Positions 1-61,169 of a stretch of DNA of 61,169 nucleotides are shown one piece after another. This stretch comes from Beroe ovata (lineage: Eukaryota > Ctenophora > Nuda > Beroida > Beroidae), in the NCBI GenBank assembly GCA_946803715.1, contig CAMPET010000176.1:2473-63641 (forward strand), written 5' to 3'. The notes below the pieces were generated by a model, which ran no database searches, was not told where the DNA came from, and saw nothing but the letters and a program-made list of their open reading frames with translations. Position numbers and translations under genes: made by a program. The stretch's first letter is position 1, and each line of letters starts with the position of its first letter.

Positions 1-1454
1 ATTCAGATTTTCACGACGGCCGTCACACTTGTGACATCTGATGGCAATCTAGTGATCGATCCAGTGTCACGTGACCAGATTGGATTGTACAAGTGTACCG
101 CTCGGAATGGATATGAGACTATCAGTGCTAGTGCCACGCTTGGTGTGAGAGGTAGGATGAAGTGAGAGTAGAATACGTGTCTCTCGGCATACTTTGTTTT
201 GGATTACTCCAATTTGAACAAGTTGTACAAATAACCGCTGCTTATCGACGAAAGCTCCGGTTTATTCTCTGCCAACCGCTGCTCATTCCATCAGGTCAAC
301 AAGTACCGGAGATAATCACTGGACCGGAAACTCAGACCGTGTTTATTGGACAGCAGGTGAAGGTATCTTGTACAGCATCGGCAGGACCCTCGCCTCAGAT
401 TTACATCCTGAAAGACGATGAGCCGGTCACTTCTGATGTGGTCTACGAGAGCGACGGTGAGGCTTGACACCACTTGCTAACACCACTTGCGGACATTATT
501 GCTTGACACCACTTCTTCACAATATACTCCCTGACATCACTTATTTACATCAATCCTTGACACCACTTGCTGACACCACTTGCTGACATTATTGAATATT
601 GCTTGACACAACTTATTGACACCACTTCTTGACATAATCACTTCTTGACATTCATTATCCTTCCTTGACATGTTGCTGAGTTGTATTTCACTTTTTGACA
701 CCGCTTCAGACACGGTGACAATATCGTTCTCCTTCATGGTCGAGGACACCTCTGTGACCGGTGTATACTCTTGTGTCGCTGTCAATAGCAGAGGAGCTGA
801 CAAGAAGGAGGGTGTCATCACTGTGTTCGGTAATTCAGAAATGTAGTTGTTTGACACTATTTAGCATCTTAACACTTGACACCATTTAGCATCACCCATG
901 AAATCAAATTCAGGATATCTAACATTTTCTCTCGCTTCCAGAGAAAGTGAAAGTGTCCCTAGTCCACTTCTCTATCGAGAGTTCTGCTCCGGAGGATACA
1001 GATTTCAGTACTGCTGTAGCTGACTTCCCTCGTGAGATACTGTTACACGAGCGTGTGGTGGAGGGAACGAGTATCACATTGGTTTGTCACGTGAACGGTG
1101 CTCCAACTCCCAATGTAACATGGACTTTGAATAACGAGGTGAATTTTAATCACGAGTTTTAGTTGAACTTGAAATTCAAAGTGAATCCAATGATATGGAG
1201 CCAATTCTTCAGAATTGCCGTGTTCTTCCATTGCATTGGCAAAAGTACATCAGATGAACGGTTATAATTTTTTGGTCAATTTGTCTGTTTACAGGTTCTT
1301 GAAGATGGTGAGAGATACAAAATCAATCGTCTCAACGATTCCTTCACTTCACTCACAATTTCTGATCTTACTGAGCTGGATGCTGGTCGATACTCGTGCA
1401 AGGCTACCAATTTCATCAGTAATGACCTAAAAACCATCAAGCTCAATATGGAAG
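1..1454 (+). other. Ig domains at left edge (exons 1-5 of the visible gene)
   Basis: Exons 1-151, 295-456, 710-829, 942-1138 and 1295-1454 encode the tail of one Ig domain ([11 protein letters not shown]) and two complete I-set-like Ig domains. Both keep the disulfide cysteines: VKVSC with VYSCVAVN, and ITLVCHVNG with YSCKATN. The Ig domains are split by an internal intron of phase 1 (456/710) or phase 0 (1138/1295). The exon at 942 opens with an extra segment of about 30 residues before its Ig starts. The left end of the first exon may lie outside the window. Confidence 0.85.
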
Positions 1455-4400
1455 GTGAAAATACTGTCTGTCAAGCAGAATTATTGATGATCACTCTTTT
1501 TACTTATCATCTGCTCGAAATATTTCCTTGTGTTTGACAACTAAATCTTGTAGTGCCGCGTGATTATGGTGAATGGTCTGAATGCGACGTTAGCTGTGGT
1601 GATGGCGTGCAGTACAGAGATGAAAAGTGTTACAATGCACTGAACATGAAGGTTGGAATGTGTCATGATCAATCTGGACGGCAGGTCAGTCATCATCTCT
1701 TGCTCATCAGTAATCTGACTGACTGATCTGATAAGTCTTACCATTGTAAGGCGTAGGATTACATTGCTTTCTTATCTCTCAACGTATATCACGACATCAA
1801 GATTCCATCTTTCATGTTTTTCATCTCTCAAAAACTTCGAAACACGATTTTCACTCCTTCCCCCCCATTACCCAGACGAGGACATGTTCCACTATGCCGT
1901 GTCCCGTGGCCCCAGTGGTGGAATCATACGGTTCCGATGAGGAGACATACTCACCCGGAGACACGCTAACTCTCACATGCGAGGTTTTATAGTCATGACA
2001 CTGAATATTGACACCATTTCATTTGGAACTGGGACACCGACTAGCTTCCATCGCATGACAGTTTTTTTATCGACATCCCGTCTTCTTGATCAACTATAGA
2101 TCTGTTCTTGTTTGCCTAACAACACAGCTTGGCACCAACTTTCATATGTTTTCAGATATCGGGAAGTTTCCCACTTCACGTCGAATGGTTCAAGGATGGG
2201 GAATCTCTGGAGAACTGTAACAACGTGTACATTCTAAATTCAGACAATACCTTCATCCTCAAGGTTTGAAAATTGTCTCACAGTACCTGTCTACGACTGA
2301 GCAATTTCAAATCGGTGACACAACCTCATGAGTCATGACTGTCATTTTCCTTGACACCTGCATCTGTTTAGATCACCAACGCGACGGAATCTGATAGTGG
2401 AGAGTACACGTGTATCGGATATAACTTTGCGGGGGAAGACTCTCAGGAGATGGATGTCACTGTTATTCTAGGTGAGACAGAATGTCGATCTCGATCCAAA
2501 TCCGGCTGGAGTGAAACACATCGATCGTACATCATTACATCTTCGTGTAGCTGATTTATCTTGTGAATTTAGCAACTGATACCTCTAATTTCACATTTGG
2601 TTACTCTCACTCTCAGGGTGGACGGAGTGGAGTGAGTTCACTCCGTGCTCATCTGAGTGTGACGGTGGTGTCAAGACTCGGGAGAGAGTGTGTCAAAACA
2701 AGGACCGGAGTGTTTGTGCGGGTGAGAGTAGGGAAACTGTGCCGTGCAACTCCCATATCACCTGCAAAGATAGTGAGTTTTTCTCTGTCAAAACCGGTGG
2801 CCTTATGTAAAGTCGCAGTCCAAAGTGACTGAAAATGTCTCGCAAATTAGCAAATTTTAGATATTCCAACCGTGACATGATTCAGGCGCACCATTGGTTA
2901 CCGGTCCTATTGAAGATGTCATGATAAGAGTGGGAGAGTGTCTGACATTCGTCTGCGAGATTGAGGGCCGACCTGAACCCAATATTACCTGGTGGAACGA
3001 CCACGGTCAAATAACAACGGCAGATGACAGGTATGACATGGACACATGAGTCATGTGTCACGTGCGATACTTTGGTTGACACCACATTTGACACCACAAG
3101 ATATTAAAGAAACTAAAATAAGCAGAGAAGAACTGAAGAAGAGAAAAAAGATCTGAAAATCGCCGTGTTACAGGGTTGAGATTCGTAATGGGGAATTCTT
3201 CTCCATGTTGACAATGTGTGAAGTTACAACGGAGGATGGTCCATGTTTCTCATGTGTTGGAACTAACTCTGAGGGTGAGTTGCCCAGCACTGACCACTTC
3301 TGCCATTGACACCATTAGTGTCTTCTTATTGACACCATTTTCTTGTCTCTAGGTGTCAACATGACGTCTGCTATGGTTATGCTGGTAGCACCACCATTTA
3401 TATCGTCCTTGACACCACGGAACCAAGAAGTCGATGAGGGCTCCTTCACTCAATTGAAGTGTGAAGTTGAGGGTATCCCCGCTCCGGAGGTGAGACACAT
3501 CTTAAATTGAGACTCTATTTTCTGGGAAAATATATCGCCCTCAAAATGAAGTTTTTGTTTGCTTTTAAACCTCACCACGATCTATTTCAGGTTTACTGGA
3601 CATTCAACTCTGTCCGACTCACGTCCTCCTCCCCTCACATCGTGCACTCCGAGGATACGCTAACTTTCCTCAACATTTCCTTGAGTCAGAGTGGTTCGTA
3701 CATCTGTATTGCTGAGAATGAGGCAGGAACAACGTTCGAGGAGGCTACACTCATTGTGAAGGGTAGGTTCAATTAACTGGGAGACTGGAGATAATGAAAA
3801 CTGATTATTGATTAATATAAGTATGAAGAGCGTCAAGAAAAACAAGGACAAAAATTTTTTTCTGTCCATAAACTCTGTAACTCCCAGCTGTGAATGGAGA
3901 GTGGGGTGAGTGGGGACCATGGTCCGGCTGTTCCGAGGACTGTGGACCCGGCTACCACACCAGGAGGAGGGAATGTGACAACCCCGCTCCCTCACTGTCA
4001 GGGGTGTCATGCCCTGGGGAGGAGGAGGAGAGGGAGGAGTGCCAGATTGAGGAATGTCCTGGTAAGTGTCACGATGAGTGATTGTGTCACGCGTGATTAT
4101 GTCACGCGTTATTGAGTCTCGAGTCAGCTGGCTTGGGATGTTAGTACTTTGTTCTCATGAGGATCACCACCGTGATCTTTCAGCTGTGACAGAGTGGTCA
4201 GCATGGTCAGCATGGTCGGAGTGCGACCCCTCCTGTGGTCTTGGCAACCACACCCGAACACGAACCTGCGTCAACGGGGACACGTGCGAAGGAGAAGATA
4301 CCGTGACTGCGCTGTGCTACACTAAGCCTTGTCCAGGTACCTTATTCTTATTAAACTGAGCGATTAACATGACTGATTTTCACTGTGGTTTTGTTCTAAC

Positions 4401-7400
4401 TCCTTCATCAAACTATCCTCCGCAGTATCAGGCGGGTTCTCCGAGTGGTCAGCGTGGAGTGGATGTTCTGCAGAGTGCGGGAGTACGGGGACTCAGTCCC
4501 GCACCCGAACCTGCACCAATCCCCGACCCGCACACGGTGGAGATAGATGTGATGATGATGGGTATGAAGAGAGGAGGAATTGCCGAGGAAATCCTTGCAC
4601 AAGTAAGGGAGTTCTGCTGGGATTTCCTTGACTTTGGATAAGGGGAAGATTGAAGTGCTACTGCGCTCTGATTACCATCTAACTGAATTTTCTTGGCAGA
4701 AGCGGCAGAAATAGTCTCTCACTCGGACGACATACGACTGAGTGGAGATGAGGACACACTGACACTGATTTGTGCGTCTGAGGGTGTTCCAAGACCGGAT
4801 ATTACCTGGTTTGAGGGTGAAGTTTCCATTGATGCTGTGTCCACTGCTAACGAGAACCGAGTCGTTAGGTAAGTGATGGCGTTTTCAGTACCCTTCATCG
4901 GATATATGTATCATGTGTTGGTGGAATATGCATATATCTGAGACTTATTCACCAAACCTCCTCTTTTCTGCAGCTATCTACGGCTGAACCAGCCCATTTC
5001 TCCGCGAACTATCACCTGTCTTGCACAAAACGAGGAAGGAACAGATTTGGCATCAGTCCAATTGTACACCATTTCACCCGTTCCCACCATCACTCCGCAC
5101 TCACCTACTGATGACGTTGTGGTGATGGAGGATGAGGATTTGCTCATTGATTGGGAGGTTGAACATCAGACTGAGGCAAGTTTCCAGCGAATTGCTGCCT
5201 CTTCCACGGTGTATAAATATCTGAGGTGGAACTCAGGAATGTTTTCTTTCATTCGTTCTGAACAATCCCCGTTTTCAGATTGAATGGCTGTTCAACGGTG
5301 AACCGGTTTCTGAAACTTTCCCAGAAGCACTGTATCTCGCTAATGGTAGTCTCTTCATCCAAGACATATCCAGGTAGATCTTCACAGCATATCACATATA
5401 TCACACATATATCACATATAACATGGGAATAAAATTGTTGAAGTCTTGTTTTATATTACCTCAGAATTGAAAACTTTGATTTCTAGCATATTTTCTCTCA
5501 GATTCCACACGGGAAGATATGACTTGGTGGTTACAAATGACCAGGGAACTGCAAGAAAATCAATCTACATCACTGTTGAGGGTGAGCTTTGAAAAACACT
5601 CAATACTTTCAAACATTAGGTGTCTATCTAGCAATTTGACTGGCCCTACCTACGAGCGCGCGTTGTGAAGTGCCAAAAAACTTGCGCGCTCAAAGAAAAT
5701 GTTTCCGCGCGCGACGCAAAACAGCGTATGAATTGTGTGACACTGAATTTCCCGCACCTATCTGGTTTCGTAATCAAGCACTTTCCTCAGTCACTCATGG
5801 CGAATTCTCTCAATGGTCCGAATGGAGCTCCTGCTCTGTCCGATGTGGAGAGGGTTTGCGGAGTAGATTCAGACAGTGTGACTCTCCTTCACCTACAACT
5901 AACGGCATGCCCTGTGAGGGAGCTGTGGAAGAGAGTGAAGTGTGCAACGCTGGTAGCTGCTATGGTGAGTATTGAAGGGAATCAGGACACAACGAGTTTA
6001 TCTGGATCTTGTTGATTTTCCGTCTGTAACGTCATCTCCCTATTAGAAGTGCCAGAGTACGGTGAGTGGACGCAGTGCTCCACCACCTGTGGTCCAGGTG
6101 GTGTCAAGTCACGTGTTGTGCAGTGTGCTGAGGAAGACTGTCCTATAGTTGAGGTGGTGGAGTGCAATAACAACCCCTGTCCGGTGAGTTACTAAGCAAC
6201 GCAAGTTACCATGGTGACGCTTTCACGTCCAAATATGGTGATTACAACATCATTTTCTACTTCTCATATCCATTTCCCACGTTAAGGTGGATGGAAAGTA
6301 CACCGAATGGTCAGCCTGGAGTCAGTGTAGCGCGTCGTGTGACGGGGGATCTCGTTCCCGGGTCAGGACATGCAGGAACCCCCGACCCGCACACGGGGGC
6401 AAACCCTGTGCGGGCCCTCACCAGGACACCCAGACAATGGAGTGCAATGTGGACCCATGTCCCAGTAAGTGTTGTGATGACGTGTTGATTACTCACCCAC
6501 GTTCATTCTTCTGAATTTCATCGAAATCAATCCCTACAGAAGAAATCCAGATCATCAGATCACCCGAATCCCAAACCGTCCCTGCTGGATCATCCGTGAC
6601 ATTCACCCTTGTGTTTGTGGGGGAGCCAGCGCCCACAGCTACATGGCTGGTGGGTGGGGCACCAGTTGGCGAGAGATGGATCAGGGAGACAACGGAAAAA
6701 GGTTGGTTACTCATGTCTTAAATTCTTTTAGAACTCCTTAACCCATAACATGACCTCCTATGACCAATTAAGATAACAACCTTGCAGAGGGAATCTACAC
6801 CTCTACCCTCCAACTACCGAATGTAGAAGTATCAGACGAAGGCACGTACAGTGTGATTGTAACCTCACCACTCCGTAAGAAGCCCGTCTTAGAAACGGCT
6901 AGACTGACAGTTTCCGTTCACCCGGAGATAATGGGTGATGTGGTGAATGTTGAAGTGAAGGAGGGGGATGATGTCCTTCTCGATTGTGAGGTATCGTCGT
7001 GTTTGTTCATTATTCCTTCCGTACAGCACCGTGGAATATGAATCAAAATGTTCATTCTTGACCACACATTGGCATTGAATTGAATCCCCGAAACTCTCAG
7101 GTTGCATCACGACCGGTTGCTATGGTAACATGGTCGCAACTCTCACGTCTCTCACGAGTTCTCACCAACAACTCTCTCTTGCTGTCTGACTTGAGAGTCA
7201 ATGAGTCCGGCATATACACTTGTACTGCAGAAAACAATGTTGGTTCTGATAGCAGGAACATTACCGTCACAGTAAAAGGTGTGTTGGAGGACACGAGAAC
7301 CGAACTTAAGATGTACTTTTTCTTGTGGCAAACTCAAATGATATCGAGATGCACGTCTTGCCTTATTCTAGAGGTATACTCAAAGTGCGAGATACTTCGT

Positions 7401-10400
7401 TATCTTACAATCTATACCCTTGTTTTCAGCTGTACACGGTGGCATGTCCGAATGGAGTGCATGGTCATCCTGCACTGAGTCGTGCGGTTCCGGAGTCCGG
7501 TACCGGACCCGATCCTGCACTAACCCGGCCCCGTCATACTCGGGAGTGGGTTGTGTAGGGAGGACAGAGGAGAGGGGAGTGTGCAACACGGACCCTTGCC
7601 CTGGTGAGTTGAGAGTAGGGTTACTTCTTCAGTTTTGTAGTGTCAGACGTCAGTGTCACTCTAGTTGTCAAATCTGTTATCTGTTGTACCTTAATCATCT
7701 TTCCTGAGATCGTTTCTTTCTAAAATTTATGAATTGGTCCTGGATTTAACTCTCTATTTCAGTCAATGGCAGTTACACGGAGTGGACATCGTGGTCAGAC
7801 TGTTCAGAGGAATGTGGACTAGGTGTCAGAAAGAGGAATAAAACCTGCTCCAGTCCAGCTCCAGCTTACGGTGGTAAAGATTGTGCATCTGGACGTGTAG
7901 TGGTTCAGGAGGAGTCATGTTTCGAGAAATACTGTCCAGGTACCTAACATGAGTAAAATTGACACCGTTGCTAGGTTACTTAGTTTGTCAAATATCAGTG
8001 GTGTCAAGGAGACACAGATTACCACCCTCTCCCTCAGTTGACGGAAATTGGTCACCATGGAGCTCGTGGTCAGCATGTTCTGCCACGTGTAATGGTGGTA
8101 CACAGGAGAGATACAGATCATGTACTAACCCTGCGCCCATGTTCGGAGGTGATATCTGTGGGGGAGACGATGATACACAGGTACATGTCAGACAATCAGA
8201 ATGGCGGTGTCTCTCAATACATGTTACCATAGTACTATACACATGAATTTGGTCATTTTGGAAATGACTAATGAGCCAATTAAATGGCTCGTTCTCTCGA
8301 ATTAACAGCTTATTTTCCCGGATCATCCTCTGCATCTTACACTGATCCCGCAGATCGAATCCCGGTCGTGTAACGAGTCCCCGTGCCCGACCCGTCTCGT
8401 TGTATCCCCTATCGGTAACCTTGACAACGTGGATGTGGGGGAGGAGGTAGAGCTGGTGTGTGAGGTACAAGCACGGCCCAGACCTAATGTCATCTGGATG
8501 AAGGATAGCATGGCGATCACCAATTCTGTCCATGCCGGTGAGTTGATGTTGCATTGATTAACACGGGTCTGTCTGAAGTCATGTTCTGTTTTCTTCTTCA
8601 TTGAACTCCTGCTCCTCGGTTACAATCACTGAAGTTTAAACTTTTATCTGCATGATTTTCAGTAATAACAACAAAGAATATGGATGACAGCACAACAGTC
8701 AGCAGACTGGTCATAGATTCAGCTGCGATTGATGACACTGGTGTCTATGTGTGTCTGGCTACAAATGAAGCAGGAAGCGATATGCAGCAATCAAGAGTTA
8801 CTGTCACAGGTAAAGAGTATGGTAAACACGTCTCGAAAATCTTTGAGACGCGTGAATTTTCATTACTGAAGAACGATGTGCATATTCCGACCAAGTTGGA
8901 CATCTCTCTGGGAGTTTGTGTAATCTTTTATCCCCAGATTCCAACATGTTGGTGGATGTGACCGATCTCGTGATACAGGAGGGTGACACCGTGACACTCG
9001 ATTGTAACGTTGGTGAAAGTGGTGTCAAGTGGCTACTGGACAACAAGCCTCTTACTGCCGGATCCAAGTACGTGAAGAACCAAGAGAAGATATTGGAGAC
9101 AAGAGTATCAACTATCACTAAGACTGTCAACCCAATCCAAATTTTTTCAGTAGTCTAAAAGACTGATAATTAATTTTTTCAGGTTCTTCTTCGTTGGACG
9201 GAACCTCGTGATAAAGGACAGTATTGTGTACATAAGTGGGCGGTACACATGTATTGAGGACGACAGAATTCAGAAACAATACCAAGTCACGATCAACGGT
9301 GAGGAACTCATTCATATTTTCAGCCGAACTGTACTTCACTCTTCACTTATCTTCTGGGACACATCCGGTCCACCCATACATCCTACAATAAGGCAGAAAC
9401 TTTCACTCTTCCTATCTACTGTTGCGACAATTATGACACTCACCACTCTCCCCCCTCACTCCCAGTCGTTCACGGTGAGGTAGGTGAGTGGTCAGAGTGG
9501 ACCCCGTGCATCGGACCCGTGTGCACGGTGGGCACCCGGACACGGAACAGGAAGTGCGACTCCCCCGCCCCCTCCGAGAATGGGATGCCGTGCGGGGACG
9601 CAGAGCTCGAGCAGAGCGAGGCTTGCGAACTCCCCTGTGCCAGTGAGTATTACTTTTCCATATCATTGTCATGACATTGTCATGGTGATGTCATTGTCAT
9701 TGTCATGCTATTGTTATCGTCATGGTGTGATTGGGGGGCTTGTTCGAGGACAAACATCTTGTAACGCTTTCAACGCTCATTCATGTCACTCATTCAATAC
9801 TCAGGGCTCAATCCTCGATTATTTCTATTCATGCTATATTTTGTGTTACAAACTGTGACCCGTCCCAGGCCAATGGTCGGACTGGACAGTGTGGAGTCAA
9901 TGTTCCGCGGAGTGTGATGGCGGATACCAGTCCCGGAGTAGAATCTGTATCAGTATGGGAGGGAATGCCACCTGCCCTGGATCTGGTAATCTATTGGGTG
10001 AACTTGATTTTGACGCTGTATTCCAAGATGACACCACTTTCAATTGGCATATTGTCAGCTGACACCATCGCTGACACCACCTCTCTCTTTCCCCAGGAGT
10101 CGAGGTACAGGACTGCAACACCCGTCCGTGTGCTGTGAATGGGCAGTGGTCAGAGTGGACAGCCTGGTCTGACTGTTCTGTGGAGTGTGGGAGTGGACAG
10201 AGAACAAGGACAAAGAAGTGTGACAACCCCCCTCCCAGCAACAACGGATCTTACTGCCCTGGGGAGGGTATCGAGACACTGCCTTGTCTCGGTAAGGAGG
10301 AGACATGAATTGATTTGATCCTCTTCACCCCTCACTTCTTGAATTCGTCGTGTACCAAACTATCAGCTATTATAACAGTCACAGATACGTCTTATACCAT

Positions 10401-13400
10401 GTCGATAGGAGGTTTATAACTTAGATTCCTGTCTTCTCTTCCCGGTTTCGAGTGGTGCACTCCAATATGTCTCCCCCTGCAGGTCCCGCATGTCCCACAG
10501 ATGGAGAGTGGGGCGAGTGGTCCCTCTGGTCCGAGTGCTCTGTGGAGTGTGGTAAGGGTGTGATCAGCCGGTCCCGGGCGTGCGATAGTCCAGCCCCTGA
10601 TAACGGCGGGGAGAAGTGCCCTGGGTCGGAGATGGAGTTTGCCGACTGCCGTCAACCTGATTGCATTGGTAAGTGGGGTCTGGAGTGGTTTGCAAGGACA
10701 ATCCCGCGGTAATCGTGTTCTGTAAAATTATGATGATGAATGATGATGCCACATTCTCATTAGTTGAGGGGGTGGGGTATGGGACCAATTGTCCCGGGCC
10801 ATGGCCATGGCCCCCAAGTTTTACAGTATAGCACCCGCAGAGGAGGGCACATTCTCCGAGTGGGGAGAGTGGAGCGAGTGTACGGTGGAGTGTGGGAGTG
10901 GAACCAGGACTAGGGAGCGGACTTGTGAATGGTATCCGTCCACAGTCAGACCCTTCCGACCTGACTATACCAAGATTGAGTGCACTGGACCTCTCAGTGA
11001 CACCGAGGTAATATTATATTGCCTAGCTAGCCAATTTCTTTCGGATTTCGCATCAAGCTTCTACTAGACTTTCCCTCTACAATGTGATTACGGAGGATTT
11101 ATTTGCGTCTGGTTGCACTATAATGATGAGAGCAGATTGCTCCATGCCAATCAGAGTTCTTTACTCACACAAACACTAACCATCAGGTATGCTCAAGCAA
11201 GTGTGTGGAGATAGTCACTGGTCCGGCTGCTTTGTCAGTTAGTGTGGGAGACACTGCTAAAATGGTGTGCAATGTGACTGACGGTGTTGTGACCTGGTTG
11301 AAGAACAACAAGACCATGCCCAAAGATGATAGGATTAGGTAGGGTAAAGTGCCAGAGACGGAAAAAAAGCAGAATCCGAAGCTATCAACCACTGGACAAT
11401 TTCCATACTCAGTACTCACTACTCATTGGGGAAACTCTCATATTCAATTTCTCCAGTTTGATGAGCAGTGAAGAAGGACGTGTGTCTGAACTGACGATCG
11501 TGTCTGTTGAGCCGACAGATGAGGCTGTCTACACGTGCTCAGCTGCTAAGGGAGAGGAAGTGGAGCGGTCATCGGCGCATCTCACTGGTATACCTATGAG
11601 AAGCTAAAACTCCCTTGTAACATTTCTGTTCAGAAATTGGTTGTTAATAAAGTTACTTGGAATAGTTTCGACAGCAATCGACATGCTCAATTCGGTAGAT
11701 TTTGTAACCCTCGTACGTCCCCCAGTTTACGACATCCCCGTCATATTCTACTTGACGTCAACTCAGTTCGTGAGGATGGGTGACACTCTTAGTTTAGAGT
11801 GTGTGGCCCGGGGAATACCCACACCGGACCTAACCTTCACCAAGTCTGATGACGTGTCTGGTGACGTGGTTGTTGTCGATACGGTGGATGAGATTCAGGG
11901 TGATTACCAGGTAAACTACTTGTTACCATGGTAGGTAACCAGGTCAGCTTTTACTATGAGAGACATGTTGATGGTCGAAGGGGAATCTTAAGTGTCATAT
12001 TTTCCAGGTGAACTTATCCCCGATAATACTATTTTTGATGAGACTTGTTATTTTCAGGTGAAGAAGACAGTCCAGATTAGTCTGGTGACGTCAGCTCATC
12101 TTGGAATCTACACGTGTACTGCTACAAACAACAGGGGAACCGACAAGGAAACTGCCAGGGTTGTGCAAGGTTGGGATTTGTCTGTTTTCGTTTCTAAAAT
12201 TACAATGATTGGTATTTTGCTGTTTTCGAGATCTGCTGTCACGTCTACTCAACTCTCCCCTCTCTTCCACTCAGTTATTGACGGGAATTGGAGTGATTGG
12301 AGTCCCTACTCCGAGTGCTCGGTGACGTGTGGCGAGGGACGGAGGGCACGGACAAGAACCTGTTCGGACCCCGCCCCTCTGAATGGCGGCGTCTCCTGTC
12401 CTGGACCTTACACAGAGAATGTCGAGTGCATGGAACAGGAATGTGGATACGGTAAGAAGGGCGGCAAGAGAGAGGAAGTTCATGATTTCTGTCCTGAATT
12501 TCTGTATTCCGTTCTTAATGTGTTTGATGGTTGGTACTTCGCCCATCTATCTCGACGTGTTTAAACCTCTGTTGCCTCAGTTCCCAAGATAGTGTCACCG
12601 CGTAGTCAACGAGTGACAGCTGGTGATAGGGTTGTCATGGTGACAGTGATTGACGCCGAGCCGCGCGCCAATGTCACGTGGTTCACGCCCCGTGGTGTGA
12701 TCACTGACAATACACCTGGTGTCGAGGTGTGTATAGAGCGCGAAATTCTGAACTGTTCATTCAATTTTGAAAAGTTCATTCCATGAGCTAATGAGATAAG
12801 TCGGTAAGTACAGATATTGCGTGAAGAAAGATCTCTGAACGGCTATTCAAGACTCTCTTTACTTCATCTCAACCTGAATGAGCCTTCACACACAACCAAT
12901 AACCATCCCGCAGGTATTCGAATACAACAACACTCTAGTGATCGAGACTGTTCTGTTGACTGATAGTGGTGTCTACACTATCACAGCTGAGAACAGTATC
13001 GGTATTTCTGAGGCGTCGTTCACAATTATTGTCGGTTAGTATACGAGATACAGGATCAAGAGACCGAAGATCATGAACAATTCAAATTAACTTGAATAAG
13101 TGTGCTGTGTGAGTATTGATGTTGTCGACTCACTCGCATCATACTCAGAAGGCGAAGCTCCAAGGTTTATTCTGAAGCTGGAGAACAACACGATTGTAAC
13201 CGGAATGCAACATGACATGCGGGCAGTCGCTACAGGAAATCCCCTTCCCTCAGTACAGTTCTACAGAGTTGTGCAGGGTGAGAGTCATGATATCTTGATA
13301 GATAGATCTTGCTATAATATTACTGTGCTGGATATTAGGACGATTGGAAGACATAGGCTACTATAGATAATCTTCTGGTCTTGATTGATTAAAAGCTTTT

Positions 13401-16400
13401 TCCATCAGGTTTGTCAGCGAAATTAGAAAGTCAATCCGAGCTCAGTTTAAGTGAAGTTGATGCAGTTTACACTGTTGATGCCGCCTCGCAAGGTAAGTCT
13501 CTTTGATACCATCACTCATTGACGCCAGTGCTGATTGACACCACTCTCTTCTTGTCGTTAATCACTCTCTTTGCCGATGTCATTTTGCATTAAATGTACC
13601 TCCTCGACCCCAACCGATTGACACCACTCACTCTCAGCTGATTCGGGAGAATACTACGTTGTTGCTAACAACAGCTACGGATCAGAGACCAGTAGGGCAT
13701 TCCTCAAAGTTGTCAGAGGTAAATAAGAAATATTCCCCCTGTAGCCAGCTTTCTCTCCACGACCACCTTTTTTCATCGAGTAACCAACTTTAAAGTCTTG
13801 TCCTGTTAAGAAATGGCAAACCTGCTTATATTATTCTCTAACCACCGTACTACTCCCAATTACAGCGACTGAGCCGGCCCAGGTCAGCATCTTGGTGTCA
13901 GGTCCCGTGAGAGTTCTCCACGGTGACAGAGTTGTCATTCCTGTCCGGGTGTCAGGTGTTCCCAAACCTGCTATCGAGTGGAGTGGACCGAACGATAATG
14001 CCAAGGTAATCATACTACCGCATTCCTCTTTTTTCTGTTAGCAGTCATTTGAGGACTGATTTGAGGATTAGGTTTTTACTCAGCAATATCTTATGTATCA
14101 AGCCATGTCCAGCTAAAGATTCATAATTCTTACAGTTTGAGGTACAGCCGAATGGGACGCTGGTTATTCCCAAAGTCACTTACGATGACGAGGGAAAATA
14201 CACTGTCACCGTCACCAATAATGACACCGACACCGAGGCAATATCCGTGGTTATCGGTGAGTTGGGTGATTATATTCTGCCATGAAATGAACCTGTAAAA
14301 CATAAAAACATGAAGAATGAAAATCAATCTCTGACCTGATCAAATTTTCCCAGTTGGACGAGCACCTGAGATAGTGTCAATGACACCACTAGCAGACTCT
14401 ACAACGACTGTCCACCGTAATACCCCCTTGACAATCTCTGTGCGGGTAGCCGGATCACCGCTCCCTGCTGTCACATTGACAGGACCCCAGGGGCTTAGGA
14501 TCCCTGTCAGTATGTCCATGGGTATCGGAGAGAAGGATACTGTCGTAGGTGAGTGATCAGGGCTCATCTTACATTGAGCCCATTGAGACTTGATTTGAAC
14601 TCGGGTTTTTAGGGTGGAATGAGGAATACCCGGCTTTTGTAACGAATTTTCACTCCCCCATTTTCTCTCCTCTTCCTCTGATCTCATCTCCTAATTATCC
14701 CCCTCCAGGAAGTGCAGACATTGACACGTCACGACTAGAGAGTAGCGGCCAGTACACGGTCACTGCTACCAACATCCACGGTGAGACAGTTGAGAGGGTC
14801 AATGTTGTCATCTCATCGGATACCAGTCCTCCCAAGTTCAACTCCACCGTCCACACCCTGGTGCTCTACTATGGGCAATCTGGCACTGTCCAGCTAGGTA
14901 ATGTAAGGCCACCCCACTATCACTGGACCAAGAGATTGATAATCATCGGATTCCTGTAGCTTGTTGCTGAGCATTGTTTTTTCTCATATATCCTGTAATT
15001 GATCAGTTAATGTACGATCGCAGGATTGACGGGAAAGCCGATACCGAGGGTTACGATAGTCCAGCGTGAGAGTGACAATGTAGAGGTATCCGGTGATAGG
15101 GTCATTTTCACAGAGGTTGCCACCGAATCAGGTAAGCAGGCACATTGTAAAGTAGTGGACAGATATAGGGGCAGGATTACGTTGATACGGATACGATATG
15201 GGACTTTGGTAGGGGCATGTGGGTCGAGCACCGAGGGCAGATCAATAATTTGGATTTTCAAAGGATGGAGTTCATTTTATCTAAGATCGAGTTCGTATCG
15301 TATAGGGATCAACACTATTTCTCAAATTCAGGAGGAGTATACCGACTGGTTGCCGAGAACGAGGAAGGCAGGGACGAGGCAGTGATTGTGTTGGAAGTTT
15401 TGGGGAATTCTCCTGAGTTTGTCGCTACATTCCATAATCTCACACTCCCACACCTTACCACTCACACGCTTAGAGGTTCGCTAGGGATTGCCGGGCAACT
15501 ATTTTCAGGATAGCATGGGCATTAAATGGCTCATGATCCAAATTCCATGTCTCTCAATTTATCGCTTATTAATTAGCTCATTTCCAACAGTGTCTGCTGT
15601 CGGGCTTCCTGCCCCTACCATTTCCATCGCGAGGATCTCTGACGACAGGAAGACAGTCTTTACTCCACAGCTGTATATCAGTGGGACTACCTCAACTGCT
15701 TCTCTCACTCTGAGGAGTCCACGGGTAGGTGTCAACACTTATATTGACACCACTTCTTCTACTGGCGCTCATGTGAGGTTGCTGATCTAAACAATGCCCC
15801 AAACATAAACTATCTCAACGCATTTATCACGACCTAGGTGTCTGATAGTGGATGGTTTGTTGTCACGGCAACCAATGATTTCGGAGTTAATACTACTTCA
15901 GCTTACATCACCTTCACACCAGGTTAAGATTGTTTTGAATAACGCATCAGTTCTATAATAACCAACTGGTCTAACGTCAGTATAGGGACCAACAGGGCAT
16001 TCCTGATCTACCCACCCGATTCAATTCTCTTGATAATCACTAGTTGACTTTCAGTTTTCAAGCACCCAGAATTCGTTGCCAGCCTCGAGGGTGCAACTAT
16101 CAAGGAAGGATCCAGCCACCAGATATCATTTGCAGTTTCTGGTATGCTGTTAATTCACGATCGACTTTGCGCTTTGTAGTAATACCGCTCTACCACCTAC
16201 TGCACTCTCTCTTCTACAAAAGGCAGTGAATATCAATTATCCCGTACTAAATGCTCATATCCCGTAGGAATCCCCGAACCGAATGTCCGTCTTCTCAAAG
16301 ACGGAATCCCAGTTTCCGTGTACGATGTTCCGGATCCCGATCTCGGAACACGATACATCCACGATATAATCTCCGCCGCTCCATCGGACGCCGGACTCTA

Positions 16401-19400
16401 CACGGCCGTCATCTCCAACGAGCACGGGAAGGAAGAATCGAGCGCTCAGATCTACGTGACACCGCACTACGGTACCCCGACATTCACACAAACACCCCTG
16501 GATGTAACGTTACCAAAGGGTAGCGACTACGTGATCCTGGCCCTGGTTATGACGAGCGGGGGCAGACCCGAGGTGTACGTGACCGATGAGGAGGGGGCTG
16601 TGGTGGTAGGAGGAGTAACGAGGAGTGCAGGTGGAAATAGCTGGAGATTCACTCTGCTCCTGTCTGATGTTCAGGTGAGATGGGAATTGACTAAGTGGTG
16701 GTTTGTGGGAATATTCCCGTGTTTTCTGCTACGAAATCATAGATCATGGATTCTGGAGTTTTCTTGAAGTTGAAACGCTACTATAGAACCTCAATCTGTT
16801 TTCTCTCATCTCACAGGAAGCGGACGAGGGACACTACACTCTCAATGCTCGAGTCAGTGAGGGATCCCCGGTCACCCAACACAGCTTCCATATCCGGGTG
16901 ATGTCGTACAGCACCGATATCCCCTTCACCTCACCTCCAACTCTGGAAACCCCTGAAAATCGGCGAGAAGATACACGTGAGTGTCAAACTGAAATTTGGG
17001 AATTTTAGATTTTGCAGAGCTGAGTTAAGGCCACTATGAGGACGTTACATCCCTACCAACTGGTTCATAACAGCTTGCCTCAAGATTATGTCACTTGTGG
17101 AATGAAACTCTGATTCCCATCACCATTCCTCAGGATTGAGGATCATTGACCCACTTCCTGAGACCACTCTCATAGTTCCTAGCAGAGACCTCGTGTTATT
17201 AGTGTCCGCATCGGGAAATGTCGAAGTAGGAGATATCATCGTAACGCTGTCCCACGCATGGAAGTCGATTAACATCGCTCTGAACGACCACATCACATAC
17301 ACGGTGTTGCCCGATGGATGGGTCGATGACGAGGCTCAGGAAGTGAAGAAGTGGCTGATTCAGGTCACCCTCCCCTACACCCAAGCACCACAGTCTGGCG
17401 ACCTTGTTCTAAGGATCATGGATAGCTGGAGCAGTGACATTACCTCCACGGGGCTGATATTCGACCAGGAGGCAACTGTAGGTGATGATCCCTACTTTGA
17501 TCCCAAACCAGAACCTGTGATCGAGGCCAAGGAGGGGGATGATGTGTTTGTGAACGTAGGGGTTCGAGGAACCGATCCGATTGAGGTTAGTAGTTCTTCG
17601 CAAAATCGAGTACAGTTCCAAGAAACATTTTGAGTACAGTCCCAAGGACTGTAGTGAGCCTAAACTTGTATCTCCTCTCTCTATACAATCTAACATAATT
17701 TTCCCTAGGTTCAATGGTCCAAACTGGACGATGACACCTCTGCTGACATCACTGCTGATGAGCGGATAACTCTACACAAGAACGGAAGTATATCCATCCT
17801 CGATATTCGACCAGAGGATGCCGGCCTGTATAGAGTGAGGATAGTGAACCCAGTTGGCAGTGAGGCTGTTTTGGTCGATATCCGAGTCGAGCCCAAAGAC
17901 GAAGAGAAGTCACGTGAGTTGTCATCAGATATCCTAGCGCTCAGATAATTAGCGTGTTCTTTCGGAAACTGAGCAATTGGTTTATATCAGAGACCGGGAT
18001 CACTGACCTGTGTTTTTAACTATACAGTCCCGGATAAAGTCTAATTGAAATTCTATCCTGGTGTAACATTTTCAGCGCTTGTTATCGTGTCACCTCTGCC
18101 CGGAGAAACTGTACTCAAACCTGAGGAGGACCTATCACTCAGTATAACTCTTCTCTCCACCGCTGAAAGTGAAAATGAAATCACTGTGTCCCTGGGACAT
18201 TCCTCCCGGGGAGAACACGAGGACATGACCAACTTCATATCTTACAAACTGGAGAAGGAGGATGGTGTAGAGGACGAAAGTGGACGGTATCTCTGGAGAC
18301 TGGACGTTACCCTGCCCCACCCATACTCCCAGTCATCTGGTGATGTGGTACTCAGTGTGGGAGATGGACACAGTGGGGATATAACCACCACACAACTCGT
18401 GATACACGAGGATACACTCCCCTACTTTGATCCTATCCCACGCTCAGTGGACGTCTACACGGGTGATGATGTTTTCATCAACGCTGGTGTAGCTGGACCA
18501 GGACCTATCAGAGTCAGTTTTCCTCAGGAATCTTGAAATCAGACATTGAAAGTTATCTTCATTGTGCAGTTGCCCGATAACCCATAATCCTCAGATTCGG
18601 TGGTTCAGATTTGATGACGGCTACATAGAACTGTCCAAATTCCCGGAGAAATACACAATTCACGACAATAGTAGTCTCTCGATTCCCAACATAGATGTGG
18701 ATGACGAAGGCACCTATGTTGTCCAGATTTCCAATCCTGAGGGATCAGTCGCAGAGTTTCTGGAGATAGCAGTTCATGAGAGATCAGGTTTGTGTCAAAA
18801 TTTACACTCATATTGCTGCTCTTCCAACACCAATTCATCATGACATCATTTTTTATGTTAGTTATCGCTGTTCTGATCGATAGTTTCATAATTTTCTCAT
18901 GGCATCTCATTTCAGATCTCGTCATTGTTGAGAGACTTCCCGAAACAACTTATCTCGAACCCGGCAATGATCTGAACATGGGCGTGACCCTGAACTCCAG
19001 CATCCGAAACAAAGACGACCTCACCATCTCACTGGGTCACTCCTCACGGGGAATTTACGAGGACATCACTGATCACGTGACATTCACACTCACACAAATT
19101 CCTGAGGAAGGAGACAAGGAGGATGATGATGCACGATATTGGGCACTGAACGTGACCCTGCCACACCCTCACTCGCAAGCGTCGGGAGACCTAACTCTGA
19201 GTGTGGGAGATAGTCACAGTGGTGATATCACTACCACACAACTTATCGTAGTGACACAGGAAGATGACACGAGTCCATTCCTTGATCCCGTGCCGAGATC
19301 AGTTGATGCACAGCCCGGTGATGATGTGTTCGTCAACGCAGACGCCAAGGGACCAGGCCCAATCGATGTTAGTTCCTGCCATAAAATGAGACATAAAATG

Positions 19401-22400
19401 AAAGAATCAAGGGTGAAATGTTCTGTTTTGGTTGTGACACAAATTTGTATATTGATCAATTTTCCATCAGATTCGTTGGTACAAGACCTCACCTGACTCT
19501 ACTGACTTCACGGAGATTGAACCTGACGATAGATTCACGATATATCCCAATGGGAGTCTGGCTATCGGAGACATCGCCGAGGAAGATGGCGGGAAATACC
19601 TACTCGAAGTTTCCAATAAAGATGGAAGTACAACCGCAGAAATATTCATCAACGTCTTTGACAAGCTCAACGGTTAGTTTTTAGTGACACATGGATTTAC
19701 ATTTGCTGGCGGTTTTCCAGTTGCTTTCCATCTAGTTTGAATGAGATCAGTCAATAGAAGAAAGCGAGTCAGCCAAAGATATCGAGATATAATCATGTAA
19801 TTGACATACTTTCCCCAGATATCTCCATCATCATCCCGCTTCCTGAGACAGTATACATTTCCCGCGATGAACAATTCCTGAAGATGAACATCACGGTGTC
19901 AAGTGATGACACCACCTCCTCAGAAGACATCTCCCTCTCCCTCATACCACGGGGTTATGAACACCACTTCACTGACCGCATGTCCTACACGATCCGTGAG
20001 AGAGCCAGCACGGTCGAGGGTGTCAAGATGTGGTCGATCGACATCACGCTGCCCTTCAGCACTGCACAGTTCGGTGGAGAATTGACGCTCGGTGTCAAGG
20101 ATGCTCATAGCAGTGACACCACTTCTACTCGGATCATTGTCGGACATAGGGATCTCTACTTTGATCCTGTACCCAGTAATGTGTTTGTGTTTGTCGGTGA
20201 AGATGTTATGATCGACACACAAGTCAAGGGAGCCACCAAGGTACGCCGATGACTTGGTTACAAGATACCATCCATGTTACTACCATGTTATGAATTTGCG
20301 GTTGAACTCTTCCCCCTCCATCCCCAGGTTCAGTGGTTCAGGACCGGTGAGATGTCTTTACAAATTGAAATAGTGAGCGGTGAAAAGTTTACGGTTCATT
20401 CTAACGGAAGCCTGAGCCTACACGACGCTCAACAGGAGGATGATACCAGTTACAAGGTCATCATATCGGATGATGACGGAAATGTGGCTGAGTCCAATGT
20501 CATCATCCGTGTCCTGGAGCAGCCTGGTGAGCAATGGACTTTCTCTTGAAGCTTCTATAAGTAGTCGTGAATTTCGTTGACAACCCTTTGCATTTAATCA
20601 TGGTTTTGATTTGCTACTTATATTTCCAGACTTGCTCATCATCAGACCACTTGCTGAAGAAACAACCATTGTCTTTGGCAAGCGTTTGGACCTGAACATC
20701 ACCGTTTTGACCAGCATAGCGACCACCAAGTCCGACTTGACCCTCTCACTCGGACATTCCCTGAGGGGTGTCTATAGTGACATTACCCCGCGATACTTCA
20801 CCTACAAGATATCAGAGGGTGATGAGTTTCTCTACGGATCGGGAAAAACCACATGGATAATCGAGATGGAGCTATCCTACCCCTCCTTTAGTGAGGATAA
20901 CATCGGACATATCATAGTTAGTGTGGGTGACAGGTATAGCGGAGCTATAACCAGTACCAGACTGGTAACTGATGAGGTGGTACGGGACTTGGAGGTACCA
21001 TCCATCACGGTACCATCTACCGTTAGGGTGGACCATGGTGAGGATGTATTCGTCGATGTGGAGGTGTTTGGATCCCTGCCAATCAAGGTAAGATCCATAT
21101 TTTATAGTTTGACATTCCATGAAATTTCAATGATTGTGTAAACCCTGTTGTTCAATGATAAGTTTGATATCAGTTTCTCGGTCGGTTAAGCTTTGTAGAT
21201 TCTGGCTCAGTTTGGACTATTCATATCTATTCTCCCATCAGATTATCTGGTTCAAGAGAGAACAGGAGCTCCTAACATACGCGTACGAAGTTGTCGACAA
21301 TGATGAAAAGATAACAATTCATCCCAATGGAAGTCTCACGATCATGGACCCTGATCAAGGTTCAAATGGACTTTACAGAGTTGTGGCATCTAATAGTGCT
21401 GGGTCCGATTTCAAAGAAGTTGATATCTCTGTGGCCCCAAAAGAAGAACCGAGAATTGGTAAGTTGTTTGCTCCCTTTGCTTGATACACCTAGTTACTGT
21501 CATTTTCTGGCCTCGTCCTTATCAAAACACACTCACACACCAGGTTTCGCTATCGTGGAGCCTCTCCCAGAAGTGATTAATCTGTTGCCCGGTGACGACC
21601 TATCAATGAGTATCATAGTGACTGCTGGTGCTGCATATCCTGCCGAAAGTACCATCACACTCTACCGACAGTCCGATACCAGGGAGAAGTTGGATCGTCA
21701 CATGATCTATGAGATCCGTACCATAGCGGAGCCTCAGCCTGGTATTGCGGGCACATTCGAGATTAACATCGTCGTGCCGTATCCACACTCCCAATCCTCG
21801 GGACTGCTCAGTCTGGAAGTTAGTGACGAGGTTGTGTATGAAACAACAGAGTCCACACTTGTGGTGGGCAGAGAGGGCGACGACGTGGCTCCATACTTCG
21901 ACCCGCTCCCGAAATCTGTGAAGTTATTCGTGGGAAATGATGTTCTCATTTCAACAGTTGCTAAGGGTTCTGCTCCCATAGAGGTTCGGATCAAGATTCA
22001 TACCAATCTTATGTTCACCTAAGTAGAAACTATACATTCTATTCACTCTTCCCTCTAACAGGTGACGTGGCTGAAAGAGAAGCCTGGTTCTAACCTCTAC
22101 GTGCCCATAACGGGTGATGCACACTTTGAGATTCGCCCGGAGGGCAGTCTCCAGATAACAGATCCCCAGGAGGTGCACAGTGGAGTTTACATTGCTCAGC
22201 TGTCCAATGATTTCGGAACTAAGTCTGTCATGCTAAACGTGGATGTTTTCACACGGGCAGGTACACATAACGAGAGTTGTGTTCGTTAGGTTGCTGTGTT
22301 TTCACACTCATTTTGATTCAACGATTCCTCTGGAACCTCTCTCACATCAGCTCATTCCAGATATCGAGATAACAGAGCCACTTCCCGCAACCACATACCA

Positions 22401-25400
22401 TGAGCCGGGACAAGACCTCAGACTGAGCGTTACCGTGCTTGCTACGATCACATCCTCAGATGAGATAACAGTTGCTGTACAACGGACAAAATTCCCACCC
22501 CTCGATATGATGAACGATGAAATATCCGCTCACATGGAGTATTCCGTTACCGAAGTCGAGGATGGTGGAAAAACTTGGCGGGTCGATGCCACGATCCCGC
22601 ATCCCTATTCCCAGCTATCGGCAAACTACACACTGAGGATAGGTGATGGTCACAGCGAGGATTCCACTACAACGAGTGTAGTTGTACGAGGAGGAGAGAC
22701 TGTGATTGAGGAGGAGGAAAAGGAGGGTGGGGTTCCGACCTTCGATCCGGTTCCTGTTGATGTGGAGGCTCGTCCGGGCGATGATGTGGTTATTGATGTC
22801 GGAGTCAAGGGCGAACTGCCTATAGAGGTAACGTTGGGTTTTTGACTTCAGTTTTCCCAGTTTCTGTGGAATATTAGGTCACAGAATATATTTCATTGCA
22901 ATTCTCTAGTCTACACGTAACGTGCGGTCAGGTTACTTGGTACAAGACAATACCTGATACTGATGATGGCAAGGATGGTGATAGAGAGAAGATTGTGGAT
23001 GATGGGGAGAAGTTTATCATCTCCCCCGAAGGGAGCCTCACTATTCTGGATATAACACCTGAGCAGGGTGGTAATTATGTGGTGGAAATCTCGAACGATG
23101 AAGGAAGTGTGGCTGCTGAAGTTGATGTCGATGTTATCATACTCATAGGTAGGGAAAGTTGTGATTGACGGGCGTAAAATAGACAAAATAGACCAGTCCA
23201 GATTTTTAGAAATGAATATTTTGTAGAACGCTGTTATTGTCGGCCGAGCAATGTCTGCTATGCAGTTCCGGAATTAACCCTTGACGCTCACGTTAATCTT
23301 CAGATATTGTCGAAGGACTGCCACCGCTAATGAATCTCGAGCAGAATCAACACCTGAACATGACCATAACCGTGGAATCCGGTGCTATTTCCCCCGACGA
23401 GTTGACACTCACCCTCCACCGTGATTCAGACGACGGTGTCAAGGATGAAGACGTGACACCGTATCTCACCTACTCAGCGATGAAGAGAGAGGATGGGTTG
23501 TGGGTGATCAGCACATCATTCCTAACTCCCTACAACCAGATACCCGGAGAACTGACGCTCGGAGTGAGGAATAAGCACGGACGTGACTCCACGACAACCC
23601 GGGCTCTGATGATGGATGGGAAGAGTAGTGTTCCGTTTTTCAACCCCCGACCAGAGTCTGTGGTGGTCCAAGTTGGTGATACCGTCACCATAAACTGTCG
23701 AGCAAGGGGGTCCCAGCCTTTCGAAGTGAGTTTTAGGATCACGCGTGTCCGGTAACGCATGCAAAGGGAGATATAACAACGGGTGATCTCACATTTGAAC
23801 TAAATGAATAAATTTCCTGAAATTGTATCTGTGAACAATCCCTTGCAGATCGAATGGACTAAGGTGTTAGCACCTCAAGATAACAGATACGTGATTAGTA
23901 ACGTGATCTATGGAGAAAATGAAAGGCAGACAAAATACACGCTCCATCCCGAGGGTAGCCTCACTATCGCCGATGTCCAAACTGAAGATGGTGGCACCTA
24001 CCACGTGCGGGTGACTGATAAATACGGCAACGTGGTTGAAGATTTTGTCAACGTGACTGTCATACTGGACACACGTGAGTAGCAGGGAGTAGGGGGAGCA
24101 GCAGTAGGGGGAAGCAGGGAGTAGGGGGGAAGTAGCAGGGTGTTTGGGTCTGGGGAAGTTAGTTTGGTCTAGTTTCAAGAGGGTAGCACGCGTTTCAAAT
24201 CGTCCTTTCATCGTTCCTTATCATTAAAATGATCTCATGTTCCACGTCTCAGAATTCGTCATCGTGAAGCTCCTTCCGGATGAAACGACGTGGAAACTCG
24301 GCAAGCCTCTTTATATGGACATCACAATCTCCGCAAACATCAGAGACGTTGATGATCTGACCCTCTCCCTCGGTCACTCTGCCCTCGGGGAATATGAAGA
24401 CATTACCGACAATCTCACCTATGAGTTGACGATGGTTCCATTATCTGAGTCAGACGCGGGGAATCAGACCTGGGTTGTAGAGATGGTCCTGTCCCCCCAT
24501 GACTTCACTGAAGACACCACGGGGCACCTGATTCTGAGTATTGGAGATGAGTTGAGCGGCGGTATCACCACGACAAAACTTGTCCAGAATGAGGAGGATG
24601 ACGATGAGGATGGTGGGGTGGTAACCAAACCATTCCTAGATCCGAAACCAGGCGATGTTACAGCTAGACCGAATGAGGATGTTTTGATTGATATCAATGC
24701 TAAGGGATCACAGCCGATCGAGGTGAGATCATAATCTTGATAATATCCTCAATCCAGCTCTCGATTAATTACAGTAGCTTGAATGAACCCCATTTCAATC
24801 CTCAACTTCAGCTAACGCGAGCAAATGTATTACCCTCAGATCACGTGGTATAAGTCTACTCCAGTGACTGGTGTATTCCTCGAACTGGTTGATGATGACA
24901 AGTTCACTGTTTACCCCAACGGAACCCTGCTCATTCACGACGTACAAGAGTCTGATGAGGGAACATACAGGATAGAGCTGAGTAATGATGGAGGTGTTGT
25001 TTCGCATGAGGTCGCGGTTGATGTGCTCCAGAAATCAGGTTTGACCCTTGTAGTGTTCTTCGTTACTCAAGGAAACATTGAAAACTGCCATTATCTTGAC
25101 ACTAGATAACGACAGTTTGATTCACACGCAAGACAATGATATGACAATACTTTTCAGTTCTGGTGATCGTGAGACCACTTCCTCAAGAGACACAAATCTC
25201 GCCCGGAGATTCTCTCGATGGAAACATCACAGTTAACGCCAGTATATCCCATGAGGACGAACTGACACTCGCTCTTGGCATATCATCAAAGGGAGTCTAC
25301 GAGGACGTCACTGAACATACAACCTTCACCATCACCAAGATCGGTGACATGACGGAGTTGATGTGGGGCATAGAGTTCACCCTGCCCCACCCATACTCCC

Positions 25401-28400
25401 AGTCATCTGGTGATGTGGTACTCAGTGTGGGAGATGGACACAGTGGGGATATAACCACCACACAACTCGTGATACACGAGGATACACTCCCCTACTTTGA
25501 TCCTATCCCACGCTCAGTGGACGTCTACACGGGTGATGATGTTTTCATCGACGCTGGTGTAGCTGGACCTGGACCTATCACTGTGAGTATATATTCTATT
25601 TTTACCAATTCAGGAAATTGGTTCATCTTGCCTGTCATTGATGACATCTGACGGAATCGAGCTATTCTCTGACACAATGTTCAATTCAGATACGATGGTT
25701 CAAACAAGATCCAGAATCTGGAGTCCACACAGACATTCCCGACAAGTTTGAGACTCACTCCAATGGTAGTCTGGGTATTCCCGATGTCCAGAAACAAGAT
25801 AACGGAACATATGTGATCGAGATCTCTAACGAGAATGGTGTCGAGACCGCTGAGGTTCACATTGTTGTGAAGCACAGAACAGGTACAGATCTCTTGCTAA
25901 CAGTTCCTGAAATTTTGACCTCAAAAACCCTCCAAATTGCAAGAAAGGTTTCTCTTTCCATGACAACACTGATGATGGGAATTTTCTCTTCAGATTTGAT
26001 CATTACCCGGCCACTCCCAACCGAAATCAAACTGTCTCCGGGAACGGACCTGGACATGGACATCACAATATCTGCCAGCATATCGAGCGGGAGAGATATA
26101 ATCCTGTCCCTGGGAAGATCGTCCAAGGGGGTGTACACCGATCTGACAGACCATGTGACATACAATGTGACAAAAGTGTCAGAGCAGGAGGAGCTGAGCT
26201 GGGATATCAGCGTGACATTGCACCACCCACACTGTCAAGGAAGTGGCAGTCTAACACTGAGTGTGGGTGACAGCCACAGTGGAGACATCACGTCTACCCG
26301 TGTTGTCATTGAGAGAGAGGGGGAAGAGGGGGAAGGAGGACCATTCCTTGATCCTGCCCCGACATCGGTAACTGTCACCCCTGGGGATGATGTTCTCATT
26401 GATACTGCTGTGGTTGCTTCAACTCCCTTCAAAGTGAGTTGTTCATTTCTCATTGGCACGATAGAAATATTGCAGTTCATATTCTAGAACAAATGTCGTC
26501 ACAAAGTTCCCCCCCTCTCAGCTAAAGTGGTTTACTATCAATCCCGAATCCGAGGAGAAGCAGGAGATCGAGGATGACTCCATCTTTACCCTTCATCCAA
26601 ATGGGAGTCTGGGAATCAGTGGTATACAGAGTGAGAATGAGGGCACCTATGTGCTGGAGGTCTCGGACAAAGAGGGAAACACTTCAGCAGAAGTGGTTGT
26701 GAGCGTGCTGGAACATCAAATAGGTTTGTTCTTCATCTTATTTGTCTGTAAATGCCAAGTCTCTGTCCTCGAATCGTGATCGACCTCTTATCCTCCTTTT
26801 TTCAGATCTAGAAATTCTAGAGCCTCTTCCAGATGAGATTACTCTTTCGCCTGGAGAAGACCTCAACATGGCAATAAGGATATCATCATCAATGACGGAC
26901 TCTGATGATATTTCAGTATCTCTCAGACACTTCTCGAGAGGAGGAAAACAGGGAGACCTCACGGATTTCCTCAGATACGATGTTTCTGAATACACTGACA
27001 ATGAGATGGAATATGAAAAGACACGAGAGTGGCAGATAGATCTGTCGCTTCCTCACCCCTACTCACAAGCATCCGGTGATGTCACTGTGACAGTTTCTGA
27101 CAGTCACAGCAGTGATTCCACCACGACACGTGTCATTGTTGTACAGGAAGAAGATGACAGTGCTCCATTCTTCGATCCGGCCCCTAGTTCAGTTACAGGA
27201 TACGTGGGTGAAGATGTCATCATTGAGACTGCGGTTAAGGGCGGTGATCCTATCGAGGTCAGTGCAAGATGTTGCTCAGTCACAGTGCAGTTTGTTTTCT
27301 CAATGATCATTTTATTGCCTTCTAGAATTATAGAAAGTCTAACTTAGTTTTCCCCTCAGACCACATGGTACAAACAGGATCCCAATACTCTTGAGTACAC
27401 GGAGATAGATAGTCAGGATGACATGTTCACGATACATCCCAATGGAAGTTTGAGTATCACTGATGTCGTTGAGGAGGATGAGGGAATTTACAAAATAGAG
27501 GTTGTTAACAGCGCTGGTTCTACGTCTGAGGAAGTTGAAGTTGAGCTTATGAGTCGAGATCGTGAGTTTTTTATGACTAAATCCTTTGAACTTATATCCA
27601 CTCCTCAAAGTGATGAGAAATCTGTCTAATTCAAGGTATCTGAGGTCTTTTCACCAAGTTAACTAGAAAATCTCGTCCCTCAGCGCTTGTAATAGTGGAT
27701 CCACTTCCAAAGACCACGCCCGTTGCGAAACCCCACGACATCTTCATGAGAGTAACCGTATCCACCGGTATACTCAGTGGTGATGAATTGACTCTATCAC
27801 TGGGACACTCCCTTATGGGAGTGTACGAGGACATCACAGACCATCTCGAGTACAGGGTATCTGAGCGGATACCTGATGATGAAGCTGATGATGAGGGTGA
27901 AAAGCTGTGGACAATCTACATGACCGTACCGTACATCTTCTCTGAGGATCTGGGTCATCTGATCCTGAGTGTCGGAGACAGCCATAGTGGTGCCATTACC
28001 ACAACGAGACTCGAGGAGGGAGAGGAGAGGGTGGAGATGCCGTATTTCGATCCGGTTCCATCGGATGTTAGAGTCCTACCAGGAGATGATGTTCTGATCA
28101 ATGCATCAGTTGCTGGATCACGTCCTCTAGAGGTAGGCGCGCATTAGGATCCGAATTCGACAACTTGCTCAACAAATGTTGACACCACAGCTGTTTCACT
28201 TGTATTAACCTCTACAGGTGTTCTGGTATAAGTTGGGCGATGATGACACCTCTGACGTCACTGTCATCCCGACCAATGACAAGTACACTGTCCACGGGAA
28301 CGGAAGTCTCACTGTACACGACTTCAAGGAGGAAGACGACGGAGGAGTGTACAGAGTCGTTGCCACTAATATCGCTGGGGAAACTGTTGTCGAGGTCAAA

Positions 28401-31400
28401 GTTGAGGAAAAACCCGGTATGTACGACATCAAATAGCTTGCTTCAAATATTATGTTCTTTCCTCCACAGACTTCGGAAATAATCCTTCGAAATACCTCTT
28501 TCCACGTCATACTCATAAAATCTCATTTTCCCGCAAGGTTTGGTGATCATAAAACCACTCCCTGCTGAGATATACATCGACTCCGGCGGATTACTGTTGA
28601 ACATCACCGTAAACACGACCATCTCAACCTCTGATGAGATTACCATCTCTCTTGGTCGCTCCAATAACGGCATATACGAGGATCTCACGGATCACATCAG
28701 TTACAACATGAGTAGAATCAATGACAACTCTGATGATGACGACTCTGATGACGACGATGTGGTTGTTGGTGATGATGGGACATGGGAGATACACGTGTAT
28801 GTTTACTACCCGTACAGCCAGACCTCGGGTGACCTGACACTCAGTGTCGGTGACACATTCAGTGGGGATATTACCACCACTAGCTTAGTTCATGCTGGTG
28901 ACGGCGGAGCTCCGTACTTTGATCCGTACCCCGTTCACACGATGCCCAAAGTGCTGACTGGTGAAGATGTGATGATCAATGTCATGGTGCATGGAGATAA
29001 ACCCTTGACGGTAAGGATTGAAGTGATGTTAGGTGATGCTTTATTACTGAGGATTCATCATAGGTTGTCATATGACACTGTGTTATTTCCAGGTTGCATG
29101 GTATGCGGTCGACAACTTTAACTACATTGATATGGAGGAGAATGAAGACTACCAAATTCACAACGATGACAAATTCGAGATTCATGACAATTCTAGTCTC
29201 ACAATACGTGACGCCCAGTTGTCTGATAGTAATTCGTATTGGATAGTGGCATCCAATACCTATGGTACTATTACTGGATCTGTTGAACTCGAAGTATCTG
29301 AGAGAAGAGGTGAGATATATGACCTACTTGTGCATGTGTGCAATGCACACGTTGTAAGCACATTGTTGGGAAGAGAACGAACTTACTCAATCTTCATACT
29401 TACCCATCTATAATGATCAAGAAACTCATCATGACTGACTGTCCTCAGATCTTGTTATCGTGAAGCCGCTACCACGCCGTACCGCCATCACACCCAGCCA
29501 GAGCTTGTATCTGGACATTGCTGTGAACGCCACCATTCACAATGGCGAGGATCTGACTCTGTCACTGGGTCGATCATTCAAGGGGGTGTATGAGGACCTC
29601 ACTGATTTTATCATCAACGACATATCCCTCGACGAGACTGCCAGCAAACCCGAAACTCTGTATTGGAATGACACGGTGATTGAGCCCAAGAGATGGAATA
29701 TCCGCATTGAGCTGCCGCACCCTCACTCCCAAGCGTCTGGTGATCTGACTCTCAGTGTGGGCGATGGTCACAGTGGTGACATCACCAACACCAAGCTTGT
29801 CATTGTGCCCGAGGAGGATGACAACACGCCGTACTTTGACCCTGCCCCCAAATCAGTGGAAGTCCGACCTGGCGATGATGTCCTCATTGACACTCAAGTC
29901 GAGAGTCCAACTCCATTCGAGGTAATTGTCAGAGAAATCCTGACTGATCTAGAAATATAGAGATTATGATCTGATGTGAGGTGTTTTCAGTGAGAATTAC
30001 TAATGATATCCCCATCTGGATAGGTGGAATGGTACAAGGTTGATCCGAGCACTGGCAAGAGAGTCCCAGTCGATGGTTCACTCGTTCACAGTAACGGTAG
30101 TCTCAGCATCCCTGATGTACAGGAGGACGATGCTGGAACGTATGTGGTAGAAGTGTCCAATACAGATGGAACAACTTCACTAGAGATAGATATCACCGTC
30201 CTTCCTAGAGGTGGGATGCTTGTAAGAGGATACATTCCTAATCCTATTGTAGGCAAATCAATTTTCAGTGTTGATTCATGGAAATGAATTGTTATGGCGG
30301 GTCAATGTGCTCCTTCACGATTCATGATATTTTGGCACTGTGTGTACCGAATTTTTTACAACGATAAATATATCGTTTTCTCCAATTACAGAGTTGGAGA
30401 TCACGGAACCATTACCGGAAGAGGTAGAATTAGTGAGCGGAGAAGATCTGAAGATGAAGATTCGTGTGTCAGCCAACTTGGAAGAGAAGGAAGATGTTTC
30501 GATCACGCTTACTTTTTCATCTCCTGACACCACCAAAGATCTTACCCCACACCTGTCCTATCAGCACTCTGATGACACCACCCTTGGAGATGATGAGGGT
30601 TACGGAGAGTGGCAGATAGATCTGTCACTTCCTCACCCCTACTCACAAGCATCCGGTGATGTCACTGTGACAGTTTCTGACAGTCACAGCAGTGATTCTA
30701 CCACGACACGTGTCATTGTTGTACAGGAAGAAGATGACAGTGCTCCATTCTTTGATCCGGCCCCTAGTTCAGTTACAGGATACGTGGGTGAAGATGTCAT
30801 CATTGAGACTGGGGTCAAGGGCGATGATCCTATTGAGGTACGAAAGTTACTATAGAATACGTGATAAGTTCATCGGTCAACCAAGAATCTGTGTTCCAAT
30901 TTTAGTTTGAGGTGAATATCAAATGTCTTCCTAAACAAAATTCAAATCAGGTTCAGTGGTTTAAGCTTTCACCAGATTCTGATGATGTAACTGAAGTCAT
31001 TGATGACGATGACAAGTTCAACATTCATCCCAATGGAAGTCTGAGCATCACTGATGTCAGTGAAGACGATGAGGGATCATACAGAATTGTTGTAACGAAT
31101 GATGAAGGGTCTTCATCAGTGGAAGTAGAGGTCAAGGTCTTGAACAGAACACGTGAGTACCGTGAAAATAATGTTCTAGTTATTGAAAATCATAATGAGT
31201 CATTGGAAATTAATGAGCACGAAACGAGGAAAGTTGCCATTAATACTGACATCGCCCTCCCTCTCAGCCCTGTTCATCGTTAAGCCACTACCACCACAAA
31301 GTGCCGTGATTCATGGACATGATTTGGACATGACGGTCACTGTGAATGCCAGTTCGGATGACCTGACCCTATCATTGGGGCACTCGCTACGGGGAGTTTA

Positions 31401-34400
31401 CCATGACCTGACAGAGTATCTCTCATACGAGATATCGGAGGAGGGGAGAAATGCTCACAGCGATGGTGTGGTGTGGAGAATTGATCTAATGCTGTCCTAC
31501 CAATTCTCTGACCATCTGGGACATCTTGTCCTCAGTATTGGTGATGAGAACAGCGGTGCAATCACCACAACTAGACTGTTCACTGGAGAGGGAGTTAAGC
31601 CGTACTTTGATCCTGTACCCCAAGATATCTCCAGTCTTCCTGGACATGATATCCTGATAGATGTCCATGTTGGGGGTTCTACCCCTCTCCTGGTTAGTCC
31701 CCCTCTCCCTCCTCAATTTAGTGTTCCTGGACTCCCTGGCATTATCATCGATAGATAAGTTTTAACATAAGTTGTGACATAATAATGAGATCGTTAATCC
31801 TAGCATCTGTTAACATCTTCTCTATTCTCATATCAGATCAAGTGGTACAGTATTGAAACTGGAGGTATTATTCCCGAGTTTATGGAACTGGAGAGTGATG
31901 ATAAACACACCATCTATCCCAATGGAAGTCTTGGTATTGCTGATCTCAATGAGGCAGATGTGGGAAGCTACAGAGTGGAGTTGTCTAACGATGTAGGGAG
32001 TACATACGAGGACGTACAAGTGTCATTGTACACTCGACAAGGTAAGTTCTTCCTACATGTCTAAAAAAATAACAGATTTACACGTGATAACAGATTTACA
32101 CGTGATTTACACGTGATTTACACGTGATTTTACCCCCAAGCTATATTTCACAACATGTTTCACAAATCACCGTGTGATTGTCTCCCAATCAGATATCAAG
32201 ATAGTGGAACCACTCCCCAAAGAGCTGACTGTGACACCATCTGAAGATCTGAACATGGCTATCCGAGTGAACGCTAGTGTCACCACTGGAGACGAGATCA
32301 CGGTGTCCCTGGGACGGTCCACAACGGGTGTCTATGAAGATGTGTCCCAATTCGTGGACTACGACACGACTGAGGAATCTGCTCGGATAGATGGAACTGG
32401 GATATGGCACATCCAACTGACACTCCGACACCCACACTCCCAAGTATCTGGGGACTTGACACTCAGTGTTGGGGACGGGTACAGCGGAGATATTACCACC
32501 ACAAGAGTCAGGGTGGTAGAGGATGGAGAAGGGGATCCCTACTTTGATCCTGCCCCAACTTCAGTCGTCCTCGTCCCAGGACAAGATGTCTTGATCAATA
32601 CCAGAGCTAGGGGTGATACTCCTTTGACGGTAGGTTCCCTCCCACTGTGTCCATCCTATTCCCTTCTTTGAGACAATATATCTGCTCAATTCATGACATA
32701 ATCAGCTCGACACAATAATTTTGACACTGTCACATCCGCCAGGTCAAGTGGTACACCTTGAATCCAGAATCACGAAGTGTGTTTGGATTTGAGGAGATAG
32801 AGGATGGTGAAGAGTACACAATTCATCCTAATGGGAGTTTGAGTATCCTTGACGCTGGACCGGATGACATTGGTAGTTACTGGGTCGTGATAGCGAATGC
32901 TGTTGGCACTGCGACAGCATCCGTCGATGTGTTGGAAAGACCAGGTGAGTTCACCTCTATCCATTATGTTTCACCAGTTTGAGAATCGAGAAAGAACGTT
33001 CATTCCCAGATCAACTAATCTTATCCCTCCCCAGATTTGGCAATTGTGGAGCCTCTTCCCGAAGTTACGCTAACAGATCCAGGTGATCTGACCCTGAAGA
33101 TCGTGGTGAATTCCAGTGTTGTCATGGGAACAGATTTACACGTGACTCTCAAACGCATCACTGATGACACCACCATCGACTTGACACCCCTCATCACTAC
33201 GGTGATTGATGAAAGTGATGAGGAAGCCTCGCTGTGGAAGATTGATGTGGTTCTCCCACACCCTTACCCTCTCAATGAAGGAAACATCACACTCACTGTT
33301 GATGATGGTTATGGTTCTGATTCGACCACCACTCGTCTTGTCATGGACGATGAATTTATTGGTTTTCCCTACTTCGACCCTGTCCCTGCATCAGTGAGGA
33401 CATACCCAGGACGTGATGTGATGATAGAAACTGAGGTCAAGGGACCCGATGAGTTTGATGTAAGTCCATCACGTTTGTTGTTGTTTCTGTGTGTGTCTGT
33501 GTTTGTGTCTGTGTCTGTGTCTGTGTCTGTGTGTGTCTGTGTGTCTGTTTCTGTGTCTGTTCGTCGGTTTATTTTCCATCATAATCATATTTCTATTCCA
33601 GGTCTTGTGGTACAAACATGACCCGGATTTGGACATGAATCGTCTCATCACTGATATGGACGATGGAGAACAGTACGAAATCATGTCCAATGGGAGCCTG
33701 CTCATCCGTGATGTACAGGAATTGAATGAGGGACGCTACTCCGTACTGGCCGTTTCTGATCCCCTCCTCATGAACAGCTCATATGTTGAAGTTCATGTTG
33801 ATGTTATCGATGCAACAGGTAAAATATATTGCCGCCCTTTGTTCCTTGAATCTGATGGAAGCTCATCACCTGATCTATCTCTCTCTCTCCCTCCCCGGTT
33901 GATATGATACGTCATCTCAGAGTTGAAGATCATAGATCCACTACCGGAGGTTATCAGACTTCTGCCTGGACGTGGACTGGACATGAGTATCGCAGTCAAC
34001 ACCAGTGGTACGAGTAGTGATGACATCGCTCTCACCCTAACACGATCTGTCAATGGGAGTGAGACAGATCTCACATCCCATCTGACATTTGAAATGTCGG
34101 AGTTGTCGGTAGACACATCAGATACGAGTGGGGAGATTGAGGAGAGAAGTTGGAGGATTGATGTTTCTGTGCCGTATCCCCACTCTCAGTCGAGTGGGAA
34201 CTTGACTCTCAAAGTGAGAGATGGATACGGTGAGGATGAGACTAAAACTCGACTCATCATTGAGACAGAGGAAGATGGGATGCCGGTATTCGATCCAGCA
34301 CCAACATCTGTAGTAGCATTGGCTGGTGACGATGTCCTGGTTGATATGGCTGTCAGGGGAGATCTACCACTGATGGTGAGACAAACTCAATATCATTGAC

Positions 34401-37400
34401 ATTGTATTTTCAAACACTTGTCACCAGATGGCAGCAATCGCTGTTCTATCATCTTACTTAGTTCTAATACAGTTCTGTTACAGATACGCTGGTTTAAGTT
34501 AGATCCAAACTCCCTCGAGCCGACTGAGGTCATTGATGACGATGACAAGTTCAACATTCATCCCAATGGAAGTCTGAGCATCACTGATGTCAATGAAGAC
34601 GATGAGGCTTCTTATGTTGTTGAAATAACGAATGGTGTTGGGGATGCTACTGTCACTGTTGACTTGACTGTTGTACAACGACGAGGTATAACTTTGCCAT
34701 ATATAGGAATAAGATTATTCTGATGATAAGAAATCCACAATTCTTATGATTCATGAACCCTGTTTCTCCCTCAGATTTGGTCATAGTGAAGCCACTTCCC
34801 AGAGAGACATTCTTCAAGCACGGTAGAGATCTTCATCTGAGTATCAGAGTTAATGCCAGTGTGACAAGTGAGACAGATTTCACTCTGTCACTGGGACACT
34901 CACTAAAGGGCGTCTACTCGGACATCACAAGTCATGTTGTGTACAGAACATTCACAATGGTGGAGGATGGTCCCAGTGATAAGGACAATGGACAGATATG
35001 GCAGATAGATGTCACTGTGGGTTCTCTCTTCACAGAGGAACTGGGACATCTTGTCCTCAGTATTGGGGATAAGTACAGCGGTGCAATCACAACCACTAAA
35101 CTCGTGGAGGCAAAGGGAGTGGAGCCCTACTTTGATCCTGAACCGAACTCTGTGGCAGTTGATAAGAATGACGATGTTCTCATCGATACCGCCGTGATGG
35201 GATCTGACCCAGTAGAAGTGAGAAAGGATTAAGATAGCAGATAGATTCCTTAGATCAATTTCCTCCTGGCTTTTTATCCACTTGCTACCTATTCGGTCAA
35301 CTGAAACATTTTGCAGATCACATGGTACAAACAGGATCCAGATACTCTTGAGTACACAGAGATAGATAGTCAGGATGACAAGTTCACGATACATCCCAAT
35401 GGAAGTTTGAGTATCACTGATGTTGTTGAAGAGGATGAGGGCACTTACGTGATTGAAGTTTCCAACAGTGCTGGTAGAAGCAGCAAGGAAGTTGACGTTG
35501 ATGTTCTTGATCCAATCGGTAAGTAAATTTATCTGCAGTTTCTTGTGGCATTAGTATGATCGCAATATTCGTCGTGTTATTTATATGATCTGAACAAACA
35601 CCCGCGCAGGACTGAAGATTCTGACGCCTCTGCCCCGTCTGATCTACTTGCATCCTGGAGAAGATCTCGACATGAAGATCACGGTATCCTCGGGCGAATC
35701 CGACACCGATAACATATACCTCGCAATGGAAACCCTAGTGGGAGACGAGTCCATTGATCAAACTCCCAACATGGACTATGTGGTGTCTGGTAGCGGTTAC
35801 CAAACCGATAACATGACATACATCTGGGACATCGACATGACTCTACCTGGTCGTTACGTGACGGAGGGAGATGTTGTTGTGAGTGTATCAGACCGGGATA
35901 ATAGTCGTCCAGTCACCACCCAGAGCACGGTGGTATACAAGGAGCTGGTACGGGAACCACCAGTATTCGACCCCCCTCCTCCACGATCAGTCGTGGATTA
36001 TGTCGGGGAGGATATTCTCATCAGTACTCGAGTCAAGGGATCTACTCCTATTCAGGTAGCTGTTTTACATATCTTTTATTCACGTCTTCGACTTTAGTCT
36101 TTAAAGAGCTATGCAGACATCACCTAGCAGCTGTACCATATACCTATCAGTTTTTCATTCACTTACTCTTATCAGGTCCAATGGTACAGACGAGACTTCC
36201 CGACTTCTGACTTCACCGAGATAAGCAGTGGTTCCAAGTTCACCATTCACAACAATGGCAGTCTCAGTATTCGGGATGGAGAGAAGGAGGATGAGGGCAT
36301 GTACAGGGTTGTCATCTCGAATAGATATGGAAATGAGTCAAGAGACGTGGATGTTGATCTGATCAAGCGAATCCGTAAGTTATCAAGCATTCATCCGAGC
36401 TTTCGTTACATTGAAATCGAGCTCTTGTTACATCGTATCCTAGTTTCCGTTCCTGGGTTATAACATTGAAATGATCCTTCATTTTGCTCCCATTTCAGCG
36501 TTGGTAATAACTGTTCCGCTGGATGTTGAAACCGTGGTGGAACCTGAATCCAATGTCAATCTGTCCATCACGATCAAAGCAACACTGAGAAGCGAAGACG
36601 ACTTGATCCTATCCTTCGGTCATTCAGTCAAGGGAGTGTACCACGACTTCACCGAGTACTTCACCAGCCACTCCGCTGAGAAGTTGGAATACACCCCTAC
36701 TAATGATGAGGAGGATGATGTGGGAATGTGGCACATCGACATGCTCGTTGAGTACCCCTATGACGAAGTCAAGGGTCACTTTATCATCAGTGTGGGTGAC
36801 AACCACAGCGGTGCTATCACCACCACTAAACTTGTCACGGAGAGGGTGGAGGAGATTGTAGCACCGTTCTTTGATCCACTCCCCGAGTCGGTGTTTGTGT
36901 TTGCTGATCAGGATGTTCTCATCAACATAACCGCTCAGGGGTCTACCCCTATTGAGGTAGATGATTGGGGTCACACATCATATTCTACACTCATCATCTT
37001 GTCAAACCTTCATCATCTCATGAATTGAATTTTCGTTTTTGCAGATTGCCTGGATTAAGTTTGATGTGGAAACCTTCGAATACGTGGACATAACTGATGA
37101 CGGGAAGTATACTATTCACCCCAATGGCAGTTTAGAGATATCCAGTGTCCAGACCACTGATGATGGGATCTACAGAGTTGGGCTATCCAACGAGATTGGT
37201 AAAGCCTCAGAGGAAGTCGAAGTTGTGGTCTTGCAGCGAACTGGTTAGTTATGAAATAACCTAGAAATGTGCAAAACCTAGAAATGTGCCAAAATTTCAA
37301 TAACCTTACCCAGATTTACTCCTAAGTTTTTCATCCATCCCTGAAAGTCCTTCATTTTCAGATTTGGTAATCGTGGAGCCACTCCCCGAGGAGACCTATC

Positions 37401-40400
37401 TGAAGCCCGGTGAAGATCTCGACCTGGACATTGTCGTGAATGCCAGCATCTCACATGAAGATGACCTAATCCTATCGTTCGGTCATTCTGCCCGTGGTGT
37501 TTACCACGACCTCACTGACCATCTCGAGTATACGATCAGTGAGATGAATCAGGATGAGGAGGGAGAACGGGATGAGAGAGTGAACACCAGATTATGGGGG
37601 ATAGCGATGAAACTGCCGTACCCGTACAGCCAGGCTCCGGGAGATTTCATAGTCAATGTCGGTGATAGTTACAGCGGTGACTTCACCTCCACACGGGTTA
37701 TCATAACTGACAAGGACAACGCTCCATTCCTTGATCCGGTACCGGAACCGGTCAGAGTGTACAACGGAGATGATGTTTTCATTGATACCCAAGCAAAGGG
37801 ATCCAGACCTCTCAAGGTTGGTGCTATCAGTTGTGATAAACTATGAGATGGAGATTTAGCGGAGATTTCTGACGAATTTCATGTAATGAAAGATGAATTA
37901 CGTAAATTTCACCTACTTCTTTTCAGGTGAAATGGTACAAGACGACCCCCGAATCCCAGCTTGACATCAGCAATGATCCGAGGGTCCATGTTCACAAGAA
38001 CGGTAGTCTGGGTATAGATGACATCCAGGACGAGGACGAGGGAACCTATGTGATAGAAGTGTCAAATAATGACGGAACTATCAGAGAGGAAGTGGAGATA
38101 GAAGTCATTCAAAAGACAGGTTCCCGAGGGAGACATGAATGTTTTTTTTAACCGAATTCTTCATTGATGTTTGATCGTTCCATAGTTTTAGAGAGGAGTT
38201 TCGACCTAGATCTCATCTAAATTCCATCCCCTCAGCACTGAAGATTGTGGAGCCACTACCACGAGTCATGTACCTGGCGCCCGGCCAAGACCTGAACATG
38301 ACCATAGCTGTGAATGCCAGTGTCACTGACGAATTCGAGATAAAACTCTCGCTCAGAAGATCATTTGGCGCCAATATCGACGATATACAATCCCTCACGA
38401 AACACATCTCTTACAACATCCGCCCTGCGGTGGAAAGTGATGAAGATGATAACACGACGTGGTCGATTAACGTGACACTCCCCTACCCCTACTCTCAAGC
38501 GTCGGGAGAGTTGAGTCTAGAAGTCAGGGATCGGCACAGCAGTGACTCCACTTTGACTGATCTGATCATCAGATCGGATAGGAGGAATAGATTCCCCTTC
38601 TTCGATCCTATCCCGAGATCTGTCAAGATCAACCCAGATCAGGATGTGCTCATCAATACTCGGGCTAAAGGAAGTCGTCCACTTTCTGTGAGTGTGTTAC
38701 AAATCTCTCTCTCTATCATCATCTTCTCCAACATGATTCCATCACTGATCACTCCCACATCATAAATGCATTCATTTATCAATTCTAAACTTCATCAGGT
38801 GAGCTGGCACAAACTCCTGCCATCCTCTGATGACGTCATGATGACCATGGTGTCTGATGACAAGTTCACTGTCCATCCCAATGGTAGTCTGAGTATCCTG
38901 GACGCCCAACAACAAGATGAGGGATCGTATAGGGTAGAAGTGGAGAATGGTTACGGCAAGGCGTTTGCTGTCGTTAGCATTGATCTTGTGCCCTGGAATC
39001 GTGAGTATATTTCTGGAGATTTTCCCGCCTTTTCCTGAGACATAGTGAAGTAGGGGATGTCGGTCGTACTGCGGCAATCTCTATGTTGTTTCCATACCTT
39101 ACCGCCGTATGCTACTAACCTTCATTTAGATCACATTTCAGCTCTGGTCATCACTGAACCACTACCCAGCGAGACCCACATCCCAGTTGGTGAAGTTCTG
39201 AACATGAGCATCATTGTGAACACCAGTTTAGCCACGACTGAGGACGACATCATCCTATCCCTCGGTCATTCCTCACGGGGTATCCAACAGAACCTGACCA
39301 AGTACCTTACATACGAGATATCCGAGTCCGATGATGAGGACGGTGATGTCAGAGTGTGGAACATATCGACAACTCTACCCTACCCATACTCCCAATCTGC
39401 CGGTTATCTGACACTGAGTGTGGGTGACAGTTACAGTGGTGACATCACCTCGACCCGGCTTGTCATTGGAGATGATGAGGAAGAGTACAATAGAGCTCCG
39501 TACTTTGACCCTGCCCCTGAACCACTAATCATGGTTCATCAGAATGAGGAGGCAGTCATCAGCACTAGAGCACGAGGATCACCTCCCTTAGATGTTAGTA
39601 AACGAGATGATATGAGCCTAGAATTGATAAACCTTGAATTGATAAACCTAGCTAGTTGATGAATCTAAGAGAGCCTTATTTAGGTATGCACATTGCACAT
39701 AACTCGTCGTTTCCCTAAAATCATGCTATGGTTTCAGATACGCTGGTACAAATCAAATCCAGACTCATTCGACTACACTCCGATATTCAGTGGATCTAAG
39801 TACACCGTCCATCCCAATGGTACTCTCAGTATAATGAATGTGACTGAAGAGGATGTTGGATCCTATAGGGTAGAGGCCACGAACAGCTTCGGCAGAGCAT
39901 CTGAGGATGTTGAACTCGAACTTATTCCTAGAATAGGTTTGTTTCCCAAGCTCAAAATTCAGGAAAAATTAGTATAAGATTAGATCCAAAAACTGGATCG
40001 AATTTGAGATTTAGTGCTCTGACCATATTTTCACTTTCCCAGCGTTGGTGATAGTGGATCCTCTCCCCAAGGAGACAGCCCTAATTCCAGGATCAGACCT
40101 AAACCTCAGTGTTGTTATCAACGCTAGCGTTGCCACGGGAGACGAAGTTACCGTCTCACTCGGTCACTCGTCACGCGGCATATACCACGACCTCACAGAC
40201 CACATCTCGCACAACATCACTCTCATCAGTGATGATGACGTGGACAAGGAGTCAGGCAGGGAGTGGCAGATTGATCTGCACCTGCCCTACCCTCACTCGC
40301 AAGCGTCGGGAGACCTCACTCTGAGTGTGGGCGATAGTCACAGTGGTGATATCACTACCACCAGGCTGGTGGTCGGTCAGGAGGGACGAGGGGTCGCTCC

Positions 40401-43400
40401 GTTCTTCGATCCTATTCCCAGATCAGTGAAAACTTACATTGGACAAGATGTTTTGATTAACACAGAGGCTCGGGGGTCAACGCCCATTGAGGTGAGCCTA
40501 TTTTCGGATATTATCGAGCTCACCTTTCCTTACTCTCTTTCTTTTATGTTTCATCTAAATATTGTCCCCAATGATCACCCCAATGGGGTAAACTATATGA
40601 AAATAGGAGTTGGTTTTGACTCCCATCTTCTCACGCACTACCACCACTCTAGGTTACCTGGTCGAAGAAGGGCTCCACTGACTCCGACTACACGGAGCTA
40701 GAGACTGGTGATAAGTTTACAATCCACTCCAATGGCAGTCTCACTATCACCGATACCCAAACATCTGATGAGGGCAGCTATAGAGTGACCATCTCGAACA
40801 GTATCGGACAAGCGTCTGAGGAGATCGATGTTGAATTACTCCGCAAGAACCGTGAGTTTGGAATCGGGCAATTTCACTCAACTCCCTCGTCTGTTATAGA
40901 GGAGTTATTGAGGAGATGAGTCTCTATTATACCAATGAGATATTCACCTGATTTTTACCCTTGACTCCTGGTATGTATCCTCACTCCCCTCTCTCTTCCC
41001 TCAGCACTGGTTATTGTGGATCCTCTTCCAGCGGAGACATTCCTGATGCCAGGAGAAGATCTGGATATGGTGGTCACGGTCAATGCCAGCATTGTGGACG
41101 AGGATGAAATCACGGTGTCATTGGGTCATTCTCTGAACGGGGATTACCAGGACATGACTGACCATCTCGTGTATGACATCACGAAGAATGATGACACTGG
41201 TGATGACAGTGATGATGGAGATCTCTGGGATATAGTGATGACTCTGCCACACCCATATTCTCAAGCATCTGGAGACCTGACTCTAAGTGTAGAAGACAGT
41301 CACAGTGGTGATACCACTACCACCAAGCTGAAGATTGGAAAAGAGGGAAGAGGGGTTGCACCATTCTTCGACCCCATGCCTAGATCTGTGAAGATTCACC
41401 AAGGAAAAGATCTGTTCATCAACACAGAGGCAAAGGGATCCGCACCAGTTACTGTAAGTCCCGATATATTATGTTCTGTGATTTGTCTCAATATTTCTTT
41501 GTCTCAATATATGTCCCCTGTTGTCCGTGTTCCATGTATCTCGATTGAGACACTCTCTCCCAACTCCTCACATCCCAGGTTAACTGGTACAAGTTGGAGC
41601 TCCCCTCTACGCTGGTGCAACTCGAGAACGACGACAAGTACACGATCCACACTAACGGTAGTCTCGACATTGCTGACATAGGGAGTGAGGACGGAGGTAG
41701 ATACCGAGCCAAGATTTCCAATGACTTCGGAACTGCTTTTGTGGTCATCAACGTCGATGTCATTGATAAAACACGTGAGTTTGCTACCTATCCACTTACC
41801 ATCGGTTGTATGAATGATGTTGATCTATCAGTTGATCAAACTCTGACATATCTGTCAGTCAGTTGCTCTCCCATGCTCATAATTTCTCTCCCCAGCCCTG
41901 GTGATTGTTGAGCCGTTCCCCGTGGAGAGTGTTCTGAGACCAGGAGATGACCTACATCTGAACATCACGATCAATGCCAGCATCGCCACAGAAGACGAGT
42001 TGATACTTTCCCTTGGTCACTCATCCAAGGGCGTGTACAGAAACCTCACGAAATACCTGTCATACGAAGTGTCAGAGCAAGATGAAGATGACACGGAGAC
42101 AAACACCGGTAAACTGTGGAACATCAACGTGACTCTGCCACACCCTCATTCGCAAGCGTCGGGAGACCTCACACTGAGTGTGGGAGATAGTCACAGTGGC
42201 GATATCACTACCACCAAGCTGGTGTTGGAGAGAGAGGGTGATGCTACTGCCCCCTTCTTCGATCCCGCCCCCAAATCTGTCAGAGTGACACCTGGAGATG
42301 ATGTTCTCATTGACACTGCCGTCATTGGTGATGAGCCAATGGAGGTGAGTTCCATTACAACCTGCCTTGGCGCCTTGGGCACTGATCATTCATTAACTTA
42401 TCAGTAGATGTTCCCTTTTTTCTCTTGATCTAAAGAATTCTCATTTCCAGATTGGTTGGCAGCGAATCGTATCCTATCCAGCAACAATAATTGACATTGT
42501 GAATGATGACAAGTTTAAGATACATCCCAATGGAAGTCTGAGTATCACTGATGTTGGTAAGGAGGATGAGGGCATGTACAGGGTGATAGCATCGAATGAT
42601 GCCGGTACGGCTGAGGCAGAAATTGAGATTGATCTTACTTCGAGAACAAGTTAGTGAAGCAGTGTTCAAAAATTCTATTCAAACTACGTCGAATCCGGTG
42701 TTCGTTATGATACCTCGCAGCACTAAAATGAACATCATCCCTCCTCTTTCCAGGACAAAAAGCTCCCGAATTTGAACGTGAACTCCAAGGAGCATTTATC
42801 ATGGAAGGAGATGATCACGAGGTGACATTTGTTGTATCCGGTATCCCAGAACCAGATGTAGTTCTGACCCAAGACGGTCAGGAGCTGGACATCACCAGTT
42901 CGCCTCACGATCTCGGAACCAAGTACACTTACCAGATCGAGGATGCTAATCTGGGCGATGGCGGAGTTGTGGTTGCCATGGCAACAAACCCACTGGGAAC
43001 AGCACAGTCTACTGCTCTTCTATCTGTGTACATGAGACTGAGACCAGCTGAGTTTGAGTCCACGCCTGATGACGTCAGCTTGATGGAGGGTAGTGATCAC
43101 GTGATTACAGCTGTAGTGACAGGAATACCCAAACCAGTGGTGAATCTTACCGATGGCCAGGGGGATCTGGTAGAGGGAGGTCAAATGAGGGTTGTAGATG
43201 TCAACAAGTGGATGTACACGCTCATCTTAACTGATGTTCAGGTTAGTAGCCTCATTGTGAATTCATCATTATGGAGTATGGACTCCGAAATTTAAAGAAT
43301 TGAAGCCGGTAAAATGCCAAAATCCTCGATCATGATCTCTCAAGAGAGAGTAAATTCCATCTCATGATCAAACTCCCTTATCCCACAGTATGCAGATGTT

Positions 43401-46400
43401 GGCACCTATACAATCCAGGCTTACAATGGAATAGGAACTCCTGCCACACACGATTTCCTAGTGTCCGTGTCACCCACAGTCACCTCCTCCAATGGGATAC
43501 ACGTGTACAGCACCACTGAACCACCCTCTGTATACGAACCTACATCTCGTGAGTGGAAATAGTAGTTTGTCACATGTTTCCATATTCATTCTGCTGCATC
43601 CATAACCGACAAATCCATCCGATTTTAACTCATTTCCCTCTTTACCACAGCACTGGAAATAGTGAAGCCGCTCCCCAAGGAAACGTACCTGAAGCCAGGC
43701 TCCGATTTGAACATGAGCATCACCATATTTGCGGACATAACCGGTCCCGATGACGTGTTTGTTTCCATTGGACACTCCACGAAGGGCGAGTACCAGAACT
43801 TGACGGAGCACCTCCTGTACGAAATGTACGAGGTGGAGGCGGATGAGGAGGCGGGGGAGGTTGAGGAAGAGGCGGGTGAAATGTGGAACATTGACATGGT
43901 CCTGCCCTACCCTCACTGCCAGTCCTCGGGTAATCTGAGTCTCAGAGTGAGAGACAGGGATAGTGCTGATTTCACCACCACTAAGCTCATCGTGAGAGCA
44001 GAGGGCAGGGATAGAGCCCCATTCTTCGATCCTGTCCCCAAATCTGTGGTAGTGGAGGACGGGGAGGACGCGTTTGTAGACACGCGTGTCAGAGGATCCA
44101 AACCGATCAAGGTTTGTCATTTCCTGTGACCCCATTCTCTGTTAACAGTCCGAAAAATAGGTATATGACCGCAATTCCCCACAGACACGCTGGTACAAAG
44201 TGGACCCTGCAGACGAAGTTGTCACCCCTGTACTGAATGATGATGACAACTATCTTATTCACCCTAACGGTAGTCTGAGTGTACTCGACACAGATAGGGA
44301 AAATGAGGGCAGGTATAGGGTGGTCGCGAGTAATGAATTCGGAAACGCTGAACAAGAGATTGACGTACGGATTGCCGGACAGACAGGTAACGAATATCTC
44401 GCTCTGCTAAATTTGAAAAAAGTTTCACTTCATCGCGTCCACGAAACTAATTATTCCATATAAGGACATAACCACCTCAATCTACCCCCAGGAGAGTGGA
44501 CTAAGTGGAGTCCATGTTCGGCTGAGTGTGGGGGAGTTCGAACTCGATCAAGAACTATATGTGAAGAGGATAACACAACCACTAACGGTTAGTATTGGTT
44601 ACTCTTTCCGGGCTATTTCCTGTAGTATTCCCGACAGAGCACCAGTACTCCAATAATTTCTTACCTACTCTTACCCTACTCTACCCAATCCCATATAATC
44701 CCTCATTCCCAAACTCCCCCCAGACTCCTTCCTACCAACCTGTGTAGAAGAGGACCAGGTGGAGAAATGTGGCATTGACGAGTGCCCAGGCTTCTCAGAT
44801 TGGGGCCCGTGGACCCCCTGTTCAGCTGAGTGTGGGTACGGGTACAAGCGACGGGAGAGGGTCTGTGACAGGCCACCACCCACACGCGGGTTGGATTGTG
44901 AGGGCCTCGCCGTCGAGAAATCCGTGTGTTACATCAAGAGTTGTCCAGAGAGAGGTACCGGACAGATTTATCATTGTATGATTTTAATAGCCAGTTATTA
45001 TATACTGAATCAGTTTAGCCAGTTATAACCAAATTCCTGACCCCTCCCCTGTCCCCACCCAGTAAACGGACAGTGGACAGAATGGACAGCATGGAGTGAC
45101 TGTTCCGTCCCCTGTGGCACGGGAACACAGCGGCGAACCCGCACATGCACTAACCCCGCGCCCTCTGGCGGAGGCGCCACTTGTGAGGGCGCAGGTCACG
45201 AGTCTCGATCATGCTCGATCAAGCCTGTGTGCCGGCGGAAAGTTGCCATGGATACTTGGGGAGCGTGGAGTGAGTGTTCGGCCAAGTGTGGAGGTGGAAT
45301 TCAGGAACGAGAGAGGGATTGTGACCCTGCAAGTGGGAAATGTGGGGAAAAGCAAGTCAGAGACTGTAATACCATGGATTGCGCCATGATGAATGTGCGC
45401 GCGCCCCTCAGACTCACCAAGAGAGTAGGGGACGTTGCCATGGTGCCGTTTAGAGTTGGATTTGGGGAGATAGATGTGTGCTTACTGGGTGAGATAACTC
45501 CTGGGCAGAGTTACACTCTACTTGATACACAGGATGTGCAGATATATGGCATTCTCAGATCGGTGAGTGAAAAATGTCAGACTTCGATTACTATTACTAT
45601 TAACATTGCTATTAGAATTTAGTAGAATAACTAGTATAATCTATCAATATCGCATGCAATCGGTCAATCTCAAGGAAAGTATATGAGTCCTATCTCAGTC
45701 TTTTGACACCCACGTGTTCGTCCTACTGATGATCAATATCTGTAAAGTACCGCCTTGACTCCGTTGTTGAAGTTGAATCGGCTCCCCGACGAAGTCGACT
45801 TCGTGCTAAGCCGTGACTTGATGTGTTTGAACTCCGAACTTATCCCCTTCTTCAGTGACCGTCCCCTCAGAATCATGATCATAGGACTAAACATGGCATT
45901 GACCACGTGTAGCACACATGAGGAGAGATACATGAGCCTTGCCTCCCCTGCTCCTGTCTTTCTCTGGACATATCCACTCGGCTGGAAGTAGTAAAGATAG
46001 ACAGCAGTGGCGGACAGGTTGCAGATCAGGAAGAGGAGTGTGAGTTGGAAAATGGTGATTGCCGGACGCCGGGTTACCACCTTCTGACTGCTCCTCATTT
46101 CTACCTTGGAAACTGTGAGGTGGTATATCTGGAAAATGAGGCAGATGGAGACCAGGACGGCAGGGAGAAGAAATGGGATGGACATCCCAAAGAGGATCAG
46201 CTCAAGATAGGATGCGTCATGCCCGATGATGGATGAGGCAGCTCCATTGCCCGCCATGGGCATGTAGATCATGTATTTGAAGAGGGACGAGGGTTTGTAT
46301 AGATATCCCATCTTGATAACCCAGTGAACATCATATACAACGAGCATAGCCCAGAATAAGGGACAGAGGAGACAGGCTACCTTGACCAAGCCCAGCTTGA

Positions 46401-48443
46401 TCTGATAGAACGGGTAGACAATGTTGATGGATCTAACAACGGACAACACTAGGTTGTAGAATACCCCTGCTCTGATTGAGGTACAACAAATGGAATACAC
46501 CAGGAGGATAACTAGAGATGTGAGGAGAGGCTGGTTAGTGAGGAGGATCAGCGTTAGGATGAGTGGATGGGAGAGGCAGGATACTGCTGTTATCAGATCT
46601 GTGGTTGAAACTGTGAAATAGATGAAGGGAATCAGTTTCTTAATCTGTTTCCGGTAGAAACTACTTACTATGGAGTTGAAGACAATTGCAATGACAACAA
46701 AGAACATGTTGCATCCGATCACTGCTGCGTCCATCCTACTGCCTAATTCTTCAGAGAATGTTGTTTCGGAGTCTGATTCCCTGTCTTCCTCCTCTCTTTC
46801 AGTGATCTCCTCTTTGACCTCCAGTCTGTCCTCTGCTTTCTCCCCCGCCATTTCTGTTACAGGATCTGGTGATTGGTCCTCTTCGGCGATCCAAAGATCG
46901 CCAGAGTTTTCCGGGCTGGGGCGACTGTTTTCGGCTGGTCGTTCAGTTTGCGCTATCATCGGATTCAGTGACTGATCCTCTATGTTCTCCTTGGTAAACA
47001 ATCCTGGAAGCCAGATTACCCACGGTTTACGATCTGCTGTTAGGCTGGAACTCATTGACTCGTTAAGTGGAGTGGAAGCTTTGTGTTCTGGAAGAGACCC
47101 ATACTGTTCTTGCAGAATTGCATTTTCTTCCGGCGGAATTGAATATTGTCCCGGATGAATTGAATTCTGTTCAGGTAAGTATCCTGTCGCACTAGCTGAT
47201 AGATTGAGGTGACTATCGAAATAGTTTCCAAAGAGCCTAGTTTCGTTGTCGCTGTATCTGTGATGAGTCGTGTTAGCCTCCTCCCAGTGGAAGGGTCGCC
47301 TGTCCCCAGTTGGTATTTCTGCATTGCTATTCATTCCCGTGGAATCAGGGGTTGTTATTGTTGTGAGCATTTCCGTGATTACCGTCCACACTGGAACATG
47401 GCTCACACTATTAGTGGAAGTATAACTCCATGTGGTGGGGGGTGTGGTCGTTCCATGATGCCCTGGATGGGGTCGCACAGAATGTGTTGTCAAGCTGCAA
47501 GTAACGAACCAAACAGCAAACATGCTTTGCATGAAATGAAGATATTTCGCTTCGTCGAGCAGTGGAAACCAGACTGCTGTTGCGTTTAATTTAGAAGTCA
47601 GAGACTTTATTCGTGACTAAAATAAATCGTTTTTCGACTGTAATCAAAACTTCATTTCGGTCAAAATTCGTTCTGCCGCTAATGCATGATAATGAATTGA
47701 ACAATCGTCTGTTGACTCGGCCACAATCATTGATCGGGCGGTCGCGGTCCTGTGTTTTCATATCTGAACGCATTCTGAAATAGCCATAAACTATCACTGA
47801 TAGTGAATGGGAGTTCCAAAACACCTCGATACGACTGATGATTGACGAAACAACTTAGCTCAGTCGCCATACCCTCATTCTACGGAACCTTGTCAATTTT
47901 ATCTCCTGTATTTTCTTGTCGAATCACATCATTTCCATTACAGGATGGGACTTATGAGGCAATCTCTGTCTTCTCTGGAGGGAAGTCTATCGAATTCCAA
48001 TCTCCGGAGACGGTGTCGTCATCGACTCTGGGTGCGGTCACAATTCAGAGAAACAGAAGGAGGAGTGGGGTCCTAATACGTGGTGATGGATTCAAGATGA
48101 CAATTACCAAGGGCATGAATGTGAGGATAGAGGAATTGAGAGATGATGAAGTTACTGGAATTTTGGGTGAGTTACTGAACCAAATGAGTTTCTGGTATTA
48201 CCTTATTCCCATCGGTCGAAACATTGCTTGTACTCGTCTATATTATCACCAAAACACTCAGGTACACTGCATAGTCTCCCGAAAACTTGGCGTGTCGTTA
48301 CAAAGAAAAATAAGACATATCTCAAAGTAAGGAATGTCGGGTATCGAATAACTGAATCGAATAATTGTCATTGGTTGTCGGAAAACAATCACCATAACCA
48401 GCTTCTCAATTCTCTGGATCGATTTTTGGATAAAAACGAATGA
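1..48443 (+). CDS. Giant Ig/TSP1 extracellular matrix-type protein (hemicentin-like), 5'-truncated
   Basis: I spliced 127 exons, and every donor/acceptor pair keeps the reading frame, giving 30,420 coding bases (about 10,139 residues) to TGA 48441-48443. The N-terminus lies left of the window. Domain order: Ig and TSP1 domains mixed (21 TSP1 in all, 17 upstream and 4 downstream), cysteine-free Ig-like domains, thirty two-domain repeat units, four TSP1, then an unfamiliar C-terminal domain of about 190 residues. I see no transmembrane segment, so a secreted matrix or adhesion role is inferred. Ig plus TSP1 recalls hemicentin, but EGF and G2F domains are absent here and TSP1 is far more abundant. 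Introns between domains are phase 1; introns inside Ig domains are mostly phase 0. Signal sequence, promoter and any N-terminal domain (for example vWA) cannot be seen. The structure rests on my reading of splice sites, not on transcripts. Confidence 0.85.
457..709 (+). repeat. Intron made of imperfect TTGACACCACTT-type repeats
   Basis: This 253-base intron carries many imperfect copies of TTGACACCACTT, TGCTGACACCACT and shorter variants such as TTGACATTA, back to back or a few bases apart. The motif runs almost to the acceptor (CACCGCTTCAG). The same word recurs singly in introns across the window (for example 3075, 10028, 13530, 28178, 60784). Confidence 0.85.
1554..2471 (+). other. TSP1 domain plus Ig domain (exons 6-9)
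   Basis: Exons 1554-1684, 1876-1983, 2156-2263 and 2372-2471. The first encodes a TSP1-like domain with [13 protein letters not shown] that lacks the usual WxxW pair; its closing CSTMPCP lies at the start of the next exon, which runs straight into an Ig domain (LTLTCE, W in [15 protein letters not shown]). So one exon carries the end of TSP1 and the start of Ig. The Ig is split by two phase-0 introns instead of one. Confidence 0.8.
2617..2772 (+). other. TSP1 domain (exon 10)
   Basis: A single exon bounded by phase-1 introns encodes a TSP1 domain: [17 protein letters not shown], then the middle and C-terminal cysteines ending in HITCKD. WTEW is a C-mannosylation-type motif. The donor follows GAT A at 2772 (GTGAGT), and the split codon becomes Ser with the next exon. 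Confidence 0.85.
2886..3762 (+). other. Two Ig domains (exons 11-14)
   Basis: Exons 2886-3030, 3174-3274 (internal phase-2 intron) and 3353-3489, 3591-3762 (internal phase-0 intron). Both domains keep disulfide cysteines: LTFVCEIEG with FSCVGTN, and TQLKCEVEG with YICIAEN. The first also has additional cysteines (GECLTF, MCEVT, GPCFSC), which could form an extra bond. Confidence 0.85.
3888..4602 (+). other. Three TSP1 domains (exons 15-17)
   Basis: Each exon, 3888-4061, 4184-4336 and 4426-4602, is one complete phase 1-1 TSP1 module. Key starts are [34 protein letters not shown] and [14 protein letters not shown]. The WxxWxxW series suggests tryptophan C-mannosylation, as in other TSP1 repeats. 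The first of three similar (TSP1)3-(Ig)2 blocks starts here. Confidence 0.9.
4700..5581 (+). other. Two Ig domains, the second without cysteines (exons 18-21)
   Basis: Exons 4700-4868, 4974-5175, 5279-5373 and 5502-5581. The first Ig has the usual cysteines ([16 protein letters not shown]). The second begins inside exon 4974-5175 and lacks both ([19 protein letters not shown]), an early example of the cysteine-free type that dominates further on. The intron after 5175 starts with GCAAGT, a GC-AG intron; the phases fit only with this donor. Confidence 0.8.
5654..5691. repeat. CG-rich inverted repeat in intron
   Basis: GAGCGCGC at the left pairs with GCGCGCTC at the right, with about 22 bases between, inside the intron 5582-5790. 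More CGCGCG runs follow at about 5707-5715. It resembles the CG-rich words of the 49.2-49.8 kb repeat cluster. Confidence 0.6.
5791..6464 (+). other. Three TSP1 domains (exons 22-24)
   Basis: Exons 5791-5964, 6047-6183 and 6287-6464. Key starts: [30 protein letters not shown] (short form with only one upstream Trp) and [16 protein letters not shown]. The middle domain ends in phase 0 directly before GTGGAT of the next exon, so this TSP1-TSP1 boundary is not the usual phase 1. Confidence 0.9.
6540..7278 (+). other. Two Ig domains (exons 25-27)
   Basis: Exons 6540-6701, 6788-6990 and 7101-7278. The first domain lacks disulfide cysteines ([17 protein letters not shown]), the second keeps them (VLLDCE; YTCTAEN). 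The middle exon contains the end of the first and the start of the second domain, as at 4974-5175. Confidence 0.85.
7430..8395 (+). other. Three TSP1 domains (exons 28-31, first part)
   Basis: Exons 7430-7603, 7763-7939, 8038-8180 and the start of 8354-8537. Starts: [32 protein letters not shown] and [16 protein letters not shown]. The third domain is split by a phase-0 intron after DDTQ; its closing CNESPCP is on the next exon and continues directly into an Ig domain, the same fusion seen at 1876-1983. Confidence 0.88.
8354..9298 (+). other. Two Ig domains (exons 31-34)
   Basis: Exons 8354-8537 (after the TSP1 tail), 8663-8809, 8938-9067 and 9183-9298. Ig 1: [24 protein letters not shown]. 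Ig 2 is compressed: [25 protein letters not shown], and needs an AA/G codon split (phase 2) at 9067/9183. Both keep two cysteines. Confidence 0.85.
9466..11007 (+). other. Five TSP1 domains (exons 35-39)
   Basis: Exons 9466-9642, 9869-9985, 10097-10291, 10483-10668 and 10841-11007 (with closing CSSKC on exon 11187). Starts: [59 protein letters not shown] and [16 protein letters not shown]. Exon 10097-10291 holds the tail of one domain (CNTRPC) and the whole of the next. At 10841 a nearer upstream AG (after 10826) is excluded because it would read into TAG. Confidence 0.88.
11187..12169 (+). other. Two Ig domains (exons 40-43)
   Basis: Exons 11187-11338, 11457-11587, 11726-11910 and 12058-12169. 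Ig 1: [22 protein letters not shown]. Ig 2: LSLECVARG, then YTCTATN. These are the last Ig domains in the gene that carry the standard cysteine pair. Confidence 0.85.
12275..12451 (+). other. Last upstream TSP1 domain (exon 44)
   Basis: A single phase 1-1 exon encodes [16 protein letters not shown], six cysteines in TSP1 spacing and a close at ECGYG. The second WxxW tryptophan is Tyr. TSP1 domains do not appear again until 44492. Confidence 0.9.
12581..16141 (+). other. Cysteine-free Ig-like domains leading into the array (exons 45-58)
   Basis: Exons 12581-12726, 12914-13034, 13149-13277, 13409-13492, 13638-13718, 13866-14005, 14136-14256, 14354-14548, 14709-14897, 15024-15131, 15332-15475, 15591-15724, 15838-15922 and 16055-16141. 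They encode about six Ig-like domains recognisable by the F-strand pattern ([59 protein letters not shown]). Both disulfide positions are replaced by non-cysteines throughout. Several domains are cut by two introns, some with tiny exons of 81-87 bases, unlike the tidy two-exon layout of the array. Confidence 0.75.
16268..16976 (+). other. Double Ig-like module preceding repeat unit 1 (exons 59-60)
   Basis: Exon 16268-16674 (407 bases, long for this gene) and exon 16817-16976 (160 bases) encode two cysteine-free Ig-like domains starting at [13 protein letters not shown] and ending in a Pro/Thr/Ser-rich linker ([15 protein letters not shown]). A clear paralogue stands before repeat unit 30 at 42754-43548, also ending with a 160-base exon and a linker of the same kind. 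Confidence 0.8.
17134..17913 (+). repeat. Array unit 1 (unfamiliar domain + Cys-free Ig)
   Basis: Exons 17134-17585 and 17709-17913. Divergent founder-like copy: [11 protein letters not shown] opens the domain, but TLSHAWKS stands where other units have [26 protein letters not shown] closes it. The Ig half has [14 protein letters not shown] and GLYRVRIVN; no cysteine. Confidence 0.8.
18076..18787 (+). repeat. Array unit 2
   Basis: Exons 18076-18512 and 18595-18787. Carries the standard [13 protein letters not shown] and [13 protein letters not shown]. Bases 18309-18479 are identical to 25379-25549 in unit 10. The donor after 18512 is GTCAGT. Confidence 0.85.
18916..19672 (+). repeat. Array unit 3
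   Basis: Exons 18916-19367 and 19471-19672. [34 protein letters not shown] and GDITTT. The 3' part of its first exon shares a near-identical block with units 27 and 29 (CTCACTCGCAAGCGTCGGGA). An LNSSI sequon stands at the second-strand position. Confidence 0.85.
19819..20526 (+). repeat. Array unit 4 (type D)
   Basis: Exons 19819-20240 and 20328-20526. Type D: no LGHS motif ([16 protein letters not shown]) and DTTSTR in place of GDITTT. PLP opening kept (IIIPLPETV). The Ig half has [17 protein letters not shown] and a weak F strand (TSYKVIISD). Confidence 0.8.
20630..21458 (+). repeat. Array unit 5 (type A)
   Basis: Exons 20630-21087 and 21242-21458. Type [14 protein letters not shown], then [15 protein letters not shown] and SGAITST, where other types read [14 protein letters not shown] and [18 protein letters not shown] stands in place of the PGEDLDM word. 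Confidence 0.82.
21544..22260 (+). repeat. Array unit 6
   Basis: Exons 21544-21983 and 22062-22260. [15 protein letters not shown] is followed by a divergent [10 protein letters not shown]. The LGHS segment is replaced by [15 protein letters not shown]. The Ig half reads VTWLKEKPG and RPEGSLQI. Confidence 0.8.
22361..23148 (+). repeat. Array unit 7
   Basis: Exons 22361-22827 and 22932-23148. An unusually long glutamate-rich linker ([10 protein letters not shown]) separates the two domains, and the Ig C-C' loop is extended by an acidic stretch ([12 protein letters not shown]). Closing motif [10 protein letters not shown]. Confidence 0.8.
23304..24074 (+). repeat. Array unit 8 (type D)
   Basis: Exons 23304-23725 and 23849-24074. 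The opening is degraded ([13 protein letters not shown]) and LGHS is replaced by LHRDSDDG. Closing motif RDSTTTR. The Ig half has one lone cysteine in TINCRARG with no F-strand partner. Confidence 0.8.
24076..24145 (+). repeat. G-rich GGGAGTAGGGG minisatellite in intron
   Basis: Short imperfect copies of AGCAGGGAGTAGGGGG lie in the intron just after the unit 8 donor. Several runs of four or more G occur on the coding strand. Confidence 0.7.
24253..25038 (+). repeat. Array unit 9 (type A)
   Basis: Exons 24253-24722 and 24840-25038. [16 protein letters not shown], then [15 protein letters not shown] and SGGITTT. Followed by an acidic linker ([10 protein letters not shown]). [11 protein letters not shown] matches the type A opening. 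Confidence 0.83.
25158..25882 (+). repeat. Array unit 10
   Basis: Exons 25158-25582 and 25690-25882. VNASI sequon, [15 protein letters not shown] and GDITTT. Its bases 25379-25549 are identical to unit 2. The acidic loop before the W is very short. Confidence 0.85.
25994..26723 (+). repeat. Array unit 11
   Basis: Exons 25994-26433 and 26522-26723. [16 protein letters not shown] and GDITSTR. One lone cysteine in [10 protein letters not shown] replaces the usual tyrosine/histidine of PYSQ/PHSQ. Confidence 0.83.
26806..27561 (+). repeat. Array unit 12 (type D)
   Basis: Exons 26806-27257 and 27360-27561. [17 protein letters not shown] and SSDSTTTR. Bases 27026-27257 match 30606-30837 of unit 16 with seven differences. 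The Ig exon is close to that of unit 21. Confidence 0.85.
27684..28416 (+). repeat. Array unit 13 (type A)
   Basis: Exons 27684-28132 and 28218-28416. [30 protein letters not shown] and SGAITTT, with an acidic loop (DDEADDEGE). Ig half [29 protein letters not shown]. Confidence 0.83.
28538..29309 (+). repeat. Array unit 14
   Basis: Exons 28538-29010 and 29093-29309. The variable loop is almost pure Asp ([11 protein letters not shown]), the most acidic in the array. VNTTI sequon, [16 protein letters not shown]. The acceptor is the unusual CCGCAAG/G. Confidence 0.82.
29449..30210 (+). repeat. Array unit 15
   Basis: Exons 29449-29921 and 30024-30210. VNATI sequon, [15 protein letters not shown] and GDITNTK. 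The Ig half is the shortest in the array because its C'-D region is trimmed ([15 protein letters not shown]). The donor is GTGGGA. Confidence 0.82.
30392..31152 (+). repeat. Array unit 16 (type D)
   Basis: Exons 30392-30837 and 30951-31152. No LGHS ([16 protein letters not shown]), SSDSTTTR. First exon near-identical to unit 12 over 232 bases; Ig bases 30996-31059 identical to 34529-34592 in unit 20. Confidence 0.85.
31268..32041 (+). repeat. Array unit 17 (type A)
   Basis: Exons 31268-31692 and 31837-32041. [44 protein letters not shown] and SGAITTT. The linker before the Ig half is short ([12 protein letters not shown]). Confidence 0.84.
32071..32132 (+). repeat. GATTTACACGT short tandem repeat in intron
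   Basis: Five imperfect copies of an 11-17 base unit containing GATTTACACGT lie in the intron between units 17 and 18. The same word ACAGATTTACACGTGA also occurs in the coding part of unit 19 (about 33129). Confidence 0.75.
32193..32944 (+). repeat. Array unit 18
   Basis: Exons 32193-32629 and 32743-32944. VNASV sequon, [31 protein letters not shown] and GDITTTR. Ig half [28 protein letters not shown]. Confidence 0.84.
33035..33818 (+). repeat. Array unit 19
   Basis: Exons 33035-33459 and 33602-33818. [15 protein letters not shown] replaces the LGHS segment; DSTTTR closing. Its internal intron contains a TGTGTC microsatellite. The Ig F strand is modified ([10 protein letters not shown]). 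Confidence 0.82.
33486..33572 (+). repeat. (TGTGTC)n microsatellite in intron
   Basis: About fourteen imperfect TGTGTC/TGTGTT hexamers fill most of the intron 33460-33601 inside unit 19, ending shortly before the polypyrimidine tract. On this strand it encodes only a low-complexity shadow frame. Confidence 0.9.
33921..34685 (+). repeat. Array unit 20 (type D)
   Basis: Exons 33921-34375 and 34484-34685. [16 protein letters not shown] and [13 protein letters not shown] sequon. The Ig exon shares a 64-base identical block with unit 16, four units upstream. Confidence 0.84.
34775..35518 (+). repeat. Array unit 21 (type A)
   Basis: Exons 34775-35217 and 35317-35518. [45 protein letters not shown] and SGAITTTK. 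The Ig exon resembles that of unit 12 ([19 protein letters not shown]). Confidence 0.84.
35610..36374 (+). repeat. Array unit 22 (divergent, D-like)
   Basis: Exons 35610-36055 and 36176-36374. [16 protein letters not shown] replaces the LGHS segment, and the close is RPVTTQS. Extra proline-rich linker ([13 protein letters not shown]). The Ig half is standard ([24 protein letters not shown]). Confidence 0.8.
36499..37243 (+). repeat. Array unit 23 (A-like)
   Basis: Exons 36499-36956 and 37045-37243. [26 protein letters not shown] and SGAITTTK place it with type A, although it is only two units after the previous A copy. Ig half [15 protein letters not shown]. Confidence 0.83.
37362..38119 (+). 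repeat. Array unit 24
   Basis: Exons 37362-37816 and 37927-38119. VNASI sequon, [31 protein letters not shown] and GDFTSTR. Ig half [19 protein letters not shown]. The donor is GTTCCC. Confidence 0.83.
38236..39000 (+). repeat. Array unit 25 (D-like)
   Basis: Exons 38236-38687 and 38799-39000. [19 protein letters not shown] is longer than the usual segment; SSDSTLTD close. VNASV sequon. Ig half has [10 protein letters not shown] and GSYRVEVEN. Confidence 0.83.
39142..39936 (+). repeat. Array unit 26
   Basis: Exons 39142-39593 and 39738-39936. VNTSL sequon, [16 protein letters not shown] and GDITSTR. Ig half [28 protein letters not shown]. Confidence 0.84.
40043..40851 (+). repeat. Array unit 27
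   Basis: Exons 40043-40491 and 40653-40851. INASV sequon, [16 protein letters not shown] and GDITTTR. Shares the CTCACTCGCAAGCGTCGGGA block with units 3 and 29. Confidence 0.85.
41005..41774 (+). repeat. Array unit 28
   Basis: Exons 41005-41453 and 41579-41774. VNASI sequon, [16 protein letters not shown] and GDTTTTK, with an acidic loop ([12 protein letters not shown]). Ig half [17 protein letters not shown]. Confidence 0.84.
41896..42649 (+). repeat. Array unit 29
   Basis: Exons 41896-42344 and 42451-42649. INASI sequon, [16 protein letters not shown] and GDITTTK. Ig half [26 protein letters not shown]. Last unit before the array is interrupted by the double-Ig module. Confidence 0.85.
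42754..43548 (+). other. Second copy of the double Ig-like module
   Basis: Exons 42754-43241 and 43389-43548. It parallels 16268-16976: [23 protein letters not shown] (compare [10 protein letters not shown]), SDHVI (compare SDYVI), an exon end at LTDVQ (compare LSDVQ), a following 160-base exon, and a Ser/Thr/Pro-rich linker ([13 protein letters not shown]). No disulfide cysteines. Confidence 0.82.
43651..44386 (+). repeat. Array unit 30 (isolated last unit)
   Basis: Exons 43651-44111 and 44185-44386. Separated from unit 29 by the double-Ig module. [16 protein letters not shown], a glutamate-rich loop ([16 protein letters not shown]), SADFTTTK and a lone cysteine in PHCQ. Ig half [18 protein letters not shown]. 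Confidence 0.83.
44492..45382 (+). other. Four C-terminal TSP1 domains
   Basis: Exons 44492-44587, 44724-44954 and the first part of 45063-45562. Starts: [15 protein letters not shown] (closing CGIDECP on the next exon), [32 protein letters not shown] and [16 protein letters not shown]. The last two share one exon without an intron between them. Standard cysteines return here after about 32 kb of nearly cysteine-free coding sequence. Confidence 0.88.
45383..48443 (+). other. Unfamiliar C-terminal domain of the giant protein
   Basis: From the end of exon 45063-45562, then exons 47944-48166 and 48262-48443. It follows the last TSP1 and runs to the stop. Visible words are [47 protein letters not shown] and [12 protein letters not shown]. 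It looks beta-rich and soluble, without a membrane segment. I do not recognise the family. The 2.38 kb intron 45563-47943 is phase 0 on both sides and hosts the minus-strand receptor gene. Confidence 0.7.
45733..47532 (-). CDS. Intronless seven-transmembrane receptor, rhodopsin-like, with long mucin-like N-terminus
   Basis: The 599-residue single-exon protein starts with a probable signal peptide ([14 protein letters not shown]) and then has about 250 residues rich in Ser/Thr/Pro/Glu with several N-glycosylation sequons. Seven hydrophobic segments lie at about 268-291, 302-331, 345-371, 383-400, 442-470, 490-517 and 531-556. Class A landmarks are partly visible: N286 in TM1, D312 in TM2 (STTDL), VRS at 366-368 instead of DRY, and SPMIMIL at 549-555 in place of NPxxY. 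The short Ser-rich tail may be phosphorylated. The gene is nested antisense in an intron of the giant matrix gene. The ligand cannot be predicted, and the missing DRY arginine environment makes G-protein coupling uncertain. The start was chosen because the signal peptide begins there. Confidence 0.85.
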   Translation of the reverse strand: MQSMFAVWFVTCSLTTHSVRPHPGHHGTTTPPTTWSYTSTNSVSHVPVWTVITEMLTTITTPDSTGMNSNAEIPTGDRRPFHWEEANTTHHRYSDNETRLFGNYFDSHLNLSASATGYLPEQNSIHPGQYSIPPEENAILQEQYGSLPEHKASTPLNESMSSSLTADRKPWVIWLPGLFTKENIEDQSLNPMIAQTERPAENSRPSPENSGDLWIAEEDQSPDPVTEMAGEKAEDRLEVKEEITEREEEDRESDSETTFSEELGSRMDAAVIGCNMFFVVIAIVFNSIVSSFYRKQIKKLIPFIYFTVSTTDLITAVSCLSHPLILTLILLTNQPLLTSLVILLVYSICCTSIRAGVFYNLVLSVVRSINIVYPFYQIKLGLVKVACLLCPLFWAMLVVYDVHWVIKMGYLYKPSSLFKYMIYMPMAGNGAASSIIGHDASYLELILFGMSIPFLLPAVLVSICLIFQIYHLTVSKVEMRSSQKVVTRRPAITIFQLTLLFLICNLSATAVYLYYFQPSGYVQRKTGAGEARLMYLSSCVLHVVNAMFSPMIMILRGRSLKKGISSEFKHIKSRLSTKSTSSGSRFNFNNGVKAVLYRY

Positions 48444-49130
48444 GCTCTAAGACCGATCCGTGACCCCGCGTTTTTAGCTTTAACTATAGAAACTTGATAA
48501 AACTGTTTAGGTAATTTTGCTTTTAGGATTAATGAAATGAATGAACTTTTTGGTCATTTTAATACAGTTCTCATAGTAGCTTTTATATATTTTCATCCGG
48601 AGTTATTCATTCATGTTTTATAAGCTCGGTTAAGGAAATTGTAAATACGAATACAAATGTATTTATCTGTGTTATTTTCATGTATTTAAGTTCTGAATGT
48701 ATTTGTAATGGGGCAATTTTTCATTTTAAAGATTTAGGTTAGGATGGATCTGTATCCGCTTCCTCTGGAAGATAATTGGAACAATAACAGCGTTAATAAA
48801 GGATGATATTTCCTTTAATTTCATAGCTTCGAGTGGATTCGATATGATTGATACTTTCAGTGTTGCATCAAGCCTTAACTTTATCATTATGATCCATTTG
48901 TAAGTGTGACGTCTGAATTTTATGAAATGTGACGTAATTTTATATTTGCCCAGTTATATTTCTTTTTATTACCAAATCTTCGAATCACTGATTTTATTTG
49001 TTGTTGTCTATCTAAGTCTAATTGAGTTTGGGTGATTCATCCTTTATCCTTATCAAATTCAATTGGGTGGCATGGCAGGCAGAAGTAATAAGTATCCGAC
49101 AGATGCGTGATATCATGATACTAAAAGTAA
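48444..49130 (+). other. 3' untranslated / intergenic sequence of the giant gene
   Basis: AT-rich sequence after the stop at 48443. A canonical AATAAA lies at 48795-48800, about 350 bases downstream, and would fit the polyadenylation signal. I see no further coding sequence here. Confidence 0.6.
48795..48800 (+). terminator. Polyadenylation signal AATAAA of the giant gene
   Basis: Exact AATAAA about 350 bases beyond the stop codon, in AT-rich sequence. Assigned by position only. Confidence 0.55.
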
Positions 49131-49134
49131 TAAT

Positions 49135-49825
49135 CGTGTTACCGCGCAGCTGCAGCGTGATCAAAATACTCCGCGCGCGCAGCTCGCAGCGCGTCTCCGT
49201 GGTTTGGACGGTTTTTTACGACTTTTCAAATCAGGCCGAAGCTCAAACAGGCCTTCGATGAAGGCGCGCGCGCCGCGCGCTAGAAACAGTGGACAGATAT
49301 TGATAACATCATATCCGGCAATATCAGCTGTCTGATGAGTGATTTCATGCTCATGTTTCTCTCACGCACCATTTAGTTTTACACCGCCCCAAACAAATGT
49401 GCGAAAATCAAAAAAATGTGCGCTCTTGCCTGGCAATGCTTGCCGGATGTTATATTGTTATCATATCTGTCCACTGTTCCTTGCCTGCGGTGCGCGCGGC
49501 TTCATGTTTGATGTTTCGGCCTTCCCATCGATGAAGGCGCGCGCTCCGCGCGCAAGAAATAGTGGACAGCTAACATCCGGTAAAGAGATGCTAGGCGCCT
49601 AAGCCCAGCTGACATGCGCCGTGAAGCGAAGCACTGAAGTGGTGAACGCTTGTCAAATGTTACCCGACCTGTGTTGTCAGATGCTACCTGACCTGTTTCT
49701 CGCGCGCCTTCATCGATGAAGGCGCGCGCGCCGCGCGCGAGAAACTGAGGTCAGATAAAATCTGACAAGACCTGTGAGCGCCAGCGAGAACAATTCGCAG
49801 CGCGCGCAATGATGAATGAAATTCT
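49135..49825. repeat. GC-rich inverted-repeat cluster (foldback/MITE-like)
   Basis: Three copies of ATCGATGAAGGCGCGCGC followed by CCGCGCGC and AGAAA occur at about 49254-49295, 49528-49569 and 49711-49754. The first two continue into AGTGGACAG. Two arms of about 35 bases, 49287-49320 and 49441-49476, are imperfect reverse complements and could form a foldback. The third copy is part of a palindrome centred on CTTCATCGATGAAG. No transposase is visible, so a non-autonomous element is the likeliest reading. Confidence 0.75.
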
Positions 49826-51109
49826 CGACAGGGGCTATCATCGACAGCCAAGCAACACTACTTATTACAATCAAATTTGAGAAGTGAGGGCCACACTTTG
49901 TAGAGATCCTAAAGAAGAGGCTATGATCTTATAATGTATTGAAACTGTCAGTAGATTTGTGGTGAAAAGGTGTGTGGGATTGATTCAATTGACTTTGTAT
50001 CACTGTCTACAATGTTCAATCATCTGAAGCTTGATCCCATAACATTCAAAAGTAGCAGGTTATCAACACAAGTACTAGTAATAGTTACCAACCAAAGGTA
50101 GAAACAGTTACTAACTCTGGTAGTTACAATTACCAACTATAGGAGTCATAACAATTAAACATGAATCAATGCAACATTCTTGGAAAAATTGTGTTACTGA
50201 ATCATTGACTTAGGTTGTCCTAGGGTATGTAATAAGATCGGAAGATGGTAGTACACACCCAGTAGAATAGAAGCTGTTCTGCCTGGATTTATGCTAGGAA
50301 GACTTTCAACACTCTTCTACTCATCAGAGGTATGTTGTCTATATCATTATCAAGAGGGGTACTTAAAGAGTAAAAACCAAAATTTGGCTACAAATGGAGT
50401 TGAAGAGCCAAGATTTTCTGCTCGGTGGTGGAAGAAAAAAGGTAGATCTACACAACATGTGTCACTCTCACTATCTTTTCCTTGTTTGTTTGGAAGCATT
50501 TCAATTATAAAGATCATCTCATCTACACTATGGCCTATGAAGACTGCCAAACAGACAGGTCTTCTGCACAATCATTGCACAATGGCACACACTGATGATG
50601 TGTTCCTGTGATTGCCCTTGGTCTGGAAGCTGTTCAACATCTTTCACAATGCATTATCTGGCCCCTTGATGCTTATCATTACTATCTGAGGGGCTCCTTA
50701 GTCTATATCAAAATTTGGTAAGATCTGTTTGCATCTTTTGTGACTTATAGACAGGTGTCTCTTGTGACTTGGTAGACAAGGATGTCAATATTCTACAATA
50801 GCTCCGTGTTTCTAGGTTAGTGTAGAAGTTGCTCGAGCACACAAGATAGAGAAATGAGGGTGCTCATTTATGAAGATTTAAAAATGTGCTGATTTGGCAA
50901 TGTCCATATTTTGCTTGAGTAGTTGCTGTTCTATATGTGTGTCCCTTTGGATGTGCGGTTAAACACGTTGTTTTGTCAATAAATGCAGTCTAACTGAACG
51001 AAAGTCAACATGGCAATCAACTACTTTGGGTGGCAGTTAGAAAAAAACTACTGAATACTATTGTGAAAGTGCTCTTTCATAAAATGTGCACACACAAACA
51101 TACTTGAAA
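49826..51109. other. Intergenic stretch without recognisable genes
   Basis: AT-rich sequence between the inverted-repeat cluster and the DUF3445-like gene. A 106-codon frame at 50291-50611 and its neighbours resemble no family I know and are broken by stops in all frames. A decayed transposon or unrecognised UTR cannot be excluded. Confidence 0.5.
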
Positions 51110-52288
51110 TCAAAACATCAGTTTCCTACACTTCACTAGGATAACTGTTATCGCCAGTGCTGATAAAACCGCAGTGGAAGAGAGAAGCAGGGTACGATTT
51201 TGTGAATATCCAGCTACTACTCTTGATCTGGGTGATGAGGTAAAGAGATCACGAGACCCGCCCAATACTTCCACTCTGAGGTACTCCAGTACTGCCGGAC
51301 CCCATATTTCCACCTCCATCTCCTCTGCCTTATCCTCTGGGAAGTTCTGTATCACTGATATCAGTAATTCTGCATCTTCGCGTGGAAAATTCCGGAATTC
51401 GTTCAGTCTGAATTGGTAAGTCCGAGCACTGAACACAAGAGCGTTGCTCCTCGGTAGTCGCCTCATTGTTTGGTATTCATTCCTCATTGTCATTTTCTCC
51501 CCAACCTCCTCCAAATTGTCAAACAGGATTGGTTCTGATGAATCCATGTCAAGATGATCACCTTCCATCATTCCCTTTATAAGGTCCAGAGGTCCGTCGA
51601 AACAGTCGTATATCGTCCAATTCCCGCGCTTTATGAGTTTCCCCACTTTTATACTCTTGAAAAAGTTGTCAACTCTCTTCTTGAGATGTGTCTGATACGT
51701 GCCTACCGTTTCGTGTATCTGTGAGAGTGGTTTGTTCCACTTTTCTCTCAAATCCCACATCCCGTTGCTCTGTGTGAAGAAGATAACCCCGGCAGTCAGG
51801 ATGTACTCGTCCCACTTTTCATCGTACTCCATGATGACCCAATCCTCCTGGGATAACCGCGCACACTTCATGAGTGGGTCTTCCTCTGCCCCACTCCCGC
51901 CCTCACTCCCCCTCACTCTCACCTCCTCCCCAAGCATCCTATTGTAAATCACGTCTCCTCCCTCTCTCCTCTCAAACTTGTCCGGGTAGAAGTGTGTGAG
52001 GTGGTCAGCCAGTGTCTCCAGCAGCTCCCCCTTGGCCAGCTGAGTGGAGGGGTCCGTGTTCGACACGAAAACCCGGTCTCTGTATCCCTGATCTAGGAGT
52101 GTCTCCTTGAGGTGCTGCTGTCCCGCATAACTCTTGTCTATCTTGACCCAGTCTCGCACGTCCAGGGACTGCGTGAGCATCTTCACTTTGCCCGGGGTCT
52201 CCTGTTTCAGTGGACCTAGATACGGCTTGCCGTCCTCGAATGTGTCCCAAGTGAAGGATGATTCCACTTCCTCAACGTCTATCGGCAT
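51110..52288 (-). CDS. Membrane-anchored DUF3445 / heme-dependent oxidative N-demethylase-like protein
   Basis: The 392-residue protein matches the DUF3445 family, whose characterised bacterial member is a heme-dependent oxidative N-demethylase subunit. Visible family marks: SLDVRDWVKIDKSY (41-54), QEDWVIMEYD (147-156), LTAGVIFFTQ (164-173), REKWNKPLSQIHETVG (181-196, the IHEPVP-like site), RGNWTI (221-226), and EYQTMRRLPRSNALVFSART (271-290). A hydrophobic segment at about 366-385 followed by KCRKLMF suggests a tail anchor, unusual against the soluble bacterial proteins as I know them. Just upstream of the ATG, TTTCTTTAG/G on the minus strand looks like a splice acceptor, so a 5' non-coding or additional coding exon is possible. 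Substrate in animals is unknown. It is head-to-head with the FHIP2 homologue. Confidence 0.85.
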   Translation of the reverse strand: MPIDVEEVESSFTWDTFEDGKPYLGPLKQETPGKVKMLTQSLDVRDWVKIDKSYAGQQHLKETLLDQGYRDRVFVSNTDPSTQLAKGELLETLADHLTHFYPDKFERREGGDVIYNRMLGEEVRVRGSEGGSGAEEDPLMKCARLSQEDWVIMEYDEKWDEYILTAGVIFFTQSNGMWDLREKWNKPLSQIHETVGTYQTHLKKRVDNFFKSIKVGKLIKRGNWTIYDCFDGPLDLIKGMMEGDHLDMDSSEPILFDNLEEVGEKMTMRNEYQTMRRLPRSNALVFSARTYQFRLNEFRNFPREDAELLISVIQNFPEDKAEEMEVEIWGPAVLEYLRVEVLGGSRDLFTSSPRSRVVAGYSQNRTLLLSSTAVLSALAITVILVKCRKLMF

Positions 52289-52860
52289 CCTAAAGAAACG
52301 AAGATGAAACGAACTGCTAAATAACCAACTTGAAATTGATGAAGCATAGAGTCAAGTCTTGTATACGGGACCATATTTTATCTCCAAACAAAACTAATGG
52401 AAGATAAATGTATTATGCTATCATGAAAATGTATATCTGATTTCACGGTGCTATGGGGGTTTCTGCTCTGACATGTGCTCGAAATTTCCTGTGTGAGGAA
52501 AACCACTTTTAACCTTGTTTTCCCACATGATAATTTATTGCTCAACGAGTATACAGAAGGCATACAGAATCGATGTGAACCCACGCAGAGGGATAAATCA
52601 AATATTGTATAGCAAAATAATGCGGTGTTGGTTTTGTAGTTTTACCAACCCCCCTTTATATTTTCTTCCTGAACATGTTTGATGTCATGAATAATGTCAC
52701 GTACAGTATCATATTACATCCTAAATGTCCACCTACCTCTAGTGTAGCTTGCACCCATGTGACTATGAAAATGAGTAATGACCCATAGTTACCAGTGTCT
52801 AGTAGTTTAGTATGAGAATAGAAAACTAGCCCAAACGCGGTACCTATCTCATTCAGTACT
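52289..52860. promoter_or_regulatory. Short head-to-head intergenic region, likely shared promoter
   Basis: Fewer than 600 bases separate the divergent DUF3445-like and FHIP2-like coding regions. The stretch must contain both transcription starts plus any 5' exons. I see no clear TATA box or other core element, and the FHIP2 start codon could lie here on an exon I could not resolve. Confidence 0.45.
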
Positions 52861-54016
52861 TCCCAGGATCAGTTTTGTAGAGCACAGCAGCAGTTTATCG
52901 GAATTTGGAACAATGTCACAGACTCCCTGTCGTCTGGTGAGTGATTCTATAGTTTAACTTGTAACAACTGTGGGTTTTAGTATTTCAAACTGCTGTTCAT
53001 ACGGGATAGGGCCTATATTGGGACAGTTGTGATCCATAAAATGAATGCAATAACCTAGTAACTTTTCCCAAATCTTTTTAAAGAGCTCATCCGAACATTT
53101 TATCGCCTTGGCCGTTGACGTCTCACACATTCTCCAAATGAGACCCAATTTAACATAATTTTCCATGTATTTAAGATATTTATCACATTTCATTATTTTC
53201 AGTTTCAACATTTGAGGATGTTCGTGACTGTAAAGTTTCACACTATATTTCTGAACTGATGCACATGGTAGAAAATGACAGAGTGCCTGAAGATTCTGAC
53301 TATGTGAGATCTTTAACAAATGTCATGTGCTTGTAGTAACTTCAGTTCATAACAATGTCACTTCTCTTTTGTGTGGCATTGTGTACATTGCGCCACGTTT
53401 TTCTGCATACCACAGGGTTTTCGCGGATGGCGCGGGGACAAAAGTATGATTACCTTTGCGCGCACAACACATACTATTCGCGTTTTTGTAGAATTCACAC
53501 ATGGCTAAATTCCTTCCTCAGGGCCCCTGTGTCGAATACATTCTACAGAATGAGGTCCTGTCGACACTTCAGCTCCATGCCCAAAATGATATGCCCGTGG
53601 GGATGCGGCCTATCGTCCTCTCCTTCTTTTCACAGCTTCTCCAAAAGCTTGATCGATCAATCCTACCTCACTTGAAAGTGCACAAACCTTTACAAGTAAC
53701 TAAACCGCTTCTGATTTATCCGACCGGCTTGATATCAATGCTTTCCTTCTCTGTACAATACACGAGTACCCATTGCAGGATATGATTTGTGTTTGTGGTG
53801 GTGGGAAATATGCCATCGACGAAATCAACTTCATCACTTCCCTTCTAAGTAAATTCCACCAGGACCCCTCCCTTGTCAACTTGTTCATGAATGAAAACCC
53901 GATTAAACGAACTGCCATCGTGAGTGGAAGTTCCATTTTATTGCTTTCTCTGCTACCATTCTTTCATACATGATTCATTGTATCTAGGTCAACATGTTAG
54001 TGTAGGCATAGCTTCT

Positions 54017-54060
<44 letters not shown>

Positions 54061-57000
54061 CTGGTTCAAGCCCAGCCAGGAGCGAACATTTTTAATTCGA
54101 GTATAAGTTTTTGATATATCTGATTTGTTTAAACTCCATTTTTAACCTCTCCAGCATTACGAAATGAGACTGGTTGACGCCTTAATCTCACTCTCGCACA
54201 ACAAGGCAAGTCAATGTCAGCGCTATGTCACCATACACAGTATTGTATACTGTGTATAGGTACATTGTATGATATAAATTGTATAATATACATTGTATTC
54301 CATTGTATTTCAGGAGGAGAATCTATCTAAGAAGAGTTGCCAAGCCATGTTGCTGTGTGTGACTGTGGACAGTGAATACTTGATACAGAACATCATTACA
54401 TACACAATCTTAGTACAAGACCTTGTGAGTGAAACGTTTTGAGTGAATTTCACTCCTATAGTCACTCCTATAGTCTCTGTTTTTTTCCTATAGTCTCTGT
54501 TCTTCATTACATATCTCTGTTATTTTGTCTCAGGTTTCAAGGTTGTGTCAGCGGTACAGTTCATTCCAATCACACCCTGACGACCTAATGGACTGCCATA
54601 CAACGTGGACTTCCCAGAGACCCACTGGGACTAGAGGGACTGCTGCAATATTCCTCATATCCTGGGTCAGTGCACTCTACTACTGATACCATCCCAGAAC
54701 CGATAGACTACCGATAGACTACCGATAGACTACCGATAGACTACCGATAGACTACCGATAGACTACCGATACCCTACCGATACACTACCGATAGACAAAC
54801 TAACAAACTGTACACTTACTGATAATACCTATCACTCCCTGGGTATATAGACCACACTATCTAACCCCTTACCACAACGCTACAGGTGGACTATTTGAAC
54901 ACACTAGCAACCTCCGCACACCCATACTTCACAAGCAAGCTCCTGGGTCACGTGGCCAGGGTTTTCCTCAACACACACATTGTCAATGACTTCAACTCCA
55001 CAAACCATCTTGACACCATCAAAGCACTGACGATGTGTCGGAAAATGGTGGAAGTGTCAACATCTGAGCTGTTTCTAGTTGAGGTAAGGAGATGAGTGAG
55101 TGAGAAATGTCAACAGCAAAGCAATGAAATATAGCATTTTTACCTCGCGACTGTTCCAGGTTCTCAAATTTATCACAGAAGATAACGTAATGGAAATAAT
55201 CTGCTCTCTCCTGAACAACCAAGACACAAGGGTCCAAGAGTGTGCACTCACTCTGCTGTATGAGTTACTTGCGACCCGGCATTCCCTTGTTGTCCAAACA
55301 CTCGTTCTACAACACACTAAAAAGCACGTGGTGGTCCGAGCCAGACTGGCAGACAGGCACTCACGCAGACATGCCGACGCCGACGCATCTGTACAGAGAA
55401 CAAACAGCAGGTTTGTCATATTTTACTTGTATCTGGGTGCGATTCTCCGAGACTTTGAGTGCGCTAGTTCCAGTACACTGAACTATAATCATTCCACTTT
55501 AGTGACAGTGGGGTTGAAGAGATGTACAGCGATGAGGAGACAAGCTTTGTGCACATGGACACATCTCGAACCAATGACTTGGACACATCTCGAACCATCG
55601 CTCCGAGTGGTTCACGTGACAATTCTGAAGGGAGTGGGGAACTAACTGACATACCGATAGTCAATTCCCTGTCATCTGCTCAACAAGACACTCCCCTTTG
55701 TGATAAAAACTCTGATGTAGAGCAGCAAACAGAGCCTTCTGGATCAGCTTCCACTGAACCACCCCCTCATTTATCATCTAAACCAACTGAAAGAGAAGTG
55801 GCGGATCATAGAGATATAACCGTGCATGTGCTCGATGAAATTGACCTACCATCAACGAGCAACGAGGGGAATGACGAGGCCGTGACATCCAGTAAAGAAG
55901 GGGGTTTTACCCCACTGCAAGAGCAAAGCTCACTCTCCTCCTCACTCACGTCTCTGTTAGAACGACTGAACCTCCACAACGAGACGACGTGTTCCTCGTC
56001 CACCACCAGCTCGGAGAGCCCCGTCTCGTACATCACAAGGATGCAGCACGAGGTGTTGTTGAGATCTCGAGCCGGGGAGTCGTCACCCGAGCGAGGGTCG
56101 CAGGATCTCGGATCCGAGTGTTCGGCGGAGGGGTGTCATGGGGATGATAAGGGGTGTCATGGTGATGATAAGGGGTGTCACGGTGATGATAATGGGTGTC
56201 ATGGTCATGTGAGTCAAGGCAAGACAGTCGTGGTGTCACATGATGTGATTGATGATGTGAGACGGTGTCAAGATAACAACAGAATATCACTGAAACTAGG
56301 TGAGGCAATAATGGAAATCAATGATCATAATCACATTGTTTCCCCAGTGTACAAAATCTCTCCTCTAAGACCACCTCTCTCTTCTCTCAGATACCTCTGT
56401 GTCCAGATTCCTGTACATAGTGCCCGAGCTGAACCAGCCCAAACTCCTTGGCTTCACCGACTACCTCCATGACGCCCATCTCAAAGTAAGTGTCACACGT
56501 TAACTTTCACATGTCTGCTGTCTTAGTCTGTAATTGTCCGTGGGGATGAGGCAAACTTTGGCAATCTTATCACCTGACACTTGTCTGTATTGGATTCATT
56601 GAGATCTACCCATCCTTCCACGCAATGGGAATTGTGGCCTCATTGTCTGTATGATTATAGGCGAGCGAGTCCACTGCATTCTATGGGTGGATGTACTCGC
56701 AGTACACGTCAGAGGACGCTACAGAGTCCACTTCCACTGAGCTGGGACTCTTCCTGGAGAAAATTCTCTCCATGGTGCTCAACATTCCTTACCAGGTACA
56801 TCTCAATATTATACTAATGTCAAACTGTACCGTGATTGAGTACTGCACAGTTCAATGTTCAATTGATTATGATAGACTGTAGAATGTAAAGACTACAGTG
56901 TACAATATAAACTACATTTTACAATATAAACGACAGTGTGCAATATATGCTATACATAAACATTGAAGTCTACACTCTACAGTGTATACTGTACACTGTA

Positions 57001-57616
57001 TGGACTGCACACTGTAGTCTGTAAGTGTATTCTGTATCCGTCTCTGTATCCGTCTGTACTCTGTAGTCTGTACTCTGTATCCGTATACACTTACAGTATA
57101 CACAGTACATACTGAGACTGACATTCCACACCCAGGGCTACACATTGAATCTCCTCCTAATCTCCCTCATTTCTGAGATAGCACACATCCCCCACGATAG
57201 TGTAACGGTGTTACTCCTTGACACCACAACCACTCCAGAGAGTAACATGCTGTACTCCAACTTAGTGGAGATAGCACAGCAGTTTACAGAGATATTCCAG
57301 GTATGATAACATGCTCAGTCCCAATGTCGGTATCGCCCCGTTCCACAGTCTCTCTGAGACTCAGACAGCAAAATGGAACTCAGTGAAAGTTTTGTGAAAG
57401 AGGTCCACTGTAGTGGAAGAGATCCCAGTGTTTTTACAACTCACTAGAGTAAGATAGCCCCCCCCCTCACAGGTGAGCCCAACTCTCAAGGAGCACCTGT
57501 TTCTCACTCCGGAGACTGAAATGCCGGACGTGTGTCGGGCTGCTCTTCTCACAGAGGAATTCTGCAAGGAACTCGCTGCCATTGCTCTCGTCAGATCAAC
57601 ATCGCACTCACAGTGA
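52860..57616 (+). CDS. FHIP2A: FHIP2 homologue (FAM160B; FTS-Hook-FHIP complex subunit)
   Basis: Adaptor that links cargo vesicles to dynein through the FTS-Hook-FHIP complex; the role is taken from the family. Exons: about 52860-52936 (5' end unresolved), 53203-53303, 53522-53695, 53779-53919, 54155-54205, 54314-54424, 54534-54665, 54886-55083, 55160-55410, 55503-56299, 56391-56485, 56661-56795, 57136-57300 and 57473-57616. All phases agree. Family marks: PVGMRPIVLSFFSQLL with SILPHLKVHKPLQ, DPSLVNLFMNEN, the C-terminal DAHLK...GWMYS segment, GLFLEKILSMVLNIPYQ, and the final TEEFCKELAAIALVRS. The exon 55503-56299 is a Ser/Thr-rich, apparently disordered insert of about 265 residues, much longer than the vertebrate linker as I recall it, with a seven-residue minisatellite. 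The intron after 54205 is GC-AG. The start codon is not identified. Confidence 0.85.
54011..54084 (+). tRNA. tRNA-Asn (anticodon GTT)
   Basis: The 74-base cloverleaf is complete. Acceptor arms GCTTCTG (54011-54017) and CAGGAGC (54077-54083) pair with one G-T; the discriminator is G. D stem GCGC/GCGC (54020-54023, 54033-54036). Anticodon stem TTCGG/CCGAA encloses CTGTTAA, with GTT at 54045-54047. The T arm contains GGTTCAAGCCC. A T5 run at 54089-54093 is a fitting Pol III terminator. The gene lies sense-oriented in the FHIP2 intron 53920-54154. There is no tRNA intron. Confidence 0.95.
54697..54795 (+). repeat. ACTACCGATAG tandem repeat in FHIP2 intron
   Basis: At least six near-perfect copies of the 11-base unit ACTACCGATAG in a row, followed by degenerate copies (ACCCTACCGAT, ACACTACCGAT), in the intron 54666-54885. 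Confidence 0.9.
56131..56207 (+). repeat. Coding minisatellite, heptapeptide GCHGDDK x 3-4
   Basis: Nearly four tandem copies of a 21-base unit (GGGTGTCATGGTGATGATAA type) in the large FHIP2 exon. They encode GCHGDDK, GCHGDDK, GCHGDDN and GCHGHV. The unit length keeps the frame. Regular Cys/His/Asp spacing could bind metal, but that is only a guess. Confidence 0.85.
56873..57120 (+). repeat. Degenerate palindromic TACACTGTA / CTGTACTCTGTA repeats
   Basis: Most of the FHIP2 intron 56796-57135 consists of short, partly palindromic words built from TACAGTGTA, TACACTGTA and TCTGTATCCG. The pattern shifts along the tract and looks like an old, decaying simple repeat. Confidence 0.7.
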
Positions 57617-57947
57617 ACTTCTATAGTGCTAGATATCTTTTAATGTATAGATCAGCGATCAAATAGTGGTGAGATCTGAAGTTTTATCTTTTGTTAGGTG
57701 TGCTTTAAAAACATGGAGAAATAGGATTATCAATGATAAGGATTACATTTACAATGATAAGGATGACTAAGAGTCGGAAATCACGATTTTTCTATTTCTT
57801 GAAGCTAACCAATCTCATTCTTTTCTTGATTCTATTGCTATGCATAATTTGGTTATTCTTTATTCTATGGAATATCAATGAGTATCCTTTTTAAAAGTAT
57901 CTTTTTTTTCTCTTATCTACTGTGCGATACAAACTTTAGATTGAGTA

Positions 57948-57953
57948 AATAAA
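57948..57953 (+). terminator. Polyadenylation signal AATAAA of the FHIP2 homologue
   Basis: Exact AATAAA about 330 bases downstream of the stop at 57616, in an AT-rich stretch. Confidence 0.55.
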
Positions 57954-58508
57954 TGATGACGTATTTCTTTTCTTGTGAAAACAAAACGGTAAATATAATC
58001 TCTCATTTTGAATTTTATTTGACTTAATTTTGCAATGATATATTTAGTTTATTTCGGGAATGCTTATGTAGAACTTTCACTTTGAACTGATTTAAGTAAA
58101 CTGTAGTAATATTGATAACATTGATTTTATATTCTATTTAAATTCAATTATATCTTTGTTTCATAACGTGTATTGGGCGTGTATTCATGTTCATTCAATA
58201 CACTGACAGAGGAGGAGTGCATGTGCTCTGCACTTTCACCGTGGCCCTTGGCAGTTGGCGTTGAGGGTCTAGTAGGCTTGAGTTTTGCTTGTGCATGTAT
58301 AATTATGCATACAATTATAATCAGATTCGATGCATAATCCTGGAAAATTGAATTTCAAATTTGAAGATAAATAAATTAGGTCGTTGCGCGGCGCGGCTTC
58401 AAACATCAAAACCTTTTCAAGAGTCACTCTGCACTGTCAAAGAAATTTATTCAAAGGAAAGGATTATATAAAAGTTACTGGGTAATGAAGAATGTAGCAA
58501 TAAATAAT

Positions 58509-58662
58509 TTGAGGTAGGTGAAAAAATTTTACGCCGCGCGGAATAAGATGGTAGTCATAGTTNGCAGCGCGCGCGGAGTATTTGGGTCACGCAGCGCGGG
58601 AACATTTGAGGTAGGTGAAAATATTTTACGCCGCGCGGAATAAGGTTGTAATCATAGTTTAA
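58509..58662. repeat. Pair of ~54-base direct repeats with CG-rich core upstream of RRM2
   Basis: Copies at about 58509-58562 and 58607-58661, both opening TTTGAGGTAGGTGAAAA and including TTTTACGCCGCGCGGAATAAG and a TCATAGTT tail. Between them lies CAGCGCGCGCGGAG. They lie 190-340 bases before the RRM2 start codon; a regulatory duplication or a mobile-element remnant are both possible. Confidence 0.7.
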
Positions 58663-58845
58663 GAATCGAGCGCTATGGTATGCTTTAAATAGAGAGTCGC
58701 GCCCCAAAACAACTATGAATCTTTCAGCCTTCGCACAATCTTTGCTTCGTCACTGTTTCATCACTCGTCTTCCATGAAATTACTCGTGTTCTTCGTTGTT
58801 CATTCTCATGTTAATCTTGTTTATCTATATTTAGATTAGTGAGGA

Positions 58846-61133
58846 ATGGCAGCAGCTACAAACGAGCGATACCTTGATTTTGGCAAGCTGAAGATTGACG
58901 ATGAACTGAAGCAAAGTGGAAAGAAAGAGGCCGAGAAGAGTGACGTTGTTATGGACAATAACAAAGCTGTGTTTGATCCGTCCAAAGAGCCCCTCCTCAG
59001 GGAAAATCCTCGGAGATTTGTCATTCTTCCCATAGAGTACAACGACATCTGGCAGATGTACAAGAAAGCAGAAGGTGAGTGCGATAAATTGAAGTTTAGG
59101 ACTGTATCTTTGACACTTTATACTTTGTACCTTAATTTGTGGAAATGGGCAGGGTATTGGTAGAATTGCAAGGGAATCCTCAGTCCTCTTTTGGTCTGAG
59201 AGTTATCAAACTTTTCCATCCACTATGTTCTACAATCACTTACAATTTACATGTTCAGCATCGTTTTGGACAGCCGAGGAAGTTGATCTGAGCAAAGATT
59301 TGTCAGATTGGGATCGTCTGAAGAAGGAGGAGAGACACTTCATCTCACATGTACTAGCATTCTTCGCTGCAAGTGACGGCATTGTCAATGAGAACCTGGT
59401 AAGTTGGAAATTCTAAGATTGCTGGGACTAAAGTGCAGTTTATGAACATTGAACAATGCCTGTCGGGGACAATCTAAAGATCGGATATAGCTGTATCGAT
59501 ATGTCATCACAACTCAGGTCGAGAATTTCTCTGTAGAAGTACAAGTGACAGAAGCGAGGTGTTTCTACGGTTTCCAAGTGGCGATTGAGAATGTACACTC
59601 GGAAATGTACAGCCTGCTCATTGACATGTACATCAAGGTGAGATATGTCATATCCCTGAGATGATGATAAGAACTAGTTTTAGTTGGTTCAAACTGGATC
59701 CTATGTTTGATTACATGATCGATTCTGAACGAGTACTTTTTCTAACAGGATTCAATGGAGAAGAACAAGCTGTTTAACGCTATTGAGACACTGCCCTGTG
59801 TCAAGAAGAAGGCTGACTGGGCATTCAAATGGATGCACTGTGACAAGCCCTTCCCAGAGAGAGTTATTGCATTTGCCAGCGTGGAGGGAATCTTCTTCAG
59901 TGGTTCATTTGCTGCCATCTTCTGGCTCAAGAAAAGGTGAGTGTCAGTGTAGTGACTGCTGGCACGTAGCCAGACATTTTTCCGGGAGGGGCCACGAGGA
60001 GCGAGTCTAATTAGTGCATCCAGCAAATGAAGCAAATTTTCTTCAGTTGTTTTCATCAAGGGTTGTTTCTGTTGCCCCCAGAAGCCAGAAGTTAAGCTCT
60101 GTTCGAGAGGGTGAAGTTGTTGAAAATTATCATCAGAGTCTAATTTTTGCGAGGCTTGTCTTCGTGCCTGGTTGACGCCAGTTTGTCAGAACAGGGCTTT
60201 GTGACGAATGGGACAGTCATTCGTCACTACTTGCTGAAACCACTGCATGCCAGTGATGTAGGAATGCTTACAATGGAATGCGCTGACACCAGTTCGTCAG
60301 AACAAGGCTGTGTGACGGATGGGCCATGGGGTAGTCAGTCGTCACAACTTACTGACACCACTGCATACCGGTGACGTAGGAATGCTTGCGATGGAATGCG
60401 CTGACACCAGTTCGTCAGATCAGGGATATGTGACGATAAGGTATCTCATTCGTCACAACTTGCTGACACCACTGCATGCTGGTGACGTAGGAATGCTTGA
60501 GATGGAATGCGCTGACACCAGTTCGTCATAACAGAGCTTTGTAACGACAGGGTATCCCATTCGTTACAACTTGCTGAAGTAAAATCACTGAAGTAGAAAG
60601 GGGGCCTGAGTGACTGATGTTGGATGGTGATCTCAAATGGTGGTTTGTTGGTTATAGACAGAACTTTCTGACGTCAAGAAAATGGGTAATACGAATTTGA
60701 CAGCAGCATATGACTAGGACACTTTGATAGCCTTGGCACGGTTTGAGCAGGAAATTTCCAAGAAGTGTGCTACTAGATTTGTTTGACACCACTGTCATAT
60801 TGACAGTGCTATTGTGATTGGTGTCACTAAGGAATGTGTACGTGTATTGGTGCCCAAGTATGGGTCCTTCTAAGTATCTGAATAATGTCTAATGCCACAA
60901 TCCCTCTGTTTATAACTGCCATAGGAATCTGTGGCCCCAGGAATCTGTGGCCCCTAATCTGTCCTTATTCCAGAGGGCTGATGCCAGGACTCACATTCTC
61001 CAACGAGCTGATCTCCAGAGACGAGGGTCTCCACTGTGACTTTGCGTGTCTTCTTTTCAAGCACGTCGTACAGAAACCTAGTCCCTCCATTGTCAGACAA
61101 ATCGTGTGTGAAGCAGTGGACATCGAGAAAGAG
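58846..61133 (+). CDS. RRM2: Ribonucleotide reductase small subunit R2 (3'-truncated by window edge)
   Basis: Supplies the diferric-tyrosyl radical for reduction of ribonucleotides to deoxyribonucleotides. Exons 58846-59074, 59259-59398, 59518-59637, 59749-59936 and 60974-61133, all in phase; the rest lies beyond the window. Metal ligands and radical site are all visible: D86 (EEVDL), E147 and H150 with radical Tyr154 (IENVHSEMY), E209 (SVEGIFFSG), E243 and H246 (DEGLHCDF). The N-terminal tail before [10 protein letters not shown] is short compared with vertebrate RRM2. The C-terminal peptide that contacts the large subunit is not in the window. The start codon is the first ATG of the exon (GAGGAATGG). 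Confidence 0.96.
60172..60578 (+). repeat. 3.6-copy 111-118 base tandem repeat in RRM2 intron 4
   Basis: Copies begin at 60172, 60283, 60401 and 60512 (the last incomplete). Each opens with TTGAC/CTGACACCAGTTCGTCAG and includes TCGTCACAACTTGCTGACA and GTAGGAATGCTTG. The copies contain two TGACACCA words each, so the dispersed TTGACACCACT motif is embedded in a larger unit here. Confidence 0.88.
60579..60973 (+). other. Remainder of RRM2 intron 4
   Basis: Unique intron sequence after the tandem repeat, with single TTGACACCACT and GGTGTCA words at about 60783-60830. No gene recognised. Confidence 0.6.
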
Positions 61134-61169
61134 GTGAGAGAAGTGTTAACTTGTCTTTGAATTTGCACT

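Follow-up and report, generated by a model that had tools for sequence, protein, structure and literature searches.

Hemicentin carries VWA, EGF_CA and G2F (nidogen) domains besides its Ig and TSP1 domains. The array analysed here, located in a window of 61,169 nucleotides (the whole stretch of DNA that was analysed), resembles hemicentin in that a predicted giant protein combines a long Ig array with TSP1 domains, but differs from it in that most TSP1 matches precede the array. When searching the genome at an E-value of 0.001, 6 VWA and 86 EGF_CA matches were found, none of them on C399 or on this contig, where the window starts inside the gene and the 5′ end of the gene is incomplete; the G2F search gave 0 matches in the genome and 0 in the controls too. 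By eye, exons lying upstream in C399 suggested a tectonin-like propeller; the Pfam tectonin model matched once, on another contig, and we therefore make no such claim. With titin the array shares tandem I-set domains with short linkers and profile matches that cross domain borders in register. In contrast to titin, half of the domains of the array are a diverged domain (domain A), disulfide cysteines are absent, and an extracellular location is suggested by the TSP1 domains and by N-glycosylation sequons at conserved columns.

Further systems are comparable in part. DIG-1 of C. elegans, in the excerpted account of PMC8544517, is a giant Ig-superfamily extracellular matrix protein of 13,084 aa with a large region unlike known families. 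Unlike the protein described here, it has domains of the FN, VWA and EGF types, and the same excerpt presents its odd region as poorly conserved sequence and not as Ig-paired repeats. The extender repeats of RTX adhesins are alike in function only, as tandem beta-sandwiches that hold binding domains off a surface (PMC7493085, in excerpt); they are bacterial, are likened here by description, and have Ca2+ in their linkers, which has been demonstrated for them but is a guess for the present array. From the coralline sponge Vaceletia, a hemicentin-1-like protein with a different make-up has been reported (PMC4633127, in excerpt). In the literature searched, which lay mostly outside subscription journals, no description of this array was found.

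To delimit the array, a profile of domain A from 10 seed copies was compared with the open frames of at least 30 codons on both strands of the window. It matched 30 times (E-values 1.2e-17 to 1.2e-50; runner-up 1.2), and all 30 copies lie on the + strand between 17134, the acceptor of unit 1, and 44386, the donor of unit 30, in agreement with the extent given in the preliminary description. In each unit, exon 1 encodes domain A together with the opening strands of an Ig domain, and exon 2 encodes the rest of that Ig domain. The length of about 150 residues first assigned to domain A is that of the whole exon 1; domain A with its linker has 109-126 residues, and the remainder starts the next Ig domain. 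Splice sites fitting one open-frame scheme (phase-1 acceptor, exon 1, phase-0 donor, phase-0 acceptor, exon 2, phase-1 donor) are present in 30/30 units, a uniformity of phases that is partly by construction because the sites were picked under that scheme; the last donors marked as weak in the table are provisional. Predicted splicing of units 1-29 yields 18,894 nt encoding 6,297 aa with 0 stops, and unit 30 is reached in frame through two exons encoding two other Ig domains. The thirty in-frame copies initially described were thus found in an open frame, but they are not uninterrupted, as the array consists of 29 + 1 units.

Table. Features of the array and its flanks in the window
Feature	Position	Strand	Exons or evidence
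Upstream Ig and TSP1 exons, presumed 5′ part of the gene	1..16047	+	TSP_1 and I-set matches
Ig pair immediately preceding unit 1	16048..16950	+	open frames; Ig_2 0.0001, I-set 0.00027, both below cut-off
Array, 30 two-exon units (domain A + I-set)	17134..44386	+	profile matches, splice phases
Unit 1	17134..17913	+	17134-17585, 17709-17913
Unit 2	18076..18787	+	18076-18512, 18595-18787
Unit 3	18916..19672	+	18916-19367, 19471-19672
Unit 4	19819..20526	+	19819-20240, 20328-20526
Unit 5	20630..21458	+	20630-21087, 21242-21458; GAITTT clade
Unit 6	21544..22284	+	21544-21983, 22062-22284; last donor weak
Unit 7	22361..23148	+	22361-22827, 22932-23148
Unit 8	23304..24074	+	23304-23725, 23849-24074
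Unit 9	24253..25038	+	24253-24722, 24840-25038; GAITTT clade; last donor weak
Unit 10	25158..25882	+	25158-25582, 25690-25882; last donor weak
Unit 11	25994..26747	+	25994-26433, 26522-26747; last donor weak
Unit 12	26806..27561	+	26806-27257, 27360-27561
Unit 13	27684..28416	+	27684-28132, 28218-28416; GAITTT clade
Unit 14	28538..29309	+	28538-29010, 29093-29309
Unit 15	29449..30210	+	29449-29921, 30024-30210; last donor weak
Unit 16	30392..31152	+	30392-30837, 30951-31152
Unit 17	31268..32041	+	31268-31692, 31837-32041; GAITTT clade
Unit 18	32193..32944	+	32193-32629, 32743-32944
Unit 19	33035..33818	+	33035-33459, 33602-33818
Unit 20	33921..34685	+	33921-34375, 34484-34685
Unit 21	34775..35518	+	34775-35217, 35317-35518; GAITTT clade
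Unit 22	35610..36374	+	35610-36055, 36176-36374
Unit 23	36499..37243	+	36499-36956, 37045-37243; GAITTT clade
Unit 24	37362..38119	+	37362-37816, 37927-38119; last donor weak
Unit 25	38236..39000	+	38236-38687, 38799-39000
Unit 26	39142..39936	+	39142-39593, 39738-39936
Unit 27	40043..40851	+	40043-40491, 40653-40851
Unit 28	41005..41774	+	41005-41453, 41579-41774
Unit 29	41896..42649	+	41896-42344, 42451-42649
Two other Ig domains, after unit 29 and before unit 30	42754..43548	+	42754-43241 (I-set 5.4e-15 on the open frame containing it), 43389-43548; splice phases
Unit 30	43651..44386	+	43651-44111, 44185-44386
Three TSP1 domains 3′ of array	44795..45382	+	TSP_1 8.2e-12, and 1.8e-18 with two stretches

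The contig harbours 18 TSP_1 matches, 15 before the array (all in the 5′ part of the presumed gene) and 3 after it. From order and strand we infer that the array and the flanking Ig and TSP1 exons form one gene. By eye, the Ig pair that immediately precedes unit 1 resembles the two Ig domains separating unit 29 from unit 30.

The second domain of each unit is an I-set domain without disulfide cysteines, as had been proposed. At least 19 of the 30 exon-2 halves exceeded the Pfam I-set cut-off on the exon alone (150 of 326 candidates scored), and a profile comparison with I-set domains that other genes of this genome encode (22 of the 30 loci retrieved entered the profile) gave a probability of 98.8% and an E-value of 8.4e-17. 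The strand-C tryptophan is present in 30/30 units, a count that also reflects the picking of exon-2 acceptors with a tryptophan near the start, and the G-x-Y of the tyrosine corner in 27/30. The B/F disulfide is absent, and cysteines occur only in units 6 and 8, one each.

Domain A, on the other hand, showed no convincing match to a named Pfam or NCBIfam family in any of its 30 copies, which bears out the preliminary description on this point. The best Pfam matches were PKD_6 (0.0014), PKD (0.0083) and V-set (0.029), each in one of 30 members; among Ig-named models V-set was followed by Ig_VWA7 (0.075), and no member matched an Ig Pfam model significantly. Nothing better than an E-value of 0.01 was obtained from NCBIfam with the 30 members. 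Cysteines are found only in units 11 and 30, one each, and those of the strand B/F disulfide are absent (strand names in domain A are putative). A tryptophan is kept in 29/30 copies, not in strand C but further on, in a W-x-I block past the middle of the domain; in the region of the tyrosine corner (D-x-G-x-Y) the glycine is kept in 29/30, while the place of the tyrosine is mostly taken by Leu, Val or Ile. The lack of better library matches, the near-invariant late tryptophan and the near absence of cysteines would all fit a fold that is truly new, be it a beta-sandwich or another, has no relation to Ig, and was fused to an I-set domain and then co-duplicated. The sole PDB match of the window-only profile, the coat protein of phage MS2 (best E-value 0.0046), could be read in the same way; we regard that match as chance, the alignment being partial and the E-value rising to 0.38 with a deeper profile.

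We consider such a new fold rather unlikely in view of the order of the strand-like blocks in domain A. When the block order was permuted in global mode, the score of domain A was reached by 1/400 permutations against the second domain, by 0/400 against all Ig domains (a set that includes the second domain) and by 0/200 against a further nine Ig domains from the gene. By this test the blocks are ordered as in the Ig domains of this gene. The comparison with cadherin did not separate (112/200), whereas fn3 (3/200) and other-gene I-set domains (10/200) did so to a lesser degree than the Ig domains of this gene; fn3 itself against Ig gave 3/100. The global scores against domain A were 18.9 for the second domain, 8.2 for other-gene I-set, 8.0 for fn3 (a profile of five sequences only) and 1.8 for the four flanking Ig domains alone. 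Other-gene I-set domains thus match domain A no better than fn3, a point in favour of a new fold. In local comparisons, domain A matched the second domain with an E-value of 5e-4, compared to 1.1e-3 for reversed domain A; other-gene I-set domains scored 15.3 against it, lower than the reversed copy of these I-set domains (20.5). The middle of domain A, including the acidic loop, aligned to nothing in the profile comparisons.

The nearest structural match points in the direction of Ig as well. A domain-A-only profile built from 25 of 58 copies found titin as its top PDB match (E-value 0.081, with every single stretch at or below 3.5 bits for that chain). In the alignment the A′/B-like and F/G-like blocks fall on the A′/B and F/G strands of titin, so that both ends of domain A align in register with titin Ig domains, weakly and below significance, which again argues against an unrelated fold. 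A profile comprising domain A and the start of the Ig domain (A3) matched titin at 2.9e-10 summed over stretches, along a path that crosses from the last strands of domain A into the next Ig domain; no single stretch in it reached an i-Evalue better than 0.032, and the true Ig part carries much of the score. Domain A might also derive from another family with an Ig-like fold, such as PKD, fn3 or bacterial Ig-like domains, and not be a relative of I-set. The best single Pfam matches, to PKD_6 and PKD, and the separation of fn3 from its permutations, which is nearly as good, would agree with this, but the Pfam matches are isolated members and the global score of fn3, from its small profile, is well below that of the second domain; we judge this origin unlikely. 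Domain A is probably a new, diverged, cysteine-free and acidic branch of the Ig-like fold. Its proposal as a new repeat family therefore stands in so far as only weak Ig-fold matches were found, which had been named beforehand as a sign of novelty, but not as a domain unrelated to known folds: the titin match and the strand-order similarity to the Ig domains of its own gene speak against this.

The protein predicted from units 1-29 contains 1143 D+E compared to 426 K+R, and 3 Cys. N-glycosylation sequons (NxS/T) occupy one column in 15/30 A domains and one column in 27/30 Ig domains. Overall, we think it somewhat probable that the gene encodes a giant matrix or adhesion protein of the Ig and TSP1 kind, in which Ig-like A domains contribute to a glycosylated, polyanionic spacer; we are less confident of this because of the results with other-gene I-set and flanking Ig domains. 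The array would form the middle of a probably secreted animal protein. Domain A would be an Ig-like beta-sandwich descended from an Ig domain through loss of the disulfide, the C-strand tryptophan and the tyrosine corner, and through gain of a long acidic loop ahead of the invariant W-x-I strand. Some 60 sandwiches placed head to tail could then build a stiff, glycosylated, polyanionic rod of a few tenths of a micrometre, keeping the putatively adhesive Ig/TSP1 ends apart without needing disulfides, and divalent cations putatively bound to the acidic loops may rigidify it. A more specific version appears unlikely: here domain A would be a lineage-restricted, disulfide-free, acidic and cation-rigidified Ig variant which, alternating thirty times with I-set, yields an extracellular rod built for the purpose and perhaps connected with the silica skeleton or with the syncytial tissue in glass sponges. 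If the host is an early-branching animal, it has a giant adhesion-type protein with half of its array blank in standard domain libraries; should it be a glass sponge, the protein would be a candidate for a component of matrix or adhesion in a group whose plugged junctions are said to have a content that remains to be determined (PMC10280926, in excerpt). Domain A is also a test case for how far Ig can diverge without cysteines outside the cell.

The array probably grew as the exon pair, with phase-1 boundaries, was duplicated in tandem, together with patchy gene conversion. Near-identical tracts were found between units 12 and 16 (235 bp at 97.0%) and units 2 and 10 (210 bp at 97.6%). Such conversion tracts, the loop before the W-x-I block, one of the most variable regions in the domain A alignment, and the general use of Ig arrays in recognition would suit a molecule of allorecognition or immunity in which selection favours diverse acidic loops and which does not serve as a spacer, a role compatible with an Ig-like fold. 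However, identity over 435 unit pairs was 0.546, 0.626 and 0.343 at codon positions 1, 2 and 3, and the low third-position identity indicates that the protein sequence is what is kept. With this net constraint between units, a recognition role seems quite improbable, and we keep the spacer as our preferred reading. The similarity of units at lag 4 was reached by 170 of 5000 shuffles for domain A, 61 for exon 1, 47 for the second domain and 218 for exon 2; in domain A a stronger signal came from lag 12 (108), in exon 2 from lag 9 (44). With 12 lags covered and no correction applied, these values are only suggestive of a four-unit higher-order repeat.

Domain A is also present in database proteins without a family name, and another round of homology searching, with 37 sequences, brought in a single further protein but no named family among the best 8000 candidates scored. 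In the prokaryote and virus collections, each scanned with one protein only, 123 and 27 stretches matched the pattern, none of which was confirmed by tblastn. A domain A profile would annotate homologues. A tree of the domain A copies (52 rows of 58 copies, bootstrap not settled) contained the GAITTT clade marked in the table and starred groups that join copies from the window with copies from the databases, for units 24, 27 and 28; by BLAST, P0001 was nearest to unit 27, not unit 28. One-to-one orthology of units was rejected, as 5 of 29 database proteins were reciprocal best matches of a unit and a single pair had a wide margin. This pair is P0029 and unit 30, which are clear relatives with 74% identity.

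The window comes from contig C176 in a genome assembly of 77.8 Mb and 534 contigs. A ten-copy profile run on open frames of at least 30 codons matched thirty copies of domain A, the unnamed first domain of each unit (see table), and the best match after these had an E value of 1.2. When a single copy was used as query against the whole genome, 29 places were found at E 0.01, all of them within the array on C176. Exon 1 of each unit encodes domain A followed by the initial strands of an Ig domain, and exon 2 encodes the remainder of that domain. Each of the 30 units can be read with an acceptor in phase 1, an internal intron in phase 0 and a donor in phase 1. The splice sites were picked under this scheme, and certain last donors are weak. 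The introns inside the units measure 73-161 bases and those between units 58-181 bases, except for 1001 bases ahead of unit 30. Spliced together, units 1-29 encode 6,297 residues with no stops. The thirty copies, their location and their reading frame had been described correctly from the sequence, while the border of the first domain, then taken as about 150 residues, had been set too far. Between units 29 and 30, two extra exons encode two other Ig domains and maintain the frame. Judged by eye, this pair resembles the Ig pair 5' of unit 1, and for that reason unit 30 may have arisen by duplication from the first block of the array.

The second domain of the unit is an I-set domain by its sequence. 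At least 19 of the 30 exon-2 halves, scored by themselves, were above the Pfam cut-off for I-set, and the second-domain profile matched I-set domains from other genes in this genome, for which 22 of the 30 loci fetched were used, with a probability of 98.8% and an E value of 8.4e-17. The C-strand tryptophan is present in 30/30 copies and G-x-Y in 27/30, and within this domain a cysteine occurs only in units 6 and 8.

For domain A, searches with its 30 members gave a best match no lower than 0.0014 in Pfam and no lower than 0.01 in NCBIfam. Against PDB, the window-only profile matched phage MS2 coat proteins alone (best E 0.0046). A deeper profile restricted to domain A, built from 25 of 58 copies, ranked titin on top at E 0.081, each single stretch being far below significance; the G-D-L-T-L ... 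T-T-T-x-L block aligned on strands F and G of titin, and P-G-x-D-L fell on A'/B. A profile of domain A plus the start of the next Ig reached 2.9e-10 with titin as a sum over stretches, much of this score being the true Ig part, and the alignment path passed from the last strands of domain A onward to the domain that follows, as happens along tandem Ig arrays. Likewise, with a profile of the preceding Ig end plus the beginning of domain A, several alignments continued into the next Ig, much of the score again being true Ig. In global profile comparisons, domain A scored 18.9 with the second domain (reversed, 8.0) and 15.3 with a set of nine other Ig domains that this gene encodes (reversed, 2.8). 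When the columns of domain A were shuffled in blocks of 8-12, the observed score was matched in 1 of 400 permutations for the second domain, in 0 of 400 for all Ig including the second domain, and in 0 of 200 for the nine other Ig domains.

Other comparisons speak against kinship to Ig. Locally, domain A matched the second domain at E 5e-4, and reversed domain A did so at 1.1e-3; with other-gene I-set domains the local score of 15.3 was below that of the reversed copy (20.5). Globally, other-gene I-set domains scored 8.2, fn3 8.0, cadherin 3.1 and TSP1 2.0. By themselves, the four Ig domains flanking the array scored 1.8. The score was reached by permutations of domain A in 10/200 cases for other-gene I-set, 3/200 for fn3 and 112/200 for cadherin, and in the permutation controls against Ig in 3/100 for fn3 and 36/100 for cadherin. 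On balance, domain A probably has an Ig-like strand order and stands nearest to the Ig domains encoded by the same gene, at a level below significant family assignment; it may instead be akin to fn3 or PKD domains. What is new is a diverged domain, unnamed and probably Ig-like, that alternates thirty times with I-set domains.

Units share on average an identity of 0.375 in domain A and 0.405 in the Ig, third codon positions being the least conserved. Near-identical tracts (at least 50 bp, at least 93%) were found in three unit pairs, which fits patchy gene conversion. A clade of GAITTT units (5, 9, 13, 17, 21 and 23) is supported in the tree; the first five lie exactly four apart, and this spacing and a lag test are only suggestive of a four-unit super-repeat. 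In the databases, 29 proteins share the exon of domain A plus Ig start, whole or partially, none of them named or with a precomputed Pfam domain. The longest contig listed is 216,251 bases for eight of them and 986,445 bases for another four, consistent with arrays elsewhere. One, P0029, is clearly related to unit 30 (74% identity, reciprocal best by a wide margin). No relatives were confirmed in prokaryote and virus collections, scanned with one protein each.

Upstream of the array, Ig and TSP1 exons occur as far as the window start, and TSP1 domains also follow downstream. TSP_1 had 51 genome matches at E 1e-5, 18 of them on C176, where 15 precede the array and 3 follow it. Phase, order and strand lead us to infer that all array and flanking exons belong to one gene. 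The window start matches a second contig, C399, which extends further upstream beyond the overlap and which we read as the other haplotype with more of the 5' end. An identity of 93% over the overlap (L060 on C399) would mean a high divergence for two haplotypes of one animal. On the reverse strand of C399, upstream frames in L060 and L061 contain repeated YGV..DG..W-like motifs between Ig exons, seen by eye and possibly a beta-propeller; Pfam tectonin gave no match in them.

TSP1 domains and N-glycosylation sequons are typical of extracellular proteins. A sequon is present at one column of domain A in 15/30 copies and at one column of the Ig domain in 27/30; together with the TSP1 domains, these suggest a location outside the cell. 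In the 29 spliced units, acidic residues number 1143, basic residues 426 and cysteines 3, and a variable acidic stretch sits between the D-L-T and W-x-I blocks of domain A. With an Ig-like domain length of about 4 nm, a tandem row of some sixty Ig-like sandwiches, nearly free of cysteine, would make a rod roughly 0.2-0.3 micrometre long. This rod would be strongly negative and glycosylated and flanked by TSP1/Ig ends, a type of domain that often binds matrix or cells. A role for calcium, a link to silica and the binding partners are guesses. The nearest functional comparison is DIG-1 of C. elegans, an Ig-family matrix protein of 13,084 residues needed for dendrite fasciculation and axon position maintenance (PMC8544517). 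In bacterial RTX adhesins, tandem sandwiches with linker calcium serve as stiff extenders (PMC7493085). The words thrombospondin, immunoglobulin, hemicentin and titin are absent from the main text of PMC10282587.

Table. Positions and sizes of the features in the window
Feature	Position	Strand	Size	Identity or E value
Domain A copies, units 1-30	17134-44386	+		1.2e-17 to 1.2e-50
Match to C399	1-3635		two pieces, 2829 and 804 bases	93%
Tract, units 12/16			235 bp	97.0%
Tract, units 2/10			210 bp	97.6%
Tract, units 3/29			89 bp	94.4%
Open frame, 7tm_1	45736-47616	-	627 codons	0.0064 (weak, below cut-off)
Open frame, PF11927	51113-52351	-	413 codons	6.8e-62
Ribonucleotide reductase small chain exons, PF00268	59114-61157	+		5.8e-19 and 5e-17
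Tandem repeat	60173-60577		111-base period, 3.6 copies	82% matches

Further features lie elsewhere in the window. The frame with the 7tm_1 match adjoins the array gene on the opposite strand. The single PF11927 frame resembles the alpha subunit of haem-dependent oxidative N-demethylase; this family is mainly microbial, and its presence in an animal genome is possibly noteworthy. The tandem repeat lies amid the ribonucleotide reductase exons.
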